From IMG/VR virus record IMGVR_UViG_3300044647_002431, positions 50,712 through 114,711 of that record: a stretch of 64,000 nucleotides of DNA. One strand, 5' to 3'. Positions within the stretch are counted from its first letter, which is position 1. Every line of letters begins with the position of its first letter. This document shows, piece by piece, positions 1 to 64,000 of this stretch. The notes beneath the pieces were generated by a model. It made no database searches and had not been told where the DNA came from. It saw nothing but the letters and a program-made list of their open reading frames with translations. Both the position numbers and the translations under genes were made by a program. Source of the stretch: a virus.

Positions 1-10
1 TTGTGTGTTT

Positions 11-42
11 ATAAAAATAGGGCTGTCTTTTTTCAACAGCCC
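11..42 (-). terminator. Rho-independent terminator after ssb
   Basis: Read on the minus strand, a perfect 7-bp stem (GGGCTGT/ACAGCCC, positions 20-26 and 36-42) with a 9-nt loop is followed at once by TATTTTTAT. It lies just downstream of the ssb stop codon and would end the long minus-strand replication operon. Stem, loop and T-tract are seen directly; function is inferred. Confidence 0.8.
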
Positions 43-69
43 CATCTTTAAATCTGTTTATGGGATAAC

Positions 70-444
70 TTAGAAAGCCACAGCCTCTGTATCAACTGAC
101 TGAGACTTAGACAGCTTGGTGATCTTAGAAAAGTTGTTTACTCTAATACGTAGAGTACTATGCTTGACCCCATCCTTTTCCCACGAGTCATTTCTAAGAG
201 ATCCTTCTACCATTACCAAGTCACCCTTCCTAAAGGATTCCGCTATAATCTCTGCTCCAGAATCCCAAGCTTCGCAATTAACAAAAGTGGTAATCTTATC
301 CTTTTCGCCAGAAGCCTTGGTATATTCACGAGATACAGCAATGGTGAAATTTACCACAGACACAGGCTTTGATCTGCCTTCGATTTTCCTAATCTCAGGA
401 TCACGAGTTAGATTACCTCTAAGTAATACAATATTCATATTCAA
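70..444 (-). CDS. ssb: Single-stranded DNA-binding protein
   Basis: A 124-aa bacterial-type SSB that would coat single-stranded DNA at the phage fork. Residues 1-105 read as one OB fold, with the family opening MNIVLLRGNLTRDPE and the F-x-N-C-E-A-W strand near residue 55. It is shorter than the ~178-aa E. coli protein because the Gly/Pro-rich linker is almost missing. The tail ends DTEAVAF, a weak version of the acidic tip ending in Phe that recruits partners. An AGGAAA ribosome site lies 8 nt before the ATG. It is the last gene before a terminator and has its own promoter inside the end of the polymerase gene upstream, so it can be made apart from the rest of the operon. Confidence 0.93.
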   Translation of the reverse strand: MNMNIVLLRGNLTRDPEIRKIEGRSKPVSVVNFTIAVSREYTKASGEKDKITTFVNCEAWDSGAEIIAESFRKGDLVMVEGSLRNDSWEKDGVKHSTLRIRVNNFSKITKLSKSQSVDTEAVAF

Positions 445-482
445 ATTTCCTTTGTAAAAAGTTAAAAATCACGCAAACGCAC

Positions 483-514
483 AGTATAGTATTGGTGGTG
501 TACCAGCATGTCAA
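483..514 (-). promoter_or_regulatory. Sigma-70-type promoter for ssb
   Basis: On the minus strand TTGACA (509-514) is followed after 17 bp by TACTAT (486-491); overlapping this is TATACT (483-488) at 20 bp. The -35 hexamer overlaps the stop region of the polymerase C-terminal gene. A transcript would have a leader of about 35 nt containing the ssb ribosome site. The motif is seen; activity is inferred. Confidence 0.6.
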
Positions 515-2073
515 GTTTTTGCTAAAAACGTCTTTTCAGCAACAAACGAATCCTTATTTTTAGATATATTGCCCTTGATGATAATAATATTACCTTCAAA
601 TAATTGGTTACGGTATTGTCTAAAAGTTTCTGGAAAATATACCACAGAATCCAAACAGGCAGTACCATCATTTATGGATAGAAAAGCCATCTCGGCTCCA
701 GCATTTTTGCCCTTCTTTGTTTTGACTATATTGATATTCTCTATCTCACCGGCCACCATCAAATTATTGTTGCTGCATTTATTATGCTTAATGTCTCTAC
801 AAGAATGACTTACCATGTGAATATCATACATGTCTATTTTAGAACAGGAGATAGAATAACCCAACAACATGTTCTCAGTATCAACAAGCCATTCTATAGA
901 GTCTTCAATGGAAAATGGAGGATTTTTCATTGTTTTACATAAATTATTGACTATTTCTTTACGTTTATTCAAAGTTATTTTTTCTTTTAATTGACACAGA
1001 CTAGTATATAGATCATCTGTGTTCAAAGATATACTCTTAAGTAGAGCGACCTCTTTGGGTGTTAATTCTAATAACATACTGTAATCCAACAGCATTTTGT
1101 TTCTGTGTAACTTCAAATAATCCAATGCTCCGGATTGAATTAGTGCTTTACTAGCTGTGGAATTCAATTCATACAAAACATCTATCAAAAATTCTGTCCA
1201 TTTTAATTTAGCAAGATCTAGATTGTCTGTATGTATTAGGTGTTTTAGTTTTTTAAATGCTGATTGACCAAAACCTTTAATATCTGTTAGTCCGAAATAT
1301 ATATGTTGGTTTTTAAGTTCTATAAGATCGTTTAGCATTCTTACATCTGGATTACATATACTAATTCCCATCTCTATAGCATTTTGTACCAGTTCTTTAA
1401 TTTCTTGTTGAGGATCTATTTTATCTTTGGCAAATCTTAGGTAAGCCGTAAAAAAATAAACAGGATAGTGAGCTTTAGCATATGCTGATAAGTAACAATT
1501 CATAGCATAACTAATAGCGTGCGATTTATTAAAAGAATATCTTTGACTTTTTTCGATCCATCCGAAAACCTGATCAGCTTGTTCTGCATTTAATAATTTT
1601 CTATTAGCACAACCGTCTATAAATTTGATTTTAAGTTTTGCCATTTCTTCTGGTTTCTTTTTACCAATAGCTTTACGCAAATTGTCTGCTTCTTGCAAAT
1701 CGAAACCAGCAATATCTTTAGCTATTTGCATAGCTTGTTCCTGATATACCATTTCACCATATGTAGTATTCAGAATAGGCTCCAAACACTCATGAAAATA
1801 ATCGATATCTTCGACACCATTCTTTTTGTCGATATAGTGACTGGTTACGCTTTTTCCGTCTCTATATGCCTCCAAACATCCTGGTCGCATAATAGAAATT
1901 AGTGCAGCTAATTCTTCTATATTTGATGGTTTTAGTTTTTTAGCCAAAGACCTTCCTAGCCTGGACTCCAACTGAAAACACCCCTTAGTATTTCCATTTG
2001 ATATTAAATTCCAGGTTTTGGAACAAGCCAAATCAATTTTAGATATATCTGCTTCAAACATCTCCAAAGGCAC
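511..2073 (-). CDS. dnaE: DNA polymerase III alpha, C-terminal half (fingers to OB domain)
   Basis: A 520-aa protein matching only the second half of bacterial DnaE. It opens just before the fingers motif GCFQLES (31-37; FQLES in E. coli) and continues with RPGCLEAYRDG (63-73), YQEQ (110-113) and SFNKSHAISYA (180-190), then a helix-hairpin-helix (about 258-275) and a C-terminal OB fold (about 435-520). None of the three catalytic aspartates is here: they are in the separate protein encoded at 2947-4821, so the active enzyme must form from two chains. No intein sequence is present at its N terminus or at the FNKSH site where cyanobacterial DnaE inteins sit. It overlaps the exonuclease gene by 20 bp. 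Confidence 0.9.
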   Translation of the reverse strand: MPLEMFEADISKIDLACSKTWNLISNGNTKGCFQLESRLGRSLAKKLKPSNIEELAALISIMRPGCLEAYRDGKSVTSHYIDKKNGVEDIDYFHECLEPILNTTYGEMVYQEQAMQIAKDIAGFDLQEADNLRKAIGKKKPEEMAKLKIKFIDGCANRKLLNAEQADQVFGWIEKSQRYSFNKSHAISYAMNCYLSAYAKAHYPVYFFTAYLRFAKDKIDPQQEIKELVQNAIEMGISICNPDVRMLNDLIELKNQHIYFGLTDIKGFGQSAFKKLKHLIHTDNLDLAKLKWTEFLIDVLYELNSTASKALIQSGALDYLKLHRNKMLLDYSMLLELTPKEVALLKSISLNTDDLYTSLCQLKEKITLNKRKEIVNNLCKTMKNPPFSIEDSIEWLVDTENMLLGYSISCSKIDMYDIHMVSHSCRDIKHNKCSNNNLMVAGEIENINIVKTKKGKNAGAEMAFLSINDGTACLDSVVYFPETFRQYRNQLFEGNIIIIKGNISKNKDSFVAEKTFLAKT

Positions 2074-2746
2074 CCTTAAATTTAATTTTTTGTGATAAAT
2101 TCTTATGTAACTTTAAAAATCTAAGTAAGATATCAGCACAATCTTTTACATCTTTTAGAGCGTCGTGAGCATTATCTTTAGATATAGAAAAATAATCTCT
2201 AACATTATCTAATGATATTGATTTGACATCTTCTAAATACATAAACCAATAATATAATAGATTCATAATATCTATTACGTCTCGTGGGTAAAAAATATTA
2301 CTATCGTTTTCTTTATTGACTGTATTAAATTTTTGAGCCATACGATTAACTATTTTTAGATCAAATCTGTTGATATTATATCCAGAAGCTATAGGAGCAG
2401 AAAATTCATTTTTCTTACTAGTTCTCGAATGATACTTATCTAAATATCCACAGAATAAGGACCATGCTTGTTTTTGTGGCATAGCTTCTTTCCACGAACA
2501 TAAAATATCATCTCTGGAACAATTCCTAACTTTGGCATGAAAATTTAGAATATCATTATCATATTCGTGATTAGGATTGAGTTCTAAGCTTTCTGGCTTA
2601 AGCATTATATTAAATTCGGAATCCTTAACTATTTCTAATTTTATTGGATCCACTATCACAGCAGCTATTTGTACTGCACTACAAACATTAGGATTCACTC
2701 CGTCTGTTTCTAGATCAAAGATACATATTTTGTTACTAAATTTCAT
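2054..2746 (-). CDS. DnaQ-like 3'-5' proofreading exonuclease
   Basis: A 230-aa DEDDh exonuclease, the proofreading subunit type (epsilon/DnaQ). All five catalytic residues are visible: D11 and E13 in FDLETDG, D129 in YNINRFDL, H194 and D199 in AHDALKD. It has an ordinary single-domain length without the C-terminal tail that binds alpha in E. coli. Its gene lies exactly between the two polymerase halves, starting by a 4-bp ATGA overlap with a 59-aa gene and ending 20 bp inside the next, so all four are probably translated together in fixed ratio. Confidence 0.9.
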   Translation of the reverse strand: MKFSNKICIFDLETDGVNPNVCSAVQIAAVIVDPIKLEIVKDSEFNIMLKPESLELNPNHEYDNDILNFHAKVRNCSRDDILCSWKEAMPQKQAWSLFCGYLDKYHSRTSKKNEFSAPIASGYNINRFDLKIVNRMAQKFNTVNKENDSNIFYPRDVIDIMNLLYYWFMYLEDVKSISLDNVRDYFSISKDNAHDALKDVKDCADILLRFLKLHKNLSQKIKFKGAFGDV

Positions 2747-2922
2747 GCTGAAACCTTTACTCGCTGTAATGGAAGAATCATGACTTTTTCTTTGGTGTCG
2801 TTACGAATGGCATTAAGCACCTTGCAACAACTAAGTCTTTCTTCTCCTATCTTTGTATATTCTAAATCATCTAATACGAATACAGAATTTACCTCAATAT
2901 CAATAAACTGTTTTTCTAACAT
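2743..2922 (-). CDS. 59-aa protein of unknown function inside the split polymerase locus
   Basis: I do not recognise this protein. It begins MLEKQFIDIEVNSVF, has a Cys-Cys pair at 32-33, and ends in a basic/hydrophobic stretch. An AAAGGG ribosome site lies 8 nt before its ATG, and its TGA stop overlaps the exonuclease ATG (ATGA), which is the usual signature of translational coupling and supports it being real. Its position between the two halves of DnaE suggests a link with polymerase assembly or exonuclease docking, but this is inference only. Confidence 0.7.
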   Translation of the reverse strand: MLEKQFIDIEVNSVFVLDDLEYTKIGEERLSCCKVLNAIRNDTKEKVMILPLQRVKVSA

Positions 2923-2946
2923 ATTTAGAACCCTTTCTTTTTGGAA

Positions 2947-4821
2947 TCAGACCTGATGAGATAATAAATCTTTTATGCACATAATCTTATCTAGCATAGC
3001 GATACCTAGAATATCGAATTTTACAATACCTAAACTTTCTAGGTCTTGCATCTCCATACCGGCTATGGTCTGTTCGTTCCTACTATCATAAACCATAGGA
3101 CAGAGTTCGGCAAGAGCCTGTGAACTGATAGCGATACCAGCCGCATGTTTAGATTGGTTGGTTTTGGTCCCTTCCAGCCTAATAGCCTGCTCGAAACGCT
3201 TCGCCAGAGGGCCAGACAAGTTTCCTTCATCGTCGATCTTGCACCACTGCTCAAGACCTTCTGAATTATTTTCTAATGCCCAACGAATAATCGAAGATTC
3301 CCCATACTCGTCTTTCATTTCTTGTAGTTCGTCCGCAATTTTTGCTTCATCTGGTATATTTTTAGTAATCATATTCATTTCATCAAAACTAATATTACCA
3401 TAAACTCTTAATACGTCTTTTAAAGCTCCTCTGCCTTTCATAGTATTAAAAGTAATCATTTGAGACACTTTGCTAGAACCATACTGATTTTTAATATATT
3501 GAATAATTTCTTCTCTCTTGTTGATAGGTACGTCAATATCAATATCTGGCATAGAAATATGATCTTTAGTATTTCGACCAGCATTATAAAATCTATCAAA
3601 CAGTAGTCCATATTGCATAGGATCTATACTAGTGATGCCTATTAAATATGATACTAGACATCCAGCCGCACTTCCTCTTCCTGGGCCGGGAAGCCAGTCA
3701 TTTTGTTTTACATGATTAACTATATCCTGTACGATAAGAAAATAACTCGACAGACCAGCCCCCTGTAGAACCTCTAATTCGTATTTTATACGATCAACAT
3801 AATTATTTTTGACATTATCTTCCAGACTATTGAGATTTTTATTTTTCCATCCATGCCTACATAATTCTCTAAGATACTCGTCTTCAGATATTTGGTTTGG
3901 ACATTTAAAATCTGGTAAAGTTGGCTTGTGTACTATATCATAGTTTTCGCATAAACTATTTATATAGTGAGTATTGTCTAATTCTTCTTCAAAATGTAAA
4001 GCAGACATTTCTTGATGATCTAATATATGATAATTATCAGAAAGAAAGAAGGTGCCCATAGGGACATCGTCTTTATTTAGAATTTTTGTATTTATAGCTG
4101 GTAACGTAGTTTTTAAATTATTGCACAACAGAATCCTTTGGTCAACAGCATCTTCTTTTCTACAGTAGTGAGCATCGGGTGTACAAATTGCTTTAATATT
4201 TTTTTGACGAGCTATTTTTCTAACACAATCTGTGAGATGTTTTTGTATTAATAGATTCTGAGAATCCATTAATTGTGTTTCTAGGAAAAAATTATCTTTT
4301 CCAAAGGCATTCTGTAATAGATCAATATGTTTTATGGCCCCTGTTTCCCAATCATCTTTTATTTTGTCGTCACGAACAATACAATCTGCTACAGTCGATC
4401 CTAGGTGTCCAGATATGCCTATAAGATTACCGTCTAACAGAGATCCTAATGTTTGAATATCTAATCTAGGTTTATAGTAATAATAATCAGGATTGTTTGA
4501 TTCAGAAACTATTTTTATTAGGGTTTTCCATCCTTGATAGTTTTTTGCCAATACTAATAAATGAGCTAAAGATCTGTTTTCTGGGGTTTTAGTAGATGGA
4601 GATTGATCACAAATATATAATTCACAACCAAGAATAGGTTTAATGCCCTTCTTTTTCATTATGCTGTGAAACTTTACAGTACCGGATATAGTCCCGTGAT
4701 CAGTGATTGCACAAGTATCAACACCTATTTCTGCACACCTATCCGCTATTTGATCAGGTTTTGACAAACCATCAAGTAAGGAATAATGACTGTGTACATG
4801 TAGAGGAATATATGTTTTCAT
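2947..4821 (-). CDS. dnaE: DNA polymerase III alpha, N-terminal half (PHP and palm)
   Basis: A 624-aa protein equal to the first half of DnaE. The PHP domain shows HVH (H8, H10) and TDHG (H42), so metal ligands are kept. The palm carries PDIDID (425-430) and KFDILG (D603), supplying all three catalytic aspartates. The chain ends about 20 residues after KFDILG, where full-length DnaE would go on to the fingers; the rest is the gene at 511-2073. The terminal residues LLSHQV show no intein or frameshift signal, and two other genes lie between, so this is a true two-chain polymerase. It overlaps the nuclease gene upstream by 4 bp. Confidence 0.93.
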   Translation of the reverse strand: MKTYIPLHVHSHYSLLDGLSKPDQIADRCAEIGVDTCAITDHGTISGTVKFHSIMKKKGIKPILGCELYICDQSPSTKTPENRSLAHLLVLAKNYQGWKTLIKIVSESNNPDYYYYKPRLDIQTLGSLLDGNLIGISGHLGSTVADCIVRDDKIKDDWETGAIKHIDLLQNAFGKDNFFLETQLMDSQNLLIQKHLTDCVRKIARQKNIKAICTPDAHYCRKEDAVDQRILLCNNLKTTLPAINTKILNKDDVPMGTFFLSDNYHILDHQEMSALHFEEELDNTHYINSLCENYDIVHKPTLPDFKCPNQISEDEYLRELCRHGWKNKNLNSLEDNVKNNYVDRIKYELEVLQGAGLSSYFLIVQDIVNHVKQNDWLPGPGRGSAAGCLVSYLIGITSIDPMQYGLLFDRFYNAGRNTKDHISMPDIDIDVPINKREEIIQYIKNQYGSSKVSQMITFNTMKGRGALKDVLRVYGNISFDEMNMITKNIPDEAKIADELQEMKDEYGESSIIRWALENNSEGLEQWCKIDDEGNLSGPLAKRFEQAIRLEGTKTNQSKHAAGIAISSQALAELCPMVYDSRNEQTIAGMEMQDLESLGIVKFDILGIAMLDKIMCIKDLLSHQV

Positions 4822-5858
4822 GTTTGTCCCGGTGGTTTATAAAAGCCAAAATTATGATTAGGATGTTTATACTGCTGTGTAACAAATTGAATATCATATA
4901 ATTCAATATCGTGTTTGATTTGTTCACATTTAGTCATATACTTATCTTTAGGAGATATTTGACCATCTCTGTATTCAACAAGTGGGGGGACTGCGGTATT
5001 TTCGAACGTGGTTTTTCCCAAATGACACAGCTTACTACACATCCACGATTTTGTCAATTTTGGCTTCTTTGATTTTTTTATGATTTCAAATTTTTGTCTC
5101 AACATGTCTTCTGTCGCTATTAAGTCCTTTTTATCAAAACAAATAGAGAAAGCCCCACCATCGTTAATAAAATTAATAGAAACTATTACATGATCAATTT
5201 CTGGATATAAGCGAGTTAAAGCATAATGATAAATTCTTAATTGTGGATCTTTTTCTAAGTCTTCTTGTTCTTTAGTTTTACCAGTAGCCCAATTTAATCT
5301 TTTACCTGTTTTCCAGTCTATAATTTCTAATGTATTATCATTTACCTTAGTTATAAGATCAATAGTACCTTTTAGTGCCAAATGACCGGATATTTCTTGA
5401 TCGTCTATAGTAAAACTGTATTTGCTCCATGGTTTTTTTATTTCAAAATCAAAGTGCTGTTCTGCTTCAACTATATGTCTTTTTCTAGGATCAAACATCC
5501 CATTATTATAATTTAAGGTTTTATATACCCATTCTCGACAATCCTTTTTATCTACTGGCATCCATTTATGATGTTGGTTTGTGTTTGTATAATAATCATA
5601 TACCTGTTCAATAATAGTATCTAAATCGTAGTTATTAACATCTAATTCTCCAACAACATCATCTACAATAGTGATCTGGTTATTTTGTTCTGCTTTTTTA
5701 ATAAAAGCCAGAATCTCTAAAATTTTATGTACAATTGTTCCCTTGTCTGCTTTTTTACCTGAAAGACCTCTCCATCCTAATACATATTCTCCAAAATATT
5801 GTTGCTCACACATAGAGTGAGCATTAAAAGATGAACTACGAAAATAAGTAATAATCAT
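4818..5858 (-). CDS. RecB/Cas4-type PD-(D/E)XK nuclease
   Basis: A 346-aa nuclease of the RecB/AddB/Cas4 group. Seen: GTIVHKILE (H44) near the start, then GTIDLI (D167) and IIDWKTG (D181, K183), the catalytic set of these Mg-dependent DNases. Cysteines at 17, 274, 278 and 311 are placed like those holding a 4Fe-4S cluster in AddB and Cas4, one before and the rest after the nuclease core; the cluster is inferred. It is coupled by ATGA overlap to the polymerase gene and follows the dNMP kinase, pointing to replication or recombination end-processing rather than CRISPR adaptation, as no Cas genes are near. Confidence 0.8.
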   Translation of the reverse strand: MIITYFRSSSFNAHSMCEQQYFGEYVLGWRGLSGKKADKGTIVHKILEILAFIKKAEQNNQITIVDDVVGELDVNNYDLDTIIEQVYDYYTNTNQHHKWMPVDKKDCREWVYKTLNYNNGMFDPRKRHIVEAEQHFDFEIKKPWSKYSFTIDDQEISGHLALKGTIDLITKVNDNTLEIIDWKTGKRLNWATGKTKEQEDLEKDPQLRIYHYALTRLYPEIDHVIVSINFINDGGAFSICFDKKDLIATEDMLRQKFEIIKKSKKPKLTKSWMCSKLCHLGKTTFENTAVPPLVEYRDGQISPKDKYMTKCEQIKHDIELYDIQFVTQQYKHPNHNFGFYKPPGQT

Positions 5859-6589
5859 TTTATGTTTTCTATAAAAATTGGAAATAATTGTTCTGACTGT
5901 TGAAGTATATCTAGATTACTATTATCCAATATATAATTAAAATTATTCCAATCGTATCTATCTTGATTCAAAATATTTTCTGATTCATGAGATGAGTCAT
6001 CTCCATAAATATTTCTTGTTAGCCTGATAACACAGCCATTATGATTTTTGATTGCAGCTACTTCATTAGGAAATCTACAGTCGTTAATAAGAGCAATTTG
6101 TGGTTGGTCCATTAAAATTTTTCTTATTGTTGATTCTGGCCAAATATCTACTTTGATTTTTCTAAAAAAGTCTGTGCCGACAATTTGCATAACTTCTCTA
6201 GCTGTTAGAGACTGACCGTCTAAGCTCATATCGGTCGTTGTATTTTTTTGTTCATCTGTGCCGTAACACTGTTCGTATGTTAATCCTAGTATGTCGATAC
6301 ATATTTGTTTTTTCAGAATATCTGCAAAACTATAGACTTTAATTGATCCAGACAATTTTTGTATAACATCTAAAATATAAGTATCAATATTTGGTCGAAG
6401 ATGATAATAATCAAATACGTCAACAATATGTTGAGAATTATCTGGTTTAATAACTTCTATTTGTCCGAAGTTATTCATAATTACCTTAGTAAAGGCATTC
6501 GTATTTGCTAAAAAATTAGCGTATAAAAAATTAGCACAGCTGCTTTTGCCAGATTGTTTTTTACCTGAAAAACCTATAATTTTTGTCAT
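5855..6589 (-). CDS. Phage deoxynucleoside monophosphate kinase
   Basis: A 244-aa P-loop kinase that would convert dNMPs to dNDPs for phage DNA synthesis. The P-loop is SGKKQSGKS (8-16). The stretch INDCRFPNEVAAI followed by a conserved RLTR near residue 190 is typical of the T4 gp1/T5-type dNMP kinase family. It overlaps its neighbours by 4 bp on both sides, inside the replisome operon. With RNR and dCMP deaminase further upstream it completes a nucleotide supply route. Substrate range cannot be read from sequence. Confidence 0.8.
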   Translation of the reverse strand: MTKIIGFSGKKQSGKSSCANFLYANFLANTNAFTKVIMNNFGQIEVIKPDNSQHIVDVFDYYHLRPNIDTYILDVIQKLSGSIKVYSFADILKKQICIDILGLTYEQCYGTDEQKNTTTDMSLDGQSLTAREVMQIVGTDFFRKIKVDIWPESTIRKILMDQPQIALINDCRFPNEVAAIKNHNGCVIRLTRNIYGDDSSHESENILNQDRYDWNNFNYILDNSNLDILQQSEQLFPIFIENIK

Positions 6590-7758
6590 TGTATTTGTTT
6601 TCCTATAACTTCCTGAATTTGTTCCACACTCATATCGGCTACGTCGTTTGTATCGATATGTATATTATATATATTATATGTTTTATGACATTTACTTTCT
6701 ATTACTTTTCTGCCGCTATGTCCGGCTTCGTCGTTATCCAATAATAAATATATATTCATAGCACCAGAAATATCCAATAACATTTTTTGTTTATCTGTCA
6801 TCGAAGATCCATAAATAGCAACAGCATTATGAATTCCAGCCATTTCTAATTTCCAAACATTACCAGGACTCTCCACTATGATAATAGAGCCTGTTTTTTG
6901 AACATATTCTTTAGCATACCATAAATTATATAATGAAGTTTGTGTAGCAAACCCCTTGCTATGTCTCCATTTACTGAATGTCCTACCTATTTCACACTTT
7001 ATATCGGCATTGTGGTGTCCTCCGCATGAGTCGCATTTGTCGCATACGCTTCTTCCAGAGCACCCAACCATATGTTGATGTGTCGTATCATAAATAGGAA
7101 CCACTGCTCTATTATTCATTTCTTTTCCAACAACAGTACAGTCTCCCACATCATATTTGTCTAAAATTTCACCTGAAAATCCTCTTTGTAAAAAATATGG
7201 ACTAGGAATATTTAAGAGATTTCTTACAGATTCTCTAGTTGGATATTGATGTGATGTATTTTTTGATGTTTTGCTAACAATAGACATATTAGCCACGAAC
7301 ATATTTTTATCTTTGACAGTAGGATCGACAGAAAGATGAGCAGCATCTATGTTGACAAATTTTTGTATAAATTCTAATGCTTCATTAAACGAAGCTATAT
7401 CATCCCCTTCTTCTTGCCAATCATATTTTTGTTGAGATATAATACCTCTAATAAATCCAATAATAGACCCTTTGAATATTTTTTCACATTGATGAGTTCT
7501 GCATTTCCAGTTACCTCTATAAGAATCTCCTATATGATATATATTTAGAGCAGACGGGTTGTCTCCCTTATGAATAGGACAACACATACTATAAAACTTA
7601 GAGTTCTCACGATACTCTAAATTAAAATAATGAAATAGGTCCGTAATTTTATCACAGGCAGCATCACAAATTACTTTGAGTTGCTGCTGATCAATTGAAC
7701 GGAATTTCTTCTGAGTTTGATTCTTGTATGGTGAATCCATCGTTGCTGCCGTTTCCAT
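6586..7758 (-). CDS. dnaG: DnaG-type DNA primase
   Basis: A 390-aa primase that would lay RNA primers with the helicase encoded just upstream. A CHC2-like zinc-binding region is visible (C60, H63, C86, C91). A TOPRIM domain near 290-350 has its Glu in VESPGN (E296) and LLLDNDEAG (D341, D343). A second cysteine/histidine cluster (CDKCDSCGGHH, about residue 235) may bind zinc. It is shorter than host DnaG (about 580 aa) because the helicase-binding domain is absent. The first ATG has a GGAG site 7 nt upstream, which supports a start 68 bp inside the dnaB gene rather than the ATG six codons later. Confidence 0.88.
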   Translation of the reverse strand: METAATMDSPYKNQTQKKFRSIDQQQLKVICDAACDKITDLFHYFNLEYRENSKFYSMCCPIHKGDNPSALNIYHIGDSYRGNWKCRTHQCEKIFKGSIIGFIRGIISQQKYDWQEEGDDIASFNEALEFIQKFVNIDAAHLSVDPTVKDKNMFVANMSIVSKTSKNTSHQYPTRESVRNLLNIPSPYFLQRGFSGEILDKYDVGDCTVVGKEMNNRAVVPIYDTTHQHMVGCSGRSVCDKCDSCGGHHNADIKCEIGRTFSKWRHSKGFATQTSLYNLWYAKEYVQKTGSIIIVESPGNVWKLEMAGIHNAVAIYGSSMTDKQKMLLDISGAMNIYLLLDNDEAGHSGRKVIESKCHKTYNIYNIHIDTNDVADMSVEQIQEVIGKQIQ

Positions 7759-9157
7759 TGACTAACTCCAATCTTGTTTTACCTTCTGTAATTTTTGCAC
7801 ACCATCCCTTCATATAACAATTAATGTAATCGTTATCGTCCAATCCTCCTCCGTGCCTACTCACTAGTGGCAATAATTTCCTATTACCATTATCGGGACC
7901 ATCTTCCGCCATCTCTTCTTCAGATTTCCGCTTGAAGATAGTAAAATTACTACATAACCAGATAATACGATCTGATCCGCTCGCGGTATCCGTGCTTTCT
8001 TTCGTAATACCATCCCTATTTAACTGAACAAAAGCTACAATAGGAATCTGATATTTGGTAGCAAAATTATGCAGAGATGTCATCATGAATCCCAAAACCT
8101 GATATTCTTTCATATCCTGAGACATGCCCTGAGTATCCATTAGTTTCAGATAATCATAAAATATGACACACGGCTTGGCAGACCCATCGTCATTCAGTCC
8201 GACCTCTTGAACAATCCATCTTCTCATAATACTCATTTGCTCATCGAAAGATTTCCCAGCAATAGACTTGTGATAGATTGGAGTACTTTTAAGTTCAGAG
8301 ATAGCTTTTTCTATTTTTGTATTTAGGTTTGGAGATTCATTAAATTTTCCTGTTTCGATTTTTGATATATCTATTTCCGTCATCATTGCTAGTAATCTAT
8401 GAATATGGTCATTTTTTGTCATTTCGGTATCCATGTTTAAAACTGGTATACCTAGTTTAGCAATATTTCTACCCATATTATCTGACAATAATGTTTTTCC
8501 TGTCTTAGGTCTTGCAGCGATAACATTAATGGTGCTACGACGCAAACCTCCACCAATAGCAAAGTCATATGCAGGAAAACCTGTGGATATACCAACCTGA
8601 TCTATAGGATTGTTTTTCAGATTATCCATATAATCATCAATATTTTGATGAATTAGTTCCGGCCTATTATCTCCATCGCTAAGAGATGAAGCAAAACCGA
8701 GAATAGGGTCTTCGGCTATACCTAGAATTTTTGATATAGATTCCGACCCATTTACGTCTAATAAGCCCTTCTTTACTTCGTCAAGCTTTTTATAAAGCTT
8801 ACGAGCAATGGACAGTTTAGTAATTTTACTAGTAAAAGAATTAAGATTTGCAGCATTAACTGGAAAATCTAGTATAGCTTTTAGATGCTGAGTTTCTTCT
8901 TTTTTATTTAAGATAAAGTCCAAATCTAGACTCTTAGCAGCAGAGTATATTGATGCTATGTCTAGTTTTTGTACTTCCTGCTTTTCAAAAACATTCTTAA
9001 TACATTTATACAGAACTATATTGCTGTCTATATAAAATGTTTCCTCCGACAAGATATCGGCTACTTCATAGTAATATTCTCGACCATATTGGCACAGAAT
9101 CGCTAATACGGCTCTTTCTGCGGATGGATCGCAGAGTATCATTTGTTCTTTTGACAT
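7691..9157 (-). CDS. dnaB: Replicative DNA helicase DnaB
   Basis: A 488-aa hexameric helicase of normal DnaB length. The N-terminal domain starts with PSAERAVLAIL (11-21). The RecA-like motor has Walker A ARPKTGKT (215-222), then NMDTEM, Walker B IFYDYL and a QLNRDG arginine/sensor region. The ATG lies only 3 nt after a TATAAT box, so the message may be leaderless; no ribosome site is visible. The next Met (residue 6) also lacks one. It is first in the replisome block, overlapping the primase gene, and likely acts with it as a primosome. Confidence 0.93.
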   Translation of the reverse strand: MSKEQMILCDPSAERAVLAILCQYGREYYYEVADILSEETFYIDSNIVLYKCIKNVFEKQEVQKLDIASIYSAAKSLDLDFILNKKEETQHLKAILDFPVNAANLNSFTSKITKLSIARKLYKKLDEVKKGLLDVNGSESISKILGIAEDPILGFASSLSDGDNRPELIHQNIDDYMDNLKNNPIDQVGISTGFPAYDFAIGGGLRRSTINVIAARPKTGKTLLSDNMGRNIAKLGIPVLNMDTEMTKNDHIHRLLAMMTEIDISKIETGKFNESPNLNTKIEKAISELKSTPIYHKSIAGKSFDEQMSIMRRWIVQEVGLNDDGSAKPCVIFYDYLKLMDTQGMSQDMKEYQVLGFMMTSLHNFATKYQIPIVAFVQLNRDGITKESTDTASGSDRIIWLCSNFTIFKRKSEEEMAEDGPDNGNRKLLPLVSRHGGGLDDNDYINCYMKGWCAKITEGKTRLELVNGNGSNDGFTIQESNSEEIPFN

Positions 9158-9160
9158 TAT

Positions 9161-9191
9161 ATTATAATCTGTCCGTGGCTGTTGTTGTCAA
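9161..9191 (-). promoter_or_regulatory. Sigma-70-type promoter abutting dnaB
   Basis: On the minus strand TTGACA (9186-9191) is followed by TATAAT (9161-9166) with a 19-bp spacer; the dnaB ATG begins 3 nt further on. The usual start site, 6-8 nt after the -10 box, falls at or inside the ATG. It occupies the only real gap (about 35 bp) in this part of the operon. Confidence 0.65.
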
Positions 9192-9192
9192 G

Positions 9193-9687
9193 TTAGTTCA
9201 AGTTTTTGATTTTGTTTCGTTGAATAGATAATAGTATATCAGATAAGTTTTTAATTGATGTGGCTATATAAAGTAATCTATCTGTTCTTTGTTTAGCGTA
9301 TTTCTTTATAGCATTGAGGGCTTCAGCTTTGTCGTTGTGTTTAATAGCCTGAATTGATTTTTCAACATAGCCATATCCTTTATAATTATTTAATTCATCA
9401 GCTATTACTTCCTTGATCGTCTCATCTGCCCAATTATATCTTGCTGTTTCTCTATTAATAGTTCTTTGTATATAAAAAGCATATTGGCCTAACCTATATG
9501 CAATTTGTCCACAATCTTCTGGAGATAGACTTTCCAAAGACTTTCTATCCATAGTGAGATAATTATTGAGTTCATCCTCTGGTAATGAGTCTGGATTAGC
9601 AGCATATTTTGGAATATTGAGACCATGCTCATATTCGTCCAAGATACTATCCCAGTTCTGTAATTCTTCTTTAGCTGTTTTTTTCAT
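9193..9687 (-). CDS. Small helical protein, possible UvsY-like recombination mediator
   Basis: A 164-aa, mostly alpha-helical protein rich in Lys, Glu and Asn. It lies two genes downstream of recA. The C-terminal two thirds (a helix with repeated Tyr/Gln/Arg, a GYGYVEKS turn, then a long final helix near residues 135-164 carrying SIKNLSDILLSIQR) resembles in size and layout the T4 recombination mediator UvsY (137 aa), which loads the RecA homologue UvsX. The likeness is by eye and weak. An alternative is an unrelated replication accessory protein. It overlaps the nuclease gene upstream by 17 bp. Confidence 0.45.
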   Translation of the reverse strand: MKKTAKEELQNWDSILDEYEHGLNIPKYAANPDSLPEDELNNYLTMDRKSLESLSPEDCGQIAYRLGQYAFYIQRTINRETARYNWADETIKEVIADELNNYKGYGYVEKSIQAIKHNDKAEALNAIKKYAKQRTDRLLYIATSIKNLSDILLSIQRNKIKNLN

Positions 9688-10081
9688 TTATAATGTCTTT
9701 CCATTTGTCTGTATCAAAATGTGGAAACTCAATATATTGTATATTATTGAGAAAGCACCACTCCTGTTTTTGTTTATCTCTTTTTCTGGATTTTAAGAAG
9801 TTCAGTTTATTAGTATGATAAAAAGGAACAAACTTATAATGTTGTTCTCCATGAACCTCTATGCATTTTTTAATTAATGGAATATAAAAATCTAGATATA
9901 AAGTTTCAGAACGTCTAACGGTAATAGGTACCTCTTCTAGAATTTGCATAGTAGGATAATGTTCTTTTAATATTTGTCTAGCACGTAAATGTAAACTAGA
10001 TTTATTAGTTAAAGAACCTTTTGCTATATGTCCATGCAAACTCCAGTTGTGCCAATTTCCATCAAGATCCTGTACTTCCAT
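9671..10081 (-). CDS. Small PD-(D/E)XK / EDxHD-type endonuclease
   Basis: A 136-aa protein with the pattern LYLDFYIP followed by CIEVHGEQHYKF (about 78-101) and a later RKRDKQKQEW helix. This is the arrangement of small Vsr/DUF559-like and EDxHD endonucleases (F-D-F, then I-E-x-D-G-E-Q-H, then R-x-x-D-x-x-K). The residue before Gly is His where many relatives have Asp. It lies directly after recA (stop and start share one base), so a job in recombination, resolution or repair is likely; a free-standing homing endonuclease is the alternative. Confidence 0.6.
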   Translation of the reverse strand: MEVQDLDGNWHNWSLHGHIAKGSLTNKSSLHLRARQILKEHYPTMQILEEVPITVRRSETLYLDFYIPLIKKCIEVHGEQHYKFVPFYHTNKLNFLKSRKRDKQKQEWCFLNNIQYIEFPHFDTDKWKDIINEKNS

Positions 10082-11100
10082 TATTTATTATGTCCAAGAA
10101 TTTCGTTTATTTGTTTATATAGTTCATTATATGCTTCTTCGTTTTCTATTAAAAACTGGCGAATTTTTTCTGTTCCCTGAAACTTAGTTGTACTATCCTT
10201 AATGAAATCTAAGGTATACCAAGATCCAGCTTTAGATATCAGTCCAACATCAGTACCTATAGTAATAATTTCTGTGTATCTATCTATTCCATATCCGTAT
10301 CTAATATAGCTTGTAATAGACCCTCCCGGCGGTCCCAAGGCAGAACAAATAGTTTGCCACTCAACCTCTTGACCTATTTGTGTATTTTCTGTTCCTACTA
10401 GCCAAGGCTTAAAAGTTTTTGCTCTTAATTTTATGTCCGTTTGATATGCTATTGCTTGACCAGATTTTTCTTTGAACTCTGCTCCGTATCCTGTTGGATT
10501 ACCCATTAAGTGTGTAATGCCTATAACAACATTTTTATTAACAGGTATAACATTAGCTACTTTGCGGCAAAATTTTGCTAATAGTTTTGCTCCATCTGCT
10601 CTTTGCATCTTATCCATATCACTTGTAATTTCTGCTTCCGTACATAAAGCAGAATATGAGTCTATGATTAGTACTGATCCAGGTTCTTCATTAATGATTC
10701 TTTCTGCTATTTGTAAATATTCTTCAGCATGTAATATCTTTCCCATTTGAGATCCGATAACATGAAACTTATCGAAATTTAATCCGGGTATTCCTTCTAG
10801 GTCTCGTTTCTTCAATCTACCTTCTATATTTAGGTAGTACACTTCCCTGCCATCTTTGAACGTACCAGAACCGTATATAGGATTCTGTGCTGTTGCAGCA
10901 AACGTTAGTGATGTGGTGGTTTTACCACACTTTGGTTGACCTGTCAAGACCACAAAGCTTCCCTCTGGGATACCACCATTTAAGACCATATCTATAGCTG
11001 GACTCACAGGAATAATAACAGACTTTTTATCCACAACAGAGGCGGCACTAACAATAATATTATCTCCAAAATCTTTTTTAACGCTCTCTTTAATTTTCAT
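10081..11100 (-). CDS. recA: RecA-family recombinase
   Basis: A 339-aa strand-exchange ATPase. Walker A is GQPKCGKT (54-61), Walker B VLIIDSYSAL (about 138-147), followed by a loop with DKMQRADGAKLLAKF and the L2-like stretch GNPTGYGAEFKEKSGQA. It is close to bacterial RecA in length, but the Walker A (QPKCGKT instead of PESSGKT) and the short N-terminal helix are unlike host RecA and point to a phage lineage. It heads a recombination group with the nuclease and helical protein downstream, and overlaps an unknown gene upstream by 11 bp. Confidence 0.88.
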   Translation of the reverse strand: MKIKESVKKDFGDNIIVSAASVVDKKSVIIPVSPAIDMVLNGGIPEGSFVVLTGQPKCGKTTTSLTFAATAQNPIYGSGTFKDGREVYYLNIEGRLKKRDLEGIPGLNFDKFHVIGSQMGKILHAEEYLQIAERIINEEPGSVLIIDSYSALCTEAEITSDMDKMQRADGAKLLAKFCRKVANVIPVNKNVVIGITHLMGNPTGYGAEFKEKSGQAIAYQTDIKLRAKTFKPWLVGTENTQIGQEVEWQTICSALGPPGGSITSYIRYGYGIDRYTEIITIGTDVGLISKAGSWYTLDFIKDSTTKFQGTEKIRQFLIENEEAYNELYKQINEILGHNK

Positions 11101-11518
11101 TATCTAGTTCCTTTAATTTTTCTATGATAGATTTCTTCGTATTTTTATTATTAGCTACGCCACCAATAGACTTATCTACCCGGATAATTTCTTTTGATAT
11201 GTCGTTATTTTTTGCATCTATGACGACTTGCTGCTGTATAATGATAGCTTCCAAATGTGGAGCCCTCAATGAGAAAATTTTTCTGCCTTTCTCACTCTTA
11301 AGAGCAGCTATGATAGCCTTGTCTGTGTGTTTTTTAAGTAGTTTATGAGCAGTAAAAATCTGCGACTTATAAAATTTGCACCATTCTACATTTAACCAGA
11401 ACCTATAATGCAGGTCTTTATTTTTTTTCTTCGCTAGGTTTTCACAGATCATTTCTGTAATATACTGTGCTGCTGTAACGGTTTTTCCGTTAGAGTATTT
11501 CGACGGATACATTGTCAT
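11090..11518 (-). CDS. Unknown 142-aa protein upstream of recA
   Basis: I do not recognise a family. The N-terminal half is rich in aromatic and basic residues (HYRFWLNVEWCKFYKSQI) and includes a Lys-rich helical region with SEKGRKIFSLRAPHLEAII. The last 30 residues are polar and charged. It overlaps recA by 11 bp and the next upstream gene by 29 bp, so it is co-translated with the recombination genes. A DNA-associated function is possible, with no direct evidence. Confidence 0.65.
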   Translation of the reverse strand: MTMYPSKYSNGKTVTAAQYITEMICENLAKKKNKDLHYRFWLNVEWCKFYKSQIFTAHKLLKKHTDKAIIAALKSEKGRKIFSLRAPHLEAIIIQQQVVIDAKNNDISKEIIRVDKSIGGVANNKNTKKSIIEKLKELDNEN

Positions 11519-11846
11519 ATTTTAAATACAGCTTCTCTGCTAGTCCTAAATGAATATAGCTTTCTGTGCGTAAAAACAATAAATACGCATCAAAGATATC
11601 TTTTGTAACTTGTTTCCATGTCCAAAAATCAAAATTTTCTTGTTTATCGTAATGTCCTGAGCTGTTTAGCCAAAAACCATTTGGATTAAACAGTTTGGCG
11701 TATTTACCACCTTTAATATAAAAAGTTATAGAGTTATTATCTACGATAATTTTAGCATAAGTTTTCGCAGAATCGTCTGTGATGTAATTATTATTTTTAT
11801 CACATCCGTTGCTATGACTACGAGAAGTAAACCAAATCTCACTCAT
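11490..11846 (-). CDS. Unknown protein, paralogue of the 13455-13844 product
   Basis: A 118-aa orphan. Residues 28-118 align by eye with the protein encoded at 13455-13844: both have TYAK/VYAK, a short strand, then GKYAKLFNPNGFW versus NGKLFNPISFY, a Phe-rich linker, and a closing helix (DAYLLFLRTE versus NLYAEFLKSK) ending near AEKL/AERE. The shared core suggests one duplicated domain with different N termini. Function unknown. It overlaps its neighbours by 29 and 8 bp. Confidence 0.65.
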   Translation of the reverse strand: MSEIWFTSRSHSNGCDKNNNYITDDSAKTYAKIIVDNNSITFYIKGGKYAKLFNPNGFWLNSSGHYDKQENFDFWTWKQVTKDIFDAYLLFLRTESYIHLGLAEKLYLKYDNVSVEIL

Positions 11847-12252
11847 CGTTTTTTATAGTATTCTTACAGGTGTCCGTGAGCAAAGACTCTATATTATTGT
11901 ATAATGTATCAATAACTGTTTTATAGTTATCTGTTATAAAATCTGCCATATATGTTTTATGGATTCTTTCGACCATATTAGATCCTGTCATATCCGGCTG
12001 TTCCTGTAATACATCGCAAACTATTTGTATGTTCACCATATATGGACGAGGCCCCAATACTTCCTCTTGGTTTGTTGTATCTGTGGCACAAGCTTGTTGG
12101 AATTGACAAAATTTTTGAGCCTCCTCAGACAACGCCTGTTCAGCTTGTCTAAGTTTGCCTTCTAGTTTTTGTAAAAGCTCTAATTCTTCTTCTGATATAT
12201 ATTGAGATACTATATCATGAGGTAGCGGAGGCTTATATTCTTCTGTGTTCAT
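11839..12252 (-). CDS. Unknown 137-aa acidic helical protein
   Basis: Not recognised. The chain starts with a Pro-rich segment (YKPPLPHDIV), followed by a Leu/Glu-rich probable coiled coil at about 18-50, a PRPYMVN turn, and a C-terminal helical half. The composition is acidic. It overlaps the genes on either side by 8 and 4 bp, so it belongs to the same operon. It could be a small accessory or regulatory protein of early phage genes. Confidence 0.6.
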   Translation of the reverse strand: MNTEEYKPPLPHDIVSQYISEEELELLQKLEGKLRQAEQALSEEAQKFCQFQQACATDTTNQEEVLGPRPYMVNIQIVCDVLQEQPDMTGSNMVERIHKTYMADFITDNYKTVIDTLYNNIESLLTDTCKNTIKNDE

Positions 12253-12524
12253 CTTTTAATTTTCTTCCATTTCTGAACAGGACACTCTTGATCTGCCCAT
12301 GCTAGTTTATTCATAAAAACTTTTTTATTAGACAAATTACATCCACACATCAAACACTGAGACTTAGTTTTTTCCATATATTCACAAGACATGCAAATAT
12401 TTAATCTATCTCTTATTTCATCAGAGGTAGCCTTGGGAAATCCTGCATTAATATGCCAGAATAAAGCCTTAAGAAAAGTTAAGATTTTTCTGGATATTGA
12501 GATTGTATAGGTTTTATAGGACAT
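12249..12524 (-). CDS. Small zinc-ribbon protein
   Basis: A 91-aa protein with a hydrophobic N-terminal segment (about 12-27) and a cysteine cluster: ICMSC (C44, C47), QCLMCGC (C57, C60, C62) and ECPVQKW near the end. This C-x2-C ... C-x2-C-x-C ... CP-x2-KW layout is common in small phage proteins (DUF6171-like) and probably binds one zinc ion. The role is unknown. It overlaps the neighbouring gene upstream by 46 bp, an unusually long overlap. Confidence 0.65.
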   Translation of the reverse strand: MSYKTYTISISRKILTFLKALFWHINAGFPKATSDEIRDRLNICMSCEYMEKTKSQCLMCGCNLSNKKVFMNKLAWADQECPVQKWKKIKR

Positions 12525-12721
12525 ATATTATGGTCTTTGTCAAGAGTATAAACGGTATCCCTTGACACTATAGTATCGGAAGGGAACCATTGGGGCAAGC
12601 CGTTCTTTATAGAGTAACACAGTCTGCTTCCGTTTTGTTTAAAATCAGAAGTCAATAAAAAATAATGATCCTCGTTTGAACGGAAAATAGTACCAGATTC
12701 TAATTCTTCTATATATTCCAT
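12479..12721 (-). CDS. Unknown 80-aa protein
   Basis: A small orphan with beta-rich composition (EDHYFLLTSDF, RLCYSIKNGLPQWF), resembling small SH3-like or single-sheet proteins, and a flexible tail. I recognise no family. It overlaps the zinc-ribbon gene downstream by 46 bp. Supported as real by the continuous operon layout and the plausible globular composition. Confidence 0.55.
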   Translation of the reverse strand: MEYIEELESGTIFRSNEDHYFLLTSDFKQNGSRLCYSIKNGLPQWFPSDTIVSRDTVYTLDKDHNICPIKPIQSQYPEKS

Positions 12722-12727
12722 TATATT

Positions 12728-13111
12728 TTAACCAGGACTTACTGAACATTTATTACATTTGTATCTATCCGGAGCATCTGATAATAAGGTAGGGTTAATC
12801 TCTTCTCTCTTACCACATACTCTGCACTGAACATTTAAAGTACTAAACTTACGAGCCCTAGGAACTGGCGGTATCTGACTTAACTTACGGTCTATTTCTA
12901 TGTCTTCTTTATGTAAATTTTTCTCGGTCATCGAATCAAATTTATTAATTCTACCATTACTGGTAGATTGATTGGATGCCTTTTTAGAACGAGGTTTTTT
13001 AGGTTTGGCACTAGGAGCATCTGAAACATTTGTTTGTTGAGAAAGCATAGACTGTAACATTACAATCATTGCTTGGATTTGATTAGGATCCATCTGTGGC
13101 ATATTGCTCAT
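12728..13111 (-). CDS. Unknown protein with basic linker and C-terminal zinc finger
   Basis: A 127-aa protein in three parts: a Met/Gln-rich N-terminal helix (1-25), a disordered Lys/Ser-rich basic linker (35-60), and a C-terminal four-cysteine finger (CRVCGK ... CNKC, about 98-122). Such basic linkers with a zinc finger suggest nucleic-acid binding or transcription control, but no family is recognised. It shares one base with the HTH-like gene upstream, so the pair may work together. Confidence 0.6.
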   Translation of the reverse strand: MSNMPQMDPNQIQAMIVMLQSMLSQQTNVSDAPSAKPKKPRSKKASNQSTSNGRINKFDSMTEKNLHKEDIEIDRKLSQIPPVPRARKFSTLNVQCRVCGKREEINPTLLSDAPDRYKCNKCSVSPG

Positions 13112-13455
13112 TATTCGTTAATCCTAAAAATATTCTTGGAAAATCTATTTTCAGTTGTTGGGGGATTTTGCTTTTTGAAATCATCATTTAAGGCAGATGC
13201 TTCTTTGGTCATAATGGCTACGTTATTTTTGTTATTAGCTGAGTCTGTTATCATCAAGTGCTTTGATTTTGATGCACTGGTTGAGGACGAAGCTGTTTTG
13301 ATTGCAGAAGAACTACCCTTTTCTTTTTCTTTTTTAATAACCCCTAATACCTGATTATCCGTTATTTCTAGTTCATTAGATATTTTTTCTACTGGCCAAC
13401 CTAAATGATTCAGCCATAGAGCTGCATATGATTGTGTTCTATTAATTCTTGACAT
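13111..13455 (-). CDS. Putative HTH regulatory protein with low-complexity tail
   Basis: A 114-aa protein. Residues 8-42 (WLNHLGWPVEKISNELEI then TDNQVLGVIKKEK) read as a helix-turn-helix, like the small phage HTH proteins that scan for recognition sites. The middle is a Ser/Thr/Lys-rich low-complexity stretch and the end is polar. One base is shared with each neighbour (13111 and 13455). It could regulate phage promoters; a structural role is not excluded. Confidence 0.5.
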   Translation of the reverse strand: MSRINRTQSYAALWLNHLGWPVEKISNELEITDNQVLGVIKKEKEKGSSSAIKTASSSTSASKSKHLMITDSANNKNNVAIMTKEASALNDDFKKQNPPTTENRFSKNIFRINE

Positions 13456-13844
13456 TATTCAGTCTCCCTTTCTGCATTATTAAGCCATGCTGGATTTTTT
13501 GATTTTAGAAATTCTGCATACAAATTAAATGTTTTCTGACTAACCTGTTTGAATTTATCATTTGACCTACAGACTCTATCCAAAAAATTATTATTCTTTT
13601 CTTCGCCATAAAAAGAAATAGGGTTGAAGAGTTTTCCATTACGATCTAATCTAATTAAATACTTTACCGTTTGGTCAGCTCTCATAATTTTCTTAGCGTA
13701 TACCTTACTGTCTAGCTTAGATCTAATAGGCAGATTTTCAGAATCAAGTTTATCTTCTGATCCTATTAGAGTGTAATAAGTCTCTTCTAATGAATCATTT
13801 AGTGGGTCTTCTTTAAAGCAGCTAGATGGATTAAAAATAGTCAT
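13455..13844 (-). CDS. Unknown protein, paralogue of the 11490-11846 product
   Basis: A 129-aa orphan whose residues 45-127 match the product of 11490-11846 (KVYAKKI, NGKLFNPISFY, NLYAEFLKSK, NNAERE). Its first 40 residues are unrelated and acidic. The conserved core contains an invariant KLFNP motif followed by an aromatic, suggesting a small compact domain used twice. Function unknown. Confidence 0.65.
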   Translation of the reverse strand: MTIFNPSSCFKEDPLNDSLEETYYTLIGSEDKLDSENLPIRSKLDSKVYAKKIMRADQTVKYLIRLDRNGKLFNPISFYGEEKNNNFLDRVCRSNDKFKQVSQKTFNLYAEFLKSKNPAWLNNAERETE

Positions 13845-13863
13845 GATTTTCTTTCTTAATTTA

Positions 13864-14214
13864 TTAGGTCCACTTGTTCTTAACTTTGGTTTTCTTCATC
13901 CTAGACATACCACTAGGCAATTCTTTGGTAGATTCTATTTCTTTATAATCATTATGTTTTTGATCTAATGCTTGTTTTTGGTCTTCGCTTAATCTATCTC
14001 TATTTCTGTTTGCTAAATCTCCCAATGTTTTGAGTTCGCTATCTGATTTTTTAACAGATACATTTTGTGTACTAATATCTTTGATATATTGTCTATATGT
14101 ACATGATGTTTTTCCACATTGAACACATTTGGGTGATTCCACATAATCTCTTATATGGGAGAATAACTCAAATCCTAGTTTACACTTGTCACAATAATAA
14201 GAATATGTTGGCAT
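13864..14214 (-). CDS. FmdB-like zinc-ribbon protein
   Basis: A 116-aa protein that opens MPTYSYYCDKCKLGFEL and continues with SPKCVQCGK, the hallmark of the FmdB putative regulatory family (Zn ribbon C8/C11 ... C34/C37). The remaining 70 residues are polar and helical, ending in a Lys-rich tail. FmdB-like proteins are small zinc proteins of uncertain role, often thought to be transcriptional regulators. It shares one base with the HNH gene upstream. Confidence 0.75.
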   Translation of the reverse strand: MPTYSYYCDKCKLGFELFSHIRDYVESPKCVQCGKTSCTYRQYIKDISTQNVSVKKSDSELKTLGDLANRNRDRLSEDQKQALDQKHNDYKEIESTKELPSGMSRMKKTKVKNKWT

Positions 14215-14792
14215 TACTGAAAATCTTTAAAATAAATCTTCCACTGGTCGGGAACTTCCGATTTTATAGTAGAAATGTGATGACTCACTGGCAAGTATTT
14301 GATGCTTTTCTGCGGTACTACCGGATGATTTCTTAAAGGCATATTAGCTTGGGACGGCGTTCTATTTTTCTTTTTGAGATTGCAGGATACACAAGCAGTA
14401 ACTATATTGGTCCAATTTGTGGGAGAATGATCAAACTGCCACTTAGATTTGGGTATGACATGATCATAAGTCAATTTATTAATTTCGTTCTTTTCTCCAC
14501 AATATTGACATGTAAAATTATCTCTAATGAATAAATTTTTTCTAGAAAAAGTCACAGACTGTGTGTGGACCTTAAAGTATTTGTTTGTTTTGATAACTGC
14601 TGGAATCAAAAAAGTTTTATTATTAGCTCCAACAATATAATCACTATCATAATAGTCTATAATTTCTATATGCATTTTAGAACTATTATAAATATACTTA
14701 AATGACCACACCATAGCCTTTTTCCAATCGATAATGCCTAGTGGTGTGTAATCAGCATTAAGTACTAAGCATTGTTTATGTTTGTGTCTCAT
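14214..14792 (-). CDS. HNH endonuclease
   Basis: A 192-aa HNH nuclease. The start CLVLNADYTPLGIIDWKKA is typical of a widespread bacterial and phage HNH family. The nuclease core has CQYCG (about 104-108), a histidine in TYDHVIPKSK, an Asn in TNWTNIVTAC, and a second CxxC (CVSC), making the zinc-stabilised beta-beta-alpha-metal fold. It may be a free-standing homing-type nuclease or aid packaging or host DNA breakdown. It overlaps phoH by 17 bp. Confidence 0.85.
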   Translation of the reverse strand: MRHKHKQCLVLNADYTPLGIIDWKKAMVWSFKYIYNSSKMHIEIIDYYDSDYIVGANNKTFLIPAVIKTNKYFKVHTQSVTFSRKNLFIRDNFTCQYCGEKNEINKLTYDHVIPKSKWQFDHSPTNWTNIVTACVSCNLKKKNRTPSQANMPLRNHPVVPQKSIKYLPVSHHISTIKSEVPDQWKIYFKDFQ

Positions 14793-15507
14793 GTGAGTCT
14801 AATCGTGTCAAAATTTTTGATATGATTGGATTTCTAACAATATCAGACGATTGTAATTGTACAAAACCCAAACCGTCAACTCCGTCCAATGCTTTCATCA
14901 TGTTTAAAAATCCTCCCTGCATATTTCTATTCAAGTCAGATTGACCGATGTCTCCTGTTAAAACCATTTTGCTATCAGTGCCAGTTCTTGTTAATAACAT
15001 TTTTAATTGATCATAAGAGGCATTCTGACATTCGTCAGCAACAATAAAAGCATTATGGAAATTTCTACCTCTCATCAAACCAAGAGGAACAACCTCTATT
15101 TTATTATTGAGTTTCAAACTGGTATACTGTTGCATAGTAATGAAGTGTTGAATCTCATCTAATAATGGTAGTAGATAAGGGTGTAATTTTTCTTCCGCTG
15201 TTCCTGGTAAAAACCCAATACGTTCTCCTGCTTCTAAAACTGGTCTGGTAACAATAATCTTTTTTACTTTTTCGTCTAATAAATATTCTATAGCCATTCC
15301 CATCGCTATATGAGTTTTGCCAGTGCCTGCCAAACCCTGACAAAATGTAATAGTGTTTTCTGCAACAGTTCTAATATACGCCCTTTGGTTTTCTGTTCTT
15401 GGCCTTAAACGATTCCTATATACCACACTGCTTGTTTGAGGATCAATATTATTTGTAATATCAATAACTTTGGATTTCTTTTTTAAGTTTTTATTATTTT
15501 TTCTCAA
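14776..15507 (-). CDS. phoH: PhoH-like ATPase
   Basis: A 243-aa P-loop ATPase of the PhoH family, common in phages. Walker A is GLAGTGKT (58-65); VTRPVLEAGERIGFLPG (about 95-111) is the family signature, and Walker B FIVADECQN follows near 155. PhoH proteins are linked with RNA metabolism and phosphate stress in hosts, but their phage role is still unclear. A 41-codon basic N-terminal extension precedes the core. It lies between the RNR and HNH genes. Confidence 0.92.
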   Translation of the reverse strand: MRKNNKNLKKKSKVIDITNNIDPQTSSVVYRNRLRPRTENQRAYIRTVAENTITFCQGLAGTGKTHIAMGMAIEYLLDEKVKKIIVTRPVLEAGERIGFLPGTAEEKLHPYLLPLLDEIQHFITMQQYTSLKLNNKIEVVPLGLMRGRNFHNAFIVADECQNASYDQLKMLLTRTGTDSKMVLTGDIGQSDLNRNMQGGFLNMMKALDGVDGLGFVQLQSSDIVRNPIISKILTRLDSHETQT

Positions 15508-15532
15508 ATTATACCCTTTTGCAAAATAGAGT

Positions 15533-17728
15533 TTAAATTAGACAGGCGCCGCCAGCGCAACTAATTTCCTCTATTCCCAAAGTATTATCCTCTGTTTCCA
15601 GTAGTTGCGTATAATCAACCTTCTTGAAGCTATCGAATAAGTCGCAATAAATTTTCCAATTATATACATCTTTCATACAATAAGTTAATCTTTTAACATC
15701 GCTATTAAAATATTTACCAGCAAAGTTTTTCATTTTAGTTATAAACTTTAGTCTATCTTCTGTGTCGTTTTCCTTAGCTTGATTCATAGTTACATAGTCA
15801 CAAGCTGCCCACAAATTGTTGTCAAATACATTAAGAGCTAATTCTATTAAACCAGAGCACCATAAAGCAGCATCTCCGTATTCTTTGACTATTTCTCTAC
15901 TAGTATACACTGTAGTGAACGGAGCCTGAATATAATCTTTGTCTCCACTCTGAGGAATCAAAGAGATCCCCGCAAAATACCGACGATTATCATATATGTA
16001 CTTAGTAACATCTATCCACTCATCTGGCTTAACTGTTACGGTATTGCTAACATTATGACTTAAATAGCTCTGGGTACATAATGATCTATTTTTACCAGAA
16101 TAGACCCAATTTTTTTGAGTGTCTTTTACTATTGACAACATTTCTACTGCTGGTAATTGATTCTTTAGTTTAGCTCCATCTGGTACCTCTATAGGGAATT
16201 TAACCACCTCATCAGTATTGTTGGCAGACCATGATGATTTCTCGCACGCCTGCGGGTTTACTTTTTTGAAGTGTTGGTATGGGGCCTCTAAAACATTCGC
16301 CTGTACGTGCCTTATATAGCGTTTAGCGTGATGTGGGTGTATGCCAGAGCTTGTTCCCAACATACTACTGCTCGTACCCTCTGGTTTTAAACAGGTTACT
16401 CTAGCAGCTTGATTAATACCAATTTTTTTGGCTAATTCTTTATTAGTGTCTACTGCTATTTTGGCACCATTTTTAAGAACTTTTTCTGTTAACACGATAT
16501 CATGCTTTTCCATGATCCCGGTTAATGAAACTCCAAGAAGTGCTTCTCTTTGGAAGATTTTTTGGCTAATTTCGCCTAAATACTCTAGATTTGTAAAACC
16601 AGCCTGTAATGTTCCTATAGTCGCAGCAGCTTTACATCTCTCATAAAAATCACTTTCATCAGTAACAGATGAGCAATTAATAGTAGACAAATTACAGCCT
16701 TGCCAACCAGATCTACCTGTTTCTTCGTCTACGGGCCACATGCCTACTTCTACGCACGGATTAAAAGTCATTTCTGTTGAATCGCTCCAGATAAATCCCG
16801 GTTCTCCAAATTCTTTAACACTATCCATTAGAATTTGAAATTCATCAAATGTGGTTTCATCTTTTAATAGAAGTGCTGAGTTATTACTACGAGCCCTTTG
16901 TGGATTATCCATGTACCAATTTCCTGTTTTAGCCTTGGCCATCTCAACATCGTTATGACTGAATAGTGCTAAGGAAGCACTTCTTCTTACTCCTCCGCTT
17001 AATACAGCATCACTACTATGCATGATAATATCATAGGCATCTATTGGTCGGAGTTTTTTTTGTCCATTTGCTAGACATCTGTCTAGAAGTGTTCTTATTT
17101 TTTCTAAGCCGTTTTGAAGAGGTTCGAACCCTGGAGCCTTACCAACACCAGACGATAAAGAAGATCCTTTTTCTCTAATATTAGAATAATCAAATACTAT
17201 ATATTGGTCTTTATAGTCTTTAAACTTATCTTCTGATGGTTTTGTAAAATATGAACTAAGAAGAACCCCCAGAGCATCAGCCCATCCTTCTATGCTATCT
17301 TCTATAACATACTTTTTACCAGTTTCTGATTTCGGTTCCTGTGACAATGAAGGTAGCTTTGCTATATGGTGTTTTTGAACACTAAACCCAGTACCAGAAC
17401 CGCACAATAGTAGCCAAAAACATTCTTGAAAAAATCTAAGTCTGTCACAATAGGAACTGGTACAGTTGTAAATTTTTGCATGTCTTTTGAGGATAGGTTC
17501 CCCACCAAACTGTAAAGCTCTTTGAGAACCTAAAACTTTTTTCTTATGCATTATGTCGTAGGCCCAATCGATATCAGAACCTATGTTTAAAGAAGCATAC
17601 TTTGTATGCATCATATTTCTAACTCTGTCTACAGCTTCTTTCCATGTTTCTCTGCGATTCTCTTTCTCTAACCATCTTGCATATTTACTAACGAAAGTAT
17701 AATTCTGTAACTCTTGTAAAGCCGACAT
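15533..17728 (-). CDS. nrdJ: Class II (adenosylcobalamin) ribonucleoside-triphosphate reductase
   Basis: A 731-aa monomeric B12-dependent RNR that would reduce NTPs to dNTPs without oxygen. The residues expected from the Lactobacillus enzyme are all visible: the Cys in IYNCTSSYC, NPCVE (thiyl-radical Cys and Glu), GCNLSTINC (partner Cys) and the C-terminal SCAGGACLI pair that re-reduces the site. Length agrees with the family (about 740 aa), so there is no intein. An upstream in-frame ATG would add 20 residues, but AGGAG lies 7 nt before the ATG at 17728, which I chose. The phage must obtain adenosylcobalamin from its host. Confidence 0.93.
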   Translation of the reverse strand: MSALQELQNYTFVSKYARWLEKENRRETWKEAVDRVRNMMHTKYASLNIGSDIDWAYDIMHKKKVLGSQRALQFGGEPILKRHAKIYNCTSSYCDRLRFFQECFWLLLCGSGTGFSVQKHHIAKLPSLSQEPKSETGKKYVIEDSIEGWADALGVLLSSYFTKPSEDKFKDYKDQYIVFDYSNIREKGSSLSSGVGKAPGFEPLQNGLEKIRTLLDRCLANGQKKLRPIDAYDIIMHSSDAVLSGGVRRSASLALFSHNDVEMAKAKTGNWYMDNPQRARSNNSALLLKDETTFDEFQILMDSVKEFGEPGFIWSDSTEMTFNPCVEVGMWPVDEETGRSGWQGCNLSTINCSSVTDESDFYERCKAAATIGTLQAGFTNLEYLGEISQKIFQREALLGVSLTGIMEKHDIVLTEKVLKNGAKIAVDTNKELAKKIGINQAARVTCLKPEGTSSSMLGTSSGIHPHHAKRYIRHVQANVLEAPYQHFKKVNPQACEKSSWSANNTDEVVKFPIEVPDGAKLKNQLPAVEMLSIVKDTQKNWVYSGKNRSLCTQSYLSHNVSNTVTVKPDEWIDVTKYIYDNRRYFAGISLIPQSGDKDYIQAPFTTVYTSREIVKEYGDAALWCSGLIELALNVFDNNLWAACDYVTMNQAKENDTEDRLKFITKMKNFAGKYFNSDVKRLTYCMKDVYNWKIYCDLFDSFKKVDYTQLLETEDNTLGIEEISCAGGACLI

Positions 17729-17849
17729 AAGATCTCCTATTAATATGATTTGTCCGATAGAAACACAGAAAGAAAAAACCCTGTGCAATAATTAATCATA
17801 AAGTTTATTTACTATTATGTCTATAATGATATTTTTAATGATGATATCA

Positions 17850-18401
17850 TCATACACCACAGACACTAGACAACCAAGAAAGATCTGGTTGAATTTTATG
17901 AATTTTTATACCACTCATTTTTGAAAATGTATCAAATATTTTTTGTTGATGTTCGTCAAATAAATGTGTACCGTGAGTATCTGTCATAAATACTTCAGTC
18001 ACTCCTTCTTGCCATAAAGCCATTATGCAATCATTGCAGGACTGTCCTGTGACATAAGCTATTCCCTTATCAGGTCTTACAACACAATTACTCAAAGCAT
18101 TTCTTTCAGCATGAATCATCCATGGGTATTTTTCAGGACGGCTTTTAGGTAGATTGGTGTCGTCCAATCCTCTTGGATAACCATTATATCCGACACCGAG
18201 AATTCTGTTGTTTTGATCTGTTATTATACATCCGTGTTGGGTATGTATGTCGTGGCTTCTTTGGGAAACAACTTTTGCAAGTCCTAAAAAATAATTTGCC
18301 CAGCTCGGTCTCATGTTTGTTCCGTTTAAGAATTTTATTTCCAAAATCTCATATTGATTTGGGACAGGTTGTTGAATCTTCGATGTGTCCAGGTGATTCA
18401 T
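17850..18401 (-). CDS. dCMP deaminase
   Basis: A 183-aa zinc deaminase that would turn dCMP into dUMP for thymidylate synthesis. The zinc site is HAER (H97, E99) and SCNDC (C122, C125), and VGYNGYPRG (70-78) is the typical dCMP-deaminase substrate loop. The first 29 residues are extra relative to most relatives; a start at the Met of MRPSWANYF (18314) is possible, but neither start has a clear ribosome site. It stands just upstream of the RNR gene. A 14-bp palindrome (TGATGATATCATCA) overlaps its stop. Confidence 0.88.
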   Translation of the reverse strand: MNHLDTSKIQQPVPNQYEILEIKFLNGTNMRPSWANYFLGLAKVVSQRSHDIHTQHGCIITDQNNRILGVGYNGYPRGLDDTNLPKSRPEKYPWMIHAERNALSNCVVRPDKGIAYVTGQSCNDCIMALWQEGVTEVFMTDTHGTHLFDEHQQKIFDTFSKMSGIKIHKIQPDLSWLSSVCGV

Positions 18402-18453
18402 TATACGTTTCTGTGTCGGAATAGCAACCGGATGTTCTAAAAATTCTTGTTTA

Positions 18454-19752
18454 TTATATTACATCTGTCAGAGGGTATTCATAGTAATCTGGTTTGTCAG
18501 CAGAAGTAATTTGTATATTGTCGATGTATATAGATAATTCCCTTATGTCTGTTCCCATAGACAGTCGCTGGGGGATAATGTAGTCTGAATCAATGATCAT
18601 ATTTATTGGTTCTAATATTTCTATAACCATATGCCCGTCTAGCAACAAGTTATTTGTGTCTATATTAGATCCATTAATATTGATATTGATATATTGAATT
18701 TTATAAGGTTTTTTAAAACTGATTTTAGCTTTATTAATATTTCTAAAGTTAAGACAATTATTGCCAGATAACCAAAGGATACTATTATTATTGTCACTAG
18801 TATATTTATTAGAATTATAAATTATAGGTTTAGTATCAGAATAAGAAGTAGATCTATTATCAAAAAATCCCTTAATATCTTTTGATAAATCATAGTTTGA
18901 CAAGAGTTTATTAGTAAATGAATAAAATCCTAAATTGTTTTGTTCAATATAATTTTGAGAATTTAATGTATTGATTAAGCCGTATCTGCTATGATAGTTT
19001 CTGTTATGAATCATTCCATGATATTGATGAGTTGCATGACAATTTTCTATGTATGCTGTTTTTTTGTAGTTGGTTGCAGAGATGAATTGTTTGCTTTTTT
19101 CTATATAATCTAATATTTGGACTTTGTGATCAGAAAAAACCCTATCAAAAATATTCATAGAAATATAGTGACTATCAATAAAAAAAGGTACTATATTTAT
19201 AGTATCTCCTCCACCAACCAAACATTTATCAAATAAACCCCCAACATAGGATAAATAGTTTTTTCTATATGCTATAAATCCTCCAGGATTACCATCATTT
19301 ATATGATTGTTTAAAGTTGAGAATTTTACAGTACTTTCATAATATCTATCCATACCTAAACCATCTGGTCCAATATATTTAATTGTTTCGAAACATTGAA
19401 CCATAATATGATTTTTTAATAAATTACAAGTTTTATAGTGCCAATTATTATTATTTAAAATAATGTCACTATCTGCTACAACAATATATTCGTATAGTCT
19501 TGGTATTTCTTTCAGCAAAAAATTTATAGCAGATTCTTTATGCCACAGGGGACTATTGTTATGGATAGTAAAAATTGTACCAGTATTGGTATCGAGATTA
19601 GAGGTTGTATTCTCTGGTATTATCTCACAAATATATAAATGATTACCTAGACCACATCCATCAATAAAAGCAACAAATTTATGAAAATTTTCAATAACTA
19701 ATGGTGAATTTTGATGATTATAAATTGTAGTCAAAATTGCTAAATTATTCAT
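18454..19752 (-). CDS. GT-A type glycosyltransferase with C-terminal beta domain
   Basis: A 432-aa protein. The first ~260 residues follow a GT-A nucleotide-sugar transferase: AILTTIYNH at the start, VVADSDIIL (DxD-type metal site, about 92-100), and GNPGGFIAYRKNYL as the acceptor-side loop. The last ~110 residues are beta-rich and full of Asn/Ile, perhaps a carbohydrate-binding or capping domain. It is the most downstream gene of the glycan island and overlaps the next upstream gene by 8 bp. Donor and acceptor sugars cannot be read. Confidence 0.75.
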   Translation of the reverse strand: MNNLAILTTIYNHQNSPLVIENFHKFVAFIDGCGLGNHLYICEIIPENTTSNLDTNTGTIFTIHNNSPLWHKESAINFLLKEIPRLYEYIVVADSDIILNNNNWHYKTCNLLKNHIMVQCFETIKYIGPDGLGMDRYYESTVKFSTLNNHINDGNPGGFIAYRKNYLSYVGGLFDKCLVGGGDTINIVPFFIDSHYISMNIFDRVFSDHKVQILDYIEKSKQFISATNYKKTAYIENCHATHQYHGMIHNRNYHSRYGLINTLNSQNYIEQNNLGFYSFTNKLLSNYDLSKDIKGFFDNRSTSYSDTKPIIYNSNKYTSDNNNSILWLSGNNCLNFRNINKAKISFKKPYKIQYINININGSNIDTNNLLLDGHMVIEILEPINMIIDSDYIIPQRLSMGTDIRELSIYIDNIQITSADKPDYYEYPLTDVI

Positions 19753-21892
19753 TAAATGTTTCTATCTTAAGATTAGTTTTATCTCTCATTAATTTTAAGA
19801 ATTGTACCCTATTAATTTCTTGATATTTTTTCATTCCTTTTGTTATGTCTGTTCCGCTAGAAGATCCTTCGTCGTGAATAGCAACACATCTTGGTTCATA
19901 TATGGTTTTTAATCCGTTAATATGTGCTCGATATTGCCACTCGCTATCTTCATAATACATTTTATCAAGCTGCTCGCTTAGTGGACCAAGTTTATCTATG
20001 GCGTCTCTTCTCATATATAATAAGCATCCAGAGCAATATCCAGTATAGTGTGGGATATTAAATTGAGGATCATCAGCATCTTGATGCCTTCCCTTATTTC
20101 TGCCAGTACCATCAGAATATAGCTCTGCCCCAGCTTCTGCTAGCTTACCATTTGGATATAATGTTTTTCCTCCAGCAGCAGCAATGTAGTCAGCACTATA
20201 TGCACTAGAGTATAAATAATTTAACCAATAATTATCTAAAATTTCTATATCATCATTAATTAATAATATATCAGAAGATTGATATTTTGTATCATTAATA
20301 ATTTTATTGTTTGGTATGATAAAATACTCATTGGTGTTATTTTTTATGTATATTATTTTATCTGTATTGAATTTATTTTTTATGTATTCCGATTGGTCTT
20401 GAATCCCATTATCTGTAATAACTATATTATAATTTGAATATTTTGTTTTTTCTAATATGGTCTCAAGACATTTTTCTAATTTTTCTGGTTGATTGTAAGT
20501 TACTATACTAATAATTATATGTTTATCTTGTAATGAATGCTTAAGAATATTAGTTGCTGATGTTCTAGATACTATTTGTGATAAATGTTTTTGTGCCGAT
20601 CTGCCCAGATTAACCTTTTCTTTTAGAGATAAAGAGAAGAAGTATTCTAGCTCTTCTATAAAACCTTCTTCTGAATTTGTTATTAATGCATTTTGTCTAT
20701 GGGCAAATTTTATTCCTTCATTTCCTATATCAGAAGTAAGTATAGGCACCCCACACATTCCAGCATCACAAATTTTCCCTTTAATACCTGCTCCCCAAAA
20801 CAATGGAGCAATCATTAAACAAGATTTTTTATATAAATCATTAAGATTATCTACTTGTCCAAGATATTGTATTTCTGGAATATTCTGGATCTTTTGTTGA
20901 ATTGATTCATCTAAATACGGACCAGCTATCAACAGGCAGGGTTTGTTTTTTAAAGAATGATATGTTTTAGTTTTCTGAAATTTTGTATAAATATTAATAG
21001 TCTTTTTAACCGCTTCGACATTTGGGCCGTGATTATAATTACCTATAAAAATTATGTGTTTTCCTAATTTAATATTTTTACTATCATGTATATTGCTTAG
21101 TATTTTAATATTGTATCCGTAACCTAGTTCTTTTTGAATATGTTTTTTATCGTCCTCTGTTATGGCGAATATTGTGTTAGCTTTTGAGTATACATTTTTT
21201 TCTATATTTTTCCTATCTTCTATATTATTTTGGGTCATTAATAATTGCCCAGAATTTTTACCTCTTTGTTCTCTTACCCAGTGAACATCCACGCTGTCTA
21301 CTAAAATTTTAATACTAGGAAATAATGATTTAACAATATCTATGTACTGGTTTCCTATATCGTACCACGAAAAAATTGCATTATCAAAAATTATTTTATT
21401 ATCAGCTGCTTCTTGCAAGTACTTATTTAAGTATATTCCTTTGTGTATATTTGGTACAAAAACTGGTATATTTAATTCTTTTACTATTTCTATATATTTG
21501 CGATTATTATAACCGTTACATAAAAACCATACGTTATATTCGAAATCAAGTTTTAAAATCTTCAGAATCTGTAACAATCTATTACCTCCACTACTACAAT
21601 CAAAATCGGGAGCCATAGGAGAAAAATACAATAAATTTTTACCATTATTCCAAAATTCAGGAACCTTTATGTTTATTGTGTCTAGGTTTTCAATCATAAT
21701 TTGTTTATAGTTTCTACCTTCGCCTATTCCGAACATCAGGTAGTGCTCTGTGGCCTTTTGACTGGTGTTTACCTCACACTGAATAAGATCAGGATGCATT
21801 GATGTATAGATCATGGGGTCAAAATCTTCGGGAATGAGATGTTTGTTGTTTTCAACTAATTGTTTTGTATATTCATTAGAGATCCATTTCAT
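19745..21892 (-). CDS. Two-domain glycosyltransferase (GT4-like plus GT2-like)
   Basis: A 715-aa fused enzyme. Residues 20-60 form a short module with FDPMIYTSMHPDL and HYLMFGIGEGRNY, also found in a separate gene at 39307. About 75-450 reads as a GT-B/GT4 transferase with IFIGNYNHGPNVEA and, near residue 365, the UDP-binding-type loop APLFWGAGIKGKI. About 465-700 is a GT2/GT-A domain with IISIVTYNQPEKL, LLINDDIEI (DDD-like metal site) and YYEDSEWQYR. The two domains would add consecutive sugars. Domain fusions like this are usual in bacterial O-antigen or glycoprotein loci. Confidence 0.82.
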   Translation of the reverse strand: MKWISNEYTKQLVENNKHLIPEDFDPMIYTSMHPDLIQCEVNTSQKATEHYLMFGIGEGRNYKQIMIENLDTINIKVPEFWNNGKNLLYFSPMAPDFDCSSGGNRLLQILKILKLDFEYNVWFLCNGYNNRKYIEIVKELNIPVFVPNIHKGIYLNKYLQEAADNKIIFDNAIFSWYDIGNQYIDIVKSLFPSIKILVDSVDVHWVREQRGKNSGQLLMTQNNIEDRKNIEKNVYSKANTIFAITEDDKKHIQKELGYGYNIKILSNIHDSKNIKLGKHIIFIGNYNHGPNVEAVKKTINIYTKFQKTKTYHSLKNKPCLLIAGPYLDESIQQKIQNIPEIQYLGQVDNLNDLYKKSCLMIAPLFWGAGIKGKICDAGMCGVPILTSDIGNEGIKFAHRQNALITNSEEGFIEELEYFFSLSLKEKVNLGRSAQKHLSQIVSRTSATNILKHSLQDKHIIISIVTYNQPEKLEKCLETILEKTKYSNYNIVITDNGIQDQSEYIKNKFNTDKIIYIKNNTNEYFIIPNNKIINDTKYQSSDILLINDDIEILDNYWLNYLYSSAYSADYIAAAGGKTLYPNGKLAEAGAELYSDGTGRNKGRHQDADDPQFNIPHYTGYCSGCLLYMRRDAIDKLGPLSEQLDKMYYEDSEWQYRAHINGLKTIYEPRCVAIHDEGSSSGTDITKGMKKYQEINRVQFLKLMRDKTNLKIETFNE

Positions 21893-22562
21893 AATATTTT
21901 TCTAATAATTTAATTTCTAGTTTGATTGTGCTGTATATAATATTTTTTATTTTTGGGCTAATTTCAATTTCTATAATATTATCAATAGTAGATCGATTTA
22001 TGTGATAATTAGGTATATGCAATTCAAAAGGATTTGAAGAATTAAAAATTTCACATAGTTTTTGTTTTTCAACTTGAAAACAGAATTGATAATCATTAAT
22101 TATTTTTTTTGCTTCTTTATATTTTTGTTCTAATGAAATATCTAAAAATTTACATTTAGTTAAGTAATCTATTGTTAAATTACCAAATTGTTCTAGGTAA
22201 TTTATTAATACGTCTTCAGCTATATTATTAATGTGTATATTGTAAAAAAAATGAATATGACTAATTATTCTTGATATTGGGTTTCTAAGAGTAAGTATTC
22301 TATAAGTATCTTCTATAGGTAATTTAAAACTATTCTCAATAAAAAAAGTTGGACTATGGTCTACGAAAAGAAGAGTGTCTGTATGGATAGCTTCTATTAG
22401 GTGGGGTTTTTCATATAAACAAATATTTGAATGTGTATGCTCTGATATATAAGCTGGAGCTTGTTGAAAGTAAACATTATCTTTTATTCCGTCATATATA
22501 CTTTTCTTTAAACTTGATCCACCACATCTTGGTATATGATTTAATACTAAATACTTGAACAT
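21876..22562 (-). CDS. Sulfotransferase-family protein
   Basis: A 228-aa PAPS-type sulfotransferase candidate. The 5'-phosphosulfate loop reads HIPRCGGSSL (9-18) and the 3'-phosphate motif RNPISRIISH (about 98-107), both in expected order. It would move sulfate from PAPS to a sugar hydroxyl, adding negative charge to the island's glycan. The catalytic base is not obvious. It overlaps the upstream end of the two-domain transferase gene by 17 bp. Confidence 0.72.
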   Translation of the reverse strand: MFKYLVLNHIPRCGGSSLKKSIYDGIKDNVYFQQAPAYISEHTHSNICLYEKPHLIEAIHTDTLLFVDHSPTFFIENSFKLPIEDTYRILTLRNPISRIISHIHFFYNIHINNIAEDVLINYLEQFGNLTIDYLTKCKFLDISLEQKYKEAKKIINDYQFCFQVEKQKLCEIFNSSNPFELHIPNYHINRSTIDNIIEIEISPKIKNIIYSTIKLEIKLLEKYYEMDL

Positions 22563-22598
22563 AATGTATGGTGCTCTTCTAAATATGATAGTAAGTTT

Positions 22599-23423
22599 TT
22601 ATATACGATATTCTATTTTATCAAAAAAAATATTTGGATCAAAATCCCAGAAATAATTTAGACTCTTATTTTGGTTTAATTCAAGAAGTTTAGTTCCAGA
22701 CAAACAGTTTTCTTTTAATAAAGAATATAGTTCTTCATGAGTTAAGGGTTTATCAAACAATGAGCTTTGTCCCCTATTATCACCATGAATATGGTTTGCA
22801 CTCCATCCATATATTCCTATGTGACCATGCCGGTTGGTTTCTGGGGCTATTGTAGTCATATTATTTTTGACTAATATATTTTTTAAATCTAAATCTAGGC
22901 CGTCAATCTCTTTTATAGAATCGTAATATGGCTTGACATATTTTATAAACTTAAACCTACTAATTAAACAGGATCGTATTGATGTTGCTGAACGAATTAT
23001 TTTATTAGGATTTCCTTTTGGTTTTTCCCATGCTCCTATGTGGAAGTATAGTATATCATCTTTGTCTAGTGCTCTGTCTTGACATAATTGCTCACACAGC
23101 ATTAAATAGTCTTTACTGATTAAAATGTCGTCTTCTATACTTATTACATAATCATAATCCGTATTATCAAAAGTAAATTTTACAGAATCGTACCAGCTAT
23201 ATTTACCAGAGTTTCTTGGCCAATTGATACGAATATATTTGTCTGTTATGACTTTGTCGTAGTCTACTGAATATCCATGTATTGGGTGGGGGTCAACAAA
23301 AACATAAGTCTGGAATTTATCAGAATTTTCTGAGTTGTTTTGATATTCAAGAGATAATTGCAGCATGGCTGATCTATCATAATAAGTGGATCGAACTATT
23401 GCTATATTTTGTGTTTTTTTCAT
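22599..23423 (-). CDS. GT-A glycosyltransferase-like protein
   Basis: A 274-aa protein with a GT-A plan: it starts AIVRSTYYDRSAMLQLSLE, has SIEDDILISKDYLM (about 97-110) with the EDD metal site of GNT-I-like and GT2 transferases, and ends with aromatic acceptor-side segments (GIYGWSANHIHG). Found within the glycan island but separated by small gaps from both neighbours. Exact family uncertain. Confidence 0.6.
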   Translation of the reverse strand: MKKTQNIAIVRSTYYDRSAMLQLSLEYQNNSENSDKFQTYVFVDPHPIHGYSVDYDKVITDKYIRINWPRNSGKYSWYDSVKFTFDNTDYDYVISIEDDILISKDYLMLCEQLCQDRALDKDDILYFHIGAWEKPKGNPNKIIRSATSIRSCLISRFKFIKYVKPYYDSIKEIDGLDLDLKNILVKNNMTTIAPETNRHGHIGIYGWSANHIHGDNRGQSSLFDKPLTHEELYSLLKENCLSGTKLLELNQNKSLNYFWDFDPNIFFDKIEYRI

Positions 23424-23463
23424 ATCGTTTCTAGCTGTGACTCAGTTTGTTTTGCATTAATAC

Positions 23464-24084
23464 TTAAGTAGTATATGGGACTTGACTATACGTTTTATCT
23501 GTTCTCCAGTCAACATGAACAAGTCTTATTTTTTCAAATAAATTTATTGCCATAATACCAGACTGTTTAGCTAATTCTCTAAAATGATTTTCGCAATTCA
23601 TTACTCCTAAATTCCAATCTTTATTGAATTCAATATTAGTATGTTTATAAATCCAAGCATCTTGACAAATCTCCGGATTAATTTGTCTTGTGTTATTTGG
23701 GTTATAAGTACCTCCAGATGGAATTATATTGCCATCTTTTGTTAAGTCTTTTCTTGTTAATACATATAATCTATTTTCCCATTCATTTATTTGATCCAAA
23801 AAAGATAATGATTCATCAAAATAAACATCAGAATTAGATAGTATTTTTATATCTTCTGGATATTCTTTATCAGCATAGTCCATCCACATTTTATAGGAAA
23901 GTCTTGTTTGTATTGGAACAACAATCAACTTTTCATTGAAAATGTTGTTGAACTCGCAATTATCAACAAATAGAACTAGTTTGTCTATTCTTTCATTAGA
24001 AAGGTTTTGATATAAACAGTAAAGATTGTAAGTTAGAATTTCGGGTGTGGCTTTGAACCACTGGGTGAATAGTATTTTATTCAT
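23464..24084 (-). CDS. Glycosyltransferase-like protein (GT-A, ILSNSDVYFD type)
   Basis: A 206-aa protein with KILFTQWFKATPE at the start and ILSNSDVYFDESL near residue 83, a DxD-type motif seen in small viral and bacterial transferases. I chose the ATG at 24084: GGAGG lies 5 nt upstream of it, whereas the in-frame GTG at 24096 is part of that ribosome site. The start overlaps the stop of the frameshifted gene upstream. Substrate unknown. Confidence 0.6.
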   Translation of the reverse strand: MNKILFTQWFKATPEILTYNLYCLYQNLSNERIDKLVLFVDNCEFNNIFNEKLIVVPIQTRLSYKMWMDYADKEYPEDIKILSNSDVYFDESLSFLDQINEWENRLYVLTRKDLTKDGNIIPSGGTYNPNNTRQINPEICQDAWIYKHTNIEFNKDWNLGVMNCENHFRELAKQSGIMAINLFEKIRLVHVDWRTDKTYSQVPYTT

Positions 24085-24299
24085 TAAGTCCTCCACTAGT
24101 TTCCCTTATAATATCGTTCTGGGACAACTCTGTCCAGTATATTTCATAGGCTATAGTGTCTTCTAATGCTTCAAACAAATGATATTCTTTTGGTTTTACT
24201 ACGGACATTTCTTGATCAGATAATGTTGTTTCATCAATAAGGTCGTAGTCATTTTTCCAAACTTTTATTTTTAATTTCGTTTAGTGATAATATTTTCAT
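24077..24299 (-). pseudogene. Frameshifted small gene starting at the shared island junction
   Basis: From the ATG at 24299 the frame reads MKILSLNEIKNK, then stops. Removing one A from the A4 run (24263-24266 on the plus strand) continues into 60 codons (KVWKNDYDLIDETTL ... WTELSQNDIIRETSGG) that end in a TAA overlapping the ATG of the next gene, exactly the layout of an intact gene. A 73-aa protein therefore seems to have been disrupted by one base, or misread in a homopolymer. No family recognised. The first 12 residues recur at 26430, 34617 and, less exactly, 39275. Confidence 0.6.
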
Positions 24300-24322
24300 G
24301 ATAAAAGCTTTTTTATAATTTC
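24265..24322 (-). repeat. 58-bp perfect direct repeat, copy 1
   Basis: Identical to 34583-34640, and similarity continues to about 24360/34678. On the minus strand it spans a gene end (EIIKKLLS-stop) overlapping a gene start (MKILSLNEIKNK). The two copies lie 10.3 kb apart in the same orientation. Confidence 0.9.
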
Positions 24323-24362
24323 AAAGACTTTCTGTGGACATTCTTCTGAAAATTCTTTCAGA

Positions 24363-25103
24363 TTAGCGAGATCTTTTTTCATGCATGTTTTTTTCCAAAG
24401 ATACAGACAAATCTTTTTCTTTGTAGTTTTCTGTCCTAAAGTAGTCGCCATGTGGGATATGAAAAATTGGTACAAAATTTTTATCAAATTTAAGTCGTTG
24501 TCTATTTAATCCTAATTTCTCTAGTCTTGAGTATAAATCACAATCATCATAACCATAACCATGCTGATTTCCTTGGTATAATCCGGCATTAATTATGTGT
24601 TCTTTTTTTGCACACAAAAATCCATTTAAATATTTCAAGAACCCCAAGGAATTGTCCAACGATTCATCTCCCCAATGCCCGGTAAAAAACTCAGATTCCA
24701 AATCAAAACTTAGCCAATCGCACAAATCAATATAAGGATTCAAGATGTAATCGACATCTAATTTTAGAATATTTTCATAAGTACAATTTTCAATTCCAAT
24801 ATTATAAACTTTAGACTGATTAAAGTATTCTTCATCATGCGATCTTATAATTATGATTCGTTTATCTAAAGATTCAAAGTATTTTGAATTAAAATCAGAA
24901 GAAGAACAATCGACTATTACTATTTCTTTAATTTCTGGTTTCATTAGCCAAGAATTTATGGAAGTTTGTAAAACTCTGGACCTGTTTTTCAAACCAACCA
25001 CAACAGATAAGTTTGAAATGGGAGCATATGACAATGGATTTTTTTTTGTTATTTCTAATTGATTAGCTCCTATGATACTTGGAACTTGGCTAAAAGTGCT
25101 CAT
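24363..25103 (-). CDS. GT2 glycosyltransferase, 3' end frameshifted
   Basis: A 246-aa GT2 transferase: VVVGLKNRSRVLQTSI at the start, VDCSSSDF, LKLDVDYIL (metal site, about 126-134) and the GYGYDDCDLYSRL motif (about 190) of galactosyltransferase-like C-terminal domains. The frame ends abruptly in MHEKRSR. If one A is dropped from the A6 run at 24374-24379, the chain continues HEKDLANLKEFSEE ... EIIKKLLS and ends at 24296 by an ATGA overlap. That tail closely matches the end of the 34614-35561 product, so the present stop is probably caused by an indel, real or artefactual. Confidence 0.78.
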   Translation of the reverse strand: MSTFSQVPSIIGANQLEITKKNPLSYAPISNLSVVVGLKNRSRVLQTSINSWLMKPEIKEIVIVDCSSSDFNSKYFESLDKRIIIIRSHDEEYFNQSKVYNIGIENCTYENILKLDVDYILNPYIDLCDWLSFDLESEFFTGHWGDESLDNSLGFLKYLNGFLCAKKEHIINAGLYQGNQHGYGYDDCDLYSRLEKLGLNRQRLKFDKNFVPIFHIPHGDYFRTENYKEKDLSVSLEKNMHEKRSR

Positions 25104-25178
25104 TTTTTTCTCACCTTGTTAAGTAGTTTATTATCGAGTATAAATTACTATAGTTGTGTTCTAGAAGGTATTTTTTTG

Positions 25179-25739
25179 CTACAAGTATTTAAACCAGCAA
25201 CTATTTTCTACCTTATCCGGTTTTCCAAAAAATTCATTTACGGCTTTCATTACTCCTGGCCAACCTTCTGTGTAATCATGGCCGGAAATTATGCTATTTT
25301 TTTTCATTTTTGGATACCAACATTCTATATCTTTTTTTACTGATTCGTAGGAATGTCCTGCGTCTATGAATATAGAATCGACCGAGAAGTTGTCAAATTC
25401 TTTGGCAGCTTCATGGCTTTTTGATATTATGTAGTTCAAGTTATCTTTTACTGGGGTCGTATTTTTAATAAATTGGTCTAGTATGTTCTTATCTTGTTTG
25501 TTGTAAACACTCGTCTCGGCAATATCTGATAGTTCCGAAGTTCCTTCAAACGTGTCTATCGTATAAAACTTTAGGTTTCTTTTTTGTTTTATAATTTCTG
25601 TTGCTATGAAGCATGTGCTTTTCCCTTTCCACGCCCCTAGTTCAACGAGAGTTCCACCATCCGGGCAATGGCTGAGTAATTCTAGATATTGTTTTTCCAT
25701 GTTGAACCACCCATCAACTTTTTGATAAAAATGTTCCAT
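25179..25739 (-). CDS. Class I SAM-dependent methyltransferase
   Basis: A 186-aa Methyltransf_24-type enzyme. Motif I is VELGAWKGKST (about 32-42), motif II TIDTFEG, and SIFIDAGHSYESVKKDI (about 121-137) is characteristic of this family, which often methylates sugars in polysaccharide and antibiotic loci. The domain is essentially complete. It belongs to the glycan island and is flanked by short gaps. Confidence 0.8.
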   Translation of the reverse strand: MEHFYQKVDGWFNMEKQYLELLSHCPDGGTLVELGAWKGKSTCFIATEIIKQKRNLKFYTIDTFEGTSELSDIAETSVYNKQDKNILDQFIKNTTPVKDNLNYIISKSHEAAKEFDNFSVDSIFIDAGHSYESVKKDIECWYPKMKKNSIISGHDYTEGWPGVMKAVNEFFGKPDKVENSCWFKYL

Positions 25740-25782
25740 TTTTTCCTTGCGTTATTTTAAAAGGTTTTTTTGTGAGATCTTT

Positions 25783-26337
25783 TTATATTTCGTAAACCAT
25801 TATAGTCTTTTTGAACCAACTTAAGCTACTTTTCTCTCTTAATTCTTTTTCTTTTTCTTTATTTCTTTTCCATCCTTTGTCTAAAAAAGTTTTTTCTATG
25901 TAGTCATTATCTCTTTCGTTTACATGACCTCTTCCTCCTTGCCCCACCACAGCCCAAGATAAAATTATCAGTCCTTTTGAGTGTTTTATTATATTATCTA
26001 TAAATATAGATTCAAATTCTTTTGGGATATGTTCTCCGACCTCTAAAGAAACGACACAATCATATTTTTTATTTAAATCGATTTCTTCCGCAAGGTTGAT
26101 CTCTGAGCAGAGCCCTCCGGTAAGCTCTTTTGTGTTGGGGTTTCCGTCGTAACAATCGCATGAAAAACCTTCTTTTTTAAATTCTTTGGAATAGCTTCCG
26201 TTACCACAACCAAGGTCTATTATAGAATTTATTTTTTCCTCTCTTAAAAACTTAATCATCTCAGAATTAAGGTTTATGTCGAAGTAATGGCCGTCTGAAT
26301 TCATATCTAACCAAAATCCATTTTTGTGAATGTTCAA
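25783..26337 (-). CDS. Class I SAM-dependent methyltransferase (TTG start)
   Basis: A 184-aa methyltransferase: SIIDLGCGNGSYSKEF (motif I, about 38-53), a CYDGNP acidic loop, and VSLEVGEHIPKE (post-I region). The best start is a TTG at 26337 preceded by AGGGGG 4 nt upstream; no ATG with a ribosome site is nearby. Upstream lies the pentanucleotide repeat. Probable target is a sugar or lipid-linked intermediate of the island. Confidence 0.78.
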   Translation of the reverse strand: MNIHKNGFWLDMNSDGHYFDINLNSEMIKFLREEKINSIIDLGCGNGSYSKEFKKEGFSCDCYDGNPNTKELTGGLCSEINLAEEIDLNKKYDCVVSLEVGEHIPKEFESIFIDNIIKHSKGLIILSWAVVGQGGRGHVNERDNDYIEKTFLDKGWKRNKEKEKELREKSSLSWFKKTIMVYEI

Positions 26338-26349
26338 TTGTCCCCCTTT

Positions 26350-26430
<81 letters not shown>

Positions 26431-26470
26431 GATAAAAGTTTTTCCGGAATATCTATAGTTAAATTAATCA

Positions 26471-26884
26471 TCATGATCTCCATCTTCCTTCTGGGGGATC
26501 TCGACGACCCAATGTATGTTGAAATTCATTATAATCTATAATATAATCATTAGCATCATAATTTGTAGAACAAAGCACTACTATTTCAGCATCAGGAGTT
26601 AAAAATTGTTGAGTATCCCATACCATTTCATTAATTAGTATTGTTTGATTTTTATACAGAGTGTGTTCGTCTTTAGTTAAGCCATTATCTAATAATACTT
26701 TAACAATACCGTTAGTACATACTATCAATTGTTTAGTTTTATAATGTGAATGTCCACCTCTAATATCATTTAAAGGCACATTGTTCACAATAAAAACTCT
26801 TTTAGGTATGAATGGTAGTGAGTCAAATTCTATTGGTAATAGAGAACCTCTACTATCTTCAAAACTATTTAGTTGAGTAATCAT
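26471..26884 (-). CDS. FdtA/WxcM-like dTDP-sugar 3,4-ketoisomerase
   Basis: A 137-aa cupin close to FdtA and the WxcM C-terminal domain, enzymes that isomerise dTDP-4-keto-6-deoxyglucose to the 3-keto sugar before amination. Seen: EDSRGSLLPIEF, RVFIVNNVP, RGGHSHYKTKQLIVC (about 42-56, the active-site histidines) and a closing NEFQ. The gene overlaps the aminotransferase upstream by 4 bp, the usual FdtA-FdtB pairing, so together they would make a dTDP-3-amino-3,6-dideoxyhexose. No dTDP-glucose synthase or dehydratase is in the window; the host must supply the precursor. Confidence 0.85.
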   Translation of the reverse strand: MITQLNSFEDSRGSLLPIEFDSLPFIPKRVFIVNNVPLNDIRGGHSHYKTKQLIVCTNGIVKVLLDNGLTKDEHTLYKNQTILINEMVWDTQQFLTPDAEIVVLCSTNYDANDYIIDYNEFQHTLGRRDPPEGRWRS

Positions 26885-27798
26885 AAATATTTTTTAACAA
26901 TTTCTAGTATAGTTTTAATATCTTTTAAAGTCAATACTTCATGGAAAGGTATTGACACTGTTTGTAATGCGTTTAACTCACTTAAAGGACAGTTAGCGTT
27001 ATCAATTTTATATACACCATTTAAATGTGCTGCATTATAATGAATACCAGTTATGATATTATTATTCTTCATTTCATTTATAAAACCATTTCTATCAGAA
27101 ATATTAACTCTATATAAATGATTACTAGTATTTGAGTAATTTAATTCATTATTATAAATGTCTTTAACAATACGTAACTTATCTAATTTATCTTCATATA
27201 AATCAAAGTTTTGTGATGCAATATCACATTGAATACTGTTCATGTACATTTTATAACCAGCAAATTTAATTTTACGTTCCCAGTTATTATCAGCATATGA
27301 CATACCATTTAATGCCATTTCTCTTAGATGGGTAATTTTTTCCAAATCATCAGAAACTATCATACCACCATCAGAACTTCCTACTGGTTTTGTAGGATAA
27401 AAACTAAATACCATTAAGTCATTTGGATTGCATTCGTTTTTAAACTGATTCTTTTCCAATTTTTGTGCTGAGTCAACTATTTTATAATCATCAAAACTAT
27501 GTAATACATATGAATCACCAACCCAATTAATATCATCAGTAAAATTATGTTTATTACCAGATGTAATAATAGCATTTAATACTACTGGTGGTATCATCGA
27601 TGGTACTGTTATTGTAGTATTTTTATCTAATAGGGCTAAGAATAAAGCACTAGTAGCACTATTAAATGTTACAGCGTATTTAGCACCCACATAATTAGCA
27701 ATAGCTTCTTCGAATTTAGTTACAACATTATCGTGTAGCAAATTACTATATTTACTAGTATTAATTATATGGTTATTTATGTTAAATAATTGTATCAT
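26881..27798 (-). CDS. DegT/DnrJ/EryC1 sugar aminotransferase (FdtB-like partner)
   Basis: A 305-aa PLP enzyme of the DegT family, rather short (usual 360-380 aa). FNSATSALFLAL (about 44-55) is the phosphate-binding region, and SFYPTKPVGSSDGGMI (about 131-146) carries the Schiff-base lysine. The DSAQ stretch near 108 is the PLP-stacking Asp site. The shortening comes from loops in the middle and the C terminus. Coupled by ATGA overlap to the FdtA-like gene, it would aminate the keto-sugar made by that enzyme. Confidence 0.82.
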   Translation of the reverse strand: MIQLFNINNHIINTSKYSNLLHDNVVTKFEEAIANYVGAKYAVTFNSATSALFLALLDKNTTITVPSMIPPVVLNAIITSGNKHNFTDDINWVGDSYVLHSFDDYKIVDSAQKLEKNQFKNECNPNDLMVFSFYPTKPVGSSDGGMIVSDDLEKITHLREMALNGMSYADNNWERKIKFAGYKMYMNSIQCDIASQNFDLYEDKLDKLRIVKDIYNNELNYSNTSNHLYRVNISDRNGFINEMKNNNIITGIHYNAAHLNGVYKIDNANCPLSELNALQTVSIPFHEVLTLKDIKTILEIVKKYL

Positions 27799-28388
27799 TT
27801 TTTCCTAATTAATACTTGATATGTTTTTTTAATTAATTCATAATGGGTTTCATATTCATTTAAAAATTTATCAATACCAAACCTAGTTGCTTCTTCATTG
27901 TACATCTCACCCCATGAATAATCATCAAACACAATAATGCCATTTTTTTTACATAATCTAAAAGAATTAACAGCATCAATATAAACAGCTGATGCTCTAT
28001 GGTCACCGTCAATATATATTAAATCAAATTGGGATTCGTATTTTTCAATTAATTCAGGAAATATATTTGAACTAATATTTCTATATAATTCTAATTTATT
28101 ATTTTTAATATAATGATTTGTATTATTTATGAATCTGTCATATTGATTATTAAAATATTTATAAATAGTATCATTATTAACAACATCAGTATCATTTAAT
28201 TCGGTGTTTAAGTAATTATCAGTTAGTGGGTCAACACAAATTAATTTACCATTTTCATTTAATATGTTATCAATTATATAATTTGATGTTAATCCTTCAA
28301 AACAACCAATTTCTAAACATAGTGATAGATTATTAATACCATGAGTATTATTTTTAAATTCTTGATTCCAATTGTGAGTATATTCCAT
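27795..28388 (-). CDS. Class I SAM-dependent methyltransferase
   Basis: A 197-aa Methyltransf_24-type enzyme: SLCLEIGCFEGLTSNYI (motif I, about 22-38), ICVDPLTDNY, and FDLIYIDGDHRASAVYIDA with FDDYSWGE further on. It overlaps the aminotransferase gene downstream by 4 bp, suggesting it methylates the amino sugar made there. A 61-bp piece of its gene is present again at 31126-31186. Confidence 0.8.
   Translation of the reverse strand: MEYTHNWNQEFKNNTHGINNLSLCLEIGCFEGLTSNYIIDNILNENGKLICVDPLTDNYLNTELNDTDVVNNDTIYKYFNNQYDRFINNTNHYIKNNKLELYRNISSNIFPELIEKYESQFDLIYIDGDHRASAVYIDAVNSFRLCKKNGIIVFDDYSWGEMYNEEATRFGIDKFLNEYETHYELIKKTYQVLIRKK
28085..28145 (-). repeat. 61-bp perfect direct repeat, copy 1 (inside a methyltransferase gene)
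   Basis: Identical to 31126-31186, same orientation, 3,041 bp apart. This copy is in frame in the methyltransferase gene, coding the stretch around FINNTNHYIKNNKLEL. The intact gene marks it as the source of the other copy. Confidence 0.95.
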
Positions 28389-28394
28389 AATTTT

Positions 28395-28868
28395 TTATTT
28401 TTTTAATTTAAATTTAGCCATTGTACCAACTTTTTCTAATAAGTCTAAGAAACTTAAGACTTCTTGATATTCCGCTCTATCAAAATCATGGATAAAAATA
28501 ATAGTATCATCGTGTGATATTGATTTAGTTATTGAAGCACAAGAAACTCTAGCTCTACCATCAATTAAAATAATATCAAAAGGACCTTTACCTATTGGCG
28601 CTTCTATGTAAGATTTAAATTCATCGTATGTACCACAATGACCACCTTCCATATACGGTAAATCAGGTGTTTTTAATATTATTTCACAGTTATTTTGTAA
28701 TTCATTTTTTAATTTATGATACCACTCTTCTTGATGTTCAATCGATGTGATGAATTTACATCGTTTAGCGATTTCTTTTGTTGAAATCCCTGAACCATAT
28801 TCCAATACCAACGAATTGTTATTTATATGATTCATAAAAAAATCTTCTTCTAGTTTATCTGTAAGCAT
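28395..28868 (-). CDS. SAM-methyltransferase-like protein
   Basis: A 157-aa protein with a Rossmann methyltransferase opening: LVLEYGSGISTKEIA (about 19-33), TSIEHQEEWYHKL (acidic loop) and IILIDGRARVSCA (about 98-110). The shape resembles small glycan-locus methyltransferases. Residues after the core are short, so it may be a minimal enzyme or a scaffold. It overlaps the upstream gene by 14 bp. Confidence 0.65.
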   Translation of the reverse strand: MLTDKLEEDFFMNHINNNSLVLEYGSGISTKEIAKRCKFITSIEHQEEWYHKLKNELQNNCEIILKTPDLPYMEGGHCGTYDEFKSYIEAPIGKGPFDIILIDGRARVSCASITKSISHDDTIIFIHDFDRAEYQEVLSFLDLLEKVGTMAKFKLKK

Positions 28869-29625
28869 TTTGCATCAATTCTATGTAGCAGATCCATGTG
28901 TAATCGAGTCTTTCTTCATAAAATAATTCATATTCATTAGCCTGATCACTAGATAATAATGGGTTTGGGGTTTCATATTTTGATAGCCAATCACAACCCC
29001 ATCTAGTTTTGACATCAGAGAATATTGGAGGCATTTCTTGATATATTTCTATGGATGATTGAAGAGTTTCAAAATCAGATAATGATGGCTGAAACCAAGA
29101 TTTATCTCCCCCTCTATCTATCACATATTCTTTTTGAGATAATATTTTTTTAGGACTATAGCAATCTCCTTGGTCATATGGATAGTTGTCTTCAAACATA
29201 ATATGTATAAATTTTTGGTTTACACAATGTTGTATTCTGTTTATGCAAGACTGGTGATCATCAAAAAAGACTAAAGCTTCGGAAGTATCTAAAGATTTTG
29301 CCCAATCTATAGCAGTGAAATCATTAGTTATATATTGTGCTTTTGGAATAGTTATCTCACGATACTGGTGCATTGGATCTATGCTTATGATGTAAGATTC
29401 TGGACTAGCTTTCTCAAAAAACCAAGTCCCCTGACCTTTCCATATTCCGCTTTCTATAATATATTTTGGTTTTAATTTTTTAATAACATACCAAGCATTA
29501 AACATATGTGCGGATTTCATTCCGCCAGTATTATCTTTAATTGGCCTATTATTATAATGATCAAGAAATTCTTCTAGATAAAGAATCTGGTCTTTTGGAT
29601 CCCATTTATTGTTATTTTTTATCAT
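28855..29625 (-). CDS. Methyltransferase-like protein (CmcI-type)
   Basis: A 256-aa protein with a class I methyltransferase core: YIIESGIWKGQGTWFF (about 55-70), ISIDPMHQYREI and LVFFDDHQSCINRI (about 118-131), like cephalosporin-hydroxylase/CmcI-type proteins common in sugar loci. The last 90 residues are rich in Trp and acidic residues and unassigned. Overlaps its neighbours by 14 bp each side. Confidence 0.6.
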   Translation of the reverse strand: MIKNNNKWDPKDQILYLEEFLDHYNNRPIKDNTGGMKSAHMFNAWYVIKKLKPKYIIESGIWKGQGTWFFEKASPESYIISIDPMHQYREITIPKAQYITNDFTAIDWAKSLDTSEALVFFDDHQSCINRIQHCVNQKFIHIMFEDNYPYDQGDCYSPKKILSQKEYVIDRGGDKSWFQPSLSDFETLQSSIEIYQEMPPIFSDVKTRWGCDWLSKYETPNPLLSSDQANEYELFYEERLDYTWICYIELMQNAYR

Positions 29626-30232
29626 GTATTAATAGTAGGTTTGTGTTAAATTTATAAATCATATAATCATTAGCTTTGCATGTATCTATAAATTTAGTTG
29701 TATTATGATAGTATCTACACGTTTCTAATTTATCATATGCAAGATATGTATCATAGTAACTCGGCGTATCAGTAAGCGTCATCCTACTTATAATAAATAT
29801 TTTTGGATGCAATCCAAGTATAAAATTTAATGCCTCATCTCCATTATCCATAACATCAAATAGTGCGCTAGAATGTAAAGCGTCATAATCTGAAATAAAA
29901 GCATTGTTTAGATCCCAAACATTTTTGACAAAAAAATTATCTTGTTTCCACTGGTTACGAGCTATATTAATTGCCTCTATTGAATAATCTATTCCAGTAT
30001 AATTGATATGTTTTAAATTTTGTTGTAATAGACCATAGTAAGCCCCGCATCCACATCCTATGTCTAATATACTATTAATAGTAATTTTATCTAATACAAC
30101 TAAAAAATCTTTCCAATGTTGTGGATAATTTTCTTTAGAACTAAGTTCTTTTAGATTTAGTTCTATTTGTTTGGGGAAAATATTTTTACTATTTTTCCAA
30201 GACTCGTTTAAATTTGTTGTTTTTATATTCAT
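29612..30232 (-). CDS. Class I SAM-dependent methyltransferase
   Basis: A 206-aa methyltransferase. SILDIGCGCGAYYGLL (about 54-69) is a classic motif I, YTGIDYSIEAINIA (about 78-91) is motif II, and ALHSSALFDVM lies at the active-site side. It overlaps the transferase gene upstream by 4 bp. Target probably a glycan or small molecule of the island. Confidence 0.82.
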   Translation of the reverse strand: MNIKTTNLNESWKNSKNIFPKQIELNLKELSSKENYPQHWKDFLVVLDKITINSILDIGCGCGAYYGLLQQNLKHINYTGIDYSIEAINIARNQWKQDNFFVKNVWDLNNAFISDYDALHSSALFDVMDNGDEALNFILGLHPKIFIISRMTLTDTPSYYDTYLAYDKLETCRYYHNTTKFIDTCKANDYMIYKFNTNLLLIHDKK

Positions 30233-31116
30233 AATTTCTGTAATTGTTTATTAAATTTATCAATTAACTCATTCATATTCTTAGTAATAGCTTCTGGATG
30301 ACCAAATGTAAATTTTTCAGTATAACATTCACCTCTAACATGTGGTTTAAATTCATGCACACCAATATATTTACTTTCAATAGCTTTTTTATCTTCATCT
30401 GAACCAGTTACCCATGGGCGATATATTTCAGTAAAATAATTATCAATACAATTATCTCTACTAACGCTATCTTTATAGTAATTTACTTTTGTAAATACTT
30501 GTGTTGGGAATACATACGAATAATGGTACATTTGGATACCAGTTGCATTATATAATGTTTCACTATCAATATGCTTATATGTTATGTTTGCATCTTGTGG
30601 ATAGTTAATGGTAGGTGGTCTATGAGTTAACCATGTTGCTCCTTTAGTATATTTAAATACACGCAAAAAATTATCACGATTTAATTCAAAGCCAGTTAAA
30701 TAGTTATCAAACCCTCCGTAAAATGAACAACTTCTAATACCAACACTAGTTGGGTTTTCTTGTTTTAGAAATTCAATCATTTTAATTAAATCCTCAGTCT
30801 TATAAACTTCATCAGAATCTAAATTCCAGATATAATCAATATCACCATTGATATGCTGCATATAGGCGCTACACTGATCATCTTTTTCAGAATATCGACC
30901 ATGCACAATTTTAATTTTATTATCTGGGTCTGGGAACTCATCTAATATTTTATTAGTATCATCGGTTGATGTAGTTCTACCTTGTCTTTGCCAATAACTT
31001 ACTGGCCCTTCCTCTATTAATATTTGAGATGCAAATGGGTATACTTGTTCTAAACATTCCTTTAAAACATAATCCCCTTCAAATACAATCATTCCAAATG
31101 CTATTTTTAAATTCAT
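30229..31116 (-). CDS. GT2-like glycosyltransferase
   Basis: A 295-aa protein that begins like GT2 transferases of the WaaE kind (IAFGMIVFEGDYVLKECLE) and has YIWNLDSDEVYKTEDL (about 93-108) as metal site. Further aromatic-rich segments (FYGGFDNYLTGFEL) would shape the acceptor pocket. It opens a run of methyltransferase genes and is preceded by a displaced 61-bp repeat. Confidence 0.75.
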   Translation of the reverse strand: MNLKIAFGMIVFEGDYVLKECLEQVYPFASQILIEEGPVSYWQRQGRTTSTDDTNKILDEFPDPDNKIKIVHGRYSEKDDQCSAYMQHINGDIDYIWNLDSDEVYKTEDLIKMIEFLKQENPTSVGIRSCSFYGGFDNYLTGFELNRDNFLRVFKYTKGATWLTHRPPTINYPQDANITYKHIDSETLYNATGIQMYHYSYVFPTQVFTKVNYYKDSVSRDNCIDNYFTEIYRPWVTGSDEDKKAIESKYIGVHEFKPHVRGECYTEKFTFGHPEAITKNMNELIDKFNKQLQKL

Positions 31117-31125
31117 TTATTCTTA

Positions 31126-31186
31126 ATAATTCTAATTTATTATTTTTAATATAATGATTTGTATTATTTATGAATCTGTCATATTG
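31126..31186 (-). repeat. 61-bp perfect direct repeat, copy 2 (intergenic fragment)
   Basis: Identical to 28085-28145 within a methyltransferase gene. Here it lies in the 80-bp gap between two genes, outside any long frame, so it is a displaced fragment marking a recombination or insertion edge. Confidence 0.95.
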
Positions 31187-31196
31187 CCTACAATTT

Positions 31197-31838
31197 TTAT
31201 GATAAAAGTTTCTCTATGATCAGAAGATCATCAAATGAATCAACTTGAAAACTTTTGCTATAAGCCATTTCAACCATACCAATCCTACCGGAATATCTAT
31301 TCTTATTCTTGAGTAAAAGTTCTCTACTGGTAATGTAAAAGGCTCCATTTTCAACATATTTTTTTGGTATATCTTGTCTCATCGGTCTATTGCTAATATT
31401 CCAATTGTCTGGAGTGCCATCTTTATTCCATCGTGGTATCCAATGCTCCTCATATACACTAAAAACAGAATCATATTCTCCCGATAATACCATTTTTAAT
31501 CCTTGGTTTATATATTTTGACTTAATTAATGGAGATGTTGGCTGAATAAAAACCAAGATGTCAAAATCTTGAAGACTAGCAAAGTGCAACAATGCTTCTT
31601 CGCTTTTGGATTTGTCTCCTGAAATATTTTCTGGTCGTTTAACTACATTAGATCCTAATTGCATGGCAACGCTAGCAATTTTATCGCAATTAGTGCTAAC
31701 CCATACATCATTGGCTTTGGATGCTTTGGCTGCGTCTATTGTATACTGGATTAAAGGCTTGCCATTAATATCAATGATATTTTTACCTGGTATGCCTTTG
31801 CTTCCTCCTCTAGCTAATATAAGTGTTTTTATATTCAT
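31197..31838 (-). CDS. neuA: CMP-nonulosonate (sialic acid-type) cytidylyltransferase
   Basis: A 213-aa cytidylyltransferase of the NeuA/PseF/LegF family, which activates nine-carbon acidic sugars with CTP. ARGGSKGIPGKNI (9-21) is the nucleotide loop; FIQPTSPL (about 97-104) and the NGAFYI region follow, and RPENISGDKSKSEE is a family stretch. Length fits the family (about 225 aa). No NeuB-type synthase is in the window, so the sugar must come from elsewhere. The end EKLLS-TAA repeats the island's recurring gene-end sequence. Confidence 0.87.
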   Translation of the reverse strand: MNIKTLILARGGSKGIPGKNIIDINGKPLIQYTIDAAKASKANDVWVSTNCDKIASVAMQLGSNVVKRPENISGDKSKSEEALLHFASLQDFDILVFIQPTSPLIKSKYINQGLKMVLSGEYDSVFSVYEEHWIPRWNKDGTPDNWNISNRPMRQDIPKKYVENGAFYITSRELLLKNKNRYSGRIGMVEMAYSKSFQVDSFDDLLIIEKLLS

Positions 31839-31895
31839 AATGTTTTATTTTATTTCTTTTACTCCCCAAATGTGTAGTACTTTTTTCATTTATTT

Positions 31896-32930
31896 TTAAG
31901 CCACTTTATATTTTTTAAATATACTTGTATAACCAGATAAAGACTGCTTGCTTAAAATCTGGCATGTTTTTATTATGTTTTCACGCACGCTTTCGTTATT
32001 TTCTAAATAGTATTTAGTTAAATTATAAATTTCGTTAATTTGTTCATCTAATAATGGAAATGTAAAAACGACAGGGTTTTTATACTCTAGCATTTTTTGG
32101 ATGTGCATAGTTTTATCACTATTACTTTCAAAAAATATACAAGGAGTTCCATTGAGAGATGCCATTATTGATGGATGAAATCGTCCAGAAATATAAACCT
32201 GAGCCATTTGTAGTTCTTTCATTCCCTGGTCTATATCACATTCTTTCGGTATTAATTCAAAGCCATGATCTTTAGCCAATTGTTCCATCCAATAATCTCC
32301 ACCGCAGTTTTGCACTAATTTTACTTTTGCTAGTCCAGAAATCTTATCTATTAATTTTAAATATGATAATTTTTTATTTTCTATTTGATCATGATTAGGA
32401 GGAGATGATCCCCCGCCCAGCAAAATATAATCTCCTGTTTTTATTCTGTGAGATTGCCAAGTAAACAACGCATCCGGGATATATGAATAGTCTAATTTGC
32501 TATCAATTAAATAACCCGAAATCGGATCTCTAATCACCAATTCACAACACTTAGACCAAGCTTTAAGTGCCCTATTATACGTTTCGTTATCAAAAGGAGT
32601 CTTTGGGCATTTTGAAATCATTGCATTGACATATAAACATTTTTTGTTTATTTTGCCACAATATTCAATAACCATTAGATGTTTATCAAAATCATTCCTA
32701 ATAGGAGATGTAAATATTGGACTTCCTTCTCCATTAATTATTACTATGTCACATTCTTTTATATTTTTTTCTATTTTTGTAAAATCAGTTTTTATCAGTT
32801 CATTATTGCCAATCTTTAAAATTTTATCGGGTTTTAAAGCAGATTGTATTATTTGTAACAATGCTTTTGGAGTGGATCGACACCCCCAATTAAGCTGGTC
32901 TTCATTATACCCTATATATAAAATTTTCAT
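31896..32930 (-). CDS. Polysaccharide pyruvyltransferase-family protein
   Basis: A 344-aa protein of the CsaB/WcaK pyruvyltransferase fold. Visible: ILYIGYNEDQLNWGCRSTP at the start, VIINGEGSP (about 64-72), LVIRDPISGYLI, and VYISGRFHPSIMASLNGTP (about 246-264), the histidine-bearing signature. Such enzymes add ketal pyruvate to sugars of capsules and wall polymers, or are used as transferases. The gene precedes the cytidylyltransferase gene, with which it may form a subunit. Confidence 0.8.
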   Translation of the reverse strand: MKILYIGYNEDQLNWGCRSTPKALLQIIQSALKPDKILKIGNNELIKTDFTKIEKNIKECDIVIINGEGSPIFTSPIRNDFDKHLMVIEYCGKINKKCLYVNAMISKCPKTPFDNETYNRALKAWSKCCELVIRDPISGYLIDSKLDYSYIPDALFTWQSHRIKTGDYILLGGGSSPPNHDQIENKKLSYLKLIDKISGLAKVKLVQNCGGDYWMEQLAKDHGFELIPKECDIDQGMKELQMAQVYISGRFHPSIMASLNGTPCIFFESNSDKTMHIQKMLEYKNPVVFTFPLLDEQINEIYNLTKYYLENNESVRENIIKTCQILSKQSLSGYTSIFKKYKVA

Positions 32931-32949
32931 TTTCTTAAACTACCCCTCT

Positions 32950-33666
32950 TTATACTGTGTTTTTGAAAAATTTTAAACCTGTTATTAAACTATTTGGTGT
33001 GCCGTTATATACCGATACGCCTCTTTTTTCACACAATTCGCCATACTCACGGTATGAATTATTCATTTGATTCAGTATTATTTTTTCTCTTTCAAGATCT
33101 GAATCGTTACAAACGCCTCCACGGCCCGTAAACCAAAACCACTCATTATACCCCATCCTAGACAAAACACTCTGAGATTCATCATAAAAATGTTTTGTTT
33201 CACCAACATGGTTTACCCAACTATGATCTATTCCCATAAGAAGTACTTGGTCAATGCTCTCTTGTTTAGCAACATAATAACCCATTTGCAAACCAATCTG
33301 AGCTATAGTTTCATAATGTCCCATGCGGTTTGGTATAGTTTCTGGGAATTGTCCATCATTATCCCAATAAATAACTTCATTATTTACAAATAAATTGTTA
33401 TTTGTAACAATATGCTTATCCTTGATATGAATTAATACTTTTGTTTTTTTGTTTAAACAAGTTTCACACTCTTTAAACCACGCAACTCCCATTTCATAAG
33501 TAATAGGATGGTGCAAATGTCCAAAAATATGATACTTTACATTCATATTCTGAAATTCTGGGTGAACAAAAAAATTACTAATTGTAACACAAGGATTATC
33601 TTTTATTTTTTTTAAATCTTGGTCCTTAATAGATGGGCCGCAAGCAAATACATAGCAAGTTTTCAT
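32950..33666 (-). CDS. GT42/DUF115-like protein, possible sialyltransferase
   Basis: A 238-aa protein resembling the Campylobacter CstII (GT42) and DUF115 groups: VFACGPSIKDQDLKKI (5-20, CMP-sugar loop), a central MGIDHSWVNH (about 150), and VYNGTPNSLI near the end. The order and spacing fit both groups. The cytidylyltransferase two genes downstream makes a CMP-sugar donor available, so transfer of a nonulosonic acid is a fair guess. The active-site base expected in GT42 has not been confirmed by eye. Confidence 0.55.
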   Translation of the reverse strand: MKTCYVFACGPSIKDQDLKKIKDNPCVTISNFFVHPEFQNMNVKYHIFGHLHHPITYEMGVAWFKECETCLNKKTKVLIHIKDKHIVTNNNLFVNNEVIYWDNDGQFPETIPNRMGHYETIAQIGLQMGYYVAKQESIDQVLLMGIDHSWVNHVGETKHFYDESQSVLSRMGYNEWFWFTGRGGVCNDSDLEREKIILNQMNNSYREYGELCEKRGVSVYNGTPNSLITGLKFFKNTV

Positions 33667-34523
33667 ATATAATATTTTTTATAAGTTTTTATTGTTTCAT
33701 TATAATAATCATCATATATTGTTTTTAATGGCAATATTTCATTATACATACTCAATGATGTATACTCTTGATGCATTCTTGATGGTATATAATTGTTAGT
33801 ATTATACACAAATTGTGAGAAATGACTAAAATAAAGTTTTTGCTTAATACCGTTCCAAATAATATTACCCTCATCAAAATTTGAGAAATCATATAATTGC
33901 CACAACCACGGCGCACCATGACCAATTGTAGACTCATCAAAAAATAAATCATCTGGACACATCGATGAAAATGCGTCTAAATACTTTTGGTCACCACACG
34001 TTGCTAATTGTGGGTATTTTTTGTATAGAACAGCATCAGCCCACCAGTTTAAAATGTGTTTACCAACTACATCGTTATTAAAATAACATACACCAACATT
34101 ATAAGCACCTTCTGCTCTTTCGGTAGTAAATTGTCTATGTTTAAAAATACCAATAGATTTAGGTTCCATTAAGTTGTATAATTCATTAATACTTTGATGG
34201 AAATAGATATCACTATCAATATAAATTAATGGGACATTTAATTTCAACATTAAATGTTGTGTAAAATATGAAGCCAATGAAAAACAAAAATATCTATATT
34301 CAGATTTTTTAACATTCATCAATACTTCATCATCATTAAATAAATCATTAACATTATAAGCTTTTAAATTATCACATTCATATGTAATTAATTTATTATA
34401 TGATTCATCATCAATACATAGATAATGCAAAACAAATTCACTACTATTTTTAAGTAATGAGTCATATAAAGTTATTCCTTTGACTAAATAGTTATAGTCA
34501 GATACAGTAGTTAAATTAATCAT
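33663..34523 (-). CDS. GT8-like glycosyltransferase
   Basis: A 286-aa transferase: NLTTVSDYNYLVKGITLYDSL (3-23) start, LIYIDSDIYFHQSINEL (about 98-114, DxD site), YNVGVCYFNN and CGDQKYLD with the loop GHGAPWLW. This is the GT8/LPS-galactosyl-type plan. It overlaps the downstream gene by 4 bp and follows a decayed gene start. Sugar donor unknown. Confidence 0.78.
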   Translation of the reverse strand: MINLTTVSDYNYLVKGITLYDSLLKNSSEFVLHYLCIDDESYNKLITYECDNLKAYNVNDLFNDDEVLMNVKKSEYRYFCFSLASYFTQHLMLKLNVPLIYIDSDIYFHQSINELYNLMEPKSIGIFKHRQFTTERAEGAYNVGVCYFNNDVVGKHILNWWADAVLYKKYPQLATCGDQKYLDAFSSMCPDDLFFDESTIGHGAPWLWQLYDFSNFDEGNIIWNGIKQKLYFSHFSQFVYNTNNYIPSRMHQEYTSLSMYNEILPLKTIYDDYYNETIKTYKKYYI

Positions 34524-34524
34524 G

Positions 34525-34617
34525 TTGCTCTTCTATATTCCTTATTCCTTATTGGACTACAGATGATTAAATTTTTTTAATCTTATTTTTAATTTCGTTT
34601 AGTGATAATATTTTCAT
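34525..34617 (-). pseudogene. Decayed gene start at a junction repeat
   Basis: From ATG 34617 the frame gives MKILSLNEIKNKIKKI and stops. The following 40 nt still resemble the region after the start at 39275 (TTAATCATCTGTAG versus TTGATCATCTATGG; CCAATAAGGAA versus TCAATAAGGAA), showing that both descend from one gene that is now broken by several changes here. Confidence 0.6.
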
Positions 34618-34640
34618 GATAAAAGCTTTTTTATAATTTC
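34583..34640 (-). repeat. 58-bp perfect direct repeat, copy 2
   Basis: Identical to 24265-24322. It spans the last codons of the transferase gene (EIIKKLLS) and the start of the decayed gene. Recombination between the copies would delete or invert nothing but the 10.3 kb between them, since they are direct. Confidence 0.9.
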
Positions 34641-35561
34641 GAAGACTTTGTGGGGATCCTCTTCTGAAAACTCTTTTATATTAGCCTTGTATTGAATATG
34701 TTTTTCTCCCCACTCTCCTAACCAAAAGTGATTGCTTGATTTTGTACTATCACGATTATAGGTTGTGCCTAATGTTGAAAAACTTAATAAAGTTTTATTT
34801 GGATCTTCTATATTTTGTCTATTGATAGCAAAAGTAAAGGGTCCAGATGCTCTACCAATTATTACATCGCACTTTGTGCTTAAATATGATATTTCATTCA
34901 GATCTGAGCCATTTTCTTTTTTTATTATTTCAGATGCAAACAATACATTCGGATAGCTATCTCTGTCAAAATTAAAGTGATTCGTAAGTATCCATATTTT
35001 ATCTGTATAAATTTTTGCCAGCTGTAGAAATATTTTAGAAAAGTCAAAATTTGATGATTGACTAGACATTGTTTGGTTATTGCAAGCTAAAACCATAATT
35101 TTGTTATTACTGCTAAATTCGTCTATATTTTTTGTGTTGATATAATCAAAATTTACACTTGGAAAAAAATCAAGAGGATCTTCGGATATGTCTTCTATGT
35201 TTATTCCAAAATAACTAAAAATATCCTTAAACATAAAATATAAACAATCAAAGTTAATTCCATTGCTTAATTTAATATACTTATCATGCTCGGCACGATA
35301 CCAGGTATTTAAGACTACATTATTCTCATAAGTATGTATTAATTTGTTTTCTTCTGTATTTTTAAAATCTGTTAGATGTTTGATTAATTTAAGATCCTCT
35401 GTTAGACACGGGTCATTTTTGTGGCTATAAAAAAGACCATATTCATGAAACTGGCTGACTGCTTTGGCTGAACCTTTCCATGGATGGCAAAACTTTGAAA
35501 TAAAACCCCTGGAGACATGAATATCTCCGTTATTGTATTTATTGTAAAAAATAATGTTCAT
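34614..35561 (-). CDS. Glycosyltransferase-like protein of uncertain family
   Basis: A 315-aa protein. It begins NIIFYNKYNNGDIHVSRGFI and has a C-terminal IGRASGPFTFAINR loop, layout similar to GT-B/GT9-like transferases, whose nucleotide-binding half contains a Gly-rich loop and Thr. The closing 20 residues (KEFSEEDPHKVFEIIKKLLS) match the frameshifted tail after the GT2 gene at 24363. It overlaps the aminotransferase gene by 4 bp. Assignment to an exact family is not possible by eye. Confidence 0.55.
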   Translation of the reverse strand: MNIIFYNKYNNGDIHVSRGFISKFCHPWKGSAKAVSQFHEYGLFYSHKNDPCLTEDLKLIKHLTDFKNTEENKLIHTYENNVVLNTWYRAEHDKYIKLSNGINFDCLYFMFKDIFSYFGINIEDISEDPLDFFPSVNFDYINTKNIDEFSSNNKIMVLACNNQTMSSQSSNFDFSKIFLQLAKIYTDKIWILTNHFNFDRDSYPNVLFASEIIKKENGSDLNEISYLSTKCDVIIGRASGPFTFAINRQNIEDPNKTLLSFSTLGTTYNRDSTKSSNHFWLGEWGEKHIQYKANIKEFSEEDPHKVFEIIKKLLS

Positions 35562-36646
35562 TTCAAATACTCTTTTATTTTATTTACTATATATTCTATT
35601 TGTCCGTCAGTCAGAGATGGATATGATGGTAATATAATACACTGATTATTTAGCAGGTCTGAGTTTAAATTTTTTGACTTACTACACATAATATGCTTAT
35701 GTTTTGTTATATCGTAGAACATTGTTCTGGTCTCTATTCCAGCCTCAAACAAATAAAGTTGTAAATTTTGTTTCTGGGAAAGATTAAACTGATTGAGCCT
35801 GATTCCGAGCATCCATTCAGAGTGTTTTGTGTTTTTTTCAACTTTTTGAAAAGACACAGTTGTTAGTTCTTGAAGTAGGGACTTGTATAGTTCAAATATG
35901 TTGTGTTTTTTACATTGAATTTCAGGTAAGCATTCTAATTGTCCATATAAAATAGCTGCTTGAACATTGGTCATCCTGTAGTTGTAGCCCAAAACATCAT
36001 GTATAAATTTTTCATTTGTTTGTCCTTGGGACTTTACTTTATTGATATACTCAAACACATCGTCGTCATCTGTTACGAATGCCCCACCTTCGCCAGATGT
36101 AATTGTCTTATTTCCGAAAAATGATATGGATGAAGCAAATGACTCTGTTCCCGTATACTTATCGTTATATTTGCCTAAAAAGCCTTCGCAGTTATCTTCC
36201 AGTATGACTGTGTTTGGAAATTTTATTTTTAGTTCAGGCACATTAACAACGTTTCCGATATTATGCACTACCAATATTGCTGAATCGTCGTCAATTATTG
36301 AGTCTAATTTAGAGATGTCAAAATTCCAGGTGTCAATATCAGAATCAATTGGAATAAGCTCATAGTCCTCATACAAAAAGGCATTCCATGCTGCTACATA
36401 AACATTGCTTGGAACAATAATTTTTTTAATATTAGGATGTTTGTATCTTAAAGCAATAGCCATGAGATGTGTTGCTGATGTTCCGTTGTTCGTTAATATG
36501 ACTCTTTGATAGCCAAGGATATTTTTTACTTTATTTTTAGACGAATCCAGGTACTCTCCTTGTGAAGAAACCCAACCAGAGTTTATGGCATCGTGTGCGT
36601 AACTTAGATTTTCCTCAGTAAAATATGGTTGATAAATAGGTATCAT
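35558..36646 (-). CDS. DegT/DnrJ/EryC1 aminotransferase (perosamine-synthase-like)
   Basis: A 362-aa PLP-dependent sugar aminotransferase of full length. It begins IPIYQPYFTEENLSYAHDAI, has NNGTSATHLMAIAL (about 52-65), EDNCEGFLG (PLP-stacking Asp, about 149-157) and SFFGNKTITSGEGGAF (Schiff-base Lys, about 174-189), closing with GYNYRMTNVQAA. It resembles perosamine synthase and the PseC/LegC enzymes, consistent with a 4-amino-sugar or a nonulosonic acid precursor. Second DegT enzyme in the island. Confidence 0.88.
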   Translation of the reverse strand: MIPIYQPYFTEENLSYAHDAINSGWVSSQGEYLDSSKNKVKNILGYQRVILTNNGTSATHLMAIALRYKHPNIKKIIVPSNVYVAAWNAFLYEDYELIPIDSDIDTWNFDISKLDSIIDDDSAILVVHNIGNVVNVPELKIKFPNTVILEDNCEGFLGKYNDKYTGTESFASSISFFGNKTITSGEGGAFVTDDDDVFEYINKVKSQGQTNEKFIHDVLGYNYRMTNVQAAILYGQLECLPEIQCKKHNIFELYKSLLQELTTVSFQKVEKNTKHSEWMLGIRLNQFNLSQKQNLQLYLFEAGIETRTMFYDITKHKHIMCSKSKNLNSDLLNNQCIILPSYPSLTDGQIEYIVNKIKEYLK

Positions 36647-36663
36647 TATGTCCTGTATTATCC

Positions 36664-37515
36664 TTATTGTATTAAATGCTTTTGAAATTCGTCCACGCTA
36701 CTAAACAAATTTTTGTTTCGTTTTGTATAAAAAGCATTTCTATAAATGCCGTTTGTTAAAGAGACCAATTTATCTGTAAAAAGAGATAAACAAAAAAATC
36801 CGCCACCACCAAAAACGTATGTCTTGTTAGAATTCATAATTATTCCACAATCTTCTAAAATTTTACTCAATGAAAATGTATTAAAATCAAAGTTTTCTAT
36901 AGTTAAATCTATTATTTTATTTTGAGCAATATTTTCTTTACAATTTTGATAAATAGAATATATGTTCTTTTTACTATGAAGTGCGTATTCTCCAGAGTAT
37001 TCTACTTGTCTTTCTCCAAGTAGAACAACTTTACCCTCAAAAGTATTTACTGAGCGGAAAAAATTTGTTGAAACTTGAGAAAAAACATCTAGATTCAAGT
37101 CTCTTACCTTTGTGAAAATTACAATATAGTTATCTTGATAAACCTTGTTTTTAATAATAAGTTTGTTTTTTATAGTGTCAATTACTGATGAATTATTTAG
37201 AATTTTACCGTCTCTTAGGAAGTCTGTGTCCCAAATGCGGTTGGTCTCATTTATATTATTTAAAATTTTGATATCATAATTTGATAAAAAGTATTTAATG
37301 TATTCATGGCAAAATATTTCGTATTCACCGCTATTTTTTCTATAAATACGCAACGTATCTTTAGATAGAAAATACTCGACAGGTTCATTTTCTTTATGTT
37401 CTGCAAGTATTGCGCTACAGAAAAAAATAAGATCGCCTATACCAATACATTTAATTAAGTATTTTGTGTTAATATAATTAGTATGTTTTGTGGGACCTTT
37501 GTATAAACTTACCAT
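36664..37515 (-). CDS. Glycosyltransferase-like protein (GT-B/GT9-like)
   Basis: A 283-aa protein whose opening KCIGIGDLIFFCSAILAEH resembles the donor/acceptor domain of GT9-like heptosyltransferases (GxGD). A later stretch YVFGGGGFFCLSLF is Gly-rich like the nucleotide-binding half. Not enough to name a family. It overlaps the small gene upstream by 38 bp, so the true start could be later. Confidence 0.5.
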   Translation of the reverse strand: MVSLYKGPTKHTNYINTKYLIKCIGIGDLIFFCSAILAEHKENEPVEYFLSKDTLRIYRKNSGEYEIFCHEYIKYFLSNYDIKILNNINETNRIWDTDFLRDGKILNNSSVIDTIKNKLIIKNKVYQDNYIVIFTKVRDLNLDVFSQVSTNFFRSVNTFEGKVVLLGERQVEYSGEYALHSKKNIYSIYQNCKENIAQNKIIDLTIENFDFNTFSLSKILEDCGIIMNSNKTYVFGGGGFFCLSLFTDKLVSLTNGIYRNAFYTKRNKNLFSSVDEFQKHLIQ

Positions 37516-37786
37516 TATCTAAATTTTCTCCACTCAATTTAGCCTCTATTATTTCAATTATTTTTTGATCCACTTCGTTAATTAATTGGTTTCTTTGAAC
37601 ATTGAGATCACATGCTTTTTTAAGACATTCCCATAAATTTTTTGCTCCATTTTCATCTTCAAAATATTTTTTTTTGTATTCTTCAAAACTCATTCTTCGT
37701 ATTTCATATAATAATTCTTGATTATTCCACATTTTTAAATCAACCGTAGTTAATTTGTCAATCACGCTACCGAGTGTATCAGCCAT
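37478..37786 (-). CDS. DUF4254-like small glycan-locus protein
   Basis: A 102-aa protein beginning ADTLGSVIDKLTTVDLKMW, typical of small DUF4254-like proteins found in surface-glycan clusters (GS-x-ID-K-L-x-x-L-x-K-x-W). The rest is helical with many Lys and Glu. Function unknown. It overlaps genes on both sides (38 and 8 bp). Confidence 0.6.
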   Translation of the reverse strand: MADTLGSVIDKLTTVDLKMWNNQELLYEIRRMSFEEYKKKYFEDENGAKNLWECLKKACDLNVQRNQLINEVDQKIIEIIEAKLSGENLDNGKFIQRSHKTY

Positions 37787-38459
37787 TGTTTGCTCCTTGA
37801 GTGTTAGAATATATTAATTTATTGTTCCATTTAAAGCTTGGATATTCTTTGTTGTAACTTTGGATCATCTCATAGTTTTTTGATAAGCTTCCCATGCTAA
37901 GATAACAGTTGTTAAAATAATAAGAATCTATTTTATAGCCCAATTCTTTCAATATAGATAAGCGCTCACTCCAATCATACCCACATTCAATAACTAAAAT
38001 ACTAGGTAGCAATGTTTTATCCATTAATTTCCAAGAATTTAATACTGTTTTTTCATGACCCTCAATATCTAAAACTACTATGTCAAAAACTATTTTAAGT
38101 TTTTTAAGTAAGCTATCATAGGTTATTGCCTCAACTTCAATCTCCTTAAAAGTAGATCCGTATTGACTTAGTTCTTCTAGATGTTCTTGAGAATATTCGC
38201 AACTGCTGTTTGCCGGATGAGAAGAAATAATAAATTTTATAACTCCATCAAGATTAGACAGAGCAAAGTTGAGGGTGTTTTTTCTAAATTTTTGCAACAA
38301 TAGGTGGTCTTCTTTGTTTGCCTCAATGCACCAGCAATTATTGTCTGGTTCAAACTCTAGAGTTTCTTCTCCATGTGTGTGGGAGCCACACTCTAAAATG
38401 TTTAAATCAATCCAATTTAATTGGTAAATATCTTTTAGTATCTGACTAATTTTTTTCAT
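37779..38459 (-). CDS. FkbM-family methyltransferase
   Basis: A 226-aa methyltransferase of the FkbM kind, O-methylating sugars or polyketides. Visible: LNILECGSHTHGEETL (motif I region, about 19-34), CIEANKEDHLLL (acidic loop), LSNLDGVIKF, and VLDIEGHEKTVL (about 128-139), the family signature. The gene overlaps its neighbours by 14 and 8 bp. The glycan of the island is likely its target. Confidence 0.8.
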   Translation of the reverse strand: MKKISQILKDIYQLNWIDLNILECGSHTHGEETLEFEPDNNCWCIEANKEDHLLLQKFRKNTLNFALSNLDGVIKFIISSHPANSSCEYSQEHLEELSQYGSTFKEIEVEAITYDSLLKKLKIVFDIVVLDIEGHEKTVLNSWKLMDKTLLPSILVIECGYDWSERLSILKELGYKIDSYYFNNCYLSMGSLSKNYEMIQSYNKEYPSFKWNNKLIYSNTQGANNG

Positions 38460-39033
38460 TTTGACTCATTTCAATATCTTTTTGCATCATAAGAAGCTTT
38501 TCAATATTTCTTGTCTTAATAATTTTGATATTAGTTCCATCAGCGATACAAACAGAACCGGCAGGTATATTTTTGCGAATAATTGAACCAATGCTAGTTG
38601 TAGCCCCGTCACCAATATTTACACCCGGCAATACCGTTGTCCGACTACCTAAAGACACCGCTTTACCTATATAAATATCTCCACATCTAACTTTTTTGTA
38701 TTGTTCAGGAATGTACGGTAATGAGGCGAGGTGGTCGCCAATAAAGTCATCAGTTGCAGTGTATAAATAAGCACCATTAGACATTACGGAACAAGAATCT
38801 ATTATTATTTTTCCACCAGACCCAGATAAAACACTATGTGGTCCTATATGAATATTACTTTTTAAGCAAATATTACCCTTAAGTATACAATAAGCATCAA
38901 TACGTATGTTGCTACCGATTTCCATATTCTTTTCGCCAACAAATACGCAGGTAGAATCTATTTGTATATTTTTACCTATAGACTTAAAGCCAAAATCTTG
39001 AAGATCGTGTTCTGTGAGGTATTTGGATTTCAT
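38446..39033 (-). CDS. Left-handed beta-helix (hexapeptide) acyltransferase
   Basis: A 195-aa transferase with hexapeptide turns: VGEKNMEIGSNIRI, NICLKSNIHIGPHSVL, IIDSCSVMS, and the C-terminal IGKAVSLGSRTTVLPGVNIG and GDGATTSIGSIIRKNI. This is the LacA/WbbJ-like family that O- or N-acetylates sugars, using acetyl-CoA in a trimer. It would acetylate the amino sugar made by the DegT enzymes. Upstream of it lies a pseudogene. Confidence 0.85.
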   Translation of the reverse strand: MKSKYLTEHDLQDFGFKSIGKNIQIDSTCVFVGEKNMEIGSNIRIDAYCILKGNICLKSNIHIGPHSVLSGSGGKIIIDSCSVMSNGAYLYTATDDFIGDHLASLPYIPEQYKKVRCGDIYIGKAVSLGSRTTVLPGVNIGDGATTSIGSIIRKNIPAGSVCIADGTNIKIIKTRNIEKLLMMQKDIEMSQNEKN

Positions 39034-39048
39034 ATTCCCCAGTCCATA

Positions 39049-39275
39049 TCAGGCATCTTGGCCACTTTTAATTTGGCTAATGATTCTCACGGCTCTAGAC
39101 TCCCTTTGTAGTCTGTTTCTTTTTGTGTATAATTGCAGCGCTATATTTTTTTCTTATGTGTGATATCTTGTCAATATTTGAAAAAGACTTTGCGAAATGT
39201 TCTTCTATGTTCCTTATTGAACCATAGATGATCAAGTTTGTTTTTAGCTTCGTCTAGAGATGATATTTTTCTCAT
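39049..39275 (-). pseudogene. Decayed gene related to the island junction starts
   Basis: From ATG 39275 the frame reads MRKISSLDEAKNKLDHL and WFNKEHRRTFRKVFFKY, then a TGA. Reading on and allowing one shift in an A7 run gives about 30 more protein-like codons (LQLYTKRNRLQRESRAV then RIISQIKSGQDA) to a TGA at 39049. One stop plus one frameshift indicate a dead gene of roughly 75 codons. It fills most of an otherwise 273-bp gap. Confidence 0.6.
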
Positions 39276-39306
39276 ATTTGTAGATTAGAAACCCATGTTT
39301 TTCTGC

Positions 39307-39672
39307 TTATGTTGAGAAATATTGGATTACTTTATTGTTAAAACTTTCTTTTCTATTGTACTGATGAATAATTGAATACGCCTTATTCAGGTTGTCTGTG
39401 ATTTTAATTCCGTCAATATTAATTCCGTGACTATTGATGAGCTTATCAGAAAAACCAAAACCAGCATCTACGGGGCCGTCGTGTAGTTTCGCATATTTAT
39501 AGAACCTATGTTCTTTTTTCCCGTGTAGAATGTAGTGTCTAATAGCATTTTCTTCTGTAAGAATACCCTGTTGTTTTAGATCAGGATTGAGGTTTAAATA
39601 TATTGTATAATTAAAATCAGAAGGAATGAGATCTGGTCTCTTTTGAGAAAGATTTTGTATATATTGACTCAT
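39307..39672 (-). CDS. Stand-alone FDPxxY-type glycan-locus module
   Basis: A 121-aa protein. Residues 12-58 carry RPDLIPSDFNYTIYLNLNPD and HYILHGKKEHRFYKY, the same module as the start of the two-domain transferase at 19745 (IPEDFDPMIYTSMHPDL, HYLMFGIGEGRNYK). In bacteria this module sits in front of many glycosyltransferases. Here it is separate and followed by a polar tail, so it is either a docking subunit or the remaining front of a cut-down transferase. It overlaps the RgpF-like gene by 4 bp. Confidence 0.6.
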   Translation of the reverse strand: MSQYIQNLSQKRPDLIPSDFNYTIYLNLNPDLKQQGILTEENAIRHYILHGKKEHRFYKYAKLHDGPVDAGFGFSDKLINSHGINIDGIKITDNLNKAYSIIHQYNRKESFNNKVIQYFST

Positions 39673-40625
39673 ATTTTATTTTGTATTATAGTCTGAAAAT
39701 TAAGCTTGTGATATTTTTGATACGAACAACTGATAAAATCTTGCCACTTGATAATAAGACTGTCTTCGGTGTCGTTCAATACGGATCCCCATAGATTAGG
39801 ATTTTCTCTGATATAGCACTTTCGATTATGTAATACAATTATATGAAACTTATTCTTATCTGAGTAATTGCATATTAGTTTATATTGTTTTTTGCGTCTG
39901 GCTTCATATATCCATAATTTATTATAGTAGACTAGATAACAAAAAACTCTTTCCAGAGAATGACAAAACGTCCCTCCGTCTATTCTGTCTTCTACTTTTG
40001 CTACTTCTCGATTTACAAGAGACAACAAATAAGATGATGATTCTGTATTAAAATATTTTTTGAACAGAGATGTTCTGGACATAAACATTGTACCAGCAAT
40101 AAAATTTTTATTAGAAATTTTATTATATTTAATATTTAAGTAATTACATAATGATTTTATTTTTTTATGATTGGAAGTTTCGTAGTTTTTTAGTAAAAGA
40201 GCTGTATTAGCAATCATGCCGCATTTAGGATTAGTCATAAAATTATTAATATTAGACAATAGAGTTTCTTTGGAACCTATTAAATCATTAAATAACATGC
40301 CTCTCCAATCCGCTAAATATCTTTTAGTTAAAATAGATATCTTAGAATGTAATTTAATAAAAAGCGGATGTTCGTTAGGATCTATATTAGAAATTTCATG
40401 TAAGAAAGAAGATACATCTCCTCCAATATTTGGATAAATTTTTATGCTAAAATCACTAATTGAATTTTGTATATCGTCAATAACAACCTTGTTAGCGACT
40501 GAATGATCTTCACACAAACACATATATAATTTAATATATGGATTAAGTGGCTTAAGTAAAGATAGTAGCTCAGGCCATATCTCTGTGTGGTACAACCACA
40601 CTATAACAGCAATTTTTTTAGGCAC
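39669..40625 (-). CDS. RgpF-like rhamnan-synthesis glycosyltransferase (copy 2)
   Basis: A 318-aa protein of the RgpF family (rhamnose-glucose polysaccharide assembly). KKIAVIVWLYHTEIWPEL opens the chain; IGGDVSSFLHEI, FIKLHSKISIL and WRGMLFNDLIG (about 65-115) are family marks. The frame runs on upstream to 40724, but the GTG at 40625 is the right start: it aligns with the start of the neighbour, has GGAG 10 nt upstream, and overlaps that gene's stop by only 8 bp. It is a tandem paralogue of 40618-41556. Confidence 0.75.
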   Translation of the reverse strand: MPKKIAVIVWLYHTEIWPELLSLLKPLNPYIKLYMCLCEDHSVANKVVIDDIQNSISDFSIKIYPNIGGDVSSFLHEISNIDPNEHPLFIKLHSKISILTKRYLADWRGMLFNDLIGSKETLLSNINNFMTNPKCGMIANTALLLKNYETSNHKKIKSLCNYLNIKYNKISNKNFIAGTMFMSRTSLFKKYFNTESSSYLLSLVNREVAKVEDRIDGGTFCHSLERVFCYLVYYNKLWIYEARRKKQYKLICNYSDKNKFHIIVLHNRKCYIRENPNLWGSVLNDTEDSLIIKWQDFISCSYQKYHKLNFQTIIQNKI

Positions 40626-41556
40626 GATGATAGAACTCCGTTTTGTGTGTGTTAGAGTAATCTTTAAAATATCTGTATTTTTTTTGTTTACTAGAATCTG
40701 TAATATATAACCAATAAATATCAAAATATTCTGGATGGTGATCTATAATTTTCCCGTATATGTGTGCGTTTTCTTGAATATAACATTGATTATTGTATAA
40801 ATGAACCAGATTCAAAAATGACTCAGATGTTAACTGATTAGTTAGATCGGATTGTATTTTTATGGTTGGAATATCAGATGCTCCTATATTAGAAACATAA
40901 CCAAATACTCTTTCCATAGCATGACAATATGTTCCTATTTTTTTTTCTTTTACTTTTAAAGTTTCTTGCGACAGCAAACTATGAATATAGTCAAAATGAT
41001 CAAGAAACACTCGCAAGTTACTGCACTTGGACATAAACATCGTCCCCGCACAAAAGTCTTTGCTGTTCGACACAACGTTGCAACTCTGCATAATTTCTAT
41101 TATTTTATTTGTATGAAATGATTCTCTATTATGAAAAATAAAGAATTTATTACCCAACATGTTATATTGATTATTTTCTAATTTATATAAATTATTAGCT
41201 AAAATAGTTGGAGATCCTATTAGATCATTTAAGAGCATTGCTCTCCATTCACAATGTCTATAAACTCCCCATTTGCTTTTTTTAGAATGTATTTTAATAC
41301 AGTATTCATATTTATCAATAATTTGTTCTAATTGATATAAAAAGGGTAATATATCCGCCCCTTCATTATTAAATAAATTAATATAGATATTAGAAAAATA
41401 GTTAGTAAATAATTTGATTGTTTGATCATCACAATCTTTTGGTAATCCTAAAAATAAATCTATATATTCTTTTAATGGATATAATAATTTAAAATACTCT
41501 TCTCTGAGCTGTTCATGAAATAGCCACAAACATACTGCTATTTTTTTAGTTTTCAT
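40618..41556 (-). CDS. RgpF-like rhamnan-synthesis glycosyltransferase (copy 1)
   Basis: A 312-aa RgpF-family protein opening MKTKKIAVCLWLFHEQLREE, with NNEGADILPFLYQL, YCIKIHSKKSKWG and CEWRAMLLNDLIG (about 70-115), then a matching C-terminal half (FCAGTMFMSK, GTYCHAMERVFGY). It shares this full plan with the next gene, so the two arose by tandem duplication and may add successive residues. It is the first gene of the glycan island in transcription order. Confidence 0.78.
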   Translation of the reverse strand: MKTKKIAVCLWLFHEQLREEYFKLLYPLKEYIDLFLGLPKDCDDQTIKLFTNYFSNIYINLFNNEGADILPFLYQLEQIIDKYEYCIKIHSKKSKWGVYRHCEWRAMLLNDLIGSPTILANNLYKLENNQYNMLGNKFFIFHNRESFHTNKIIEIMQSCNVVSNSKDFCAGTMFMSKCSNLRVFLDHFDYIHSLLSQETLKVKEKKIGTYCHAMERVFGYVSNIGASDIPTIKIQSDLTNQLTSESFLNLVHLYNNQCYIQENAHIYGKIIDHHPEYFDIYWLYITDSSKQKKYRYFKDYSNTHKTEFYHRA

Positions 41557-41648
41557 AAACCTTATACTAATGAATATTCCTTTAGTATACTACTGTTCCT
41601 ATTCTTAATATCCGTTATTTGTCGAGACTTGCCGTGTATCTTGTTATA

Positions 41649-41665
41649 TTAGCTGTTTCAGCTAA
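41649..41665. other. Hairpin before the glycan island
   Basis: TTAGCTG-TTT-CAGCTAA forms a perfect 7-bp stem with a 3-nt loop, in the 139-bp gap between the membrane-protein gene and the first glycan gene. No T-run follows, so it is at most a weak terminator or an RNA processing site. Nothing else is clear in this gap. Confidence 0.4.
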
Positions 41666-41695
41666 AGACACAAAAGAAGCCTATGGTCCATTAAA

Positions 41696-41950
41696 TTAAT
41701 CGCTTTTTTTTGTTAGTTTATTGTACAATAAAATTGATACACATGCTCCAGCAATACCCATAAATAAGCCAGCTGGTTCCAAAGAACTATATTTGCCCAA
41801 TAAATAAAGTATAGCTCCTCCCATGTATGAGCCAGCCACACCGAGAGCCACTGTTTTTAAGAAACCAAAATTTTCTTCGCCAGGAATAATAGACTTAGCT
41901 ATACTCCCAACAAATATTCCATATATACACCACGTTAATAAGCTAACCAT
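41696..41950 (-). CDS. GlsB/YeaQ-like small membrane protein
   Basis: An 84-aa integral membrane protein with three predicted membrane helices and the Gly-rich pattern of the transglycosylase-associated (GlsB/YeaQ/YmgE) family: IYGIFVGSIAKSII, ALGVAGSYMGGAILYLLG and FMGIAGACVSILLY. Such proteins are not transglycosylases themselves. In a lysis-type neighbourhood it could act as a pore or holin-like component. It overlaps the next upstream gene by 8 bp. Confidence 0.75.
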   Translation of the reverse strand: MVSLLTWCIYGIFVGSIAKSIIPGEENFGFLKTVALGVAGSYMGGAILYLLGKYSSLEPAGLFMGIAGACVSILLYNKLTKKSD

Positions 41951-42338
41951 TTGAAGTCTCCATTAAAGCTGTAAGTTCATCTTCCGTGAGGTTTTCTCCT
42001 GTATTTAAAATAGCATCAACTAAACTTGCTCCATAATCTCTATAATCTTCTTTATCTAATTCTCTACGTATAATTTTTTTCAATCTCATTTTGGTAAACC
42101 AGCCTCGTTTAATTGATAGCTGTTTGATTTGTGCGCCATATGTGTCACATTTTTCTTTAAATTTTAAACCATCTAATTTAGATTTATTACATTCTTGAAT
42201 AGTTCTTATTGCTGTCAAAATGATACTAATAATCATCAGTATTACTATGACACTACCATATTTATCTTTATTTTGCATTGGCACCTGAGCCAACACCTTT
42301 TCTGCTAAATTTTTAAGAATGATCTCATTATTACTCAT
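41943..42338 (-). CDS. Unknown protein with one membrane helix
   Basis: A 131-aa protein with a short cytoplasmic N terminus, one clear membrane helix (SVIVILMIISIILTAIRTI, about 29-47) and a Lys-rich C-terminal half. No known family. The neighbouring small membrane genes make a lysis or envelope role likely, but this is inferred from position only. Confidence 0.6.
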   Translation of the reverse strand: MSNNEIILKNLAEKVLAQVPMQNKDKYGSVIVILMIISIILTAIRTIQECNKSKLDGLKFKEKCDTYGAQIKQLSIKRGWFTKMRLKKIIRRELDKEDYRDYGASLVDAILNTGENLTEDELTALMETSNG

Positions 42339-42343
42339 GGGTA

Positions 42344-42637
42344 TTATTTCTTAATAAGTTGTGTTTTACAGTTTTTAAGGTCTTGAGAATTAGCTGTTGT
42401 GGGAGCTTCTTCACAATATTGACAATCGATTTTTTTGATACCATCTCCACTTATATACCATCCCTTGCCCTTGCATACTGGACAGTCTTTTCTCTTATAT
42501 TTTTTAGTAACTTCTTGTGAATGCTTGGCTTTAATTATGCCGCCAGCAAGTGTTACAGGGGCTGTTGTTGACCCATAATAGCGTCCCTCAGCAAATAATA
42601 AACTGACACAGAATAAACCAATAAATAATTTATTCAT
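42344..42637 (-). CDS. Exported DnaJ-type cysteine-rich protein
   Basis: A 97-aa protein. I place the start at 42637 because GGAGAG lies 7 nt before it and its ATG overlaps the preceding TGA (ATGA); the ATG five codons earlier is less likely. A signal peptide (NKLFIGLFCVSLLFAEG) is followed by CPVCKGKGWY ... CQYCE, half of a DnaJ-type zinc-binding repeat. Probably secreted or periplasmic. Confidence 0.65.
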   Translation of the reverse strand: MNKLFIGLFCVSLLFAEGRYYGSTTAPVTLAGGIIKAKHSQEVTKKYKRKDCPVCKGKGWYISGDGIKKIDCQYCEEAPTTANSQDLKNCKTQLIKK

Positions 42638-42822
42638 TTTCGTTCTCTCCACGGAAGGATATTGTCCACCAAATCTTTCAAGGGTCTTTTTGGTTTTGGT
42701 TTTACTGGACTGTCTGGTTTATTTTCAGGAGTACTTTTATCAAACATCTTAATGATAGCTAAGATAAAATCTAAAAGCATTTGTATTGCTCTGTTGAGAG
42801 CTATTCTATCTATTAATCTCAT
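42634..42822 (-). CDS. Small 62-aa protein with amphipathic N terminus
   Basis: Begins MRLIDRIALNRAIQMLLDFI with an amphipathic or membrane helix, then a Pro/Lys-rich stretch (KPDSPVKPKPKRPLKD). The TGA overlaps the ATG of the next gene, supporting real translation. No family recognised; a small membrane-associated lysis or tail protein is possible. Confidence 0.55.
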   Translation of the reverse strand: MRLIDRIALNRAIQMLLDFILAIIKMFDKSTPENKPDSPVKPKPKRPLKDLVDNILPWRERK

Positions 42823-42899
42823 AGAAATAATCTCTGTAAAAAGAAAGGATACAATATTATTACACCAACTGCCATCCCTGATTATTTGCTCAGATTGTT

Positions 42900-43823
42900 T
42901 TATAGGTAATCTTCAAAACCATAGCTTGGTAGTTTTTGTAGTGGAAAACCGTCAAATCCACTAAAAGCATAGGAACCATTGGCCGATAACATTCCAGCAG
43001 CAGCATCAGCATGAATTAAAAATGAACCGTCTGGAATTGGACCCCATTCTGGGTGTCCACCATCATTCCATTTCCCCCAGCTATTTTGCACAAGAAATGC
43101 TGGCTCACTTCCAGTATCGTCACAAGCTATCCAAGCCATGCAATGAGCCCAATTGCCTGATGTTCTAGCAAATCCCCTTTTATCTCTAGTATTACTAAAG
43201 CCATAATTAGAACATACTGCTAATCCATAACCGTTAGCAAGAGCATCTCTAGCTTCTTCTACTGTTCGTATTAATGAAGCTGTCTTTATCTGGTGATCGT
43301 TAGAAAGGTCTAATACTTTATCTGGAAGACCTCTACCACCCCATCCGGCTCCCAAATTACCATTATACTTACTAAAATCTACAAAACCATAATTTTTTCT
43401 AACAACAATACCTCCGACCTTGCTAACAAATTCTGCTGCTCTAGCACAACTCATGCCCTGACCAGAAAATCCACGATAACCATAAATAGCTTCTGTTGCT
43501 CCTTTTGCTATCCAATCCTCTCTCTCGTTATGTATATCTATTTCTACTGCTCTCGTAACATCACAAGCGTTTCGTGTTCCATGGCTCACACAATCTCCAG
43601 TGGTTTGTCTTTCATTGTAAGGATGCTTATCAAACTTTAACACACTCTTGTATGGTGTTGAAAGCTTCCCTTTGCCACTACCGCTAATTCTTTTGCTAGC
43701 ATCACCAAATAATGGATACTTGGAAGTTTCCATCAAATGATCATATACATGCTGCTCCCATACGCAGCCACTAAATCCTTTACGATAATTATCATATAAT
43801 TCTTTTGGAGATAGTCTAGGCAT
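42900..43823 (-). CDS. Papain-like (C1) cysteine protease
   Basis: A 307-aa peptidase of the papain fold without signal peptide or propeptide. The catalytic order is intact: Q73 and C78 in QTTGDCVSHG, H227 in GNWAHCMAW, N247 in VQNSWGKW. C1 proteases are rare in phages. Being next to putative holin and tail-fibre genes, it may cleave a virion protein during assembly or a host-surface protein at entry or lysis. It shares one base with the gene upstream. Confidence 0.82.
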   Translation of the reverse strand: MPRLSPKELYDNYRKGFSGCVWEQHVYDHLMETSKYPLFGDASKRISGSGKGKLSTPYKSVLKFDKHPYNERQTTGDCVSHGTRNACDVTRAVEIDIHNEREDWIAKGATEAIYGYRGFSGQGMSCARAAEFVSKVGGIVVRKNYGFVDFSKYNGNLGAGWGGRGLPDKVLDLSNDHQIKTASLIRTVEEARDALANGYGLAVCSNYGFSNTRDKRGFARTSGNWAHCMAWIACDDTGSEPAFLVQNSWGKWNDGGHPEWGPIPDGSFLIHADAAAGMLSANGSYAFSGFDGFPLQKLPSYGFEDYL

Positions 43824-44314
43824 TATTTTGATCCCATATTACAAGCCCAAGCTAAAGCATTAAGACCTTCTACAGCTTTGGCTCTTAGCTCTTTGGATAA
43901 AAGAATTTGATCATCACCAATAGAAGCTACTACTACTTCTTTTGCTTCTTTGGCTAGATCAGGATACTTACCCTTAATATCTAGCCTAAGCATAACACCA
44001 GCCAAACTATTGGCTTGACGAATTTCTTCTGTGTTTTTAACTACTTCGTTTTCTCCGTCAAGCTCAACAAGCTTTGCCAAATCCATATACAAATCTCTTA
44101 ATCTTCTAGCGTCTGCTTTAGCCCCAGCTTCTTTTAGAACTGTAACGACATCTTCTGCTTCTTTTTTAAGAGCTTCATCTGTTGGTGTCGGTAATTCTAA
44201 AACGTCTACTGATACTGGTTTGTTTGGACCAAGAATATTTGAAAACTCTGGCTTGAGCAAACCAACAAAGATTAATAAGATAGCTAATCCTAGTAATATA
44301 TTTTTTTGGTTCAT
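43823..44314 (-). CDS. Unknown membrane-anchored protein
   Basis: A 163-aa protein with an N-terminal membrane anchor (KNILLGLAILLIFVGLL, 4-20) and a soluble, helical, Lys/Glu/Asp-rich domain (ADARRLRDLYMDLAKLVE). No known family. It shares one base with the papain-like gene and four with the next upstream gene, so it may be functionally linked to the protease. Confidence 0.6.
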   Translation of the reverse strand: MNQKNILLGLAILLIFVGLLKPEFSNILGPNKPVSVDVLELPTPTDEALKKEAEDVVTVLKEAGAKADARRLRDLYMDLAKLVELDGENEVVKNTEEIRQANSLAGVMLRLDIKGKYPDLAKEAKEVVVASIGDDQILLSKELRAKAVEGLNALAWACNMGSK

Positions 44315-44703
44315 GATACCTTATCCTCATTCGGTTTTTGCTTACATACATTTGGACTTAAAAATGGAAACATTTGATCAGCAACTTTAACGGCTTCAGA
44401 ACAACCGCTCTGAACAGCTAAGTCACGAGTTTGTTTCCATGAAACCACTAATTTAAAAAAGGTATCTTCAACATCAGTTCCCTTTGGAACAACTACTGGG
44501 GATACTGAAGGTACTGTAACCACTGGTAACGCAGACCCACCCGTACCCTTGAACCTATCGACTAAACCCATAAGGAGTTTTTGTACTGGACTAAGTTTGT
44601 CCTTAAACAAAACCCATAGTACAATACCAACACCGGCATAAAGAGCCAAATCCGTTGTGCTCAGTTTACTACTAAATTCTTGAAAGCTCTCTGTAAAATT
44701 CAT
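44311..44703 (-). CDS. Unknown single-pass membrane protein
   Basis: A 130-aa protein; start 44703 chosen because AAGGA lies 9 nt upstream and an earlier ATG lies inside the neighbouring gene. One membrane helix (DLALYAGVGIVLWVLF, about 18-33) is followed by a Val/Pro-rich linker and a soluble end with two Cys. Family not recognised. Part of the run of small membrane genes at 41.7-46.9 kb. Confidence 0.6.
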   Translation of the reverse strand: MNFTESFQEFSSKLSTTDLALYAGVGIVLWVLFKDKLSPVQKLLMGLVDRFKGTGGSALPVVTVPSVSPVVVPKGTDVEDTFFKLVVSWKQTRDLAVQSGCSEAVKVADQMFPFLSPNVCKQKPNEDKVS

Positions 44704-44713
44704 TTTATTTTCC

Positions 44714-45139
44714 TTATTTATCTGACACTTTTGGAGTATTATCAACGACAGAATCAACTTTAGCGCTTGGATCAACAAAAATTCCACTATTTCTAAACGT
44801 AGTAACTAAAGCATCAATAGTGGCACTAACCAAAAGCATGAGAATCTGTTTCACATACTTCTGTATAATAGGCTGTAGAATCTGTGGCACAAATGGAAAA
44901 TTTATTATTGTAAATACTTGATCATAAAAGTTAGAGATCATAGTCATAGCCAGTGTTTTTTTATCAGCCCCCTTAAGTGAGGGACTATTGTTCTCTATGC
45001 TTTGAATAACTTCTGCTGTAGCTAGTTGCAAAATATTCCATGCTTGTGGTACTGCTACTGCTTTTGCGCTTTTAAGAATTTCTTTAGCTTTAATTACTAG
45101 ATCTCCAAGATCATTTACTGACAGGTTTTGGGTTTGCAT
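44714..45139 (-). CDS. Unknown helical protein
   Basis: A 141-aa protein, mostly helical and moderately hydrophobic (FVPQILQPIIQKYVKQILML), with no clear membrane topology. The C terminus is polar. It overlaps the putative holin gene upstream by 29 bp. Unknown function, probably part of the lysis or tail module. Confidence 0.55.
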   Translation of the reverse strand: MQTQNLSVNDLGDLVIKAKEILKSAKAVAVPQAWNILQLATAEVIQSIENNSPSLKGADKKTLAMTMISNFYDQVFTIINFPFVPQILQPIIQKYVKQILMLLVSATIDALVTTFRNSGIFVDPSAKVDSVVDNTPKVSDK

Positions 45140-45437
45140 TTTTCTTTCTCTTTTTTCTTAATGGTTGACTATTCTTTTTATTAGCTTCTTTTCTTTCTTC
45201 TGGGGTTGCTGTATTCCACCAAGTCTTTTTAAGGTCTGTTCTCCCCTTAACGTATTTGAATAGCACAGTAAGCTGACCAATAATCAAAATTGTAGCTTCT
45301 AAGCCTCTACTAGTTTCTTGGATCAAGTCTTCTTTTTGAGTATTGCTATCTAATAGTCCTATTAAATATAAGCCACTAAATAAGAAACTCACTAATGTAA
45401 ACCAAAATTCACTAGTTCTATAACCGGGTTTAACCAT
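45111..45437 (-). CDS. Putative holin
   Basis: A 108-aa protein with two membrane helices (FWFTLVSFLFSGLYLIGLL, about 11-29, and ATILIIGQLTVLFKYV, about 48-63) and a very basic C-terminal tail (KKRKKNANPKP). The motif KPGYRTSEFWFTL near the start is common in phage holin-like proteins. Start 45437 is preferred: GGAG lies 6 nt before this ATG, and the TTG four codons upstream is part of that site. Calling it a holin is an inference from form and place. Confidence 0.6.
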   Translation of the reverse strand: MVKPGYRTSEFWFTLVSFLFSGLYLIGLLDSNTQKEDLIQETSRGLEATILIIGQLTVLFKYVKGRTDLKKTWWNTATPEERKEANKKNSQPLRKKRKKNANPKPVSK

Positions 45438-45491
45438 TTTAGTCTCCAATTAAAGATAAAATTAGACCAGAATATAATACACCAATTAGTA

Positions 45492-46112
45492 TTATGCGTT
45501 TTGATCAACAAATCCGAAACAAACTGTGCAATAGTTTTCACTAACAGTATAATTGAAAGTCACAGTGGTTACAGTTCCATCTATTCGAATTATATTGTAT
45601 CCTTCTTCTCCAGTAAACTGAGAATATTGAGTAGCATTTACTGGATTTTGATATGTTGTAAGTGTTTCCCATATTGGAGTAAATGGTGCTGATACTTGTA
45701 CAGGAACTGGAGTACCTCCCTGTCCAACGCTAGCAAATGCGACTAATGCATTATTAACGGGTTGACTGAAAGTTGCAGTAAAGATACCTGCTTGAGTATT
45801 TTTAATTTGAGTTCCACTAAGTGGTACTCCGTAAGCTTCGGGAAAGGTTGTGCCACCAACCATGCCAGTATGAGCATCCATACCTCCACCAGTTTGTGTG
45901 ATTGAGATCGTGATATTGTTCTGACCAATTCCAGAAGCAGTACTGGAAGTAACAGAACCTATATTCATCCACTGAAACCCAGAACTACCAAAACCTGTTT
46001 TTTCAAAAACTAAATTATTTCCTAAAAATGCTTTAGAAATATCTATATTCCCTAATTTAATAGAAGTTATATTAGAGTCACTTAAAAATATATCACTGTT
46101 TACTGTTGGCAT
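45492..46112 (-). CDS. Tail-fibre or receptor-binding-like protein
   Basis: A 206-aa, Ser/Thr/Gly/Asn-rich beta protein without membrane segments. The first part (SIKLGNIDISKAFLGNNLVF) resembles phage baseplate or fibre attachment segments, and the remaining beta-rich region with repeated TxxGGxxx patterns looks like a jelly-roll or fibre tip. It lies directly after three short fibre-like genes. No family named. Confidence 0.55.
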   Translation of the reverse strand: MPTVNSDIFLSDSNITSIKLGNIDISKAFLGNNLVFEKTGFGSSGFQWMNIGSVTSSTASGIGQNNITISITQTGGGMDAHTGMVGGTTFPEAYGVPLSGTQIKNTQAGIFTATFSQPVNNALVAFASVGQGGTPVPVQVSAPFTPIWETLTTYQNPVNATQYSQFTGEEGYNIIRIDGTVTTVTFNYTVSENYCTVCFGFVDQNA

Positions 46113-46120
46113 ACAAACTT

Positions 46121-46381
46121 TTAACCCCTAATGATATATAAGGTATTAGCGTCTTTTGTAGCGAGATTGTCGTAGTTGCTTTGAGAAATGCTAATCATGT
46201 TTGTGATACGAACAGAATTACTAACTAAACTAGTGTTACTTTGAACTAAACCAGAATGAAGAACAGATACTGAGACCTTTTTTGTCAAAGCAGATCCTGA
46301 TGGGTCATCCATAATTAAAAATATATCATCGCTAGTTAAACCACTAGCTGCTGGAAATTCATTAATACGTTGTATACTCAT
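46121..46381 (-). CDS. Small tail-fibre-associated protein
   Basis: An 86-aa protein beginning SIQRINEFPAASGLTSDDIF and LIMDDPSGSALTKKVSV, a pattern typical of the connector segments of phage fibre proteins (PxxxxLxxxDxxxxxD). The rest is beta-like. Probably a small structural protein of the tail fibre. It is 1 bp from the next gene downstream. Confidence 0.6.
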   Translation of the reverse strand: MSIQRINEFPAASGLTSDDIFLIMDDPSGSALTKKVSVSVLHSGLVQSNTSLVSNSVRITNMISISQSNYDNLATKDANTLYIIRG

Positions 46382-46594
46382 TTAACCACCTATTACTGTT
46401 TGGTCGCCAACTAATTGAACAAAAATACCATTATAGAATCTATTATCGTATTTATCTTCAATATCACTAATCGTTGGAGTATTTTTAACATATGTGTCTA
46501 TTGTGGAATACTCTCCGGCAACTGTTGTTGTAACAACTGTTGTTCCGTTTTTTATCTGATTACCACTAATTGCTTTATTTATATCGTTTGCCAT
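46382..46594 (-). CDS. Small fibre-associated or unknown protein
   Basis: A 70-aa protein rich in Thr, Val and Asn with no known motif. Its end (NGIFVQLVGDQTVIGG) lies immediately before the next gene start. Probably structural given the neighbours, but no family evidence. Confidence 0.5.
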   Translation of the reverse strand: MANDINKAISGNQIKNGTTVVTTTVAGEYSTIDTYVKNTPTISDIEDKYDNRFYNGIFVQLVGDQTVIGG

Positions 46595-46603
46595 AAAATT
46601 AAA

Positions 46604-46921
46604 TTACCTTTCTATTCTATCTTCTAGTGCTTCTAAAGTTTTGCCTAACATAGCAATTTGAACCTTTAATTCGTTCATAACTTCTGTATTTCTTTGTAAA
46701 GCAGCAGCGAAAGCTGCTTGACTTTCTTTTCCACTATTTAATCTTTCCATAATAAATTGTCTATCATGAACATATGGAGACTGTGTTTCTATCATCGCTA
46801 ATACTTCCGACTTGCTTGCCATATTACGTCCTATAGCTACCCAAAAACCCATCATGGTTACTACTATACCAATACTTGTTGTAGCAATGTTTTCCCAAAA
46901 ATGTATAATGGTTTCTTGCAT
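46604..46921 (-). CDS. Membrane-anchored coiled-coil protein
   Basis: A 105-aa protein with an N-terminal membrane segment (SIGIVVTMMGFWVAIG, about 16-31) and a C-terminal coiled coil (RNTEVMNELKVQIAMLGKTL, about 77-96). This layout is found in phage spanin-like and holin-accessory proteins. Its 88-bp upstream gap carries a terminator for the neighbouring gene. Confidence 0.55.
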   Translation of the reverse strand: MQETIIHFWENIATTSIGIVVTMMGFWVAIGRNMASKSEVLAMIETQSPYVHDRQFIMERLNSGKESQAAFAAALQRNTEVMNELKVQIAMLGKTLEALEDRIER

Positions 46922-46934
46922 ATTATGTCTCCGT

Positions 46935-46974
46935 AAAATTAAAAGCCAAAGACACTGTTCAGCATCCTTGGCTT
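46935..46974 (-). terminator. Probable terminator after the 47010 gene
   Basis: On the minus strand AAGCCAA (68-74 region) pairs with TTGGCTT (43-49 region of 46943-46974), 7 bp, loop about 18 nt, followed by TTTTAATTTTAC. It lies in the 88-bp gap below the gene ending at 47010. Confidence 0.5.
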
Positions 46975-47009
46975 CTAATCATATCTATGAAAAGTTAGTT
47001 TTAACGATA

Positions 47010-47543
47010 TCAACCGGTTTTGGCTTTATAGTCATTATTACTAACAGGAACTGGATTGCCTAACTTGTATGTTAGTTGACCAGGGGCTGATCTTGTTGGG
47101 TTTGCTGCTGTATCCTCTGATAAAGAATCATTAGATACTTGAGGATATTCAGCATCCCATGCTCCGGTAAATCTATTGTACTTGTTAGCTCTAATACCAC
47201 TTGATGTTTTGGTTGTTCTAAGAGCTTCAATTTTATGAATACTTCTTAGTAAACCTGGAACATTTGCTCCACTACGAAGAGCATTATTAGTAACACCAGA
47301 TAAAGTAGTTGTTAATCTTGGGGCTACTGGGCTAGAATTATTGTAAGCAAACACACCGGCTGAAACTGCTTCGTTAGCCCAAGCATTATCAACTGGAGTA
47401 GAAGCAAAAACTCCAACATTGGAAGCTCCTAGTGCTCTAGTCTCTAATACTGTAGATGTGTTGCCAACATTTAATCCAGTACCACCATTATTTTTGGTAG
47501 ATGAAGATGTGGTAGAAGAACCATTTTGTTGGATTGAGGCCAT
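47010..47543 (-). CDS. Unknown Ser/Asn/Thr-rich protein, probably structural
   Basis: A 177-aa, low-complexity protein rich in Ser, Asn, Gly, Thr and Ala, with no charged core and a mixed tail (SAPGQLTYKLGNPVPVSNN). The ATG at 47543 has GGAG 6 nt upstream; the ATG four codons earlier is part of that site. It may be a virion decoration or linker protein. A terminator follows, so it is likely the end of its transcription unit. Confidence 0.6.
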   Translation of the reverse strand: MASIQQNGSSTTSSSTKNNGGTGLNVGNTSTVLETRALGASNVGVFASTPVDNAWANEAVSAGVFAYNNSSPVAPRLTTTLSGVTNNALRSGANVPGLLRSIHKIEALRTTKTSSGIRANKYNRFTGAWDAEYPQVSNDSLSEDTAANPTRSAPGQLTYKLGNPVPVSNNDYKAKTG

Positions 47544-47602
47544 TGTATTCTCCATTGAAAATAGGGTTAATAGACAATAATGTATACCCCAAAATTTATG
47601 TT

Positions 47603-48271
47603 TTAAGTATTAGTTTGTAATTTTTTGCTAATTTTTTCTAAAGTATATATATTATTCGTTTTATATGCATATATTTTTTTATTAGATAACAAAGTGTCTA
47701 CATGAGAATCTGTCCAAGCGTTACCATTAACTACTATCTTAATGTTGTCAATTTTTTGATTAATCATGACAGACGCTAGGATATTATCGGCTAAATTATC
47801 TAATAAATGATTAGAAGATGGATAAATAGTATCAATTTTGTGTCCAACCAAAATTTGACATATTTTATATAACAATTCTAGAGTAAATACCCTATATTCT
47901 AGAACATATCTAAGCTCTATATTATTTTCAGAACAAATACTTTTATGAGTATTAATATCTTCTCTAAATTTATCGTACTTTCTATTACACAGAAGGTGGG
48001 CTGGCGTCACAAGCTCTATTATTTCTGCTCCATTTTTTATTGCTAATTCAACAGAACTTTGTCTTGATTTAAGATCAGACACACCAAACGGATAATCTAT
48101 AATAGTAGAAAGTTTGGCCGAATTCTTTGTTATGTGATTTTTAATACCTTTGAGATAGTACGGAAAGACAGAAATAACACTAGGATTATATATGAGTGCT
48201 TTTTCTATAGTTTGTTTAGTTTCTAGTTCATTACTAGCTATATCATAGTAACCATACTCAATATGGTGCAT
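47603..48271 (-). CDS. DeoC-like aldolase fold, catalytic lysine apparently lost
   Basis: A 222-aa TIM-barrel protein resembling deoxyribose-phosphate aldolase: TIIDYPFGVSDLKSRQSSVE and AIKNGAEIIELVTPAHLL (about 55-95) fit the DeoC family. At the strand holding Schiff-base Lys167 in E. coli (KTSTG), this protein reads TIYPSSNH, without the lysine; the second active-site lysine could be the one in IKIVVNGN. So aldolase activity is doubtful and a binding or altered catalytic role is more likely. The gene lies 2 bp from the ClpP-like gene. Confidence 0.7.
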   Translation of the reverse strand: MHHIEYGYYDIASNELETKQTIEKALIYNPSVISVFPYYLKGIKNHITKNSAKLSTIIDYPFGVSDLKSRQSSVELAIKNGAEIIELVTPAHLLCNRKYDKFREDINTHKSICSENNIELRYVLEYRVFTLELLYKICQILVGHKIDTIYPSSNHLLDNLADNILASVMINQKIDNIKIVVNGNAWTDSHVDTLLSNKKIYAYKTNNIYTLEKISKKLQTNT

Positions 48272-48273
48272 AA

Positions 48274-48951
48274 TTATTTTTTCTTAAAAGACTTGATGCT
48301 GTCTATAGTTGGAAATCTTTTACTTCCTAATACACCATCGGCAAAACCATATGATACCGCATCTTCCGAGTTTAAAATCCAATCATGTCTACTAGCCAAT
48401 TGAGACACAATATGTTTTTTTGCCATCATTTTTTTCCAATTTTTGTTTTTAGCCATATCGCTATTCATGCATCTATCAGTAAAAATATCTATCATTTTAT
48501 CAGATTCTTTTTCGCTCCATTGAACATTACTTAGTACTGCTTTGTGTTCGTTGTCTACACTCAATGATCCATAATGAATTAGTACGTGAGTATTTGGCAT
48601 CAGAATTCTTAAGTCTGCTGCTTGTAATAGAACGCTACTTGCTGACTCTACTTTTGCATATGCTAAAATTGCTATTTTGGACTTGGAGTGTTTAATAGTA
48701 TCATACATTCCTAAACAATCCTCCCATACTCCTCCCGGCAAATGCATATGCACTAGAATAGGATCGTTAGATATTAAATTGAAATACCTGATATTTTTTT
48801 CGAAAGTAACAGCTGATCTATAATCTACTCCTGTCTCTTCTTCTGAGTCTGTACTACTATGTAGATATAATTCTCTATTTTTTATGTCGATACCTAAATA
48901 ATGTATGTCGTGCAGATCGTTGTCTGATAGAGGGTGCCTTGGTTCAACCAT
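48274..48951 (-). CDS. ClpP-like serine protease
   Basis: A 225-aa ClpP-fold protease. The triad can be placed: S103 in VESASSVLL, H126 in HVLIHYG and D190 in SRHDWI, in the ClpP order and spacing; LPGG (71-74) matches the oxyanion region and SEDAVSYGFAD the C-terminal helix. In phages ClpP-like enzymes often serve as head maturation proteases; here the gene lies near a head-associated gene (52020) and a sigma-like gene. It could also be a partner of host ClpX. Confidence 0.85.
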   Translation of the reverse strand: MVEPRHPLSDNDLHDIHYLGIDIKNRELYLHSSTDSEEETGVDYRSAVTFEKNIRYFNLISNDPILVHMHLPGGVWEDCLGMYDTIKHSKSKIAILAYAKVESASSVLLQAADLRILMPNTHVLIHYGSLSVDNEHKAVLSNVQWSEKESDKMIDIFTDRCMNSDMAKNKNWKKMMAKKHIVSQLASRHDWILNSEDAVSYGFADGVLGSKRFPTIDSIKSFKKK

Positions 48952-48953
48952 TA

Positions 48954-49388
48954 TTATAGTCCGTTGTTAGTAATTTGTTGTTCGATATTTTTCATAACGT
49001 TAATGTCTTTGAAAGCTTTACCTATACCAATTCTAAAACGATATCTAGTAAAAATATCTAATGTTTCAACTCCGTCTGCTTCTTCAATTAGAACTGCTAA
49101 AGAAGGAGAAATATTAAAATTAGTATGTCCAACCCAAAAATTAAATATACTACTACTTGCAGTATACTCATTATACGGAACAATACCCATGGGGGTGTAA
49201 ACCACTCTGACTGGTTTACTTACACTACCAACGCTCTCGTCTGTTTCATGGTCTTCTAAATCGTCTTCGTCGTGATAAAAGTTATCAGATATATCGTTAT
49301 CAATATCTATTTCATTTTCATCGTATCCTAAAAACGGATCTCTCCATTTTTCCCATATAATTAAATTATTTTTTTGGTGGTGTTCCAT
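48954..49388 (-). CDS. Unknown protein with acidic N-terminal region
   Basis: A 144-aa protein. The first third is very acidic (DENEIDIDNDISDN, DEDDLEDHETDE). The second half (VRVVYTPMGIVPYNEYTASS, then FNFWVGHTNFNIS and GVETLDIFTRYRFRIGIG) is well-ordered and reads as a conserved phage domain of unknown function. It overlaps the upstream gene by 23 bp. Possibly part of the capsid or tail assembly pathway. Confidence 0.6.
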   Translation of the reverse strand: MEHHQKNNLIIWEKWRDPFLGYDENEIDIDNDISDNFYHDEDDLEDHETDESVGSVSKPVRVVYTPMGIVPYNEYTASSSIFNFWVGHTNFNISPSLAVLIEEADGVETLDIFTRYRFRIGIGKAFKDINVMKNIEQQITNNGL

Positions 49389-49818
49389 GATATTTTAGTT
49401 TTTCTTCCATAATACCAAATACGGATGATGGGGATATTAATGGATATGTTGTGTCTATAGTATTGTGCATCTTGATAAAGTTTTTCCAAAAAAAAGCAAC
49501 ATTATTACAAAATAAATTATGTTGATCAGATATGTCCTGATTTTTTTCTAAAGCAGTCAATACTAATGACATAAATTGCTGAGGATTGCTGTGTAATTTA
49601 TATAAACAGTAGGCCAATTTTTCTGCTTGTTTATAATTGTTTTCTTCTGTAATATTATATTCTGCTATATTAGAAACGCAACTAATATTATTTTGTGTTA
49701 AATCAAATATAAGCTTTAATGACGTTTCATCAATGTGATTATCGTCCTGTACTGCTTGTTTTTTCTTGTGAAAAGCAAATAGGTTTCGTAAATATAAATA
49801 AATATTCTTAATATGCAT
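49366..49818 (-). CDS. Unknown 150-aa helical protein
   Basis: Mostly helical, with an Ile/Tyr/Phe-rich N terminus and a middle section of Asn, Gln and Glu. No motif recognised. The protein is coupled to neighbours by overlaps (23 and 11 bp), which supports it as a real gene. The role cannot be inferred. Confidence 0.55.
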   Translation of the reverse strand: MHIKNIYLYLRNLFAFHKKKQAVQDDNHIDETSLKLIFDLTQNNISCVSNIAEYNITEENNYKQAEKLAYCLYKLHSNPQQFMSLVLTALEKNQDISDQHNLFCNNVAFFWKNFIKMHNTIDTTYPLISPSSVFGIMEEKLKYHGTPPKK

Positions 49819-50182
49819 AAATAGCTTTGCGTAAAATTGTACTAGTTTTTAGTAACTCTGTCGCATCATGCCAATGGCTGTTTTTTAATACAGATTTATA
49901 CGGGATACTACAACTATAAAATAGCAATAAATATTTTTCTTGACTATCTGTTTGTATTAAGTCTATATCTATGAATCTTGGCTTGTTCCAATTTGGGTCC
50001 AGAGACACATATTGCTTAAACATATTTCTAACCAAATCATCTATTAATAGAGTATTATTATTGATATCTATTTTATTAAGATCCAAGACAGGTAATTGTA
50101 GCTCCTCAGAATCTGTTGAAAGTATCAAAAAATTATTAGATGGATCGATAGAATGAATAATCAAATGTAAATTATTTTGCAT
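49808..50182 (-). CDS. Unknown 124-aa protein
   Basis: A beta-rich protein (HLIIHSIDPSNNFLIL ... YLLLFYSCSIPY) with a C-terminal helix. Similar small proteins occur in large phages next to sigma or structural genes, but I cannot name a family. Overlaps the sigma-like gene upstream by 11 bp and the next by 11 bp. Confidence 0.55.
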   Translation of the reverse strand: MQNNLHLIIHSIDPSNNFLILSTDSEELQLPVLDLNKIDINNNTLLIDDLVRNMFKQYVSLDPNWNKPRFIDIDLIQTDSQEKYLLLFYSCSIPYKSVLKNSHWHDATELLKTSTILRKAIYAY

Positions 50183-50750
50183 GTTCTCTTATCGTATTGA
50201 GGCTCTTATTTAGGTTTTGTCTAATAGCTTCTCTGGTGACTCCGTATGTTCTTCCTATTTCTGCTAATGTTTTGTTATCATAGTAGTACTGTTTAATAAT
50301 ATCTCTTTGTTTATCTGTGATCGGAGACATATCCAATAACTGGCTCATATCATGTTTTAGATTAGTATAGTATTCTTTTTCTTCGATTTCTTTTTGTGTT
50401 GGATCAGAGTATATGACCTGATCGCTGTTATAAGTAGATAAATATTTATCAATTTGATCTTGATATTTTTTATTGCTCTTATACTGTTTTGTTGCGTACG
50501 TTTTAATCGCCCATATAGCGCACTGATTTCTATATGAATATATCGTTTTCTTCATACCTGTGCTTTTACCAACTCTATTTTCGTCCCATTTCCAATCTGC
50601 TATCATGATAGCCTCTGCTATTTCAGATATAACTTCATCGTTATTGAGCATTTCCTTAACCAAAGATGGATACATTTTCCCAGCAAATTTAGAAATAGTT
50701 TTTTTAGCTAGGTTAATATATGTGTCCAATGTGTCGTAAGTCTTTTCCAT
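50172..50750 (-). CDS. Phage sigma-70-like factor
   Basis: A 192-aa protein with a C-terminal region 4-type helix-turn-helix: TLAEIGRTYGVTREAIRQNL (about 157-176), following ITDKQRDIIKQYYYD. The N-terminal part (YSYRNQCAIWAIKTYATKQY) is helical like region 2. It probably directs host RNA polymerase to late phage promoters. Its start is preceded by AAGGA at a normal distance. It is the natural regulator for the structural and lysis genes downstream. Confidence 0.75.
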   Translation of the reverse strand: MEKTYDTLDTYINLAKKTISKFAGKMYPSLVKEMLNNDEVISEIAEAIMIADWKWDENRVGKSTGMKKTIYSYRNQCAIWAIKTYATKQYKSNKKYQDQIDKYLSTYNSDQVIYSDPTQKEIEEKEYYTNLKHDMSQLLDMSPITDKQRDIIKQYYYDNKTLAEIGRTYGVTREAIRQNLNKSLNTIREHAK

Positions 50751-50800
50751 AAATAAATAATCCTTAAAATAAAAAGTGTCTTTGAATCAAACTATTAAGA

Positions 50801-51385
50801 TTACTCTGTCAATTTTTTCCACTGTTCCGGGTCTGGCCTATCTTTGTCTCCTCGTTTAGCTGGACGATAATTTTTCCCTTCTTTCTTTTTTTTCTTTCTG
50901 ATATTATCCCAGAGGCCCGGCTTTTTTGCTACTGTAGTATCGGCAGCCTGAGACACATACATGACAAAATCGTGAATAGTACGCATGTAATCTTCCGTTA
51001 TGGCGATTTTACCTTGTAACCAGCTTTCTGTCAAGTTCTCTGCTACTTTTGGATTTTCAAGACTGTTCAATATTTCTGTGGCATGGGTTGCTATGGCTCT
51101 TAACGAACCTAAACTCATTTCATAAAAATCTTTTTTGTATTCCATCATCTCTTGTTCAATAGATTCCAATTCTATGTCTTCAATATTGCGAAAATCACCA
51201 TCATCTGACTTAGTTTTTTTTAAGTTTTGCAATTTTTGTTTTACTGCATAAATCTCTAGTAATTCTTTCATATCGTCAAGAGATAGCAGATCTATTCTAT
51301 CTGGACTTGTGTTTTCACAATTTTTAGAATATTCTGATGATAGAAAGTTATTTATATTGTTAAGAATGGCGTTTATACGATCCAT
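50801..51385 (-). CDS. Unknown protein with basic C-terminal tail
   Basis: A 194-aa protein: helical N-terminal two thirds, then KKPGLWDNIRKKKKKEGK and KRGDKDRPDPEQWKKLTE. This Lys-rich GLWDNIRxKK end is recurrent at the ends of small virion or scaffold proteins in T4-like phages. A structural or assembly role is likely, but not proved. Confidence 0.55.
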   Translation of the reverse strand: MDRINAILNNINNFLSSEYSKNCENTSPDRIDLLSLDDMKELLEIYAVKQKLQNLKKTKSDDGDFRNIEDIELESIEQEMMEYKKDFYEMSLGSLRAIATHATEILNSLENPKVAENLTESWLQGKIAITEDYMRTIHDFVMYVSQAADTTVAKKPGLWDNIRKKKKKEGKNYRPAKRGDKDRPDPEQWKKLTE

Positions 51386-51388
51386 GAT

Positions 51389-51973
51389 TTATACCTGTAT
51401 ACTGAGGAAGTTGTCTAGGCCCATTTGTTCAATTAACTTTAGATAGCCTTCATATAGCACTATACCATCTTCACTACCTTGTAGTAGTGGTATCATAATA
51501 TTAGCTGTCATCTCATCACCAACTGATCTAGCTGCGACTATAGTAGCCCTTTCAGCAGCGGATGCTTCTTGAACCGAAGCTAGATTATATCTAATCATAG
51601 CAAGCATATCATGTCTGCTCCAAGCTGGAGGCTGAACTACTAATGGTTGATAGTCAGCATCAAAAAATTCTAGTCTTAATAGATTAATCATAGCGTGTTT
51701 ATGTTCTTCTAGAGCGTCTGCTTTTATGACCGCTGCTAGTTTAGAATAGCCCCATCTCTCTAGATGTACAGCCTGTGCTGAAAGAACTGTTGTTTGCTGC
51801 CAGTGAATATTTAGCGATTTCTTAAGAAGTTCAACAACTTGGTCATTAGTATAATTTTTAGCTTCTTCATCAGATATCATGTCCTGATGGTCCGGTTCTT
51901 CTGCCACAATATTTTCCTTTTCTGCGATGTTTTGAGATTGTTCGCTTAATAATTCTTCTATATTTTTATTCAT
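51389..51973 (-). CDS. Bacterioferritin-fold protein with degenerate iron sites
   Basis: A 194-aa protein. After a 45-residue disordered acidic start, residues 46-193 align with bacterioferritin through helices A-D without gaps in the last three: RWGYSKL / LEEHKHA (helix B), ARSVGDEM (helix D) and LIEQMGLDNFL (closing segment, LIQKMGLQNYL in E. coli). Helix B keeps the E90-x-x-H93 iron ligands, but the Glu94, Glu127 and His130 equivalents read Val134, Ser167 and Gly170, and the haem Met is His91. A ferroxidase centre is therefore unlikely. Role unknown. Confidence 0.75.
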   Translation of the reverse strand: MNKNIEELLSEQSQNIAEKENIVAEEPDHQDMISDEEAKNYTNDQVVELLKKSLNIHWQQTTVLSAQAVHLERWGYSKLAAVIKADALEEHKHAMINLLRLEFFDADYQPLVVQPPAWSRHDMLAMIRYNLASVQEASAAERATIVAARSVGDEMTANIMIPLLQGSEDGIVLYEGYLKLIEQMGLDNFLSIQV

Positions 51974-52019
51974 AATTAAAGATCCATTTTCTTGTTAATA
52001 TATTACCCTGAATACTATT

Positions 52020-52547
52020 TCACCAAGCTTTGCAACTCCAAAATCTGGCTTTCCACTTTGGACCAGGATTATCGCAATTATGTCTAGCTCTGAAACTTTT
52101 CCTTCTTGATGGAATATGCTTCTTAATTTTCATATCTGGATCACCAAAGTTAACTTTAACAACATTACCTTTATCATTTTTTACATAGACTGAGAATTTT
52201 TTGGGACCATCTGGCGTACGAAATGGTTTATTTAAAGTTACTTTTCTATTGTTTTTTTCTGCGGCTACCAAAATATCATTATCGTCATATTGTAGAATCT
52301 CATTAACTTCAACATCCCAAACAAATTCGTCCCATTCATCGTCCCATGTATAATTAGTGGCTAATAATATATTATCTTGTATTTGATCTAATAAGGGATG
52401 ACTGGTATCATAGCCTTTGGATTGGCCTAAACAAATAGCTACTCTCTGTTTGGAATCAGGGTATTCTTTCTTCATGGTTTCATTGCCCATACATCGGGCA
52501 ACAAACTTTTGCTTGTCTTCGTTTTCTTTAGGATTGGGTATGGGCAT
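52020..52547 (-). CDS. Phage head-associated-type protein with NFGDPDMKI/CDNPGPK domain
   Basis: A 175-aa protein. The start (PNPKENEDKQKFVARCMG, with RVAICLGQ about 20 residues later) and the end (VNFGDPDMKIKKHIPSRRKS, FRARHNCDNPGPKWKARF, WSCKAW) are two recurrent phage segments, usually found in capsid or prohead-protease-linked proteins. The conserved Cys and His at the end suggest a small metal-stabilised domain. Here both occur in one short protein. Confidence 0.65.
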   Translation of the reverse strand: MPIPNPKENEDKQKFVARCMGNETMKKEYPDSKQRVAICLGQSKGYDTSHPLLDQIQDNILLATNYTWDDEWDEFVWDVEVNEILQYDDNDILVAAEKNNRKVTLNKPFRTPDGPKKFSVYVKNDKGNVVKVNFGDPDMKIKKHIPSRRKSFRARHNCDNPGPKWKARFWSCKAW

Positions 52548-52558
52548 AGTATTTCTCC

Positions 52559-53671
52559 TTATGTTTTATAGATACACCTTATCATATCTTTGGCTACTTT
52601 ATTCCAAGATAAATTTTGAGCCGTTTTTAATCCAGCTGCATTTGTTCGAATCTTGTTCTTATAAACATATCTCATATATTCAATAGCTTGGTCTTTTTCT
52701 TTTTCTCCAATTTTTGCCCAATTACCCGTTCCATGAAACCATTTTCCGTCATAAGCCTTTTCTAGTTCTGTAATATCTATCAAAAAAGCATTATCTTTAT
52801 TACAAAATTCTGTATGGGCACTATAGTTTGTTGTGATAATTGGTTTATTTAGAGCCATCATCTCTAACAAATCTAGATTCCATCCTTCTCCCCTAGACAT
52901 AAAAATTCCACAATCTGCATTAGATGCAATTTTTGCTAAATCCAGTTGTGTAGGTAATCTTGGTATAATACGTATCTTATCTTTTAATTTAGAAGAACTA
53001 TAATAACTGTGCCATTCTTCCAATTCTTTAGAAGTAAAGCAGGATTTATCTGATGAACCTGCTATCCATAGCTGGACATTATCTGTTTTGTCAAAAGCAC
53101 TATCAAATAATTCTAATAAAACATCATGTCCTTTTCTAATTTCCCATTTACCAATATTCATAAAAATAAATGGATCAGAATCTTCTTTTTCTGTACAGAA
53201 GTTGTAATCAAAAATATCTGTATCTACTCCTAGATTTACTATTTCAATAGGTCTATCAATGCCATTTGATAACAAAATATCTTTAGCCCATTGACAAGAT
53301 ACTATGAGTTTATCAGGTATGGATAGGTGTTGTTTTTCTAGCGTGCTTAGAGTATCTAATTCAAAAAATGGATAAGCTATATATTCGCCTGTTCCAATAC
53401 GTTCTAATAAATCAAACTGATGCCAGATTTTTAGACATTTAGATTCTTTATTAATGGGTTTATGTAATATTTTTTGTAGAATTTCTTTATCTGTTGGGCG
53501 ATAAAACTCCACATTTTGTAAACCTGCTATATCACTTTTTTGAGCAAGTATAGGGTATAGTGCTATGTCTACATCATTCGTGTAAAGATACTTAGAAAAA
53601 TGCCATCCAGCATTACCGTATCCTGTAAAAAATACAGGACAATGCATAATCAATTGTTCTTTGTTGTTCAT
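52559..53671 (-). CDS. GT4-type glycosyltransferase
   Basis: A 370-aa GT-B fold transferase. Seen: an N-terminal TGYGNAGWHFSKYL, the VNLGVDTDIFD hinge, then the donor half with FMNIGKWEIRKGHDVLLELF (about 168-187) and FMSRGEGWNLDLLEMMALNKP (split here as SRGEGWNLDLLEM, about 256-268), the E-x7-E motif of GT4. It is distant from the main island and may belong to a second glycosylation group (52.5-58.3 kb). Confidence 0.85.
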   Translation of the reverse strand: MNNKEQLIMHCPVFFTGYGNAGWHFSKYLYTNDVDIALYPILAQKSDIAGLQNVEFYRPTDKEILQKILHKPINKESKCLKIWHQFDLLERIGTGEYIAYPFFELDTLSTLEKQHLSIPDKLIVSCQWAKDILLSNGIDRPIEIVNLGVDTDIFDYNFCTEKEDSDPFIFMNIGKWEIRKGHDVLLELFDSAFDKTDNVQLWIAGSSDKSCFTSKELEEWHSYYSSSKLKDKIRIIPRLPTQLDLAKIASNADCGIFMSRGEGWNLDLLEMMALNKPIITTNYSAHTEFCNKDNAFLIDITELEKAYDGKWFHGTGNWAKIGEKEKDQAIEYMRYVYKNKIRTNAAGLKTAQNLSWNKVAKDMIRCIYKT

Positions 53672-53675
53672 ATAA

Positions 53676-54728
53676 TTATTTATATAGAGTATTGTGAGTA
53701 TTGTTAACTAAAATAAACGTTGTTTTTTTACCAAAATCTTTAATTTTGTTTGCTCCAATATATGTACAAGAACTACGTAATCCTCCGCAAATATCTTGTA
53801 TAACATCTTTAGCAAACCCTTTATAGTCTACTGTTACACACTTGCCTTCTGCTGTTCTATAGTCTGCTACCCCATTATGGTGTTTGTTCATAGCATTAAC
53901 GCTACTCATACCATAGTATTTGAGAGTAATTTTATTTCCAAGTTCATAAGTCCATTCTCCTTCGCACTCGTCACATCCAGCAAACATGCTTCCTAGCATG
54001 ACAAAATCAGCATTACCCCCAAAAGCTTTACATATGTCTCCGACCACCTTGCATCCTCCGTCGCTACAAATATGTCCTCCTAAGCCGTGGGCCGCGTCCG
54101 AACATTCCATCACAGCACTTAATTGTGGGTATCCCACGCCAGTTTTTAAACGAGTGGTACATACACTGCCTGAGCCTATACCGACCTTGACTATATCTAC
54201 GCCTCCATGGATAATAAGTTCTTCAGTCATTTCTGGAGTAACAACATTTCCAGCCATAATAATAGCATCAGGAAATAGAGACCTAAGCTGGCGAGCTGTC
54301 TTTACAAATTGTTCAGTATATCCATTCGCTACATCTAAACAAATATTGGGATATGGTGTTGTATTCTGAATTCTAGAGAATACTGATATACTTTTTTGTA
54401 TGTCTTTATCACTTGTTCCAACAGAGTAAAATACTAGATCCTTATTAAGAAACTCTTCTTTAAAAAAATCTACATACTGTTGTTCAGAATAGTGTTTATG
54501 TAGACATGTTATTGCTCCTTCTTTCGCTAGAGCTTTAGCCATTTCAAATGTCCCCACAGTATCCATATTGGCGACCATAATGGGTATCACTGTTAGTTTC
54601 CTATTAGAATATTTAAATTTAAATTCTCTTCTAATATTAACTTCTGATCTACTGTTTAATGCTGATCTTTTGGGTCTAATTAATACGTCGTCAAAATCTA
54701 ATTTAGTATCATTAATAATTTTTTGCAT
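53676..54728 (-). CDS. guaC: GMP reductase
   Basis: A 350-aa IMPDH/GMPR-family enzyme most like GuaC, which converts GMP to IMP with NADPH. KLDFDDVLIRPKRS (9-22), GIGSGSVCTTR with the catalytic Cys (about 181-191) and TGVGYPQLSA (about 194-203) are visible, and the length equals E. coli GuaC (347 aa); there are no CBS domains. It would recycle purine nucleotides during phage growth. Its start overlaps no gene. Confidence 0.9.
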   Translation of the reverse strand: MQKIINDTKLDFDDVLIRPKRSALNSRSEVNIRREFKFKYSNRKLTVIPIMVANMDTVGTFEMAKALAKEGAITCLHKHYSEQQYVDFFKEEFLNKDLVFYSVGTSDKDIQKSISVFSRIQNTTPYPNICLDVANGYTEQFVKTARQLRSLFPDAIIMAGNVVTPEMTEELIIHGGVDIVKVGIGSGSVCTTRLKTGVGYPQLSAVMECSDAAHGLGGHICSDGGCKVVGDICKAFGGNADFVMLGSMFAGCDECEGEWTYELGNKITLKYYGMSSVNAMNKHHNGVADYRTAEGKCVTVDYKGFAKDVIQDICGGLRSSCTYIGANKIKDFGKKTTFILVNNTHNTLYK

Positions 54729-54734
54729 AACTTA

Positions 54735-54983
54735 CTACCTAATGCACGGAGCGGTTTGAGTGAAAAGCATACCTCGTAAATAAACATTAAAATCAAATCT
54801 CTCTATTGGAATATTGTGATAATTACAATGAAATCTAAGAATTGATTCGGGATGTAATTTTTGTTCTAATTTTCCTAAATATAGAGGTAAAAAATCAAAT
54901 AAACTAGCATAGCTCTTCATAACATTATATGAGCCGTAGGCAAACAAATCAAGTAAGCCCCATACTGCCCATTGGTGTATCAT
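54735..54983 (-). CDS. Unknown 82-aa protein
   Basis: A small, aromatic-rich protein (QWAVWGLLDLFAYGSYNVMK) with no known motif. It stands at the divergent point where two plus-strand genes begin, and shares a 51-bp intergenic region with their promoter. Possible regulator or orphan. Confidence 0.5.
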   Translation of the reverse strand: MIHQWAVWGLLDLFAYGSYNVMKSYASLFDFLPLYLGKLEQKLHPESILRFHCNYHNIPIERFDFNVYLRGMLFTQTAPCIR

Positions 54984-55001
54984 ATATTAAGAAATACCCG
55001 T

Positions 55002-55032
55002 TTAACTAAATCTTTTAATGAATGGTTATAAT
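55002..55032 (+). promoter_or_regulatory. Promoter for the plus-strand gene pair
   Basis: TTAACT (55002-55007) and TATAAT (55027-55032) are 19 bp apart, with the ATG beginning 2 nt after the -10 box. This geometry again predicts a leaderless transcript. The -35 hexamer is weak (4 of 6). Confidence 0.55.
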
Positions 55033-55034
55033 TT

Positions 55035-55676
55035 ATGGTTTTCACTATAGCAACTGTTTGTGTGAATTATCTGGATTTCCTAGCTTCGGCCTATAAAGAA
55101 AATGCAGAAGCTTTGTCTGGTCATGATTATTGGGTAATTACAGATAGTAAAGATATTAAAACTCAAGAATTTTGTTCTACCAATAATATTAGCTGTCATG
55201 TCACTGATTCTTTTTACAAGAACGGAGATACCTTCAACAAGGGTGCTGCTATTAATAGCCTTTTTCTGAGTGGTAAAATAGACATAAATAGTATGGAATG
55301 GGTGCTGATGTTGGATGCTGATATTGTTGTCAAAAATCTTATACACATAGCTTGGCATTTTGATAAAGATAAGGATTGCTTATATGGTTGTGGTAGAAAG
55401 ATTTATAACACAAGAAACGATTATGCAAACAGAAACTTTGCTCAGGATATGTGTCATTTTTTGGGGTATTTTCAGCTATTCCATAAAGACAAAATACTTA
55501 AATACTTAAGTGATAATCAGGGTTTTTTGCATGAATTTAGAAATGGATCTTATTATGATCTTGAATTTGCTCAAAGGTTTGACTGTCAAAAATGCTTGCC
55601 TGGAGACGTTGATCATTTAGGGCCAGTATATTTAAATTGGGATGGTAGAATATCTCAATTATGGGAAAGCGAATAA
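55035..55676 (+). CDS. GT-A glycosyltransferase
   Basis: A 213-aa transferase: FTIATVCVNYLDFLASAYKE start, NKGAAINSLF and WVLMLDADIVV (about 89-99, DxD site), then GYFQLFHKDKILKYL and LNWDGRISQLW as acceptor elements. The combination of KGAAIN and LDADI is usual in bacterial galactosyl/glucosyltransferases. One of only two plus-strand genes in 64 kb, with its own promoter. Confidence 0.75.
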   Translation: MVFTIATVCVNYLDFLASAYKENAEALSGHDYWVITDSKDIKTQEFCSTNNISCHVTDSFYKNGDTFNKGAAINSLFLSGKIDINSMEWVLMLDADIVVKNLIHIAWHFDKDKDCLYGCGRKIYNTRNDYANRNFAQDMCHFLGYFQLFHKDKILKYLSDNQGFLHEFRNGSYYDLEFAQRFDCQKCLPGDVDHLGPVYLNWDGRISQLWESE

Positions 55677-56338
55677 TGAAAGTTTTAATATACTCTACAG
55701 ATTTGAACCATGGAAATATAAGACACCTAACTTCTTCATTGGGTGCGGAAATTTTACCAATTATACTACCATGGACTATGGACTTTTATCCAAAATCATA
55801 TTCAGTAACCCAATATATCTCTGAGATGGATCCGGAAAATTTGATATTAGTTTGTGATGCTTATGACGTATTGTGTTTAAATAATTGTTCTCTAGATAAG
55901 CTTGAGGAAAAAATAAGGTTCGATTTTGATTTAGATAAAATAACCTTTAATGCAGAGACGAGCTGTTACCCTGACTGGAGATTGGCTAAAGATTATCCTG
56001 TAGTAGATAGTAAATGGAAATATTTAAATGGTGGAATATATGTTGGTAAAGTTAAAAATATCATGTTTATGATGGATCAAGTACTACCAAAAATAAAAGG
56101 GTCTGATGAACAATTAGAATTTTCTAAATTTTTTATATCTAATCAACATTTACTAGCTCTTGATTATGAATGTAAAATATTTCAAACTCTTTATAATGGT
56201 TCTGTTGGTGGTGACATAGACATGTCTGATTTTTTAATTCAAGATAATTTAGTCTATAATAAGCATTTTAATACGCTTCCGTTGCTTTTCCACGGAAACG
56301 GAAAAGTTAATATGACTAATTTAGTTCAATATTCTTGA
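55676..56338 (+). CDS. PLOD/procollagen-galactosyltransferase-like glycosyltransferase
   Basis: A 220-aa protein whose layout follows the GT domain of lysyl hydroxylase and procollagen galactosyltransferases: LILVCDAYDVLCLNN (about 58-72), WKYLNGGIYVGKV (about 117-129), a Q/E region, CKIFQTLY and PLLFHGNGK near the end. Start 55676 shares a base with the preceding TAA and has GGGAAAG upstream. It would add a galactose- or glucose-type sugar. Its 3' end overlaps the convergent methyltransferase gene by 23 bp. Confidence 0.75.
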   Translation: MKVLIYSTDLNHGNIRHLTSSLGAEILPIILPWTMDFYPKSYSVTQYISEMDPENLILVCDAYDVLCLNNCSLDKLEEKIRFDFDLDKITFNAETSCYPDWRLAKDYPVVDSKWKYLNGGIYVGKVKNIMFMMDQVLPKIKGSDEQLEFSKFFISNQHLLALDYECKIFQTLYNGSVGGDIDMSDFLIQDNLVYNKHFNTLPLLFHGNGKVNMTNLVQYS

Positions 56339-56954
56339 AGAGAAGACCTCTGTTTAAAAAATGAAAATGAAATCTTCCATTGTCTTGTAGCTCTTTATCT
56401 TTAACTGCTTCGTTTCTTAATTCGTTTGTTTCTTCCTTAAGGAAAACAAGGTTGTTTTTTGACAAAGCATTAATCCAATATTCTTGAGTATTACAATTTA
56501 CATGATGGTGTCCAGGTTGTCCCAGGTCTGCATATGTCATACATAAATATTTGCACTTTTTAAAATCTGTCATAAAATTTATTATGTATTTTTCTTCAAT
56601 ATGTTCTACAAATTCACAAGACCATCCTAAATCAAAGGTTTTATCTATATTGGTCATGCCTCTTGAATAATCGTGAGTAATTAAGTTTTCTGGAATTAAT
56701 GATGATTGAGCAGCATTTACGCTTCCGTCAACTCCCGTTATTTCACATCCAATACTCTTGAAGTATAAAGAAGAAAAACCCCTACCACATCCTATATCCA
56801 AAACAGTTTTTATATCATATTTATTTACCAGATATGACCACATGTTTGGATAATAAGTTCCACCATCTCCTTGATCAAAAAATCCTCCTAAATGACCTTC
56901 AAGTATCATGTTTCCTAGTTTTTGTGATTTGATATCCCCTAAATTAGACATCAT
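56316..56954 (-). CDS. Class I SAM-dependent methyltransferase
   Basis: A 212-aa methyltransferase: TVLDIGCGRGFSSLYFKSIG (about 55-74) is a clear motif I, ITGVDGSV motif II and DLGWSCEFVEHIEEKYI (about 112-128) the following motif. It overlaps the chimeric gene upstream by 4 bp and the convergent plus-strand gene by 23 bp, which means the strand switch happened very close to its end. Probable target is a sugar of the small glycan group. Confidence 0.82.
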   Translation of the reverse strand: MMSNLGDIKSQKLGNMILEGHLGGFFDQGDGGTYYPNMWSYLVNKYDIKTVLDIGCGRGFSSLYFKSIGCEITGVDGSVNAAQSSLIPENLITHDYSRGMTNIDKTFDLGWSCEFVEHIEEKYIINFMTDFKKCKYLCMTYADLGQPGHHHVNCNTQEYWINALSKNNLVFLKEETNELRNEAVKDKELQDNGRFHFHFLNRGLLFKNIELN

Positions 56955-57580
56955 AGATCTCCTTCATCATGGAATGCTACAACCGAAAAATCATAGTCTG
57001 TTTCTTTTACTCTGTCGTATCCTATATCAATACAGTGTTTAAAAATTCTAAGCAAAGCATCATCGAATTCTTGGTCTGTGCTAAATTGCATAGCATCTGG
57101 AGGAGCTTTGCGTTCTGTTACACTTTTTTGTATTGCTCTTTTTCCAAAACTAATACCTGCATATTTCTCATAGTCCCTTAAAGTCCTTTCTGTTCCAAAA
57201 CCATAAGGACCAAAATCTATATCTCTTTTTCCTCCGTACATTTCAAATAGTTTGCGATTACGAAGATGGCACTCATTGTTAGGATTGCCCCATACAGGAT
57301 CATCGTCCCATTGTTTTGATCGGCCTTTTCTAGTATATTCATGCCAGCACACTACCTTGTGCGGGTGATAAATATCATAACCGTGAGTATAAGCTCTAGC
57401 TGCTATGCTAATTTCTTCACCGTGGAAATAGTAGTTGGGATCATGTGTAACTTCTTTACAGAATTGCCCAACAGTAAAAGCAAAATGAGCACTATAAAAA
57501 CGTCCTAATAAAGGCTTGTCTTTATCATCCCATAGATCGACTAACACTCCATCCATATCAAAAATAATTAATTTAATCAT
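56951..57580 (-). CDS. Chimera: HAD-type N terminus fused to the C-terminal half of a GlcNAc transferase
   Basis: A 209-aa protein. The first 15 residues (MIKLIIFDMDGVLVD) are the start of a HAD phosphatase with its DxD loop. From residue 22 it switches to a glycosyltransferase C-terminal part: FAFTVGQFCKEVTHDPN, YYFHGEEISIAARAYTHGYD and HPHKVVCWHEYTRKGR (about 33-87), the signature of the Skp1-type GlcNAc transferase family (PF11397), whose N-terminal half with the DxD site is absent. So neither enzyme is complete. It overlaps both neighbours by 4 bp, so it is translated. Confidence 0.7.
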   Translation of the reverse strand: MIKLIIFDMDGVLVDLWDDKDKPLLGRFYSAHFAFTVGQFCKEVTHDPNYYFHGEEISIAARAYTHGYDIYHPHKVVCWHEYTRKGRSKQWDDDPVWGNPNNECHLRNRKLFEMYGGKRDIDFGPYGFGTERTLRDYEKYAGISFGKRAIQKSVTERKAPPDAMQFSTDQEFDDALLRIFKHCIDIGYDRVKETDYDFSVVAFHDEGDL

Positions 57581-58287
57581 GATAATAAATCATCTGATGT
57601 GAATGGAGATCTATGATTATCATAATGCCATCCAGCCGAAGGAACCCATGTGCCGTCTTCCGCCCCTATATTTTGTATACGAGATATCATAGGTTTAACC
57701 TGATATAATTTATTTGGAATAAAAATATTATCATTAATATGACTATCCCAAGATATAGAACTATTTTCTTTATTGCAAGTTTGAATCCAATTATCTAATA
57801 ATATATCTGCTTTATGTTTCCAGAAAGCAGCACCCCAACACGTAAAATGATTTTGTTGTTCTATCTTAGAAAAATCTGATTTATTATCTAAGTCTAAGGA
57901 GATTGTTCTGTTATATCCTGTAACAGACACTATTGAACTATCATCATGAAACATTTTTAACATATCTACAAAGAATTTAATAGCGTCCTTTGACATGACA
58001 GTATCATCTTCGATATGTATCACGGAATCTTTGATAGATAGTCCATAAGATATTGCGTTCCTAGTGTTTTGATTGCATCCTACAGAAGGATTGTTTATTA
58101 GCATATGAATTTCGGTCCAATCTATAGATTTCACTAAAGTTGGAATTTCTTCAGAGTAATAGTCTATAGATATATAAATCGGAAGATAAGTTCTACAATA
58201 ATCCATACTATTTTTTATAGAATTCAGAACAGTTTTAAAATAGTTCGTTCTTTTAAAAGCTGTCATTGTTATAGCTGTGTTGGTCAT
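57577..58287 (-). CDS. GNT-I/GT2-like glycosyltransferase
   Basis: A 236-aa transferase with AITMTAFKRTNYFKTVLNSI (5-24), VIHIEDDTVMSKDAIKFF (about 87-104, EDD metal site) and FTCWGAAFWKHKADILL (about 145-161), the plan of GNT-I-like or GT2 enzymes. It overlaps the SET-domain gene upstream and the chimeric gene downstream by 4 bp each. Sugar unknown. Confidence 0.72.
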   Translation of the reverse strand: MTNTAITMTAFKRTNYFKTVLNSIKNSMDYCRTYLPIYISIDYYSEEIPTLVKSIDWTEIHMLINNPSVGCNQNTRNAISYGLSIKDSVIHIEDDTVMSKDAIKFFVDMLKMFHDDSSIVSVTGYNRTISLDLDNKSDFSKIEQQNHFTCWGAAFWKHKADILLDNWIQTCNKENSSISWDSHINDNIFIPNKLYQVKPMISRIQNIGAEDGTWVPSAGWHYDNHRSPFTSDDLLS

Positions 58288-58817
58288 TGCTGATCTCTAA
58301 TTACTTTTTTTGTCATACCAGCAAAATATCTAGATCCATAATTAGTAAAAATTTCTTGATTAGCAGATATATCTACAGAGGCTACAATGTCTACATATAA
58401 ATCTTTATGATTAAATTTCATTTCGGCATTATTTTGATCCTGATGATTATAAATCATTCCGTGACCAAGTACCATATACATAACGAATCCGTGACTCTTA
58501 CAGTCTGCACAATCACACAATGGTTTGCTATAACAGTATTTCCATATAGCTCTGTCCCCTATATATTTAGATCTAAATTCTAGAGGAACAAGTGGGCAAC
58601 GCTCTATAAGTTCAAACTGTTTAATATTTTCTGTTGCATAGACTCCTATTCCTCCAATAGTAGAGTGTCCCAATTTGGTTTTATGGATGTCAATAAACTC
58701 ATACGGAGGATTTGTAATTAATGTATTTGAGGACACATATTCTATCGACGGTGATGAATCTGGGTTCGGGGGCAACTCATAATGATTATCTTGAATATTT
58801 TTTTGTGTTTCAGACAT
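58284..58817 (-). CDS. SET-domain protein (putative lysine methyltransferase)
   Basis: A 177-aa protein with a SET domain: GGIGVYATENIKQFELIER (about 54-72), GHGMIYNHQDQNNAEM (about 118-133, NHxxxxN) and ANQEIFTNYGSRYF (about 152-165). These are the SAM- and substrate-binding parts of SET lysine methyltransferases. Such proteins are uncommon in phages. It may modify a host or virion protein. It overlaps the deoxyribosyltransferase-like gene by 8 bp. Confidence 0.82.
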   Translation of the reverse strand: MSETQKNIQDNHYELPPNPDSSPSIEYVSSNTLITNPPYEFIDIHKTKLGHSTIGGIGVYATENIKQFELIERCPLVPLEFRSKYIGDRAIWKYCYSKPLCDCADCKSHGFVMYMVLGHGMIYNHQDQNNAEMKFNHKDLYVDIVASVDISANQEIFTNYGSRYFAGMTKKVIRDQQ

Positions 58818-59364
58818 TTTTAAAGAAGTACCATCTATTAAGGGTGTTTATATTTTGATCACTATTGATATGTTTTAAATACTCATGCAGTTCTGGCCAA
58901 CTAGAAAAGAATAGACAATGAGGTATGGTTCCAAACAGCCAGTCAGGGGTAAGCTTTTTACCTTGTTCTATGTGAATTATTATAGGTTTCTTCTGTCTGT
59001 TTGCCAAAAAAATTTCTTCTAATGTTCCGCACGGATGTGTGTCTATATCAAGATTTACAACTAAAAAATCACAAATATCAACCATTCTAAGATCAACAGA
59101 TCTAATGGTTTTCATTAATTTAGTCAATTCATCATACTGACCATTTGATTTTAATTGTTGTTTATACTGGATAATATCTGGTGTTTCTAGGCCAACATCT
59201 GTTGGTTTTTTAAGTGGATTAAATACGGATACTCCAAAATTTTCTAAAATCGGAGTAATATTATCTCTCCACGTAGCACCCCTATCCTTCACACGATCCA
59301 TCGCTCCTGCTAAATAACATCTTTGACCATTCAGTCTATTAAGAGTTGGCTTTATAGAGTCCAT
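58810..59364 (-). CDS. Nucleoside 2-deoxyribosyltransferase-like protein
   Basis: A 184-aa protein of the NDT/MazG-linked fold: CYLAGAMDRVKDRGATWRD (16-34) and FNPLKKPTD, then VDICDFLVVNLD (catalytic Glu side, about 95-106) and THPCGTLEEIFLANRQKKP (about 109-127). It would swap bases on deoxynucleosides or hydrolyse modified dNMPs. No mod-base enzyme is in the window, so the substrate is unknown. Confidence 0.72.
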   Translation of the reverse strand: MDSIKPTLNRLNGQRCYLAGAMDRVKDRGATWRDNITPILENFGVSVFNPLKKPTDVGLETPDIIQYKQQLKSNGQYDELTKLMKTIRSVDLRMVDICDFLVVNLDIDTHPCGTLEEIFLANRQKKPIIIHIEQGKKLTPDWLFGTIPHCLFFSSWPELHEYLKHINSDQNINTLNRWYFFKNV

Positions 59365-59423
59365 GTAAAAATCCTAAAATAATACTAATTATTAGTGCAT
59401 AATAATATATGATATTCATGTGA

Positions 59424-59708
59424 TTACAGCTTATAAGCAGGATCCATATATACTACTACTCCGTTATTGTTCATAGGATTTAAAATTTCTACCCTTGTTA
59501 TATCATCTACTTCGTATAACTCATTAACAATTTTGGGAATGTCTTGTGGTCCTGGATTTGTAAAACCCTTAACAATATTGTTGATATTATCAAAATATAC
59601 TCCCATTCCACTAGGATCGTCTGCTGTCGGAGTTTTTTTTGTGTAAACCTTTACTGTCATGCTGCCTAGATTAAAATTACTAATCATCTCGTGAGGTAGA
59701 TCTAACAT
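59424..59708 (-). CDS. Unknown 94-aa protein
   Basis: A small mixed alpha/beta protein with several Pro/Gly turns (YTKKTPTADDPSGMGVYFDN) and the end VVVYMDPAYKL. I recognise no family. It follows a 59-bp gap with no clear signals. Included because it fits the tight operon spacing and has a balanced globular composition. Confidence 0.5.
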   Translation of the reverse strand: MLDLPHEMISNFNLGSMTVKVYTKKTPTADDPSGMGVYFDNINNIVKGFTNPGPQDIPKIVNELYEVDDITRVEILNPMNNNGVVVYMDPAYKL

Positions 59709-59723
59709 AATTATCTTTTTCCT

Positions 59724-60266
59724 TTATGGTTTAATAAAAAAGCGTAAAGACGTTGTTCCAAAAACGTCATGAAATATATCTTGAATAAATAGCCAGTTGG
59801 CACCTGATGATACGGAACCCAATTTGGGACAATATATATCCATACCAACACCATCTTTACTAGACACGAATCTGTTACAGTAGTTGCGAATATCTGTTAA
59901 GCAAAAAGATAATCCTACATAATGAAACGGTCTTGGGTTTGTCTTACTCTTAGATCCATCGTGACATATCATGTTAGCAATAATAATTTTATTATAGTTA
60001 ACTGATTCTACTTCTACGTATTGTACGTGTCCCAATCTCATCTGGTTCTTACTCAACATCTGAAAATTTGGTAATAGTTGAGGATATACTGATGATAGAA
60101 CATTTGAAAATGAGGAACAAACAAAGCTAGTATTACTACAAGGATTAAGAATCAAAATAGAAGTTTTACTATTTTTAGCAGAAATGGCGGCTCGGGCGCT
60201 CTGTAAAATGTCTTCTCTATATAACCTATATAGATTATATGACTTATTTGTGTCTTCTTTAAGCAT
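59724..60266 (-). CDS. Macro-domain protein
   Basis: A 180-aa protein of the macro fold: KIIIANMICHDGSKSK (about 92-107), RPFHYVGLSFCLTDI (about 111-125) and MDIYCPKLGSVSSGANW (about 142-158) follow the ALC1/Poa1p-like ADP-ribose-binding plan (N-M-I-x-Q, R-x-x-Y, I-x-x-P-x-x-G ... GG-x-W). Macro domains bind or remove ADP-ribose. In a phage it could counter an ADP-ribose-linked host defence, or recycle tRNA-processing products; both are inference. Confidence 0.75.
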   Translation of the reverse strand: MLKEDTNKSYNLYRLYREDILQSARAAISAKNSKTSILILNPCSNTSFVCSSFSNVLSSVYPQLLPNFQMLSKNQMRLGHVQYVEVESVNYNKIIIANMICHDGSKSKTNPRPFHYVGLSFCLTDIRNYCNRFVSSKDGVGMDIYCPKLGSVSSGANWLFIQDIFHDVFGTTSLRFFIKP

Positions 60267-60325
60267 AATTTTCCTAAAATATAATTTGTCCTAAACTATA
60301 CCTCTAAAATAAAACCTTAGAGATC

Positions 60326-60508
60326 TTACATATACTGATCCCAATCTTTTAACATCTCGTCTGTTAATTCTTCCTCGTACAACTCCAATTTTCTCTGCTT
60401 AAACTGATTTTTGCTTTTGCGAACATCTTTATCTTCGCCGTGCTTATCAGAAAAATGGATTTTTTTCGATTTGATTTTGTGTTGAGGCTTGTTATTGTCT
60501 GTGCTCAT
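60326..60508 (-). CDS. Small basic protein
   Basis: A 60-aa, Lys- and Glu-rich protein (KIKSKKIHFSDKHGEDKDV then RKSKNQFKQRKLELYEE) with no fold I can name. It has its own promoter 6 nt upstream of the ATG and no visible ribosome site. It could be a small nucleic-acid-binding or regulatory protein expressed early. Confidence 0.5.
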   Translation of the reverse strand: MSTDNNKPQHKIKSKKIHFSDKHGEDKDVRKSKNQFKQRKLELYEEELTDEMLKDWDQYM

Positions 60509-60514
60509 ATTCGT

Positions 60515-60542
60515 ATTATACGTTAAAAAATAGTATAGTCAA
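60515..60542 (-). promoter_or_regulatory. Sigma-70-type promoter of the 60-aa gene
   Basis: TTGACT (60537-60542) and TATAAT (60515-60520), 16 bp apart, followed by six bases and then ATG. Transcription would begin at or one base from the A of ATG, giving a leaderless mRNA. Confidence 0.7.
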
Positions 60543-60563
60543 GTGGTCGGGTGTCGTATCTAT

Positions 60564-61565
60564 TTATAATATATTAGCTGCTATCAAACACCCTTTGGCT
60601 ACCGCATGTAAGGGGTCTGTGGAGTGTCTGACCTCTTTAATTTCCACCGGGAAATCATTATTCAGTAGTTGCTTACTTAGTTGTTCTATGTACCCTTTGG
60701 CTTGAGAAGTTCCTCCGGCCACAACTATGGTCAATGGGTTTTTAAATTTTGGTAAAGCTTTATGATTTTTTAATGCGTGTGCTAAATTTTTAGCAGTATA
60801 TTCTATAAGTCTTTCATAATATACCGACACAGCTGCTAGAATTGTGTTTTCGTTTGCAACACCTATTTCAAAATTACCTCCTTCTTTTTCAACTTGAACA
60901 ACACTGTCTGGTTCTCCTGTTGCTATAGCGCTCATTCGGTCTATCCAATCACCAGATTTAGTAGTGCTAAAAACAACTGTTGGTTCTCCATTTAACATAA
61001 CACATACGTTGGTCATTCCTGCTCCACAACTGATGCCTATTCCAGTATAATCATCAGATTCAAGTTCGGCATAACATAGTGCTTCTGCTTCATTAATTGA
61101 ACGAGGAGAATACCCGCACTCTGCTAAAATATTTTTTACTACATCTTCATGATACCCTACATCAAAATCATCGTCTTCTTGGTCTACTGGTTGTGCCGGA
61201 ATACAAAATACTAATTTTTCATTTTCTTCTTGTGCTTGTCCAGCCACTTCTTTTAAAATAAAAGCCAAAATTCTTTTTGCGTCTTTTTCTTTGGCAGAAA
61301 CTACGCCCCTATACATTGGTCTTTTTGCTGTATCATTACGTTCTATAGCTTTTTCTATAGCGTCTTTACCCAAAAGAATAAAAGCTCCATCAGTATCTTT
61401 GATAAAAGTCTTACCAGATAATCCCTTCTCTATCATTTTGGTAGCAACTGGGGTTGTTGGCTTGATAATATAAAAAGCGTCTCTAAAGTCTTTATAAACA
61501 ATATTGTTGTCTATTTCTTTAGACAATACGATATAACTTGTTCCTACATCTAAACCAGCAGCCAT
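60564..61565 (-). CDS. Actin-like ATPase (ParM/MreB-like ASKHA fold)
   Basis: A 333-aa protein with the ASKHA nucleotide fold: GLDVGTSYI (phosphate 1, 4-12), YTGIGISCGAGMTNVCV (phosphate 2, about 173-189) and TIVVAGGTSQAKGYI (adenosine motif, about 279-293). The plan fits ParM/StbA-like and phage actin-like proteins that form filaments for plasmid or genome positioning. It lies just upstream of the 60-aa gene promoter. No DNA-binding adaptor gene is obvious. Confidence 0.8.
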   Translation of the reverse strand: MAAGLDVGTSYIVLSKEIDNNIVYKDFRDAFYIIKPTTPVATKMIEKGLSGKTFIKDTDGAFILLGKDAIEKAIERNDTAKRPMYRGVVSAKEKDAKRILAFILKEVAGQAQEENEKLVFCIPAQPVDQEDDDFDVGYHEDVVKNILAECGYSPRSINEAEALCYAELESDDYTGIGISCGAGMTNVCVMLNGEPTVVFSTTKSGDWIDRMSAIATGEPDSVVQVEKEGGNFEIGVANENTILAAVSVYYERLIEYTAKNLAHALKNHKALPKFKNPLTIVVAGGTSQAKGYIEQLSKQLLNNDFPVEIKEVRHSTDPLHAVAKGCLIAANIL

Positions 61566-61567
61566 AA

Positions 61568-62716
61568 TTAACCTTTCATATTTTTAAGTTTATTAATAGA
61601 GTTGGAAATATTATCTTGTGACTTTTTAATATCTCCTAATTTATTGTATTTTTTTTCTAGTCCTTCTGTATTTATATCAACAACTACCTTACTGCTATCT
61701 ATTGAAATAGGTGTCTGACTAGTTGAACTATGTTGTTTGACATTTTTTCTGTTATGGACAACATAATTGTTGTCTTCCGACACTCTATGATAATTTTGTA
61801 GTTTGCCAAGGCAATAACCAATCGCTATGCAAACCACATTAATCAAACATGATATGTATATAATTATATTAATATGATTTGTATTAGATAATTCATTGGC
61901 TGTTGTAATCTGTTTAGTTTTACTAAATGAGTTTGTCTCTACTGGTGTTTTGGGTTTCTCTATGCTGGATATAACTTCGTTGATCCATGAACTAAATTTA
62001 GAAACCCTAGTGTGTCCAGCTTCATCTCCATAATTAGAGTTAGGATTTTTATCTTCTGCTATAACACAAGAATTGATTCCAGCTAATTTTTTATCTATAA
62101 ATAGACCTCCTCCACTATCTCCATGAGATATGATAAATTCTAAAACTGTGTGTCTTGTGCTTCCTTTAAATGAAGGTGTACATATTAATAAATCTCTATC
62201 TATCTTATCAATATAATTAGACCCCGCTCTTCTGAGGTGATCTGATTTGACAGATCCTGTATTAAAGGTGCCAGTAATACCAAATCCAGATATGCAACAA
62301 ATTTTTCCTACTTCATTATTTTCTGTATATAGTTCTGGATAAAAGTCTAAATTTATATCTTCTTTTATATATCCCAATGCAATATCTGCTGTGCCAAATT
62401 GATTATCGTTAAAATCTTTATGAATAAACATTTGATCGACACAATATTCTTTATCCTCGACAACAACCTTGACTTTTTCACACGACTCAACAACATGTGC
62501 TGCTGTAATAATCCAGTTCTTTTTAATGACAACGGCCGAAGCACAGTATGTTTTTTTATCAAAAGTTTGACCACAAATATGCACTACGCATTTAAATTTT
62601 TGACCATATGTGACATAAGAAGCATCTGATACCGAAGGATCAATAGTTCCTGCCTGACTATAACTAAATATAGTAGTAGATAAAATTATTATTAATAAAA
62701 CACAGACATTTTTCAT
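61568..62716 (-). CDS. Exported trypsin-like serine protease with C-terminal membrane anchor
   Basis: A 382-aa S1-family protease. A signal peptide (KNVCVLLIIILSTTIFSYS, 2-20) precedes a full chymotrypsin fold with H74 in TAAHVV, D111 in GTADIALG and S201 in GDSGGG, plus the flanking cysteines of the disulfides. A second membrane helix (about 282-304) and a Lys-rich coiled-coil tail follow. It would act outside the cytoplasm, tethered to the membrane. Unusual for a phage. The start is 51 bp from the HNH gene upstream. Confidence 0.88.
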   Translation of the reverse strand: MKNVCVLLIIILSTTIFSYSQAGTIDPSVSDASYVTYGQKFKCVVHICGQTFDKKTYCASAVVIKKNWIITAAHVVESCEKVKVVVEDKEYCVDQMFIHKDFNDNQFGTADIALGYIKEDINLDFYPELYTENNEVGKICCISGFGITGTFNTGSVKSDHLRRAGSNYIDKIDRDLLICTPSFKGSTRHTVLEFIISHGDSGGGLFIDKKLAGINSCVIAEDKNPNSNYGDEAGHTRVSKFSSWINEVISSIEKPKTPVETNSFSKTKQITTANELSNTNHINIIIYISCLINVVCIAIGYCLGKLQNYHRVSEDNNYVVHNRKNVKQHSSTSQTPISIDSSKVVVDINTEGLEKKYNKLGDIKKSQDNISNSINKLKNMKG

Positions 62717-62767
62717 ATATCACCTTAACAATATTGGTAATATAATTATACACTATTAACCGATATT

Positions 62768-63079
62768 TTATGGTCTGGTAATAATTTTTTGATTCATATT
62801 AGCACAATCATTGACAACATTTTTATTCCAACTTTTAAAATACATTAGATGTCCAAAAAGAATATGACAATTCTCTGAACATAAAGTAATCAGATTATCT
62901 ATATCTAGTTCTTTTGATGGATCAATATGAACAGGTACGATGTGATGTACTTCAAGATTTTTAGAAGATCCACAAGCTGTGCATGTCGGATACTTTTTAA
63001 GGTGTTCCTTACGAATAGTACTCCATTTTGGAGACCTAATCGCATATCTAAGTTTTCTTGATGAAAAAAAATTTAACAT
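62768..63079 (-). CDS. HNH endonuclease (small)
   Basis: A 103-aa HNH nuclease: CTACGSSKNLEVHHIVPVH (about 33-51) with CxxC and HH, then DNLITLCSENCHILFGH (about 61-77) with the final His and Cys. A zinc-bound HNH fold is very likely. It lies between two exported-protein genes, and could be a homing-type mobile gene or a repair nuclease. Confidence 0.85.
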   Translation of the reverse strand: MLNFFSSRKLRYAIRSPKWSTIRKEHLKKYPTCTACGSSKNLEVHHIVPVHIDPSKELDIDNLITLCSENCHILFGHLMYFKSWNKNVVNDCANMNQKIITRP

Positions 63080-63481
63080 TTATGGTTTAGACTTTATCCA
63101 TTCTTTCAACTCTGTTTTGTTTTTATTGTATCCTACTCTTCTTTTTATTTCTTTGTTTTTATGAAACAAAATTTGATCAGGTATTGCTTTTACTTTATAC
63201 TCTTGTGTAAGATCTTTTCTTTTGTCATAATCTATATAGCATATGATGCTGTTCTCTATTAAAGTTAAATCATTATGAATATCTTGTTTCAAAATATTAC
63301 AGGCTCCGCACCAATCTGCTGTAAAAATCCACAACAAAGGTAATTCTGTATCTATTGCTAAAAGGATACTATCTTCTGCTGTTTTTACAAAAATAGGAGG
63401 GGCCGCAAATAAAGTCTGACTACTTAATAGTAATATACAGAATATAATAATGCTATGTACTAGATATTTGAGATTTGACAT
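63080..63481 (-). CDS. Exported thioredoxin-like protein
   Basis: A 133-aa periplasmic thioredoxin. The first 26 residues are a signal peptide (HSIIIFCILLLSSQTLFA) ending near AAPP, then a thioredoxin fold with the ADWCGAC active site (C58, C61) and cis-Pro in AIPDQILF. It overlaps the HNH neighbour closely and the RuvB-like gene by 29 bp. It could form or reduce disulfide bonds in phage or host envelope proteins. Confidence 0.85.
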   Translation of the reverse strand: MSNLKYLVHSIIIFCILLLSSQTLFAAPPIFVKTAEDSILLAIDTELPLLWIFTADWCGACNILKQDIHNDLTLIENSIICYIDYDKRKDLTQEYKVKAIPDQILFHKNKEIKRRVGYNKNKTELKEWIKSKP

Positions 63482-64000
63482 TGCCTAGTATTCTTCCTTT
63501 TTGGGTCTTAATAACATACCCCATTCTGACCATAAAAGGCTCAATACTATTTTCGATAGTCTCTATCGCAATACCTGTTAGAGAAGACATACTCTTTAAT
63601 CCAATTGGATTTAGTTTGTTTTTAGATAATATATCTAAATATAACCTATCATACACATCTAGTCCTCGATGATCTATGCCTTGTGTATTAAAAATCTCAT
63701 CCACAGATGGCTTATTATTAATATGGTATGTTACATAGCTCTTATACCATTGTAGGCGGGCATTTAAAATACGAGGAGTACCTTTACTTCGTTTTGCAAT
63801 CTCTAAAAGATCATCATCAGAGATGATAATACCTAGTTTATTCGCATTCAATCTTGCTAGTTTAGCTAGATCACTGTCACTATAAAATGACAAATGTTCT
63901 TTCATAGTAAATCTATCATAGAATGGTTGACTCAGACTACCTCCACTCGTAGTTGCTCCAATAATAGTAAACATTGGAAGATCAATAGTTTCTGGTTTAT
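63453..64000 (-). CDS. RuvB-like Holliday-junction ATPase, C-terminal part (runs off the window)
   Basis: The frame is open to the window edge; an internal Met at 63974 is not the true start, since upstream codons read KPETIDLP before FTIIGATT. PxFxIIGATTSGG and QPFYDRFT (about 1-30 of the visible part) match RuvB (FTLIGATT, SPLRDRF); the rest has the RuvB C-terminal winged helix (IDHRGLDVYDRLYLD). Phage RuvB homologues are infrequent. The ATPase core and N terminus lie beyond the window. Confidence 0.8.
   Translation of the reverse strand, partial: KPETIDLPMFTIIGATTSGGSLSQPFYDRFTMKEHLSFYSDSDLAKLARLNANKLGIIISDDDLLEIAKRSKGTPRILNARLQWYKSYVTYHINNKPSVDEIFNTQGIDHRGLDVYDRLYLDILSKNKLNPIGLKSMSSLTGIAIETIENSIEPFMVRMGYVIKTQKGRILGNVKSQISST

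What the first reader, a model, noticed from the sequence alone, without database searches (positions are those of the whole stretch)
18454..41556. A 23-kb surface-glycan biosynthesis island inside a phage genome
About 25 consecutive genes cover nucleotide-sugar synthesis (NeuA, FdtA/DegT, second DegT, acetyltransferase), assembly (GT2, GT4, GT8, RgpF, GT-A) and decoration (methyl-, sulfo-, pyruvyl-). No flippase, polymerase or ligase is present, so the product is likely a defined glycan attached to a virion protein or lipid carrier rather than an exported polymer. This would be one of the most elaborate phage-encoded glycans.
Basis: partly seen in the sequence, partly recalled or inferred. 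Interest (0 to 1): 0.85.

Follow-up and report, generated by a model that had tools for sequence, protein, structure and literature searches.

The report
Swappable sugar-making gene island in phage
A large bacterial virus carries a 23-kb block of sugar-building and sugar-decorating genes at one fixed spot where some relatives carry nothing and others carry different sets, so these viruses appear to swap the tools that decorate a surface, most likely their own particle.

Summary
Window 18454-41556 has 28 ORFs, all on the minus strand, 95% coding; 16 match sugar-pathway or capping families above curated cut-offs. It lies in a tailed-phage genome and is not a chimera: a second contig is 99.999% identical across both junctions. 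Relatives show what it is: an accessory island at one fixed site between the dCMP deaminase and a small Transgly_assoc gene. Among 20 relatives with both flanks the site is empty (4-102 bp) in 10 and holds 2.9-22.6 kb in 10. Cassettes moved recently: 99.3% nucleotide identity with one relative and 98% with another, against 76-87% and about 78% outside. In the second relative the shared cassette also has neuB, of which this phage keeps only the tail end. No flippase- or polymerase-like polytopic protein was found in 171 kb of this phage or in two apparently complete relatives. The target is inferred: virion-protein glycosylation most likely, host-envelope remodelling the main rival, DNA glycosylation unlikely. 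Phage glycan islands are known (cyanophages, pelagimyophages), so it is not uniquely elaborate; new are the lineage, the empty/filled site, the swap evidence and the sialic-acid-like module.

The parts
17850..18401 (-). dCMP deaminase, fixed flank of the island (one side of the empty site)
   Evidence: phrog_174 E 2.2e-31; a homolog in all 23 records tabulated
18454..19752 (-). putative GT-A glycosyltransferase with C-terminal beta domain
   Evidence: no Pfam/PHROG; DxD-like motif; 4-sequence model pLDDT 50.7 with weak GT matches
19745..21892 (-). GT4-GT2 fusion glycosyltransferase
   Evidence: PF13692 1.9e-13 and PF00535 6.6e-12; relatives at 54-80% identity in other viral contigs, one of them partial
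21876..22562 (-). putative sulfotransferase
   Evidence: PAPS-loop-like motif only; no Pfam, no credible PDB match
22599..24096 (-). two putative GT-A-like ORFs (22599-23423, 23464-24096)
   Evidence: direct reading only; homologs in phage relatives
24363..26337 (-). GT2 and two methyltransferases; swapped cassette
   Evidence: PF00535, PF13578, PF13489; 24287-26389 is 99.3% identical in DNA to G020
26471..27798 (-). FdtA ketoisomerase and compact DegT aminotransferase
   Evidence: PF05523 1.3e-33, PF01041 7.7e-34; catalytic-lysine motif kept, middle segment missing
27795..30232 (-). methyltransferase ORFs (27795 and 29612 by Pfam; 28395 and 28855 by reading)
   Evidence: PF13578 5.3e-16, PF08242 3.3e-9; reading
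30229..31116 (-). GT2 glycosyltransferase
   Evidence: PF00535 6.6e-10
31197..31838 (-). NeuA-type CMP-nonulosonate synthetase; recombination breakpoint inside the gene
   Evidence: PF02348 2.6e-25; 1qwj E 4.8e-30; 98% nt identity to G027 begins at 31439
31896..32930 (-). polysaccharide pyruvyltransferase
   Evidence: PF04230 8.6e-14; 99% in four other contigs, probably one virus; family in 2 of 26 earlier records, one of them this virus
32927..32953 (-). retained 3' end (about 27 nt) of a deleted neuB gene
   Evidence: same letters as the end of neuB in G027; neuB and a 95-aa ORF absent between the neighbours here
32950..33666 (-). ORF of unknown fold, possibly a nonulosonate transferase (inference from position)
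   Evidence: 98% in the same four contigs; no Pfam at 0.1; model useless
33663..34523 (-). GT8-like glycosyltransferase
   Evidence: PF01501 2e-4, below cut-off; DxD motif
34614..35561 (-). ORF without family, possible GT-B (reading only)
35558..36646 (-). DegT aminotransferase, LegC-like
   Evidence: PF01041 5e-69; TIGR04181 8.3e-62, below cut-off
36664..37786 (-). two ORFs without assigned function
37779..39033 (-). FkbM methyltransferase and hexapeptide acetyltransferase
   Evidence: PF05050 2.4e-14, PF00132 2.3e-6
39307..39672 (-). chimeric remnant: its C-terminal 52 aa are those of a 269-aa ORF in G027
   Evidence: 98% over 52 aa; sequences
39669..41556 (-). two RgpF-family proteins
   Evidence: PF05045 1.7e-17 and 2.4e-19
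41696..41950 (-). Transgly_assoc small membrane protein, other fixed flank
   Evidence: PF04226 5.5e-8; 4-102 bp from the dCMP deaminase in 10 relatives
24254..39285 (-). four copies of a 59-nt repeat near gene ends (24254, 26385, 34572, 39227): candidate joints for cassette exchange
   Evidence: role inferred
52559..53671 (-). glycosyltransferase outside the island, shared by relatives
   Evidence: phrog_2170 1.9e-23; 39-56% identity in the 14 relatives that show it, 45% in G027
55035..58287 (.). second variable glycan site: GT8-like ORF, GT_PLOD, methyltransferase-like ORF (reading), truncated PF11397 GlcNAc transferase, MGAT2-like ORF
   Evidence: PF25342 5.7e-29, PF11397 1.7e-33; PF05060 1.9e-5 and PF01501 0.019 below cut-off; site sizes

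Best explanation
The region is an accessory, exchangeable glycan-biosynthesis island at a fixed site in a lineage of roughly 240-kb tailed phages. Shown: the site exists empty and filled; cassettes of about 1-2 kb were exchanged recently between phages, with one breakpoint inside a gene; no island ORF has more than one crude membrane segment. Inferred: the enzymes act in the host cytoplasm, take nucleotide sugars mainly from the host (plus phage-made amino-deoxy and, in a relative, nonulosonate sugars), and build and cap (methyl, acetyl, pyruvyl, perhaps sulfate) short glycans on virion proteins, so that swapping cassettes changes the surface of the particle. The confidence given is for the virion-protein target; for the exchangeable-island part alone it is about 0.95.
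For: Empty/filled site: 10 empty (4-102 bp), 10 filled (2.9-22.6 kb) of 20 relatives with both flanks. Exchange: 24287-26389 99.3% to G020 with blocks outside the island 75.7-87.4%; 31439-33777 98.1-98.7% to G027 with core blocks averaging 77.8%; 0 of 13 and 0 of 66 core proteins (hits covering at least 60%) reach 97% identity to those relatives. Island ORFs have 0-1 crude TM segments; no ORF above 5 in the record, G001, G009 or G027, while E. coli WzxE, WzyE and WecA score 10-12; Polysacc_synt_3 0 of 12 records with 14 of 14 controls ringing. In G009 a GDP-mannose dehydratase, a methyltransferase, an RgpF and two ORFs with sulfotransferase-like motifs (my reading; no Pfam match) lie in the plus-strand structural region with the terminase and a collagen-like tail fibre of 272 G-X-Y triplets. 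PF11397 occurs in 10 of 12 records and GT_PLOD here; that these families act on protein side chains is recalled knowledge.
Against: No acceptor protein is identified: no G-X-Y repeat protein in this record or in G027; only G009 has the clear one. GT_PLOD is in 2 of 31 records and both are this phage; PF11397 is truncated here and absent from 2 of 12 records; the dehydratase family is absent from both records of this phage. WzzE, a control, scores only 2 membrane segments, so a Wzz-type protein would be missed. About 70 kb of this phage is unseen. RgpF, pyruvyltransferase and NeuA are more familiar from cell-surface polysaccharides, and pelagimyophage authors read similar genes as host O-chain modification. 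Soluble GTs could also work on the host's own lipid-linked precursors.
Confidence: 0.5

Rival explanations
1. Host-envelope remodelling: the island's soluble transferases alter LPS, capsule or S-layer precursors of the infected cell, using the host flippase and polymerase, to block superinfection or hide the cell.
For: RgpF, pyruvyltransferase, FdtA/DegT and NeuA are classic surface-polysaccharide functions (role recalled). Pelagimyophage authors favour this for similar genes. Phage-encoded enzymes that alter nonulosonic acids of a host capsule are in print (PMC12053666, PMC6586298; search listing with starts of abstracts only). The genes sit with replication genes; early timing is inferred.
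Against: No polytopic protein of the Gtr, Wzx or Wzy type seen in this phage or two apparently complete relatives; glycan genes are interleaved with structural genes in G009.
Confidence: 0.35
2. DNA glycosylation: the transferases put sugars on modified bases of phage DNA.
For: A dCMP deaminase and nucleotide genes flank the island; phage GTs often modify DNA (recalled; also said).
Against: No thymidylate synthase/dCMP hydroxymethylase family protein in 12 of 12 records searched (of 27 in hand then), control ringing in 9 of 14 genomes. The TET/JBP search was uninformative because no control rang. Pyruvyl, methyl and acetyl capping and changing gene sets do not fit a DNA role (inference).
Confidence: 0.05
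3. Filler: the genes are passively acquired DNA that fills the head (stuffer DNA), with no selected function.
For: Decay signs: neuB deletion, chimeric remnant, shortened DegT; RgpF copies with internal stops in G004, G005 and G009 matches. Stuffer DNA was raised for cyanophage LPS clusters. Ten relatives live without anything at the site.
Against: 95% coding with long ORFs; the commonest families in filled sites of relatives are again glycan enzymes; several empty-site relatives carry glycan genes elsewhere.
Confidence: 0.09
4. Assembly chimera with a bacterial polysaccharide locus.
For: Lower GC (29.1% against about 33%).
Against: Second contig 99.999% identical over 69,697 bp across both junctions; the same site and the same cassettes in other phage contigs.
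Confidence: 0.01

Closest known systems
LPS gene clusters of large cyanomyophages (P-SSM2, S-SM2, S-SSM7)
   Same: Phage-borne clusters of glycosyltransferases, sugar epimerases and a methyltransferase of unknown target (PMC3037559 passages; P-SSM2 annotation).
   Different: Different lineage and place; here a fixed site beside the dCMP deaminase with an observed empty state; amino-sugar, pyruvyl and CMP-nonulosonate genes; nucleotide-level cassette exchange.
Host recognition cluster (HRC) of pelagimyophages
   Same: Large hypervariable island rich in glycosyltransferases (PMC7029224, passages incl. abstract).
   Different: The HRC lies inside the structural module and carries tail fibres; this island lies beside replication genes and shows no tail family in Pfam.
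Virion glycosylation of mycobacteriophages
   Same: Phage glycans on capsid and tail tube proteins (as cited in PMC12619734; primary paper not read).
   Different: Few GT genes there; no nucleotide-sugar or capping island is known to me there (recalled).
Clade-specific glycogene clusters of mimiviruses
   Same: Virus-encoded clusters for bacterial-type rare sugars; 21 genes in the Cotonvirus cluster (PMC9614988, passages).
   Different: Eukaryotic giant viruses; here a tailed bacterial virus with a fixed swap site.

Membership tests
Phage hypervariable glycan/LPS island | Contiguous cluster of sugar-biosynthesis and glycosyltransferase genes within a phage genome | tested here: met
Phage hypervariable glycan/LPS island | Content varies among related phages at a syntenic place | tested here: met
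Pelagimyophage-type host recognition cluster | Island lies in the structural module and includes tail fibre genes | tested here: not met
   flanked by dCMP deaminase/RNR; no tail family in Pfam for 28 ORFs nor in PHROGs for the 10 scanned
Wzx/Wzy O-antigen or capsule locus | Flippase and polymerase (polytopic membrane proteins) | tested here: not met
   about 70 kb of this phage unseen
Gtr seroconversion cluster | Polytopic GtrA flippase and membrane Gtr transferase (recalled) | tested here: not met
   no ORF above 5 crude TM segments; the families were not searched by name
T4-type DNA glucosylation | dCMP hydroxymethylase supplying hydroxymethylcytosine | tested here: not met
   PF00303 0 of 12; this phage is known only for about 171 kb
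Virion-protein glycosylation system | Glycan on a structural protein | not testable with these tools
   needs virions; indirect support
Nonulosonate (sialic-acid-like) pathway | NeuB synthase together with NeuA CMP-synthetase | tested here: not met
   NeuA but no NeuB in G000 and G001; G027 has both in the shared cassette

The most novel reading that the evidence does not exclude
This lineage runs an exchangeable virion 'glycocode': each phage assembles, in the cytoplasm with its own soluble enzymes, a different capped glycan on its particle, in some members including a phage-made sialic-acid-like sugar (NeuB and NeuA), and changes it by swapping one- to few-gene cassettes between phages at short shared sequences, as bacteria change O-antigens.
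Probability: 0.3. Interest if true: 0.8.

Novelty: new variant of a known kind. Interest (0 to 1): 0.52.

Why it matters
If right, the surface identity of these viruses evolves by cassette exchange as O-antigen loci do in bacteria, but on the phage side. The empty and filled forms of one site in otherwise similar genomes are a natural comparison that would let an isolate pair settle the open question of what phage glycan islands modify: the particle, the host surface, or nothing. The phage-borne neuB-neuA cassette, present in one relative and cut in this one, is a specific, testable prediction of a sialic-acid-like sugar made by a phage.

Tried and rejected
Chimera: rejected by G001. Host identification: one genome-contig scan with the RNR gave only two MAG contigs (Flavobacteriales, 84%; SAR202, 60%); both carry further phage genes, so this is weak and no host is claimed. 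Collagen-like acceptor: considered the general acceptor after G009, rejected as general because the G-X-Y scan found none in this record or G027. Structure of 32950: single-sequence model pLDDT 34.2, not used; PDB sequence matches for it were implausible. Structure of 18454: pLDDT 50.7, Foldseek best E 7.6e-4 with query TM 0.25, used only as a hint of GT-A. TET/JBP route to modified DNA: control silent, no conclusion. Moraphages (PMC12619734, abstract and passages) were considered as the same lineage: not tested by sequence; no tape measure gene was identified in them, unlike here. Paper searches for phage glycan or collagen-type systems gave little or nothing. My reading of G009 146295-148277 as GT25-like was not confirmed by Pfam.

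Selection caveats: the relatives come from 80 kept of 546 RNR relatives, 10 GT relatives and 5 plus 5 cassette loci, and were picked for contig length and GT hits, so 10 empty of 20 is not a population frequency. Family searches were given 12 records each, not all in hand. Rows left out of the family count: ORFs under 90 aa, plus-strand ORFs under 200 aa, and two ORFs across fetch boundaries. Of the 46 families only 25 are shown, and I did not establish what the small fillings of G014 and G022 hold. The TM count is a crude Kyte-Doolittle scan of ORFs of at least 70 aa.

Full report
Setting. The window is positions 50712-114711 of a 114,711-bp virus record. The record has a 5797-aa ORF whose first 2000 aa match tape measure families, and the window has DNA polymerase, primase, DnaB, UvsX, ribonucleotide reductase and dCMP deaminase on the minus strand just before the island. 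A second contig, IMGVR_UViG_3300044635_001663 (G001), matches record 45015-114711 at 99.999% over 69,697 bp and runs 56.6 kb further, so about 171 kb of this phage can be read. Two relatives look complete (my inference; the tool gave no completeness): G009 (238,135 bp; synteny runs across its ends with like distances, 9.40 and 9.44 kb) and G027 (243,821 bp; 43-bp identical ends). The lineage therefore seems to have genomes of about 240 kb. Named phages are distant: the island has no megablast match among 50,697 phage records, the RNR is at most about 47% identical, and the GT4-GT2 protein has no match there.

The observation. Between 18454 and 41556 there are 28 ORFs, all on the minus strand, 95.1% coding. 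Sixteen have sugar-pathway or capping families above curated cut-offs: GT4-GT2, GT2 twice, several methyltransferases, FdtA, DegT twice, CTP_transf_3, pyruvyltransferase, FkbM, hexapeptide, RgpF twice. Two have a family below cut-off and ten have none. NeuA is well supported by solved structures.

Fixed site, empty and filled. The flanks are the dCMP deaminase (17850-18401) and a small Transgly_assoc gene (41696-41950) followed by conserved genes. I compared 23 records: G001 (the same virus), two in which a contig end cuts the site (G005, G023), and 20 with both flanks. Of these 20, ten have the two genes 4-102 bp apart (G003, G004, G010, G012, G013, G015, G016, G018, G021, G024) and ten hold 2.9 to 22.6 kb (G007, G008, G009, G014, G019, G020, G022, G025, G026, G027). 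For G022 the second flank is the 42900 gene because the small gene was not found. In a Pfam scan of 92 ORFs from filled sites of 11 relatives, 46 families matched; of the 25 shown the commonest were glycosyltransferases (GT2 in 8 ORFs, GT4 in 5, GT-D-like in 5) and sugar-nucleotide dehydratases/epimerases (4). A second variable site lies between GMP reductase (53676) and a volactin gene (60564): 4.5-21.6 kb in the seven relatives where both could be placed, 5.8 kb here. Some empty-site phages have glycan genes elsewhere, for example the GT4-GT2 gene of G004 and G024.

Cassette exchange. Against G020, 24287-26389 (a GT2 and two methyltransferases) is 99.3% identical in DNA while blocks outside the island are 75.7-87.4%. 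Against G027, 31439-32953 and 32953-33777 are 98.1% and 98.7% while core blocks average 77.8% with a maximum of 91.6%. None of 13 (G020, within the 38 kb fetched) or 66 (G027) core proteins with hits over 60% of their length reaches 97% identity, while five shared island proteins are 97.9-100%. The four contigs that carry the second cassette are probably one virus: three have RNRs of equal score, the fourth shows none. One breakpoint lies inside the NeuA gene. ORF 39307-39672 is a chimera whose last 52 residues are 98% those of a 269-aa ORF in G027. Short repeats recur: a 59-nt unit four times, a 103-nt pair at 91% and a 67-nt pair at 97%. They are candidate joints; their role is inferred.

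The nonulosonate cassette. In G027 the order is NeuA, pyruvyltransferase, neuB (PF03102 E 1.7e-65; best solved matches SpsE and pseudaminic acid synthase, E 3.2e-30 and 5e-30), a 95-aa ORF, and the 32950 homolog. In the window, neuB and the 95-aa ORF are missing but the last 27 or so bases of neuB remain between the neighbours, so the window form most simply derives from a neuB-bearing one by deletion. NeuB was found in 1 of 12 records searched and NeuA in 7 of 31. Thus this phage would need host-made nonulosonate, or the module is decaying.

No export machinery. A hydrophobicity scan that gives 10-12 segments for E. coli WzxE, WzyE and WecA (but only 2 for WzzE) gives at most 5 for any ORF of the record, G001, G009 and G027. 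A flippase family search was negative in 12 of 12 records while all 14 control genomes rang. About 70 kb of this phage is unseen.

What is modified. The favoured target is virion protein. In G009 the plus-strand structural region includes the terminase, a GDP-mannose dehydratase, a methyltransferase, an RgpF, two ORFs with sulfotransferase-like motifs (my reading; no Pfam match), and a 1081-aa collagen-like tail fibre. The dehydratase family occurs in 8 of 12 records, but in neither record of this phage. PF11397 occurs in 10 of 12 records, truncated in this phage, and a GT_PLOD protein lies at window 55661-56338 but in no relative (2 of 31 records, both this phage); that these families are known from protein-linked sugars is recalled. 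Against it, no acceptor was found in this phage or G027, and similar genes have been read as host O-chain modification. DNA glycosylation has no dCMP hydroxymethylase to start from (0 of 12); the TET/JBP search decided nothing. The stuffer idea is weakened by intact coding, though signs of decay exist.

Known kinds. Sullivan et al. 2010 (PMC3037559; passages seen) report large LPS clusters in large cyanophages with unknown function, and P-SSM2 shows such genes at about 193-205 kb and 236-241 kb. The pelagimyophage paper (PMC7029224; passages, abstract among them) reports a hypervariable host recognition cluster with glycosyltransferases. The giant-virus review (PMC9614988; passages) describes clade-specific glycogene clusters. 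My searches gave no paper that I could tie to this lineage; the moraphages were not tested by sequence, and the library lacks most subscription journals. Verdict: a new variant of a known kind.

Noticed in passing
record 2402-19795 (L002), upstream of the window; G027 13704-33068: Tape measure ORF of 5797 aa here, with 5292-aa (G009) and 6454-aa (G027) counterparts: very long tails are implied.
   Followed up: partly
window 511-4821: The DNA polymerase profile phrog_405 is split over two ORFs with an exonuclease-subunit ORF between them; G009 keeps the order but has one more 816-aa ORF in between.
   Followed up: no
window 58284-58817: SET-domain protein (PF00856, E 3.3e-10) in a phage.
   Followed up: no
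window 60564-61565: Volactin family actin-like protein (PF25216, E 1.3e-63).
   Followed up: no
window 61568-62716: Trypsin-like protease (PF00089, E 5.2e-18) with two crude membrane segments.
   Followed up: no
window 53676-54728: GMP reductase over the NCBIfam cut-off, with a homolog in 15 of 22 relatives' fetched stretches.
   Followed up: no
window 42900-43823: Conserved ORF (69-96% in relatives) without Pfam; the letters look papain-like (reading).
   Followed up: no
window 56951-57580: The N-terminal part of the lineage's PF11397 GlcNAc transferase is missing here and a short unrelated start stands in its place.
   Followed up: partly
record 47927-50756, just upstream of and into the window: Two more phrog_2170 glycosyltransferase ORFs between the tail genes and the replication genes, with homologs in G009.
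   Followed up: partly
L099:6571-9816 (G009): 1081-aa collagen-like tail fibre with 272 G-X-Y triplets.
   Followed up: partly

Follow-up and report, generated by a model that had tools for sequence, protein, structure and literature searches.

In bacterioferritin (Bfr), Glu18 and His54 are the terminal ligands of one iron (Fe1), Glu94 and His130 are terminal to the second (Fe2), Glu51 and Glu127 bridge both, and Fe1 is open towards the exterior of the cage (PMC3467274; PMC4771812). Bfr subunits with a damaged ferroxidase centre have been described in the hetero-bacterioferritins of M. gryphiswaldense and S. oneidensis, whose Bfr2 keeps the haem ligand Met52 and is encoded along with an active partner. 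The animal ferritin L chain, a subunit without a ferroxidase centre (PMC4771812), works in H/L heteropolymers. The ferroxidase-poor ferritin subunits that we found described, in hetero-Bfr and as animal L chains, are partners of active ones. Among viruses, a Bfr gene on the contig of a predicted Bathyarchaeia virus was reported to be Thermoproteota-derived and likely functional (PMC10904782; compared here by its description), and ferritin-superfamily folds occur in the Dps-/ferritin-like proteins of uncultured Caudovirales in BFVD (A0A8D9C9X5 and others). A literature search that covered few subscription journals returned no phage Bfr with the ligand pattern described below, and for phrases on phage- or virus-encoded ferritin the only match was to giant eukaryotic viruses.

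The phage protein described here is like the Bfr of E. coli (1bcf) and Blastochloris viridis (4am2) in its four-helix bundle and helix E and in keeping Glu51 and His54 (25-28% identity, target-normalised TM-score 0.86-0.87). It is unlike both in having His at Glu18, Val at Glu94, Ser at Glu127 and Gly at His130, in the loss of Tyr25, Tyr58, Trp133 and Met52, and in carrying about 43 additional residues at the N-terminus. Its degenerate ferroxidase centre recalls the two Bfr2 subunits, but in the phage there is no haem Met and no second ferritin; with the animal L chain the comparison is one of feature. The BFVD proteins are not close to it (about 10-16% identity), whereas the protein studied is Bfr-type with a helix E.

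The protein and its family

The window, which is the whole 64,000-nucleotide stretch that was analysed, runs from base 50712 to base 114711 of a virus record of 114,711 bases. That record encodes split DNA polymerase genes, a DnaB-type helicase, UvsX, PhoH, ribonucleotide reductase and a sigma factor. The gene under study is divided as follows.

51389..51973, minus strand: bacterioferritin-fold protein, whole ORF, 194 aa (ORF call, Pfam, phmmer, AF2, Foldseek)
51392..51844, minus strand: bacterioferritin-fold domain, residues 44-194 (AF2; Foldseek PDB)
51845..51973, minus strand: N-terminal extension, residues 1-43, with the leader MNKNIEELLSEQ followed by a variable acidic linker, predicted disordered (alignments; AF2)

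Judged by sequence and by an AlphaFold2 (AF2) model, this ORF encodes a real ferritin-superfamily protein that is closest to bacterioferritin. It matches Pfam Ferritin (PF00210) at 3e-11, with 43.9 bits against a gathering threshold of 24.5, and has the four-helix ferritin fold in the AF2 and Foldseek results. In phmmer it matches PDB Bfr chains at 2e-7, and the profile of its family matches E. coli Bfr chains at 1e-11 to 2.5e-12, scores that place the homology far beyond chance. The AF2 model, built on a 55-sequence alignment, has a mean pLDDT of 85.6, exceeds 95 over most of the bundle, and shows helices A (44-73), B (77-103), C (120-150) and D (154-184) followed by a short helix E (186-193). 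An earlier note on this DNA had proposed a Bfr fold and named structure prediction among the checks; the model is confident, its top PDB matches in Foldseek are all Bfr, and the 50 listed from the PDB consist of bacterioferritins and one chain of a Bfr/Ftn hetero-complex. The gap-free alignment with Bfr that the note gave for the last three helices extends to helix A as well, the sole indel falling in the B-C loop.

The protein is not a bacterioferritin by equivalog model, ligand set or haem ligand. NCBI TIGR00754 gives it 33.2 bits against a cut-off of 125.55, and no PHROGs family was found for it. By its modelled architecture it is not a Dps either: Dps, a 12-mer, lacks helix E and has a helix in the B-C loop, whereas here helix E is present and residues 104-119 are non-helical, and Bfr (with the one Ftn/Bfr complex chain) makes up the PDB matches listed. 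The C-terminal helix E, which in Bfr lies at the four-fold axis of the 24-subunit cage, is there, and a Bfr-type cage is plausible for the phage protein because this helix is kept. Over the helix E segment, identity to E. coli Bfr is 55%, compared with 30% for the protein as a whole, an excess that is not significant (P=0.07), and helix A is the part least identical to Bfr, at 17%.

The N-terminal extension, which the earlier note had taken for a 45-residue acidic tail, is indeed an acidic addition (12 acidic and 3 basic residues in positions 1-43) and lies at the start of the protein, with a length of about 43 residues. Its middle is poorly conserved and mostly gapped in the relatives, and pLDDT falls below 50 at residues 19-32 of the linker. 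The leader conforms to the pattern [ILM]x[ED][LIF][LI]xx[EQND] in 58 of 93 sequences and can still be recognised in a member of 53% identity; start-codon choice, which is variable, may hide it in other members.

A scan of IMG/VR yielded 108 relatives, to which more were added by scans that started from divergent members, from the family profile and from the neighbouring genes, and the final alignment holds 93 distinct sequences reaching down to about 50-54% identity. In a bacterial genome collection, only two short MAG contigs encode the family, both with the same phage neighbours. The gene appears to be under purifying selection, with a median dN/dS of about 0.10 for the family at dS values near saturation. 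The phage neighbour MT835709 (25% identity), an UNVERIFIED record in which a bfd-like gene adjoins a Bfr-like ORF with near-canonical ligands, was considered and is not a family member.

Diiron, relay and haem positions

The six positions that correspond to the Bfr diiron ligands were assigned through sequence and fold alignment.

51803..51805, minus strand: His57 codon, Bfr Glu18 position, Fe1 terminal ligand; His in 93/93 (ligand roles, PMC3467274)
51704..51706, minus strand: Glu90 codon, Bfr Glu51, bridging ligand; invariant, 93/93
51695..51697, minus strand: His93 codon, Bfr His54, Fe1 terminal ligand; invariant, 93/93
51572..51574, minus strand: Val134 codon, Bfr Glu94, Fe2 ligand lost; invariant, 93/93
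51473..51475, minus strand: Ser167 codon, Bfr Glu127, bridging ligand lost; invariant, 93/93
51464..51466, minus strand: Gly170 codon, Bfr His130, Fe2 ligand and gate lost; Gly in 92/93

No member of the alignment has either terminal ligand of Fe2 or the bridging Glu127, and a His-Glu-His set remains at Fe1; the replacements hold even in the divergent members of about 50-54% identity. Set against the six ligands of Bfr, Glu51 and His54 are kept, Glu18 is His and the rest are Val, Ser and Gly. The loss thus looks one-sided, taking Fe2 and one bridging ligand, and not general: selection appears to have removed one half of a two-iron site and to have kept the other half as His-Glu-His. The electron-relay residues Tyr25, Tyr58 and Trp133 of Bfr are Leu, Asn and Leu in the family, and the inner-surface iron site His46/Asp50 is absent from it. 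The position of the haem ligand Met52 holds His in 68/93 sequences and Gln in 25/93. Invariant Trp (Trp58) replaces Leu19, a residue that lies beside the haem in Bfr structures.

These results leave the substitutions of Glu94, Glu127 and His130 proposed in the earlier note as it gave them, and they agree with its view that there is no diiron ferroxidase centre, three of six ligands being absent throughout the family. With the relay aromatics and the inner-surface site gone as well, a canonical role in iron storage is unlikely. Its statement that most iron ligands are lost is right for those three positions and too broad for the others, where Glu51 and His54 are invariant and Glu18 has become the invariant His57. 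The change of haem Met to His is found in the studied ORF (His91), but is no fixed new ligand, given the sequences with Gln. What the family has probably lost is the mineralisation machinery, not every metal ligand. An iron-independent role, which had also been suggested, does not follow, because the complete half-site of His57, Glu90 and His93 is invariant.

Those three residues may bind a metal. Their invariance alone is moderately informative, because many core positions are invariant (37 in the 93-sequence alignment and 51 of 135 compared positions in a closer alignment). Other polar residues that are equally invariant include Trp58, Gln60, His70, Asp86, Arg100, Glu102, Trp118, Arg120, His121 and Glu141, and His57, Glu90 and His93 may instead be conserved for structural reasons.

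Neighbourhood and distribution

In most loci the ferritin-like gene lies between the same two genes, here at 50801 and 52020.

52020..52547, minus strand: upstream neighbour, 175 aa, phrog_7595 (unknown function), four invariant Cys
50801..51385, minus strand: downstream neighbour, 194 aa, unknown function

A gene of the upstream family was found at most 1 kb upstream of the ferritin-like gene in all of the 80 loci first fetched, and at most 50 bp upstream in 60 of these. The downstream family and a sigma factor come after in most loci, and in about ten the pair sits between exonuclease and DNA polymerase genes. Structure prediction for the upstream neighbour gave low confidence (pLDDT 62). 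A search of a defence-system library gave no match.

The carriers are a group of large, uncultured tailed phages in which the gene is optional. Ten sister records of up to 224 kb, possibly incomplete, carry the upstream-family gene and yielded no ferritin-like gene by profile or sequence search; the same profile search, as a positive control, detected the gene in 18 of 18 records known to carry it. In 30 of 47 loci with the upstream-family gene there is no ferritin-like gene within 3 kb, and in several of these loci the upstream gene is followed directly by the downstream family or by another small gene. Because of its absence from the ten sister records and from those 30 loci, the ferritin-like gene is most likely an optional insertion, in a slot whose content varies.

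The earlier note had placed the gene next to head-associated genes and from this suggested a shell or scaffold role. The sole basis for that adjacency is a ClpP-like gene (48274-48951), which is better matched by Clp protease models (51 bits) than by head-maturation protease models (42 bits). In a 244-kb relative, the ferritin-like gene is found at 127 kb, a long way from the genes for terminase, portal and major head protein at about 230-238 kb. With head genes more than 100 kb away, an optional gene, and a replication-gene setting in a minority of loci, the shell or scaffold interpretation is weak, and a head or shell role was set aside as the leading idea. Searches for a T4-type prohead protease and Gp23 returned no match, and no positive control match either. 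The gene looks accessory and not essential and structural, because head genes are this distant, the ten sister records are without it, and it sits in a replication module in a minority of loci.

The same variable slot holds a small cysteine-rich phage gene at some loci (L049:6831-7253, L089:1371-1793 and L188:3517-3936), with several conserved Cys and somewhat like high-potential iron-sulphur proteins; a link between this possibly iron-sulphur gene and the ferritin-like gene was considered and rejected, the former being present in just 13 of 80 loci. In more distant phages (L224:2322-2678, and L223 near 2175), a short Dps-like helical protein with the motif HW...H...YD...D...E lies just upstream of the gene of our upstream-neighbour family, and is a second ferritin-like neighbour of that family. 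A further conserved neighbour (47603-48271, minus strand) has a marginal DeoC/LacD aldolase match (E=0.08).

Possible roles and other genes of the record

The explanation that we favour, tentatively and at somewhat below even chances, is a non-mineralising, Bfr-derived protein that holds one metal per subunit at an outward-accessible site, is auxiliary in infection and docks via its leader. The protein would be a phage-adapted descendant of bacterioferritin whose ferroxidase and iron-store function is gone. It would still dimerise and would probably form a Bfr-type cage, since helix E is retained. One metal per subunit would be bound by two His and one Glu at the Fe1 position, which would be accessible from outside, next to an open pocket left where Fe2 sat. 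Its part in infection could be that of a metal buffer, an oxygen- or peroxide-reactive site, or a sensor, and the N-terminal leader, which would face the outside of a Bfr-type shell, might dock it to a partner. A bolder form of this reading, which we rate as fairly unlikely, is that the phages have made the Bfr fold into an enzyme or sensor instead of an iron store, carried as an optional infection gene, with the Fe2 half erased and Fe1 made into a 2-His-1-Glu mononuclear site with an open pocket.

A metal-free scaffold, in which the Bfr fold would serve as an inert dimer or cage displaying leader peptides and the His and Glu would be packing residues, is possible and in our estimate somewhat unlikely. 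The disappearance of all Fe2, relay, inner-surface and haem features agrees with it, as do the many other polar residues that are equally invariant and a leader that, even in the 53%-identical member, is partly conserved where the linker after it varies. What survives, however, is precisely a metal-ligand set, with a Glu-to-His swap that retains ligand character, and a gene that is optional would be no essential scaffold.

The phage subunit might instead join host bacterioferritin cages and alter iron storage or release in infection, an idea that we consider quite unlikely. There are known cases of ferroxidase-degenerate Bfr subunits that assemble together with active ones (PMC12120770; PMC6529640), and any partner would have to be the host's: the 18 phage records searched (126-244 kb) have exactly one ferritin domain apiece, so that none of them has a partner Bfr gene of its own, as in hetero-Bfr. 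The known degenerate partners, however, keep the haem Met52 that the phage family has lost, and they are encoded together with their active subunit. Helix A, moreover, has the lowest identity to Bfr, and residues at the haem and two-fold interface are fixed in a phage-specific form across many phages (Trp58 invariant, and Thr62 in the closer alignment), which suggests self-pairing.

A virion-internal protein, packaged and injected with its leader acting as a prohead-targeting peptide, is distinctly improbable as an account of this gene, and could be true together with the other readings. Internal proteins of the T4 type vary widely, a capsid targeting sequence being all that they have in common (PMC3012670), and an accessory gene in a variable slot would suit such a role. 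The downstream family and the cysteine-rich gene of the same slot do have a common N-terminal motif: a PSSM trained on the downstream family, whose own positive score there is that of its training set, strongly matches the leaders of the cysteine-rich gene (96% above the 99% control). Of the ferritin-like leaders, however, just 11% exceed the 99% control (median p about 0.07), a weak match that makes a capsid-targeting leader common to the slot genes doubtful. The distance of more than 100 kb to head genes in the 244-kb relative also speaks against packaging, as does the negative search, run without a positive control, for a T4-type prohead protease.

An ordinary phage-encoded iron storage or ferroxidase protein, that is, a bacterioferritin auxiliary metabolic gene, is very improbable in spite of the report of a virus-encoded Bfr thought functional (PMC10904782), with half of the six diiron ligands, as well as the relay aromatics and the inner-surface site, absent throughout the family and a score below the Bfr equivalog cut-off, and canonical iron storage is judged unlikely because this is a Bfr fold that seems to have no diiron ferroxidase centre.

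Throughout this phage family the diiron site has been erased on the same side and the erasure is fixed, with a His-Glu-His half-site kept, no partner subunit of the family's own and an optional gene. The family would offer a natural test of how a ferritin fold is used once iron mineralisation is gone, with a clear set of residues to mutate. In addition, Pfam matches alone are insufficient to count such genes as iron-storage auxiliary metabolic genes.

Several other genes of the record were observed along the way. The DNA polymerase (511-4821, minus strand) is divided into two parts, ORFs 2947-4821 and 511-2073, and an exonuclease ORF (2054-2746) lies between these. A full-length phage GMP reductase (53676-54728, minus strand; 495 bits against an NCBI cut-off of 397) adjoins a glycosyltransferase, an arrangement conserved across many relatives, and a nucleoside 2-deoxyribosyltransferase-like protein is encoded at 58810-59364 (minus strand); the two may take part in nucleotide modification or salvage. 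On the minus strand there are also a SET-domain protein, unusual in phage (58284-58817; Pfam PF00856, 3e-10), an actin-like Volactin (60564-61565; Pfam PF25216, 1e-63) and a trypsin-like protease with an apparent N-terminal signal peptide (61568-62716; PF00089, 5e-18). Outside the window, the same record holds a 5797-aa ORF (L091:2402-19795) that, by size alone, is probably a very large tape-measure protein.
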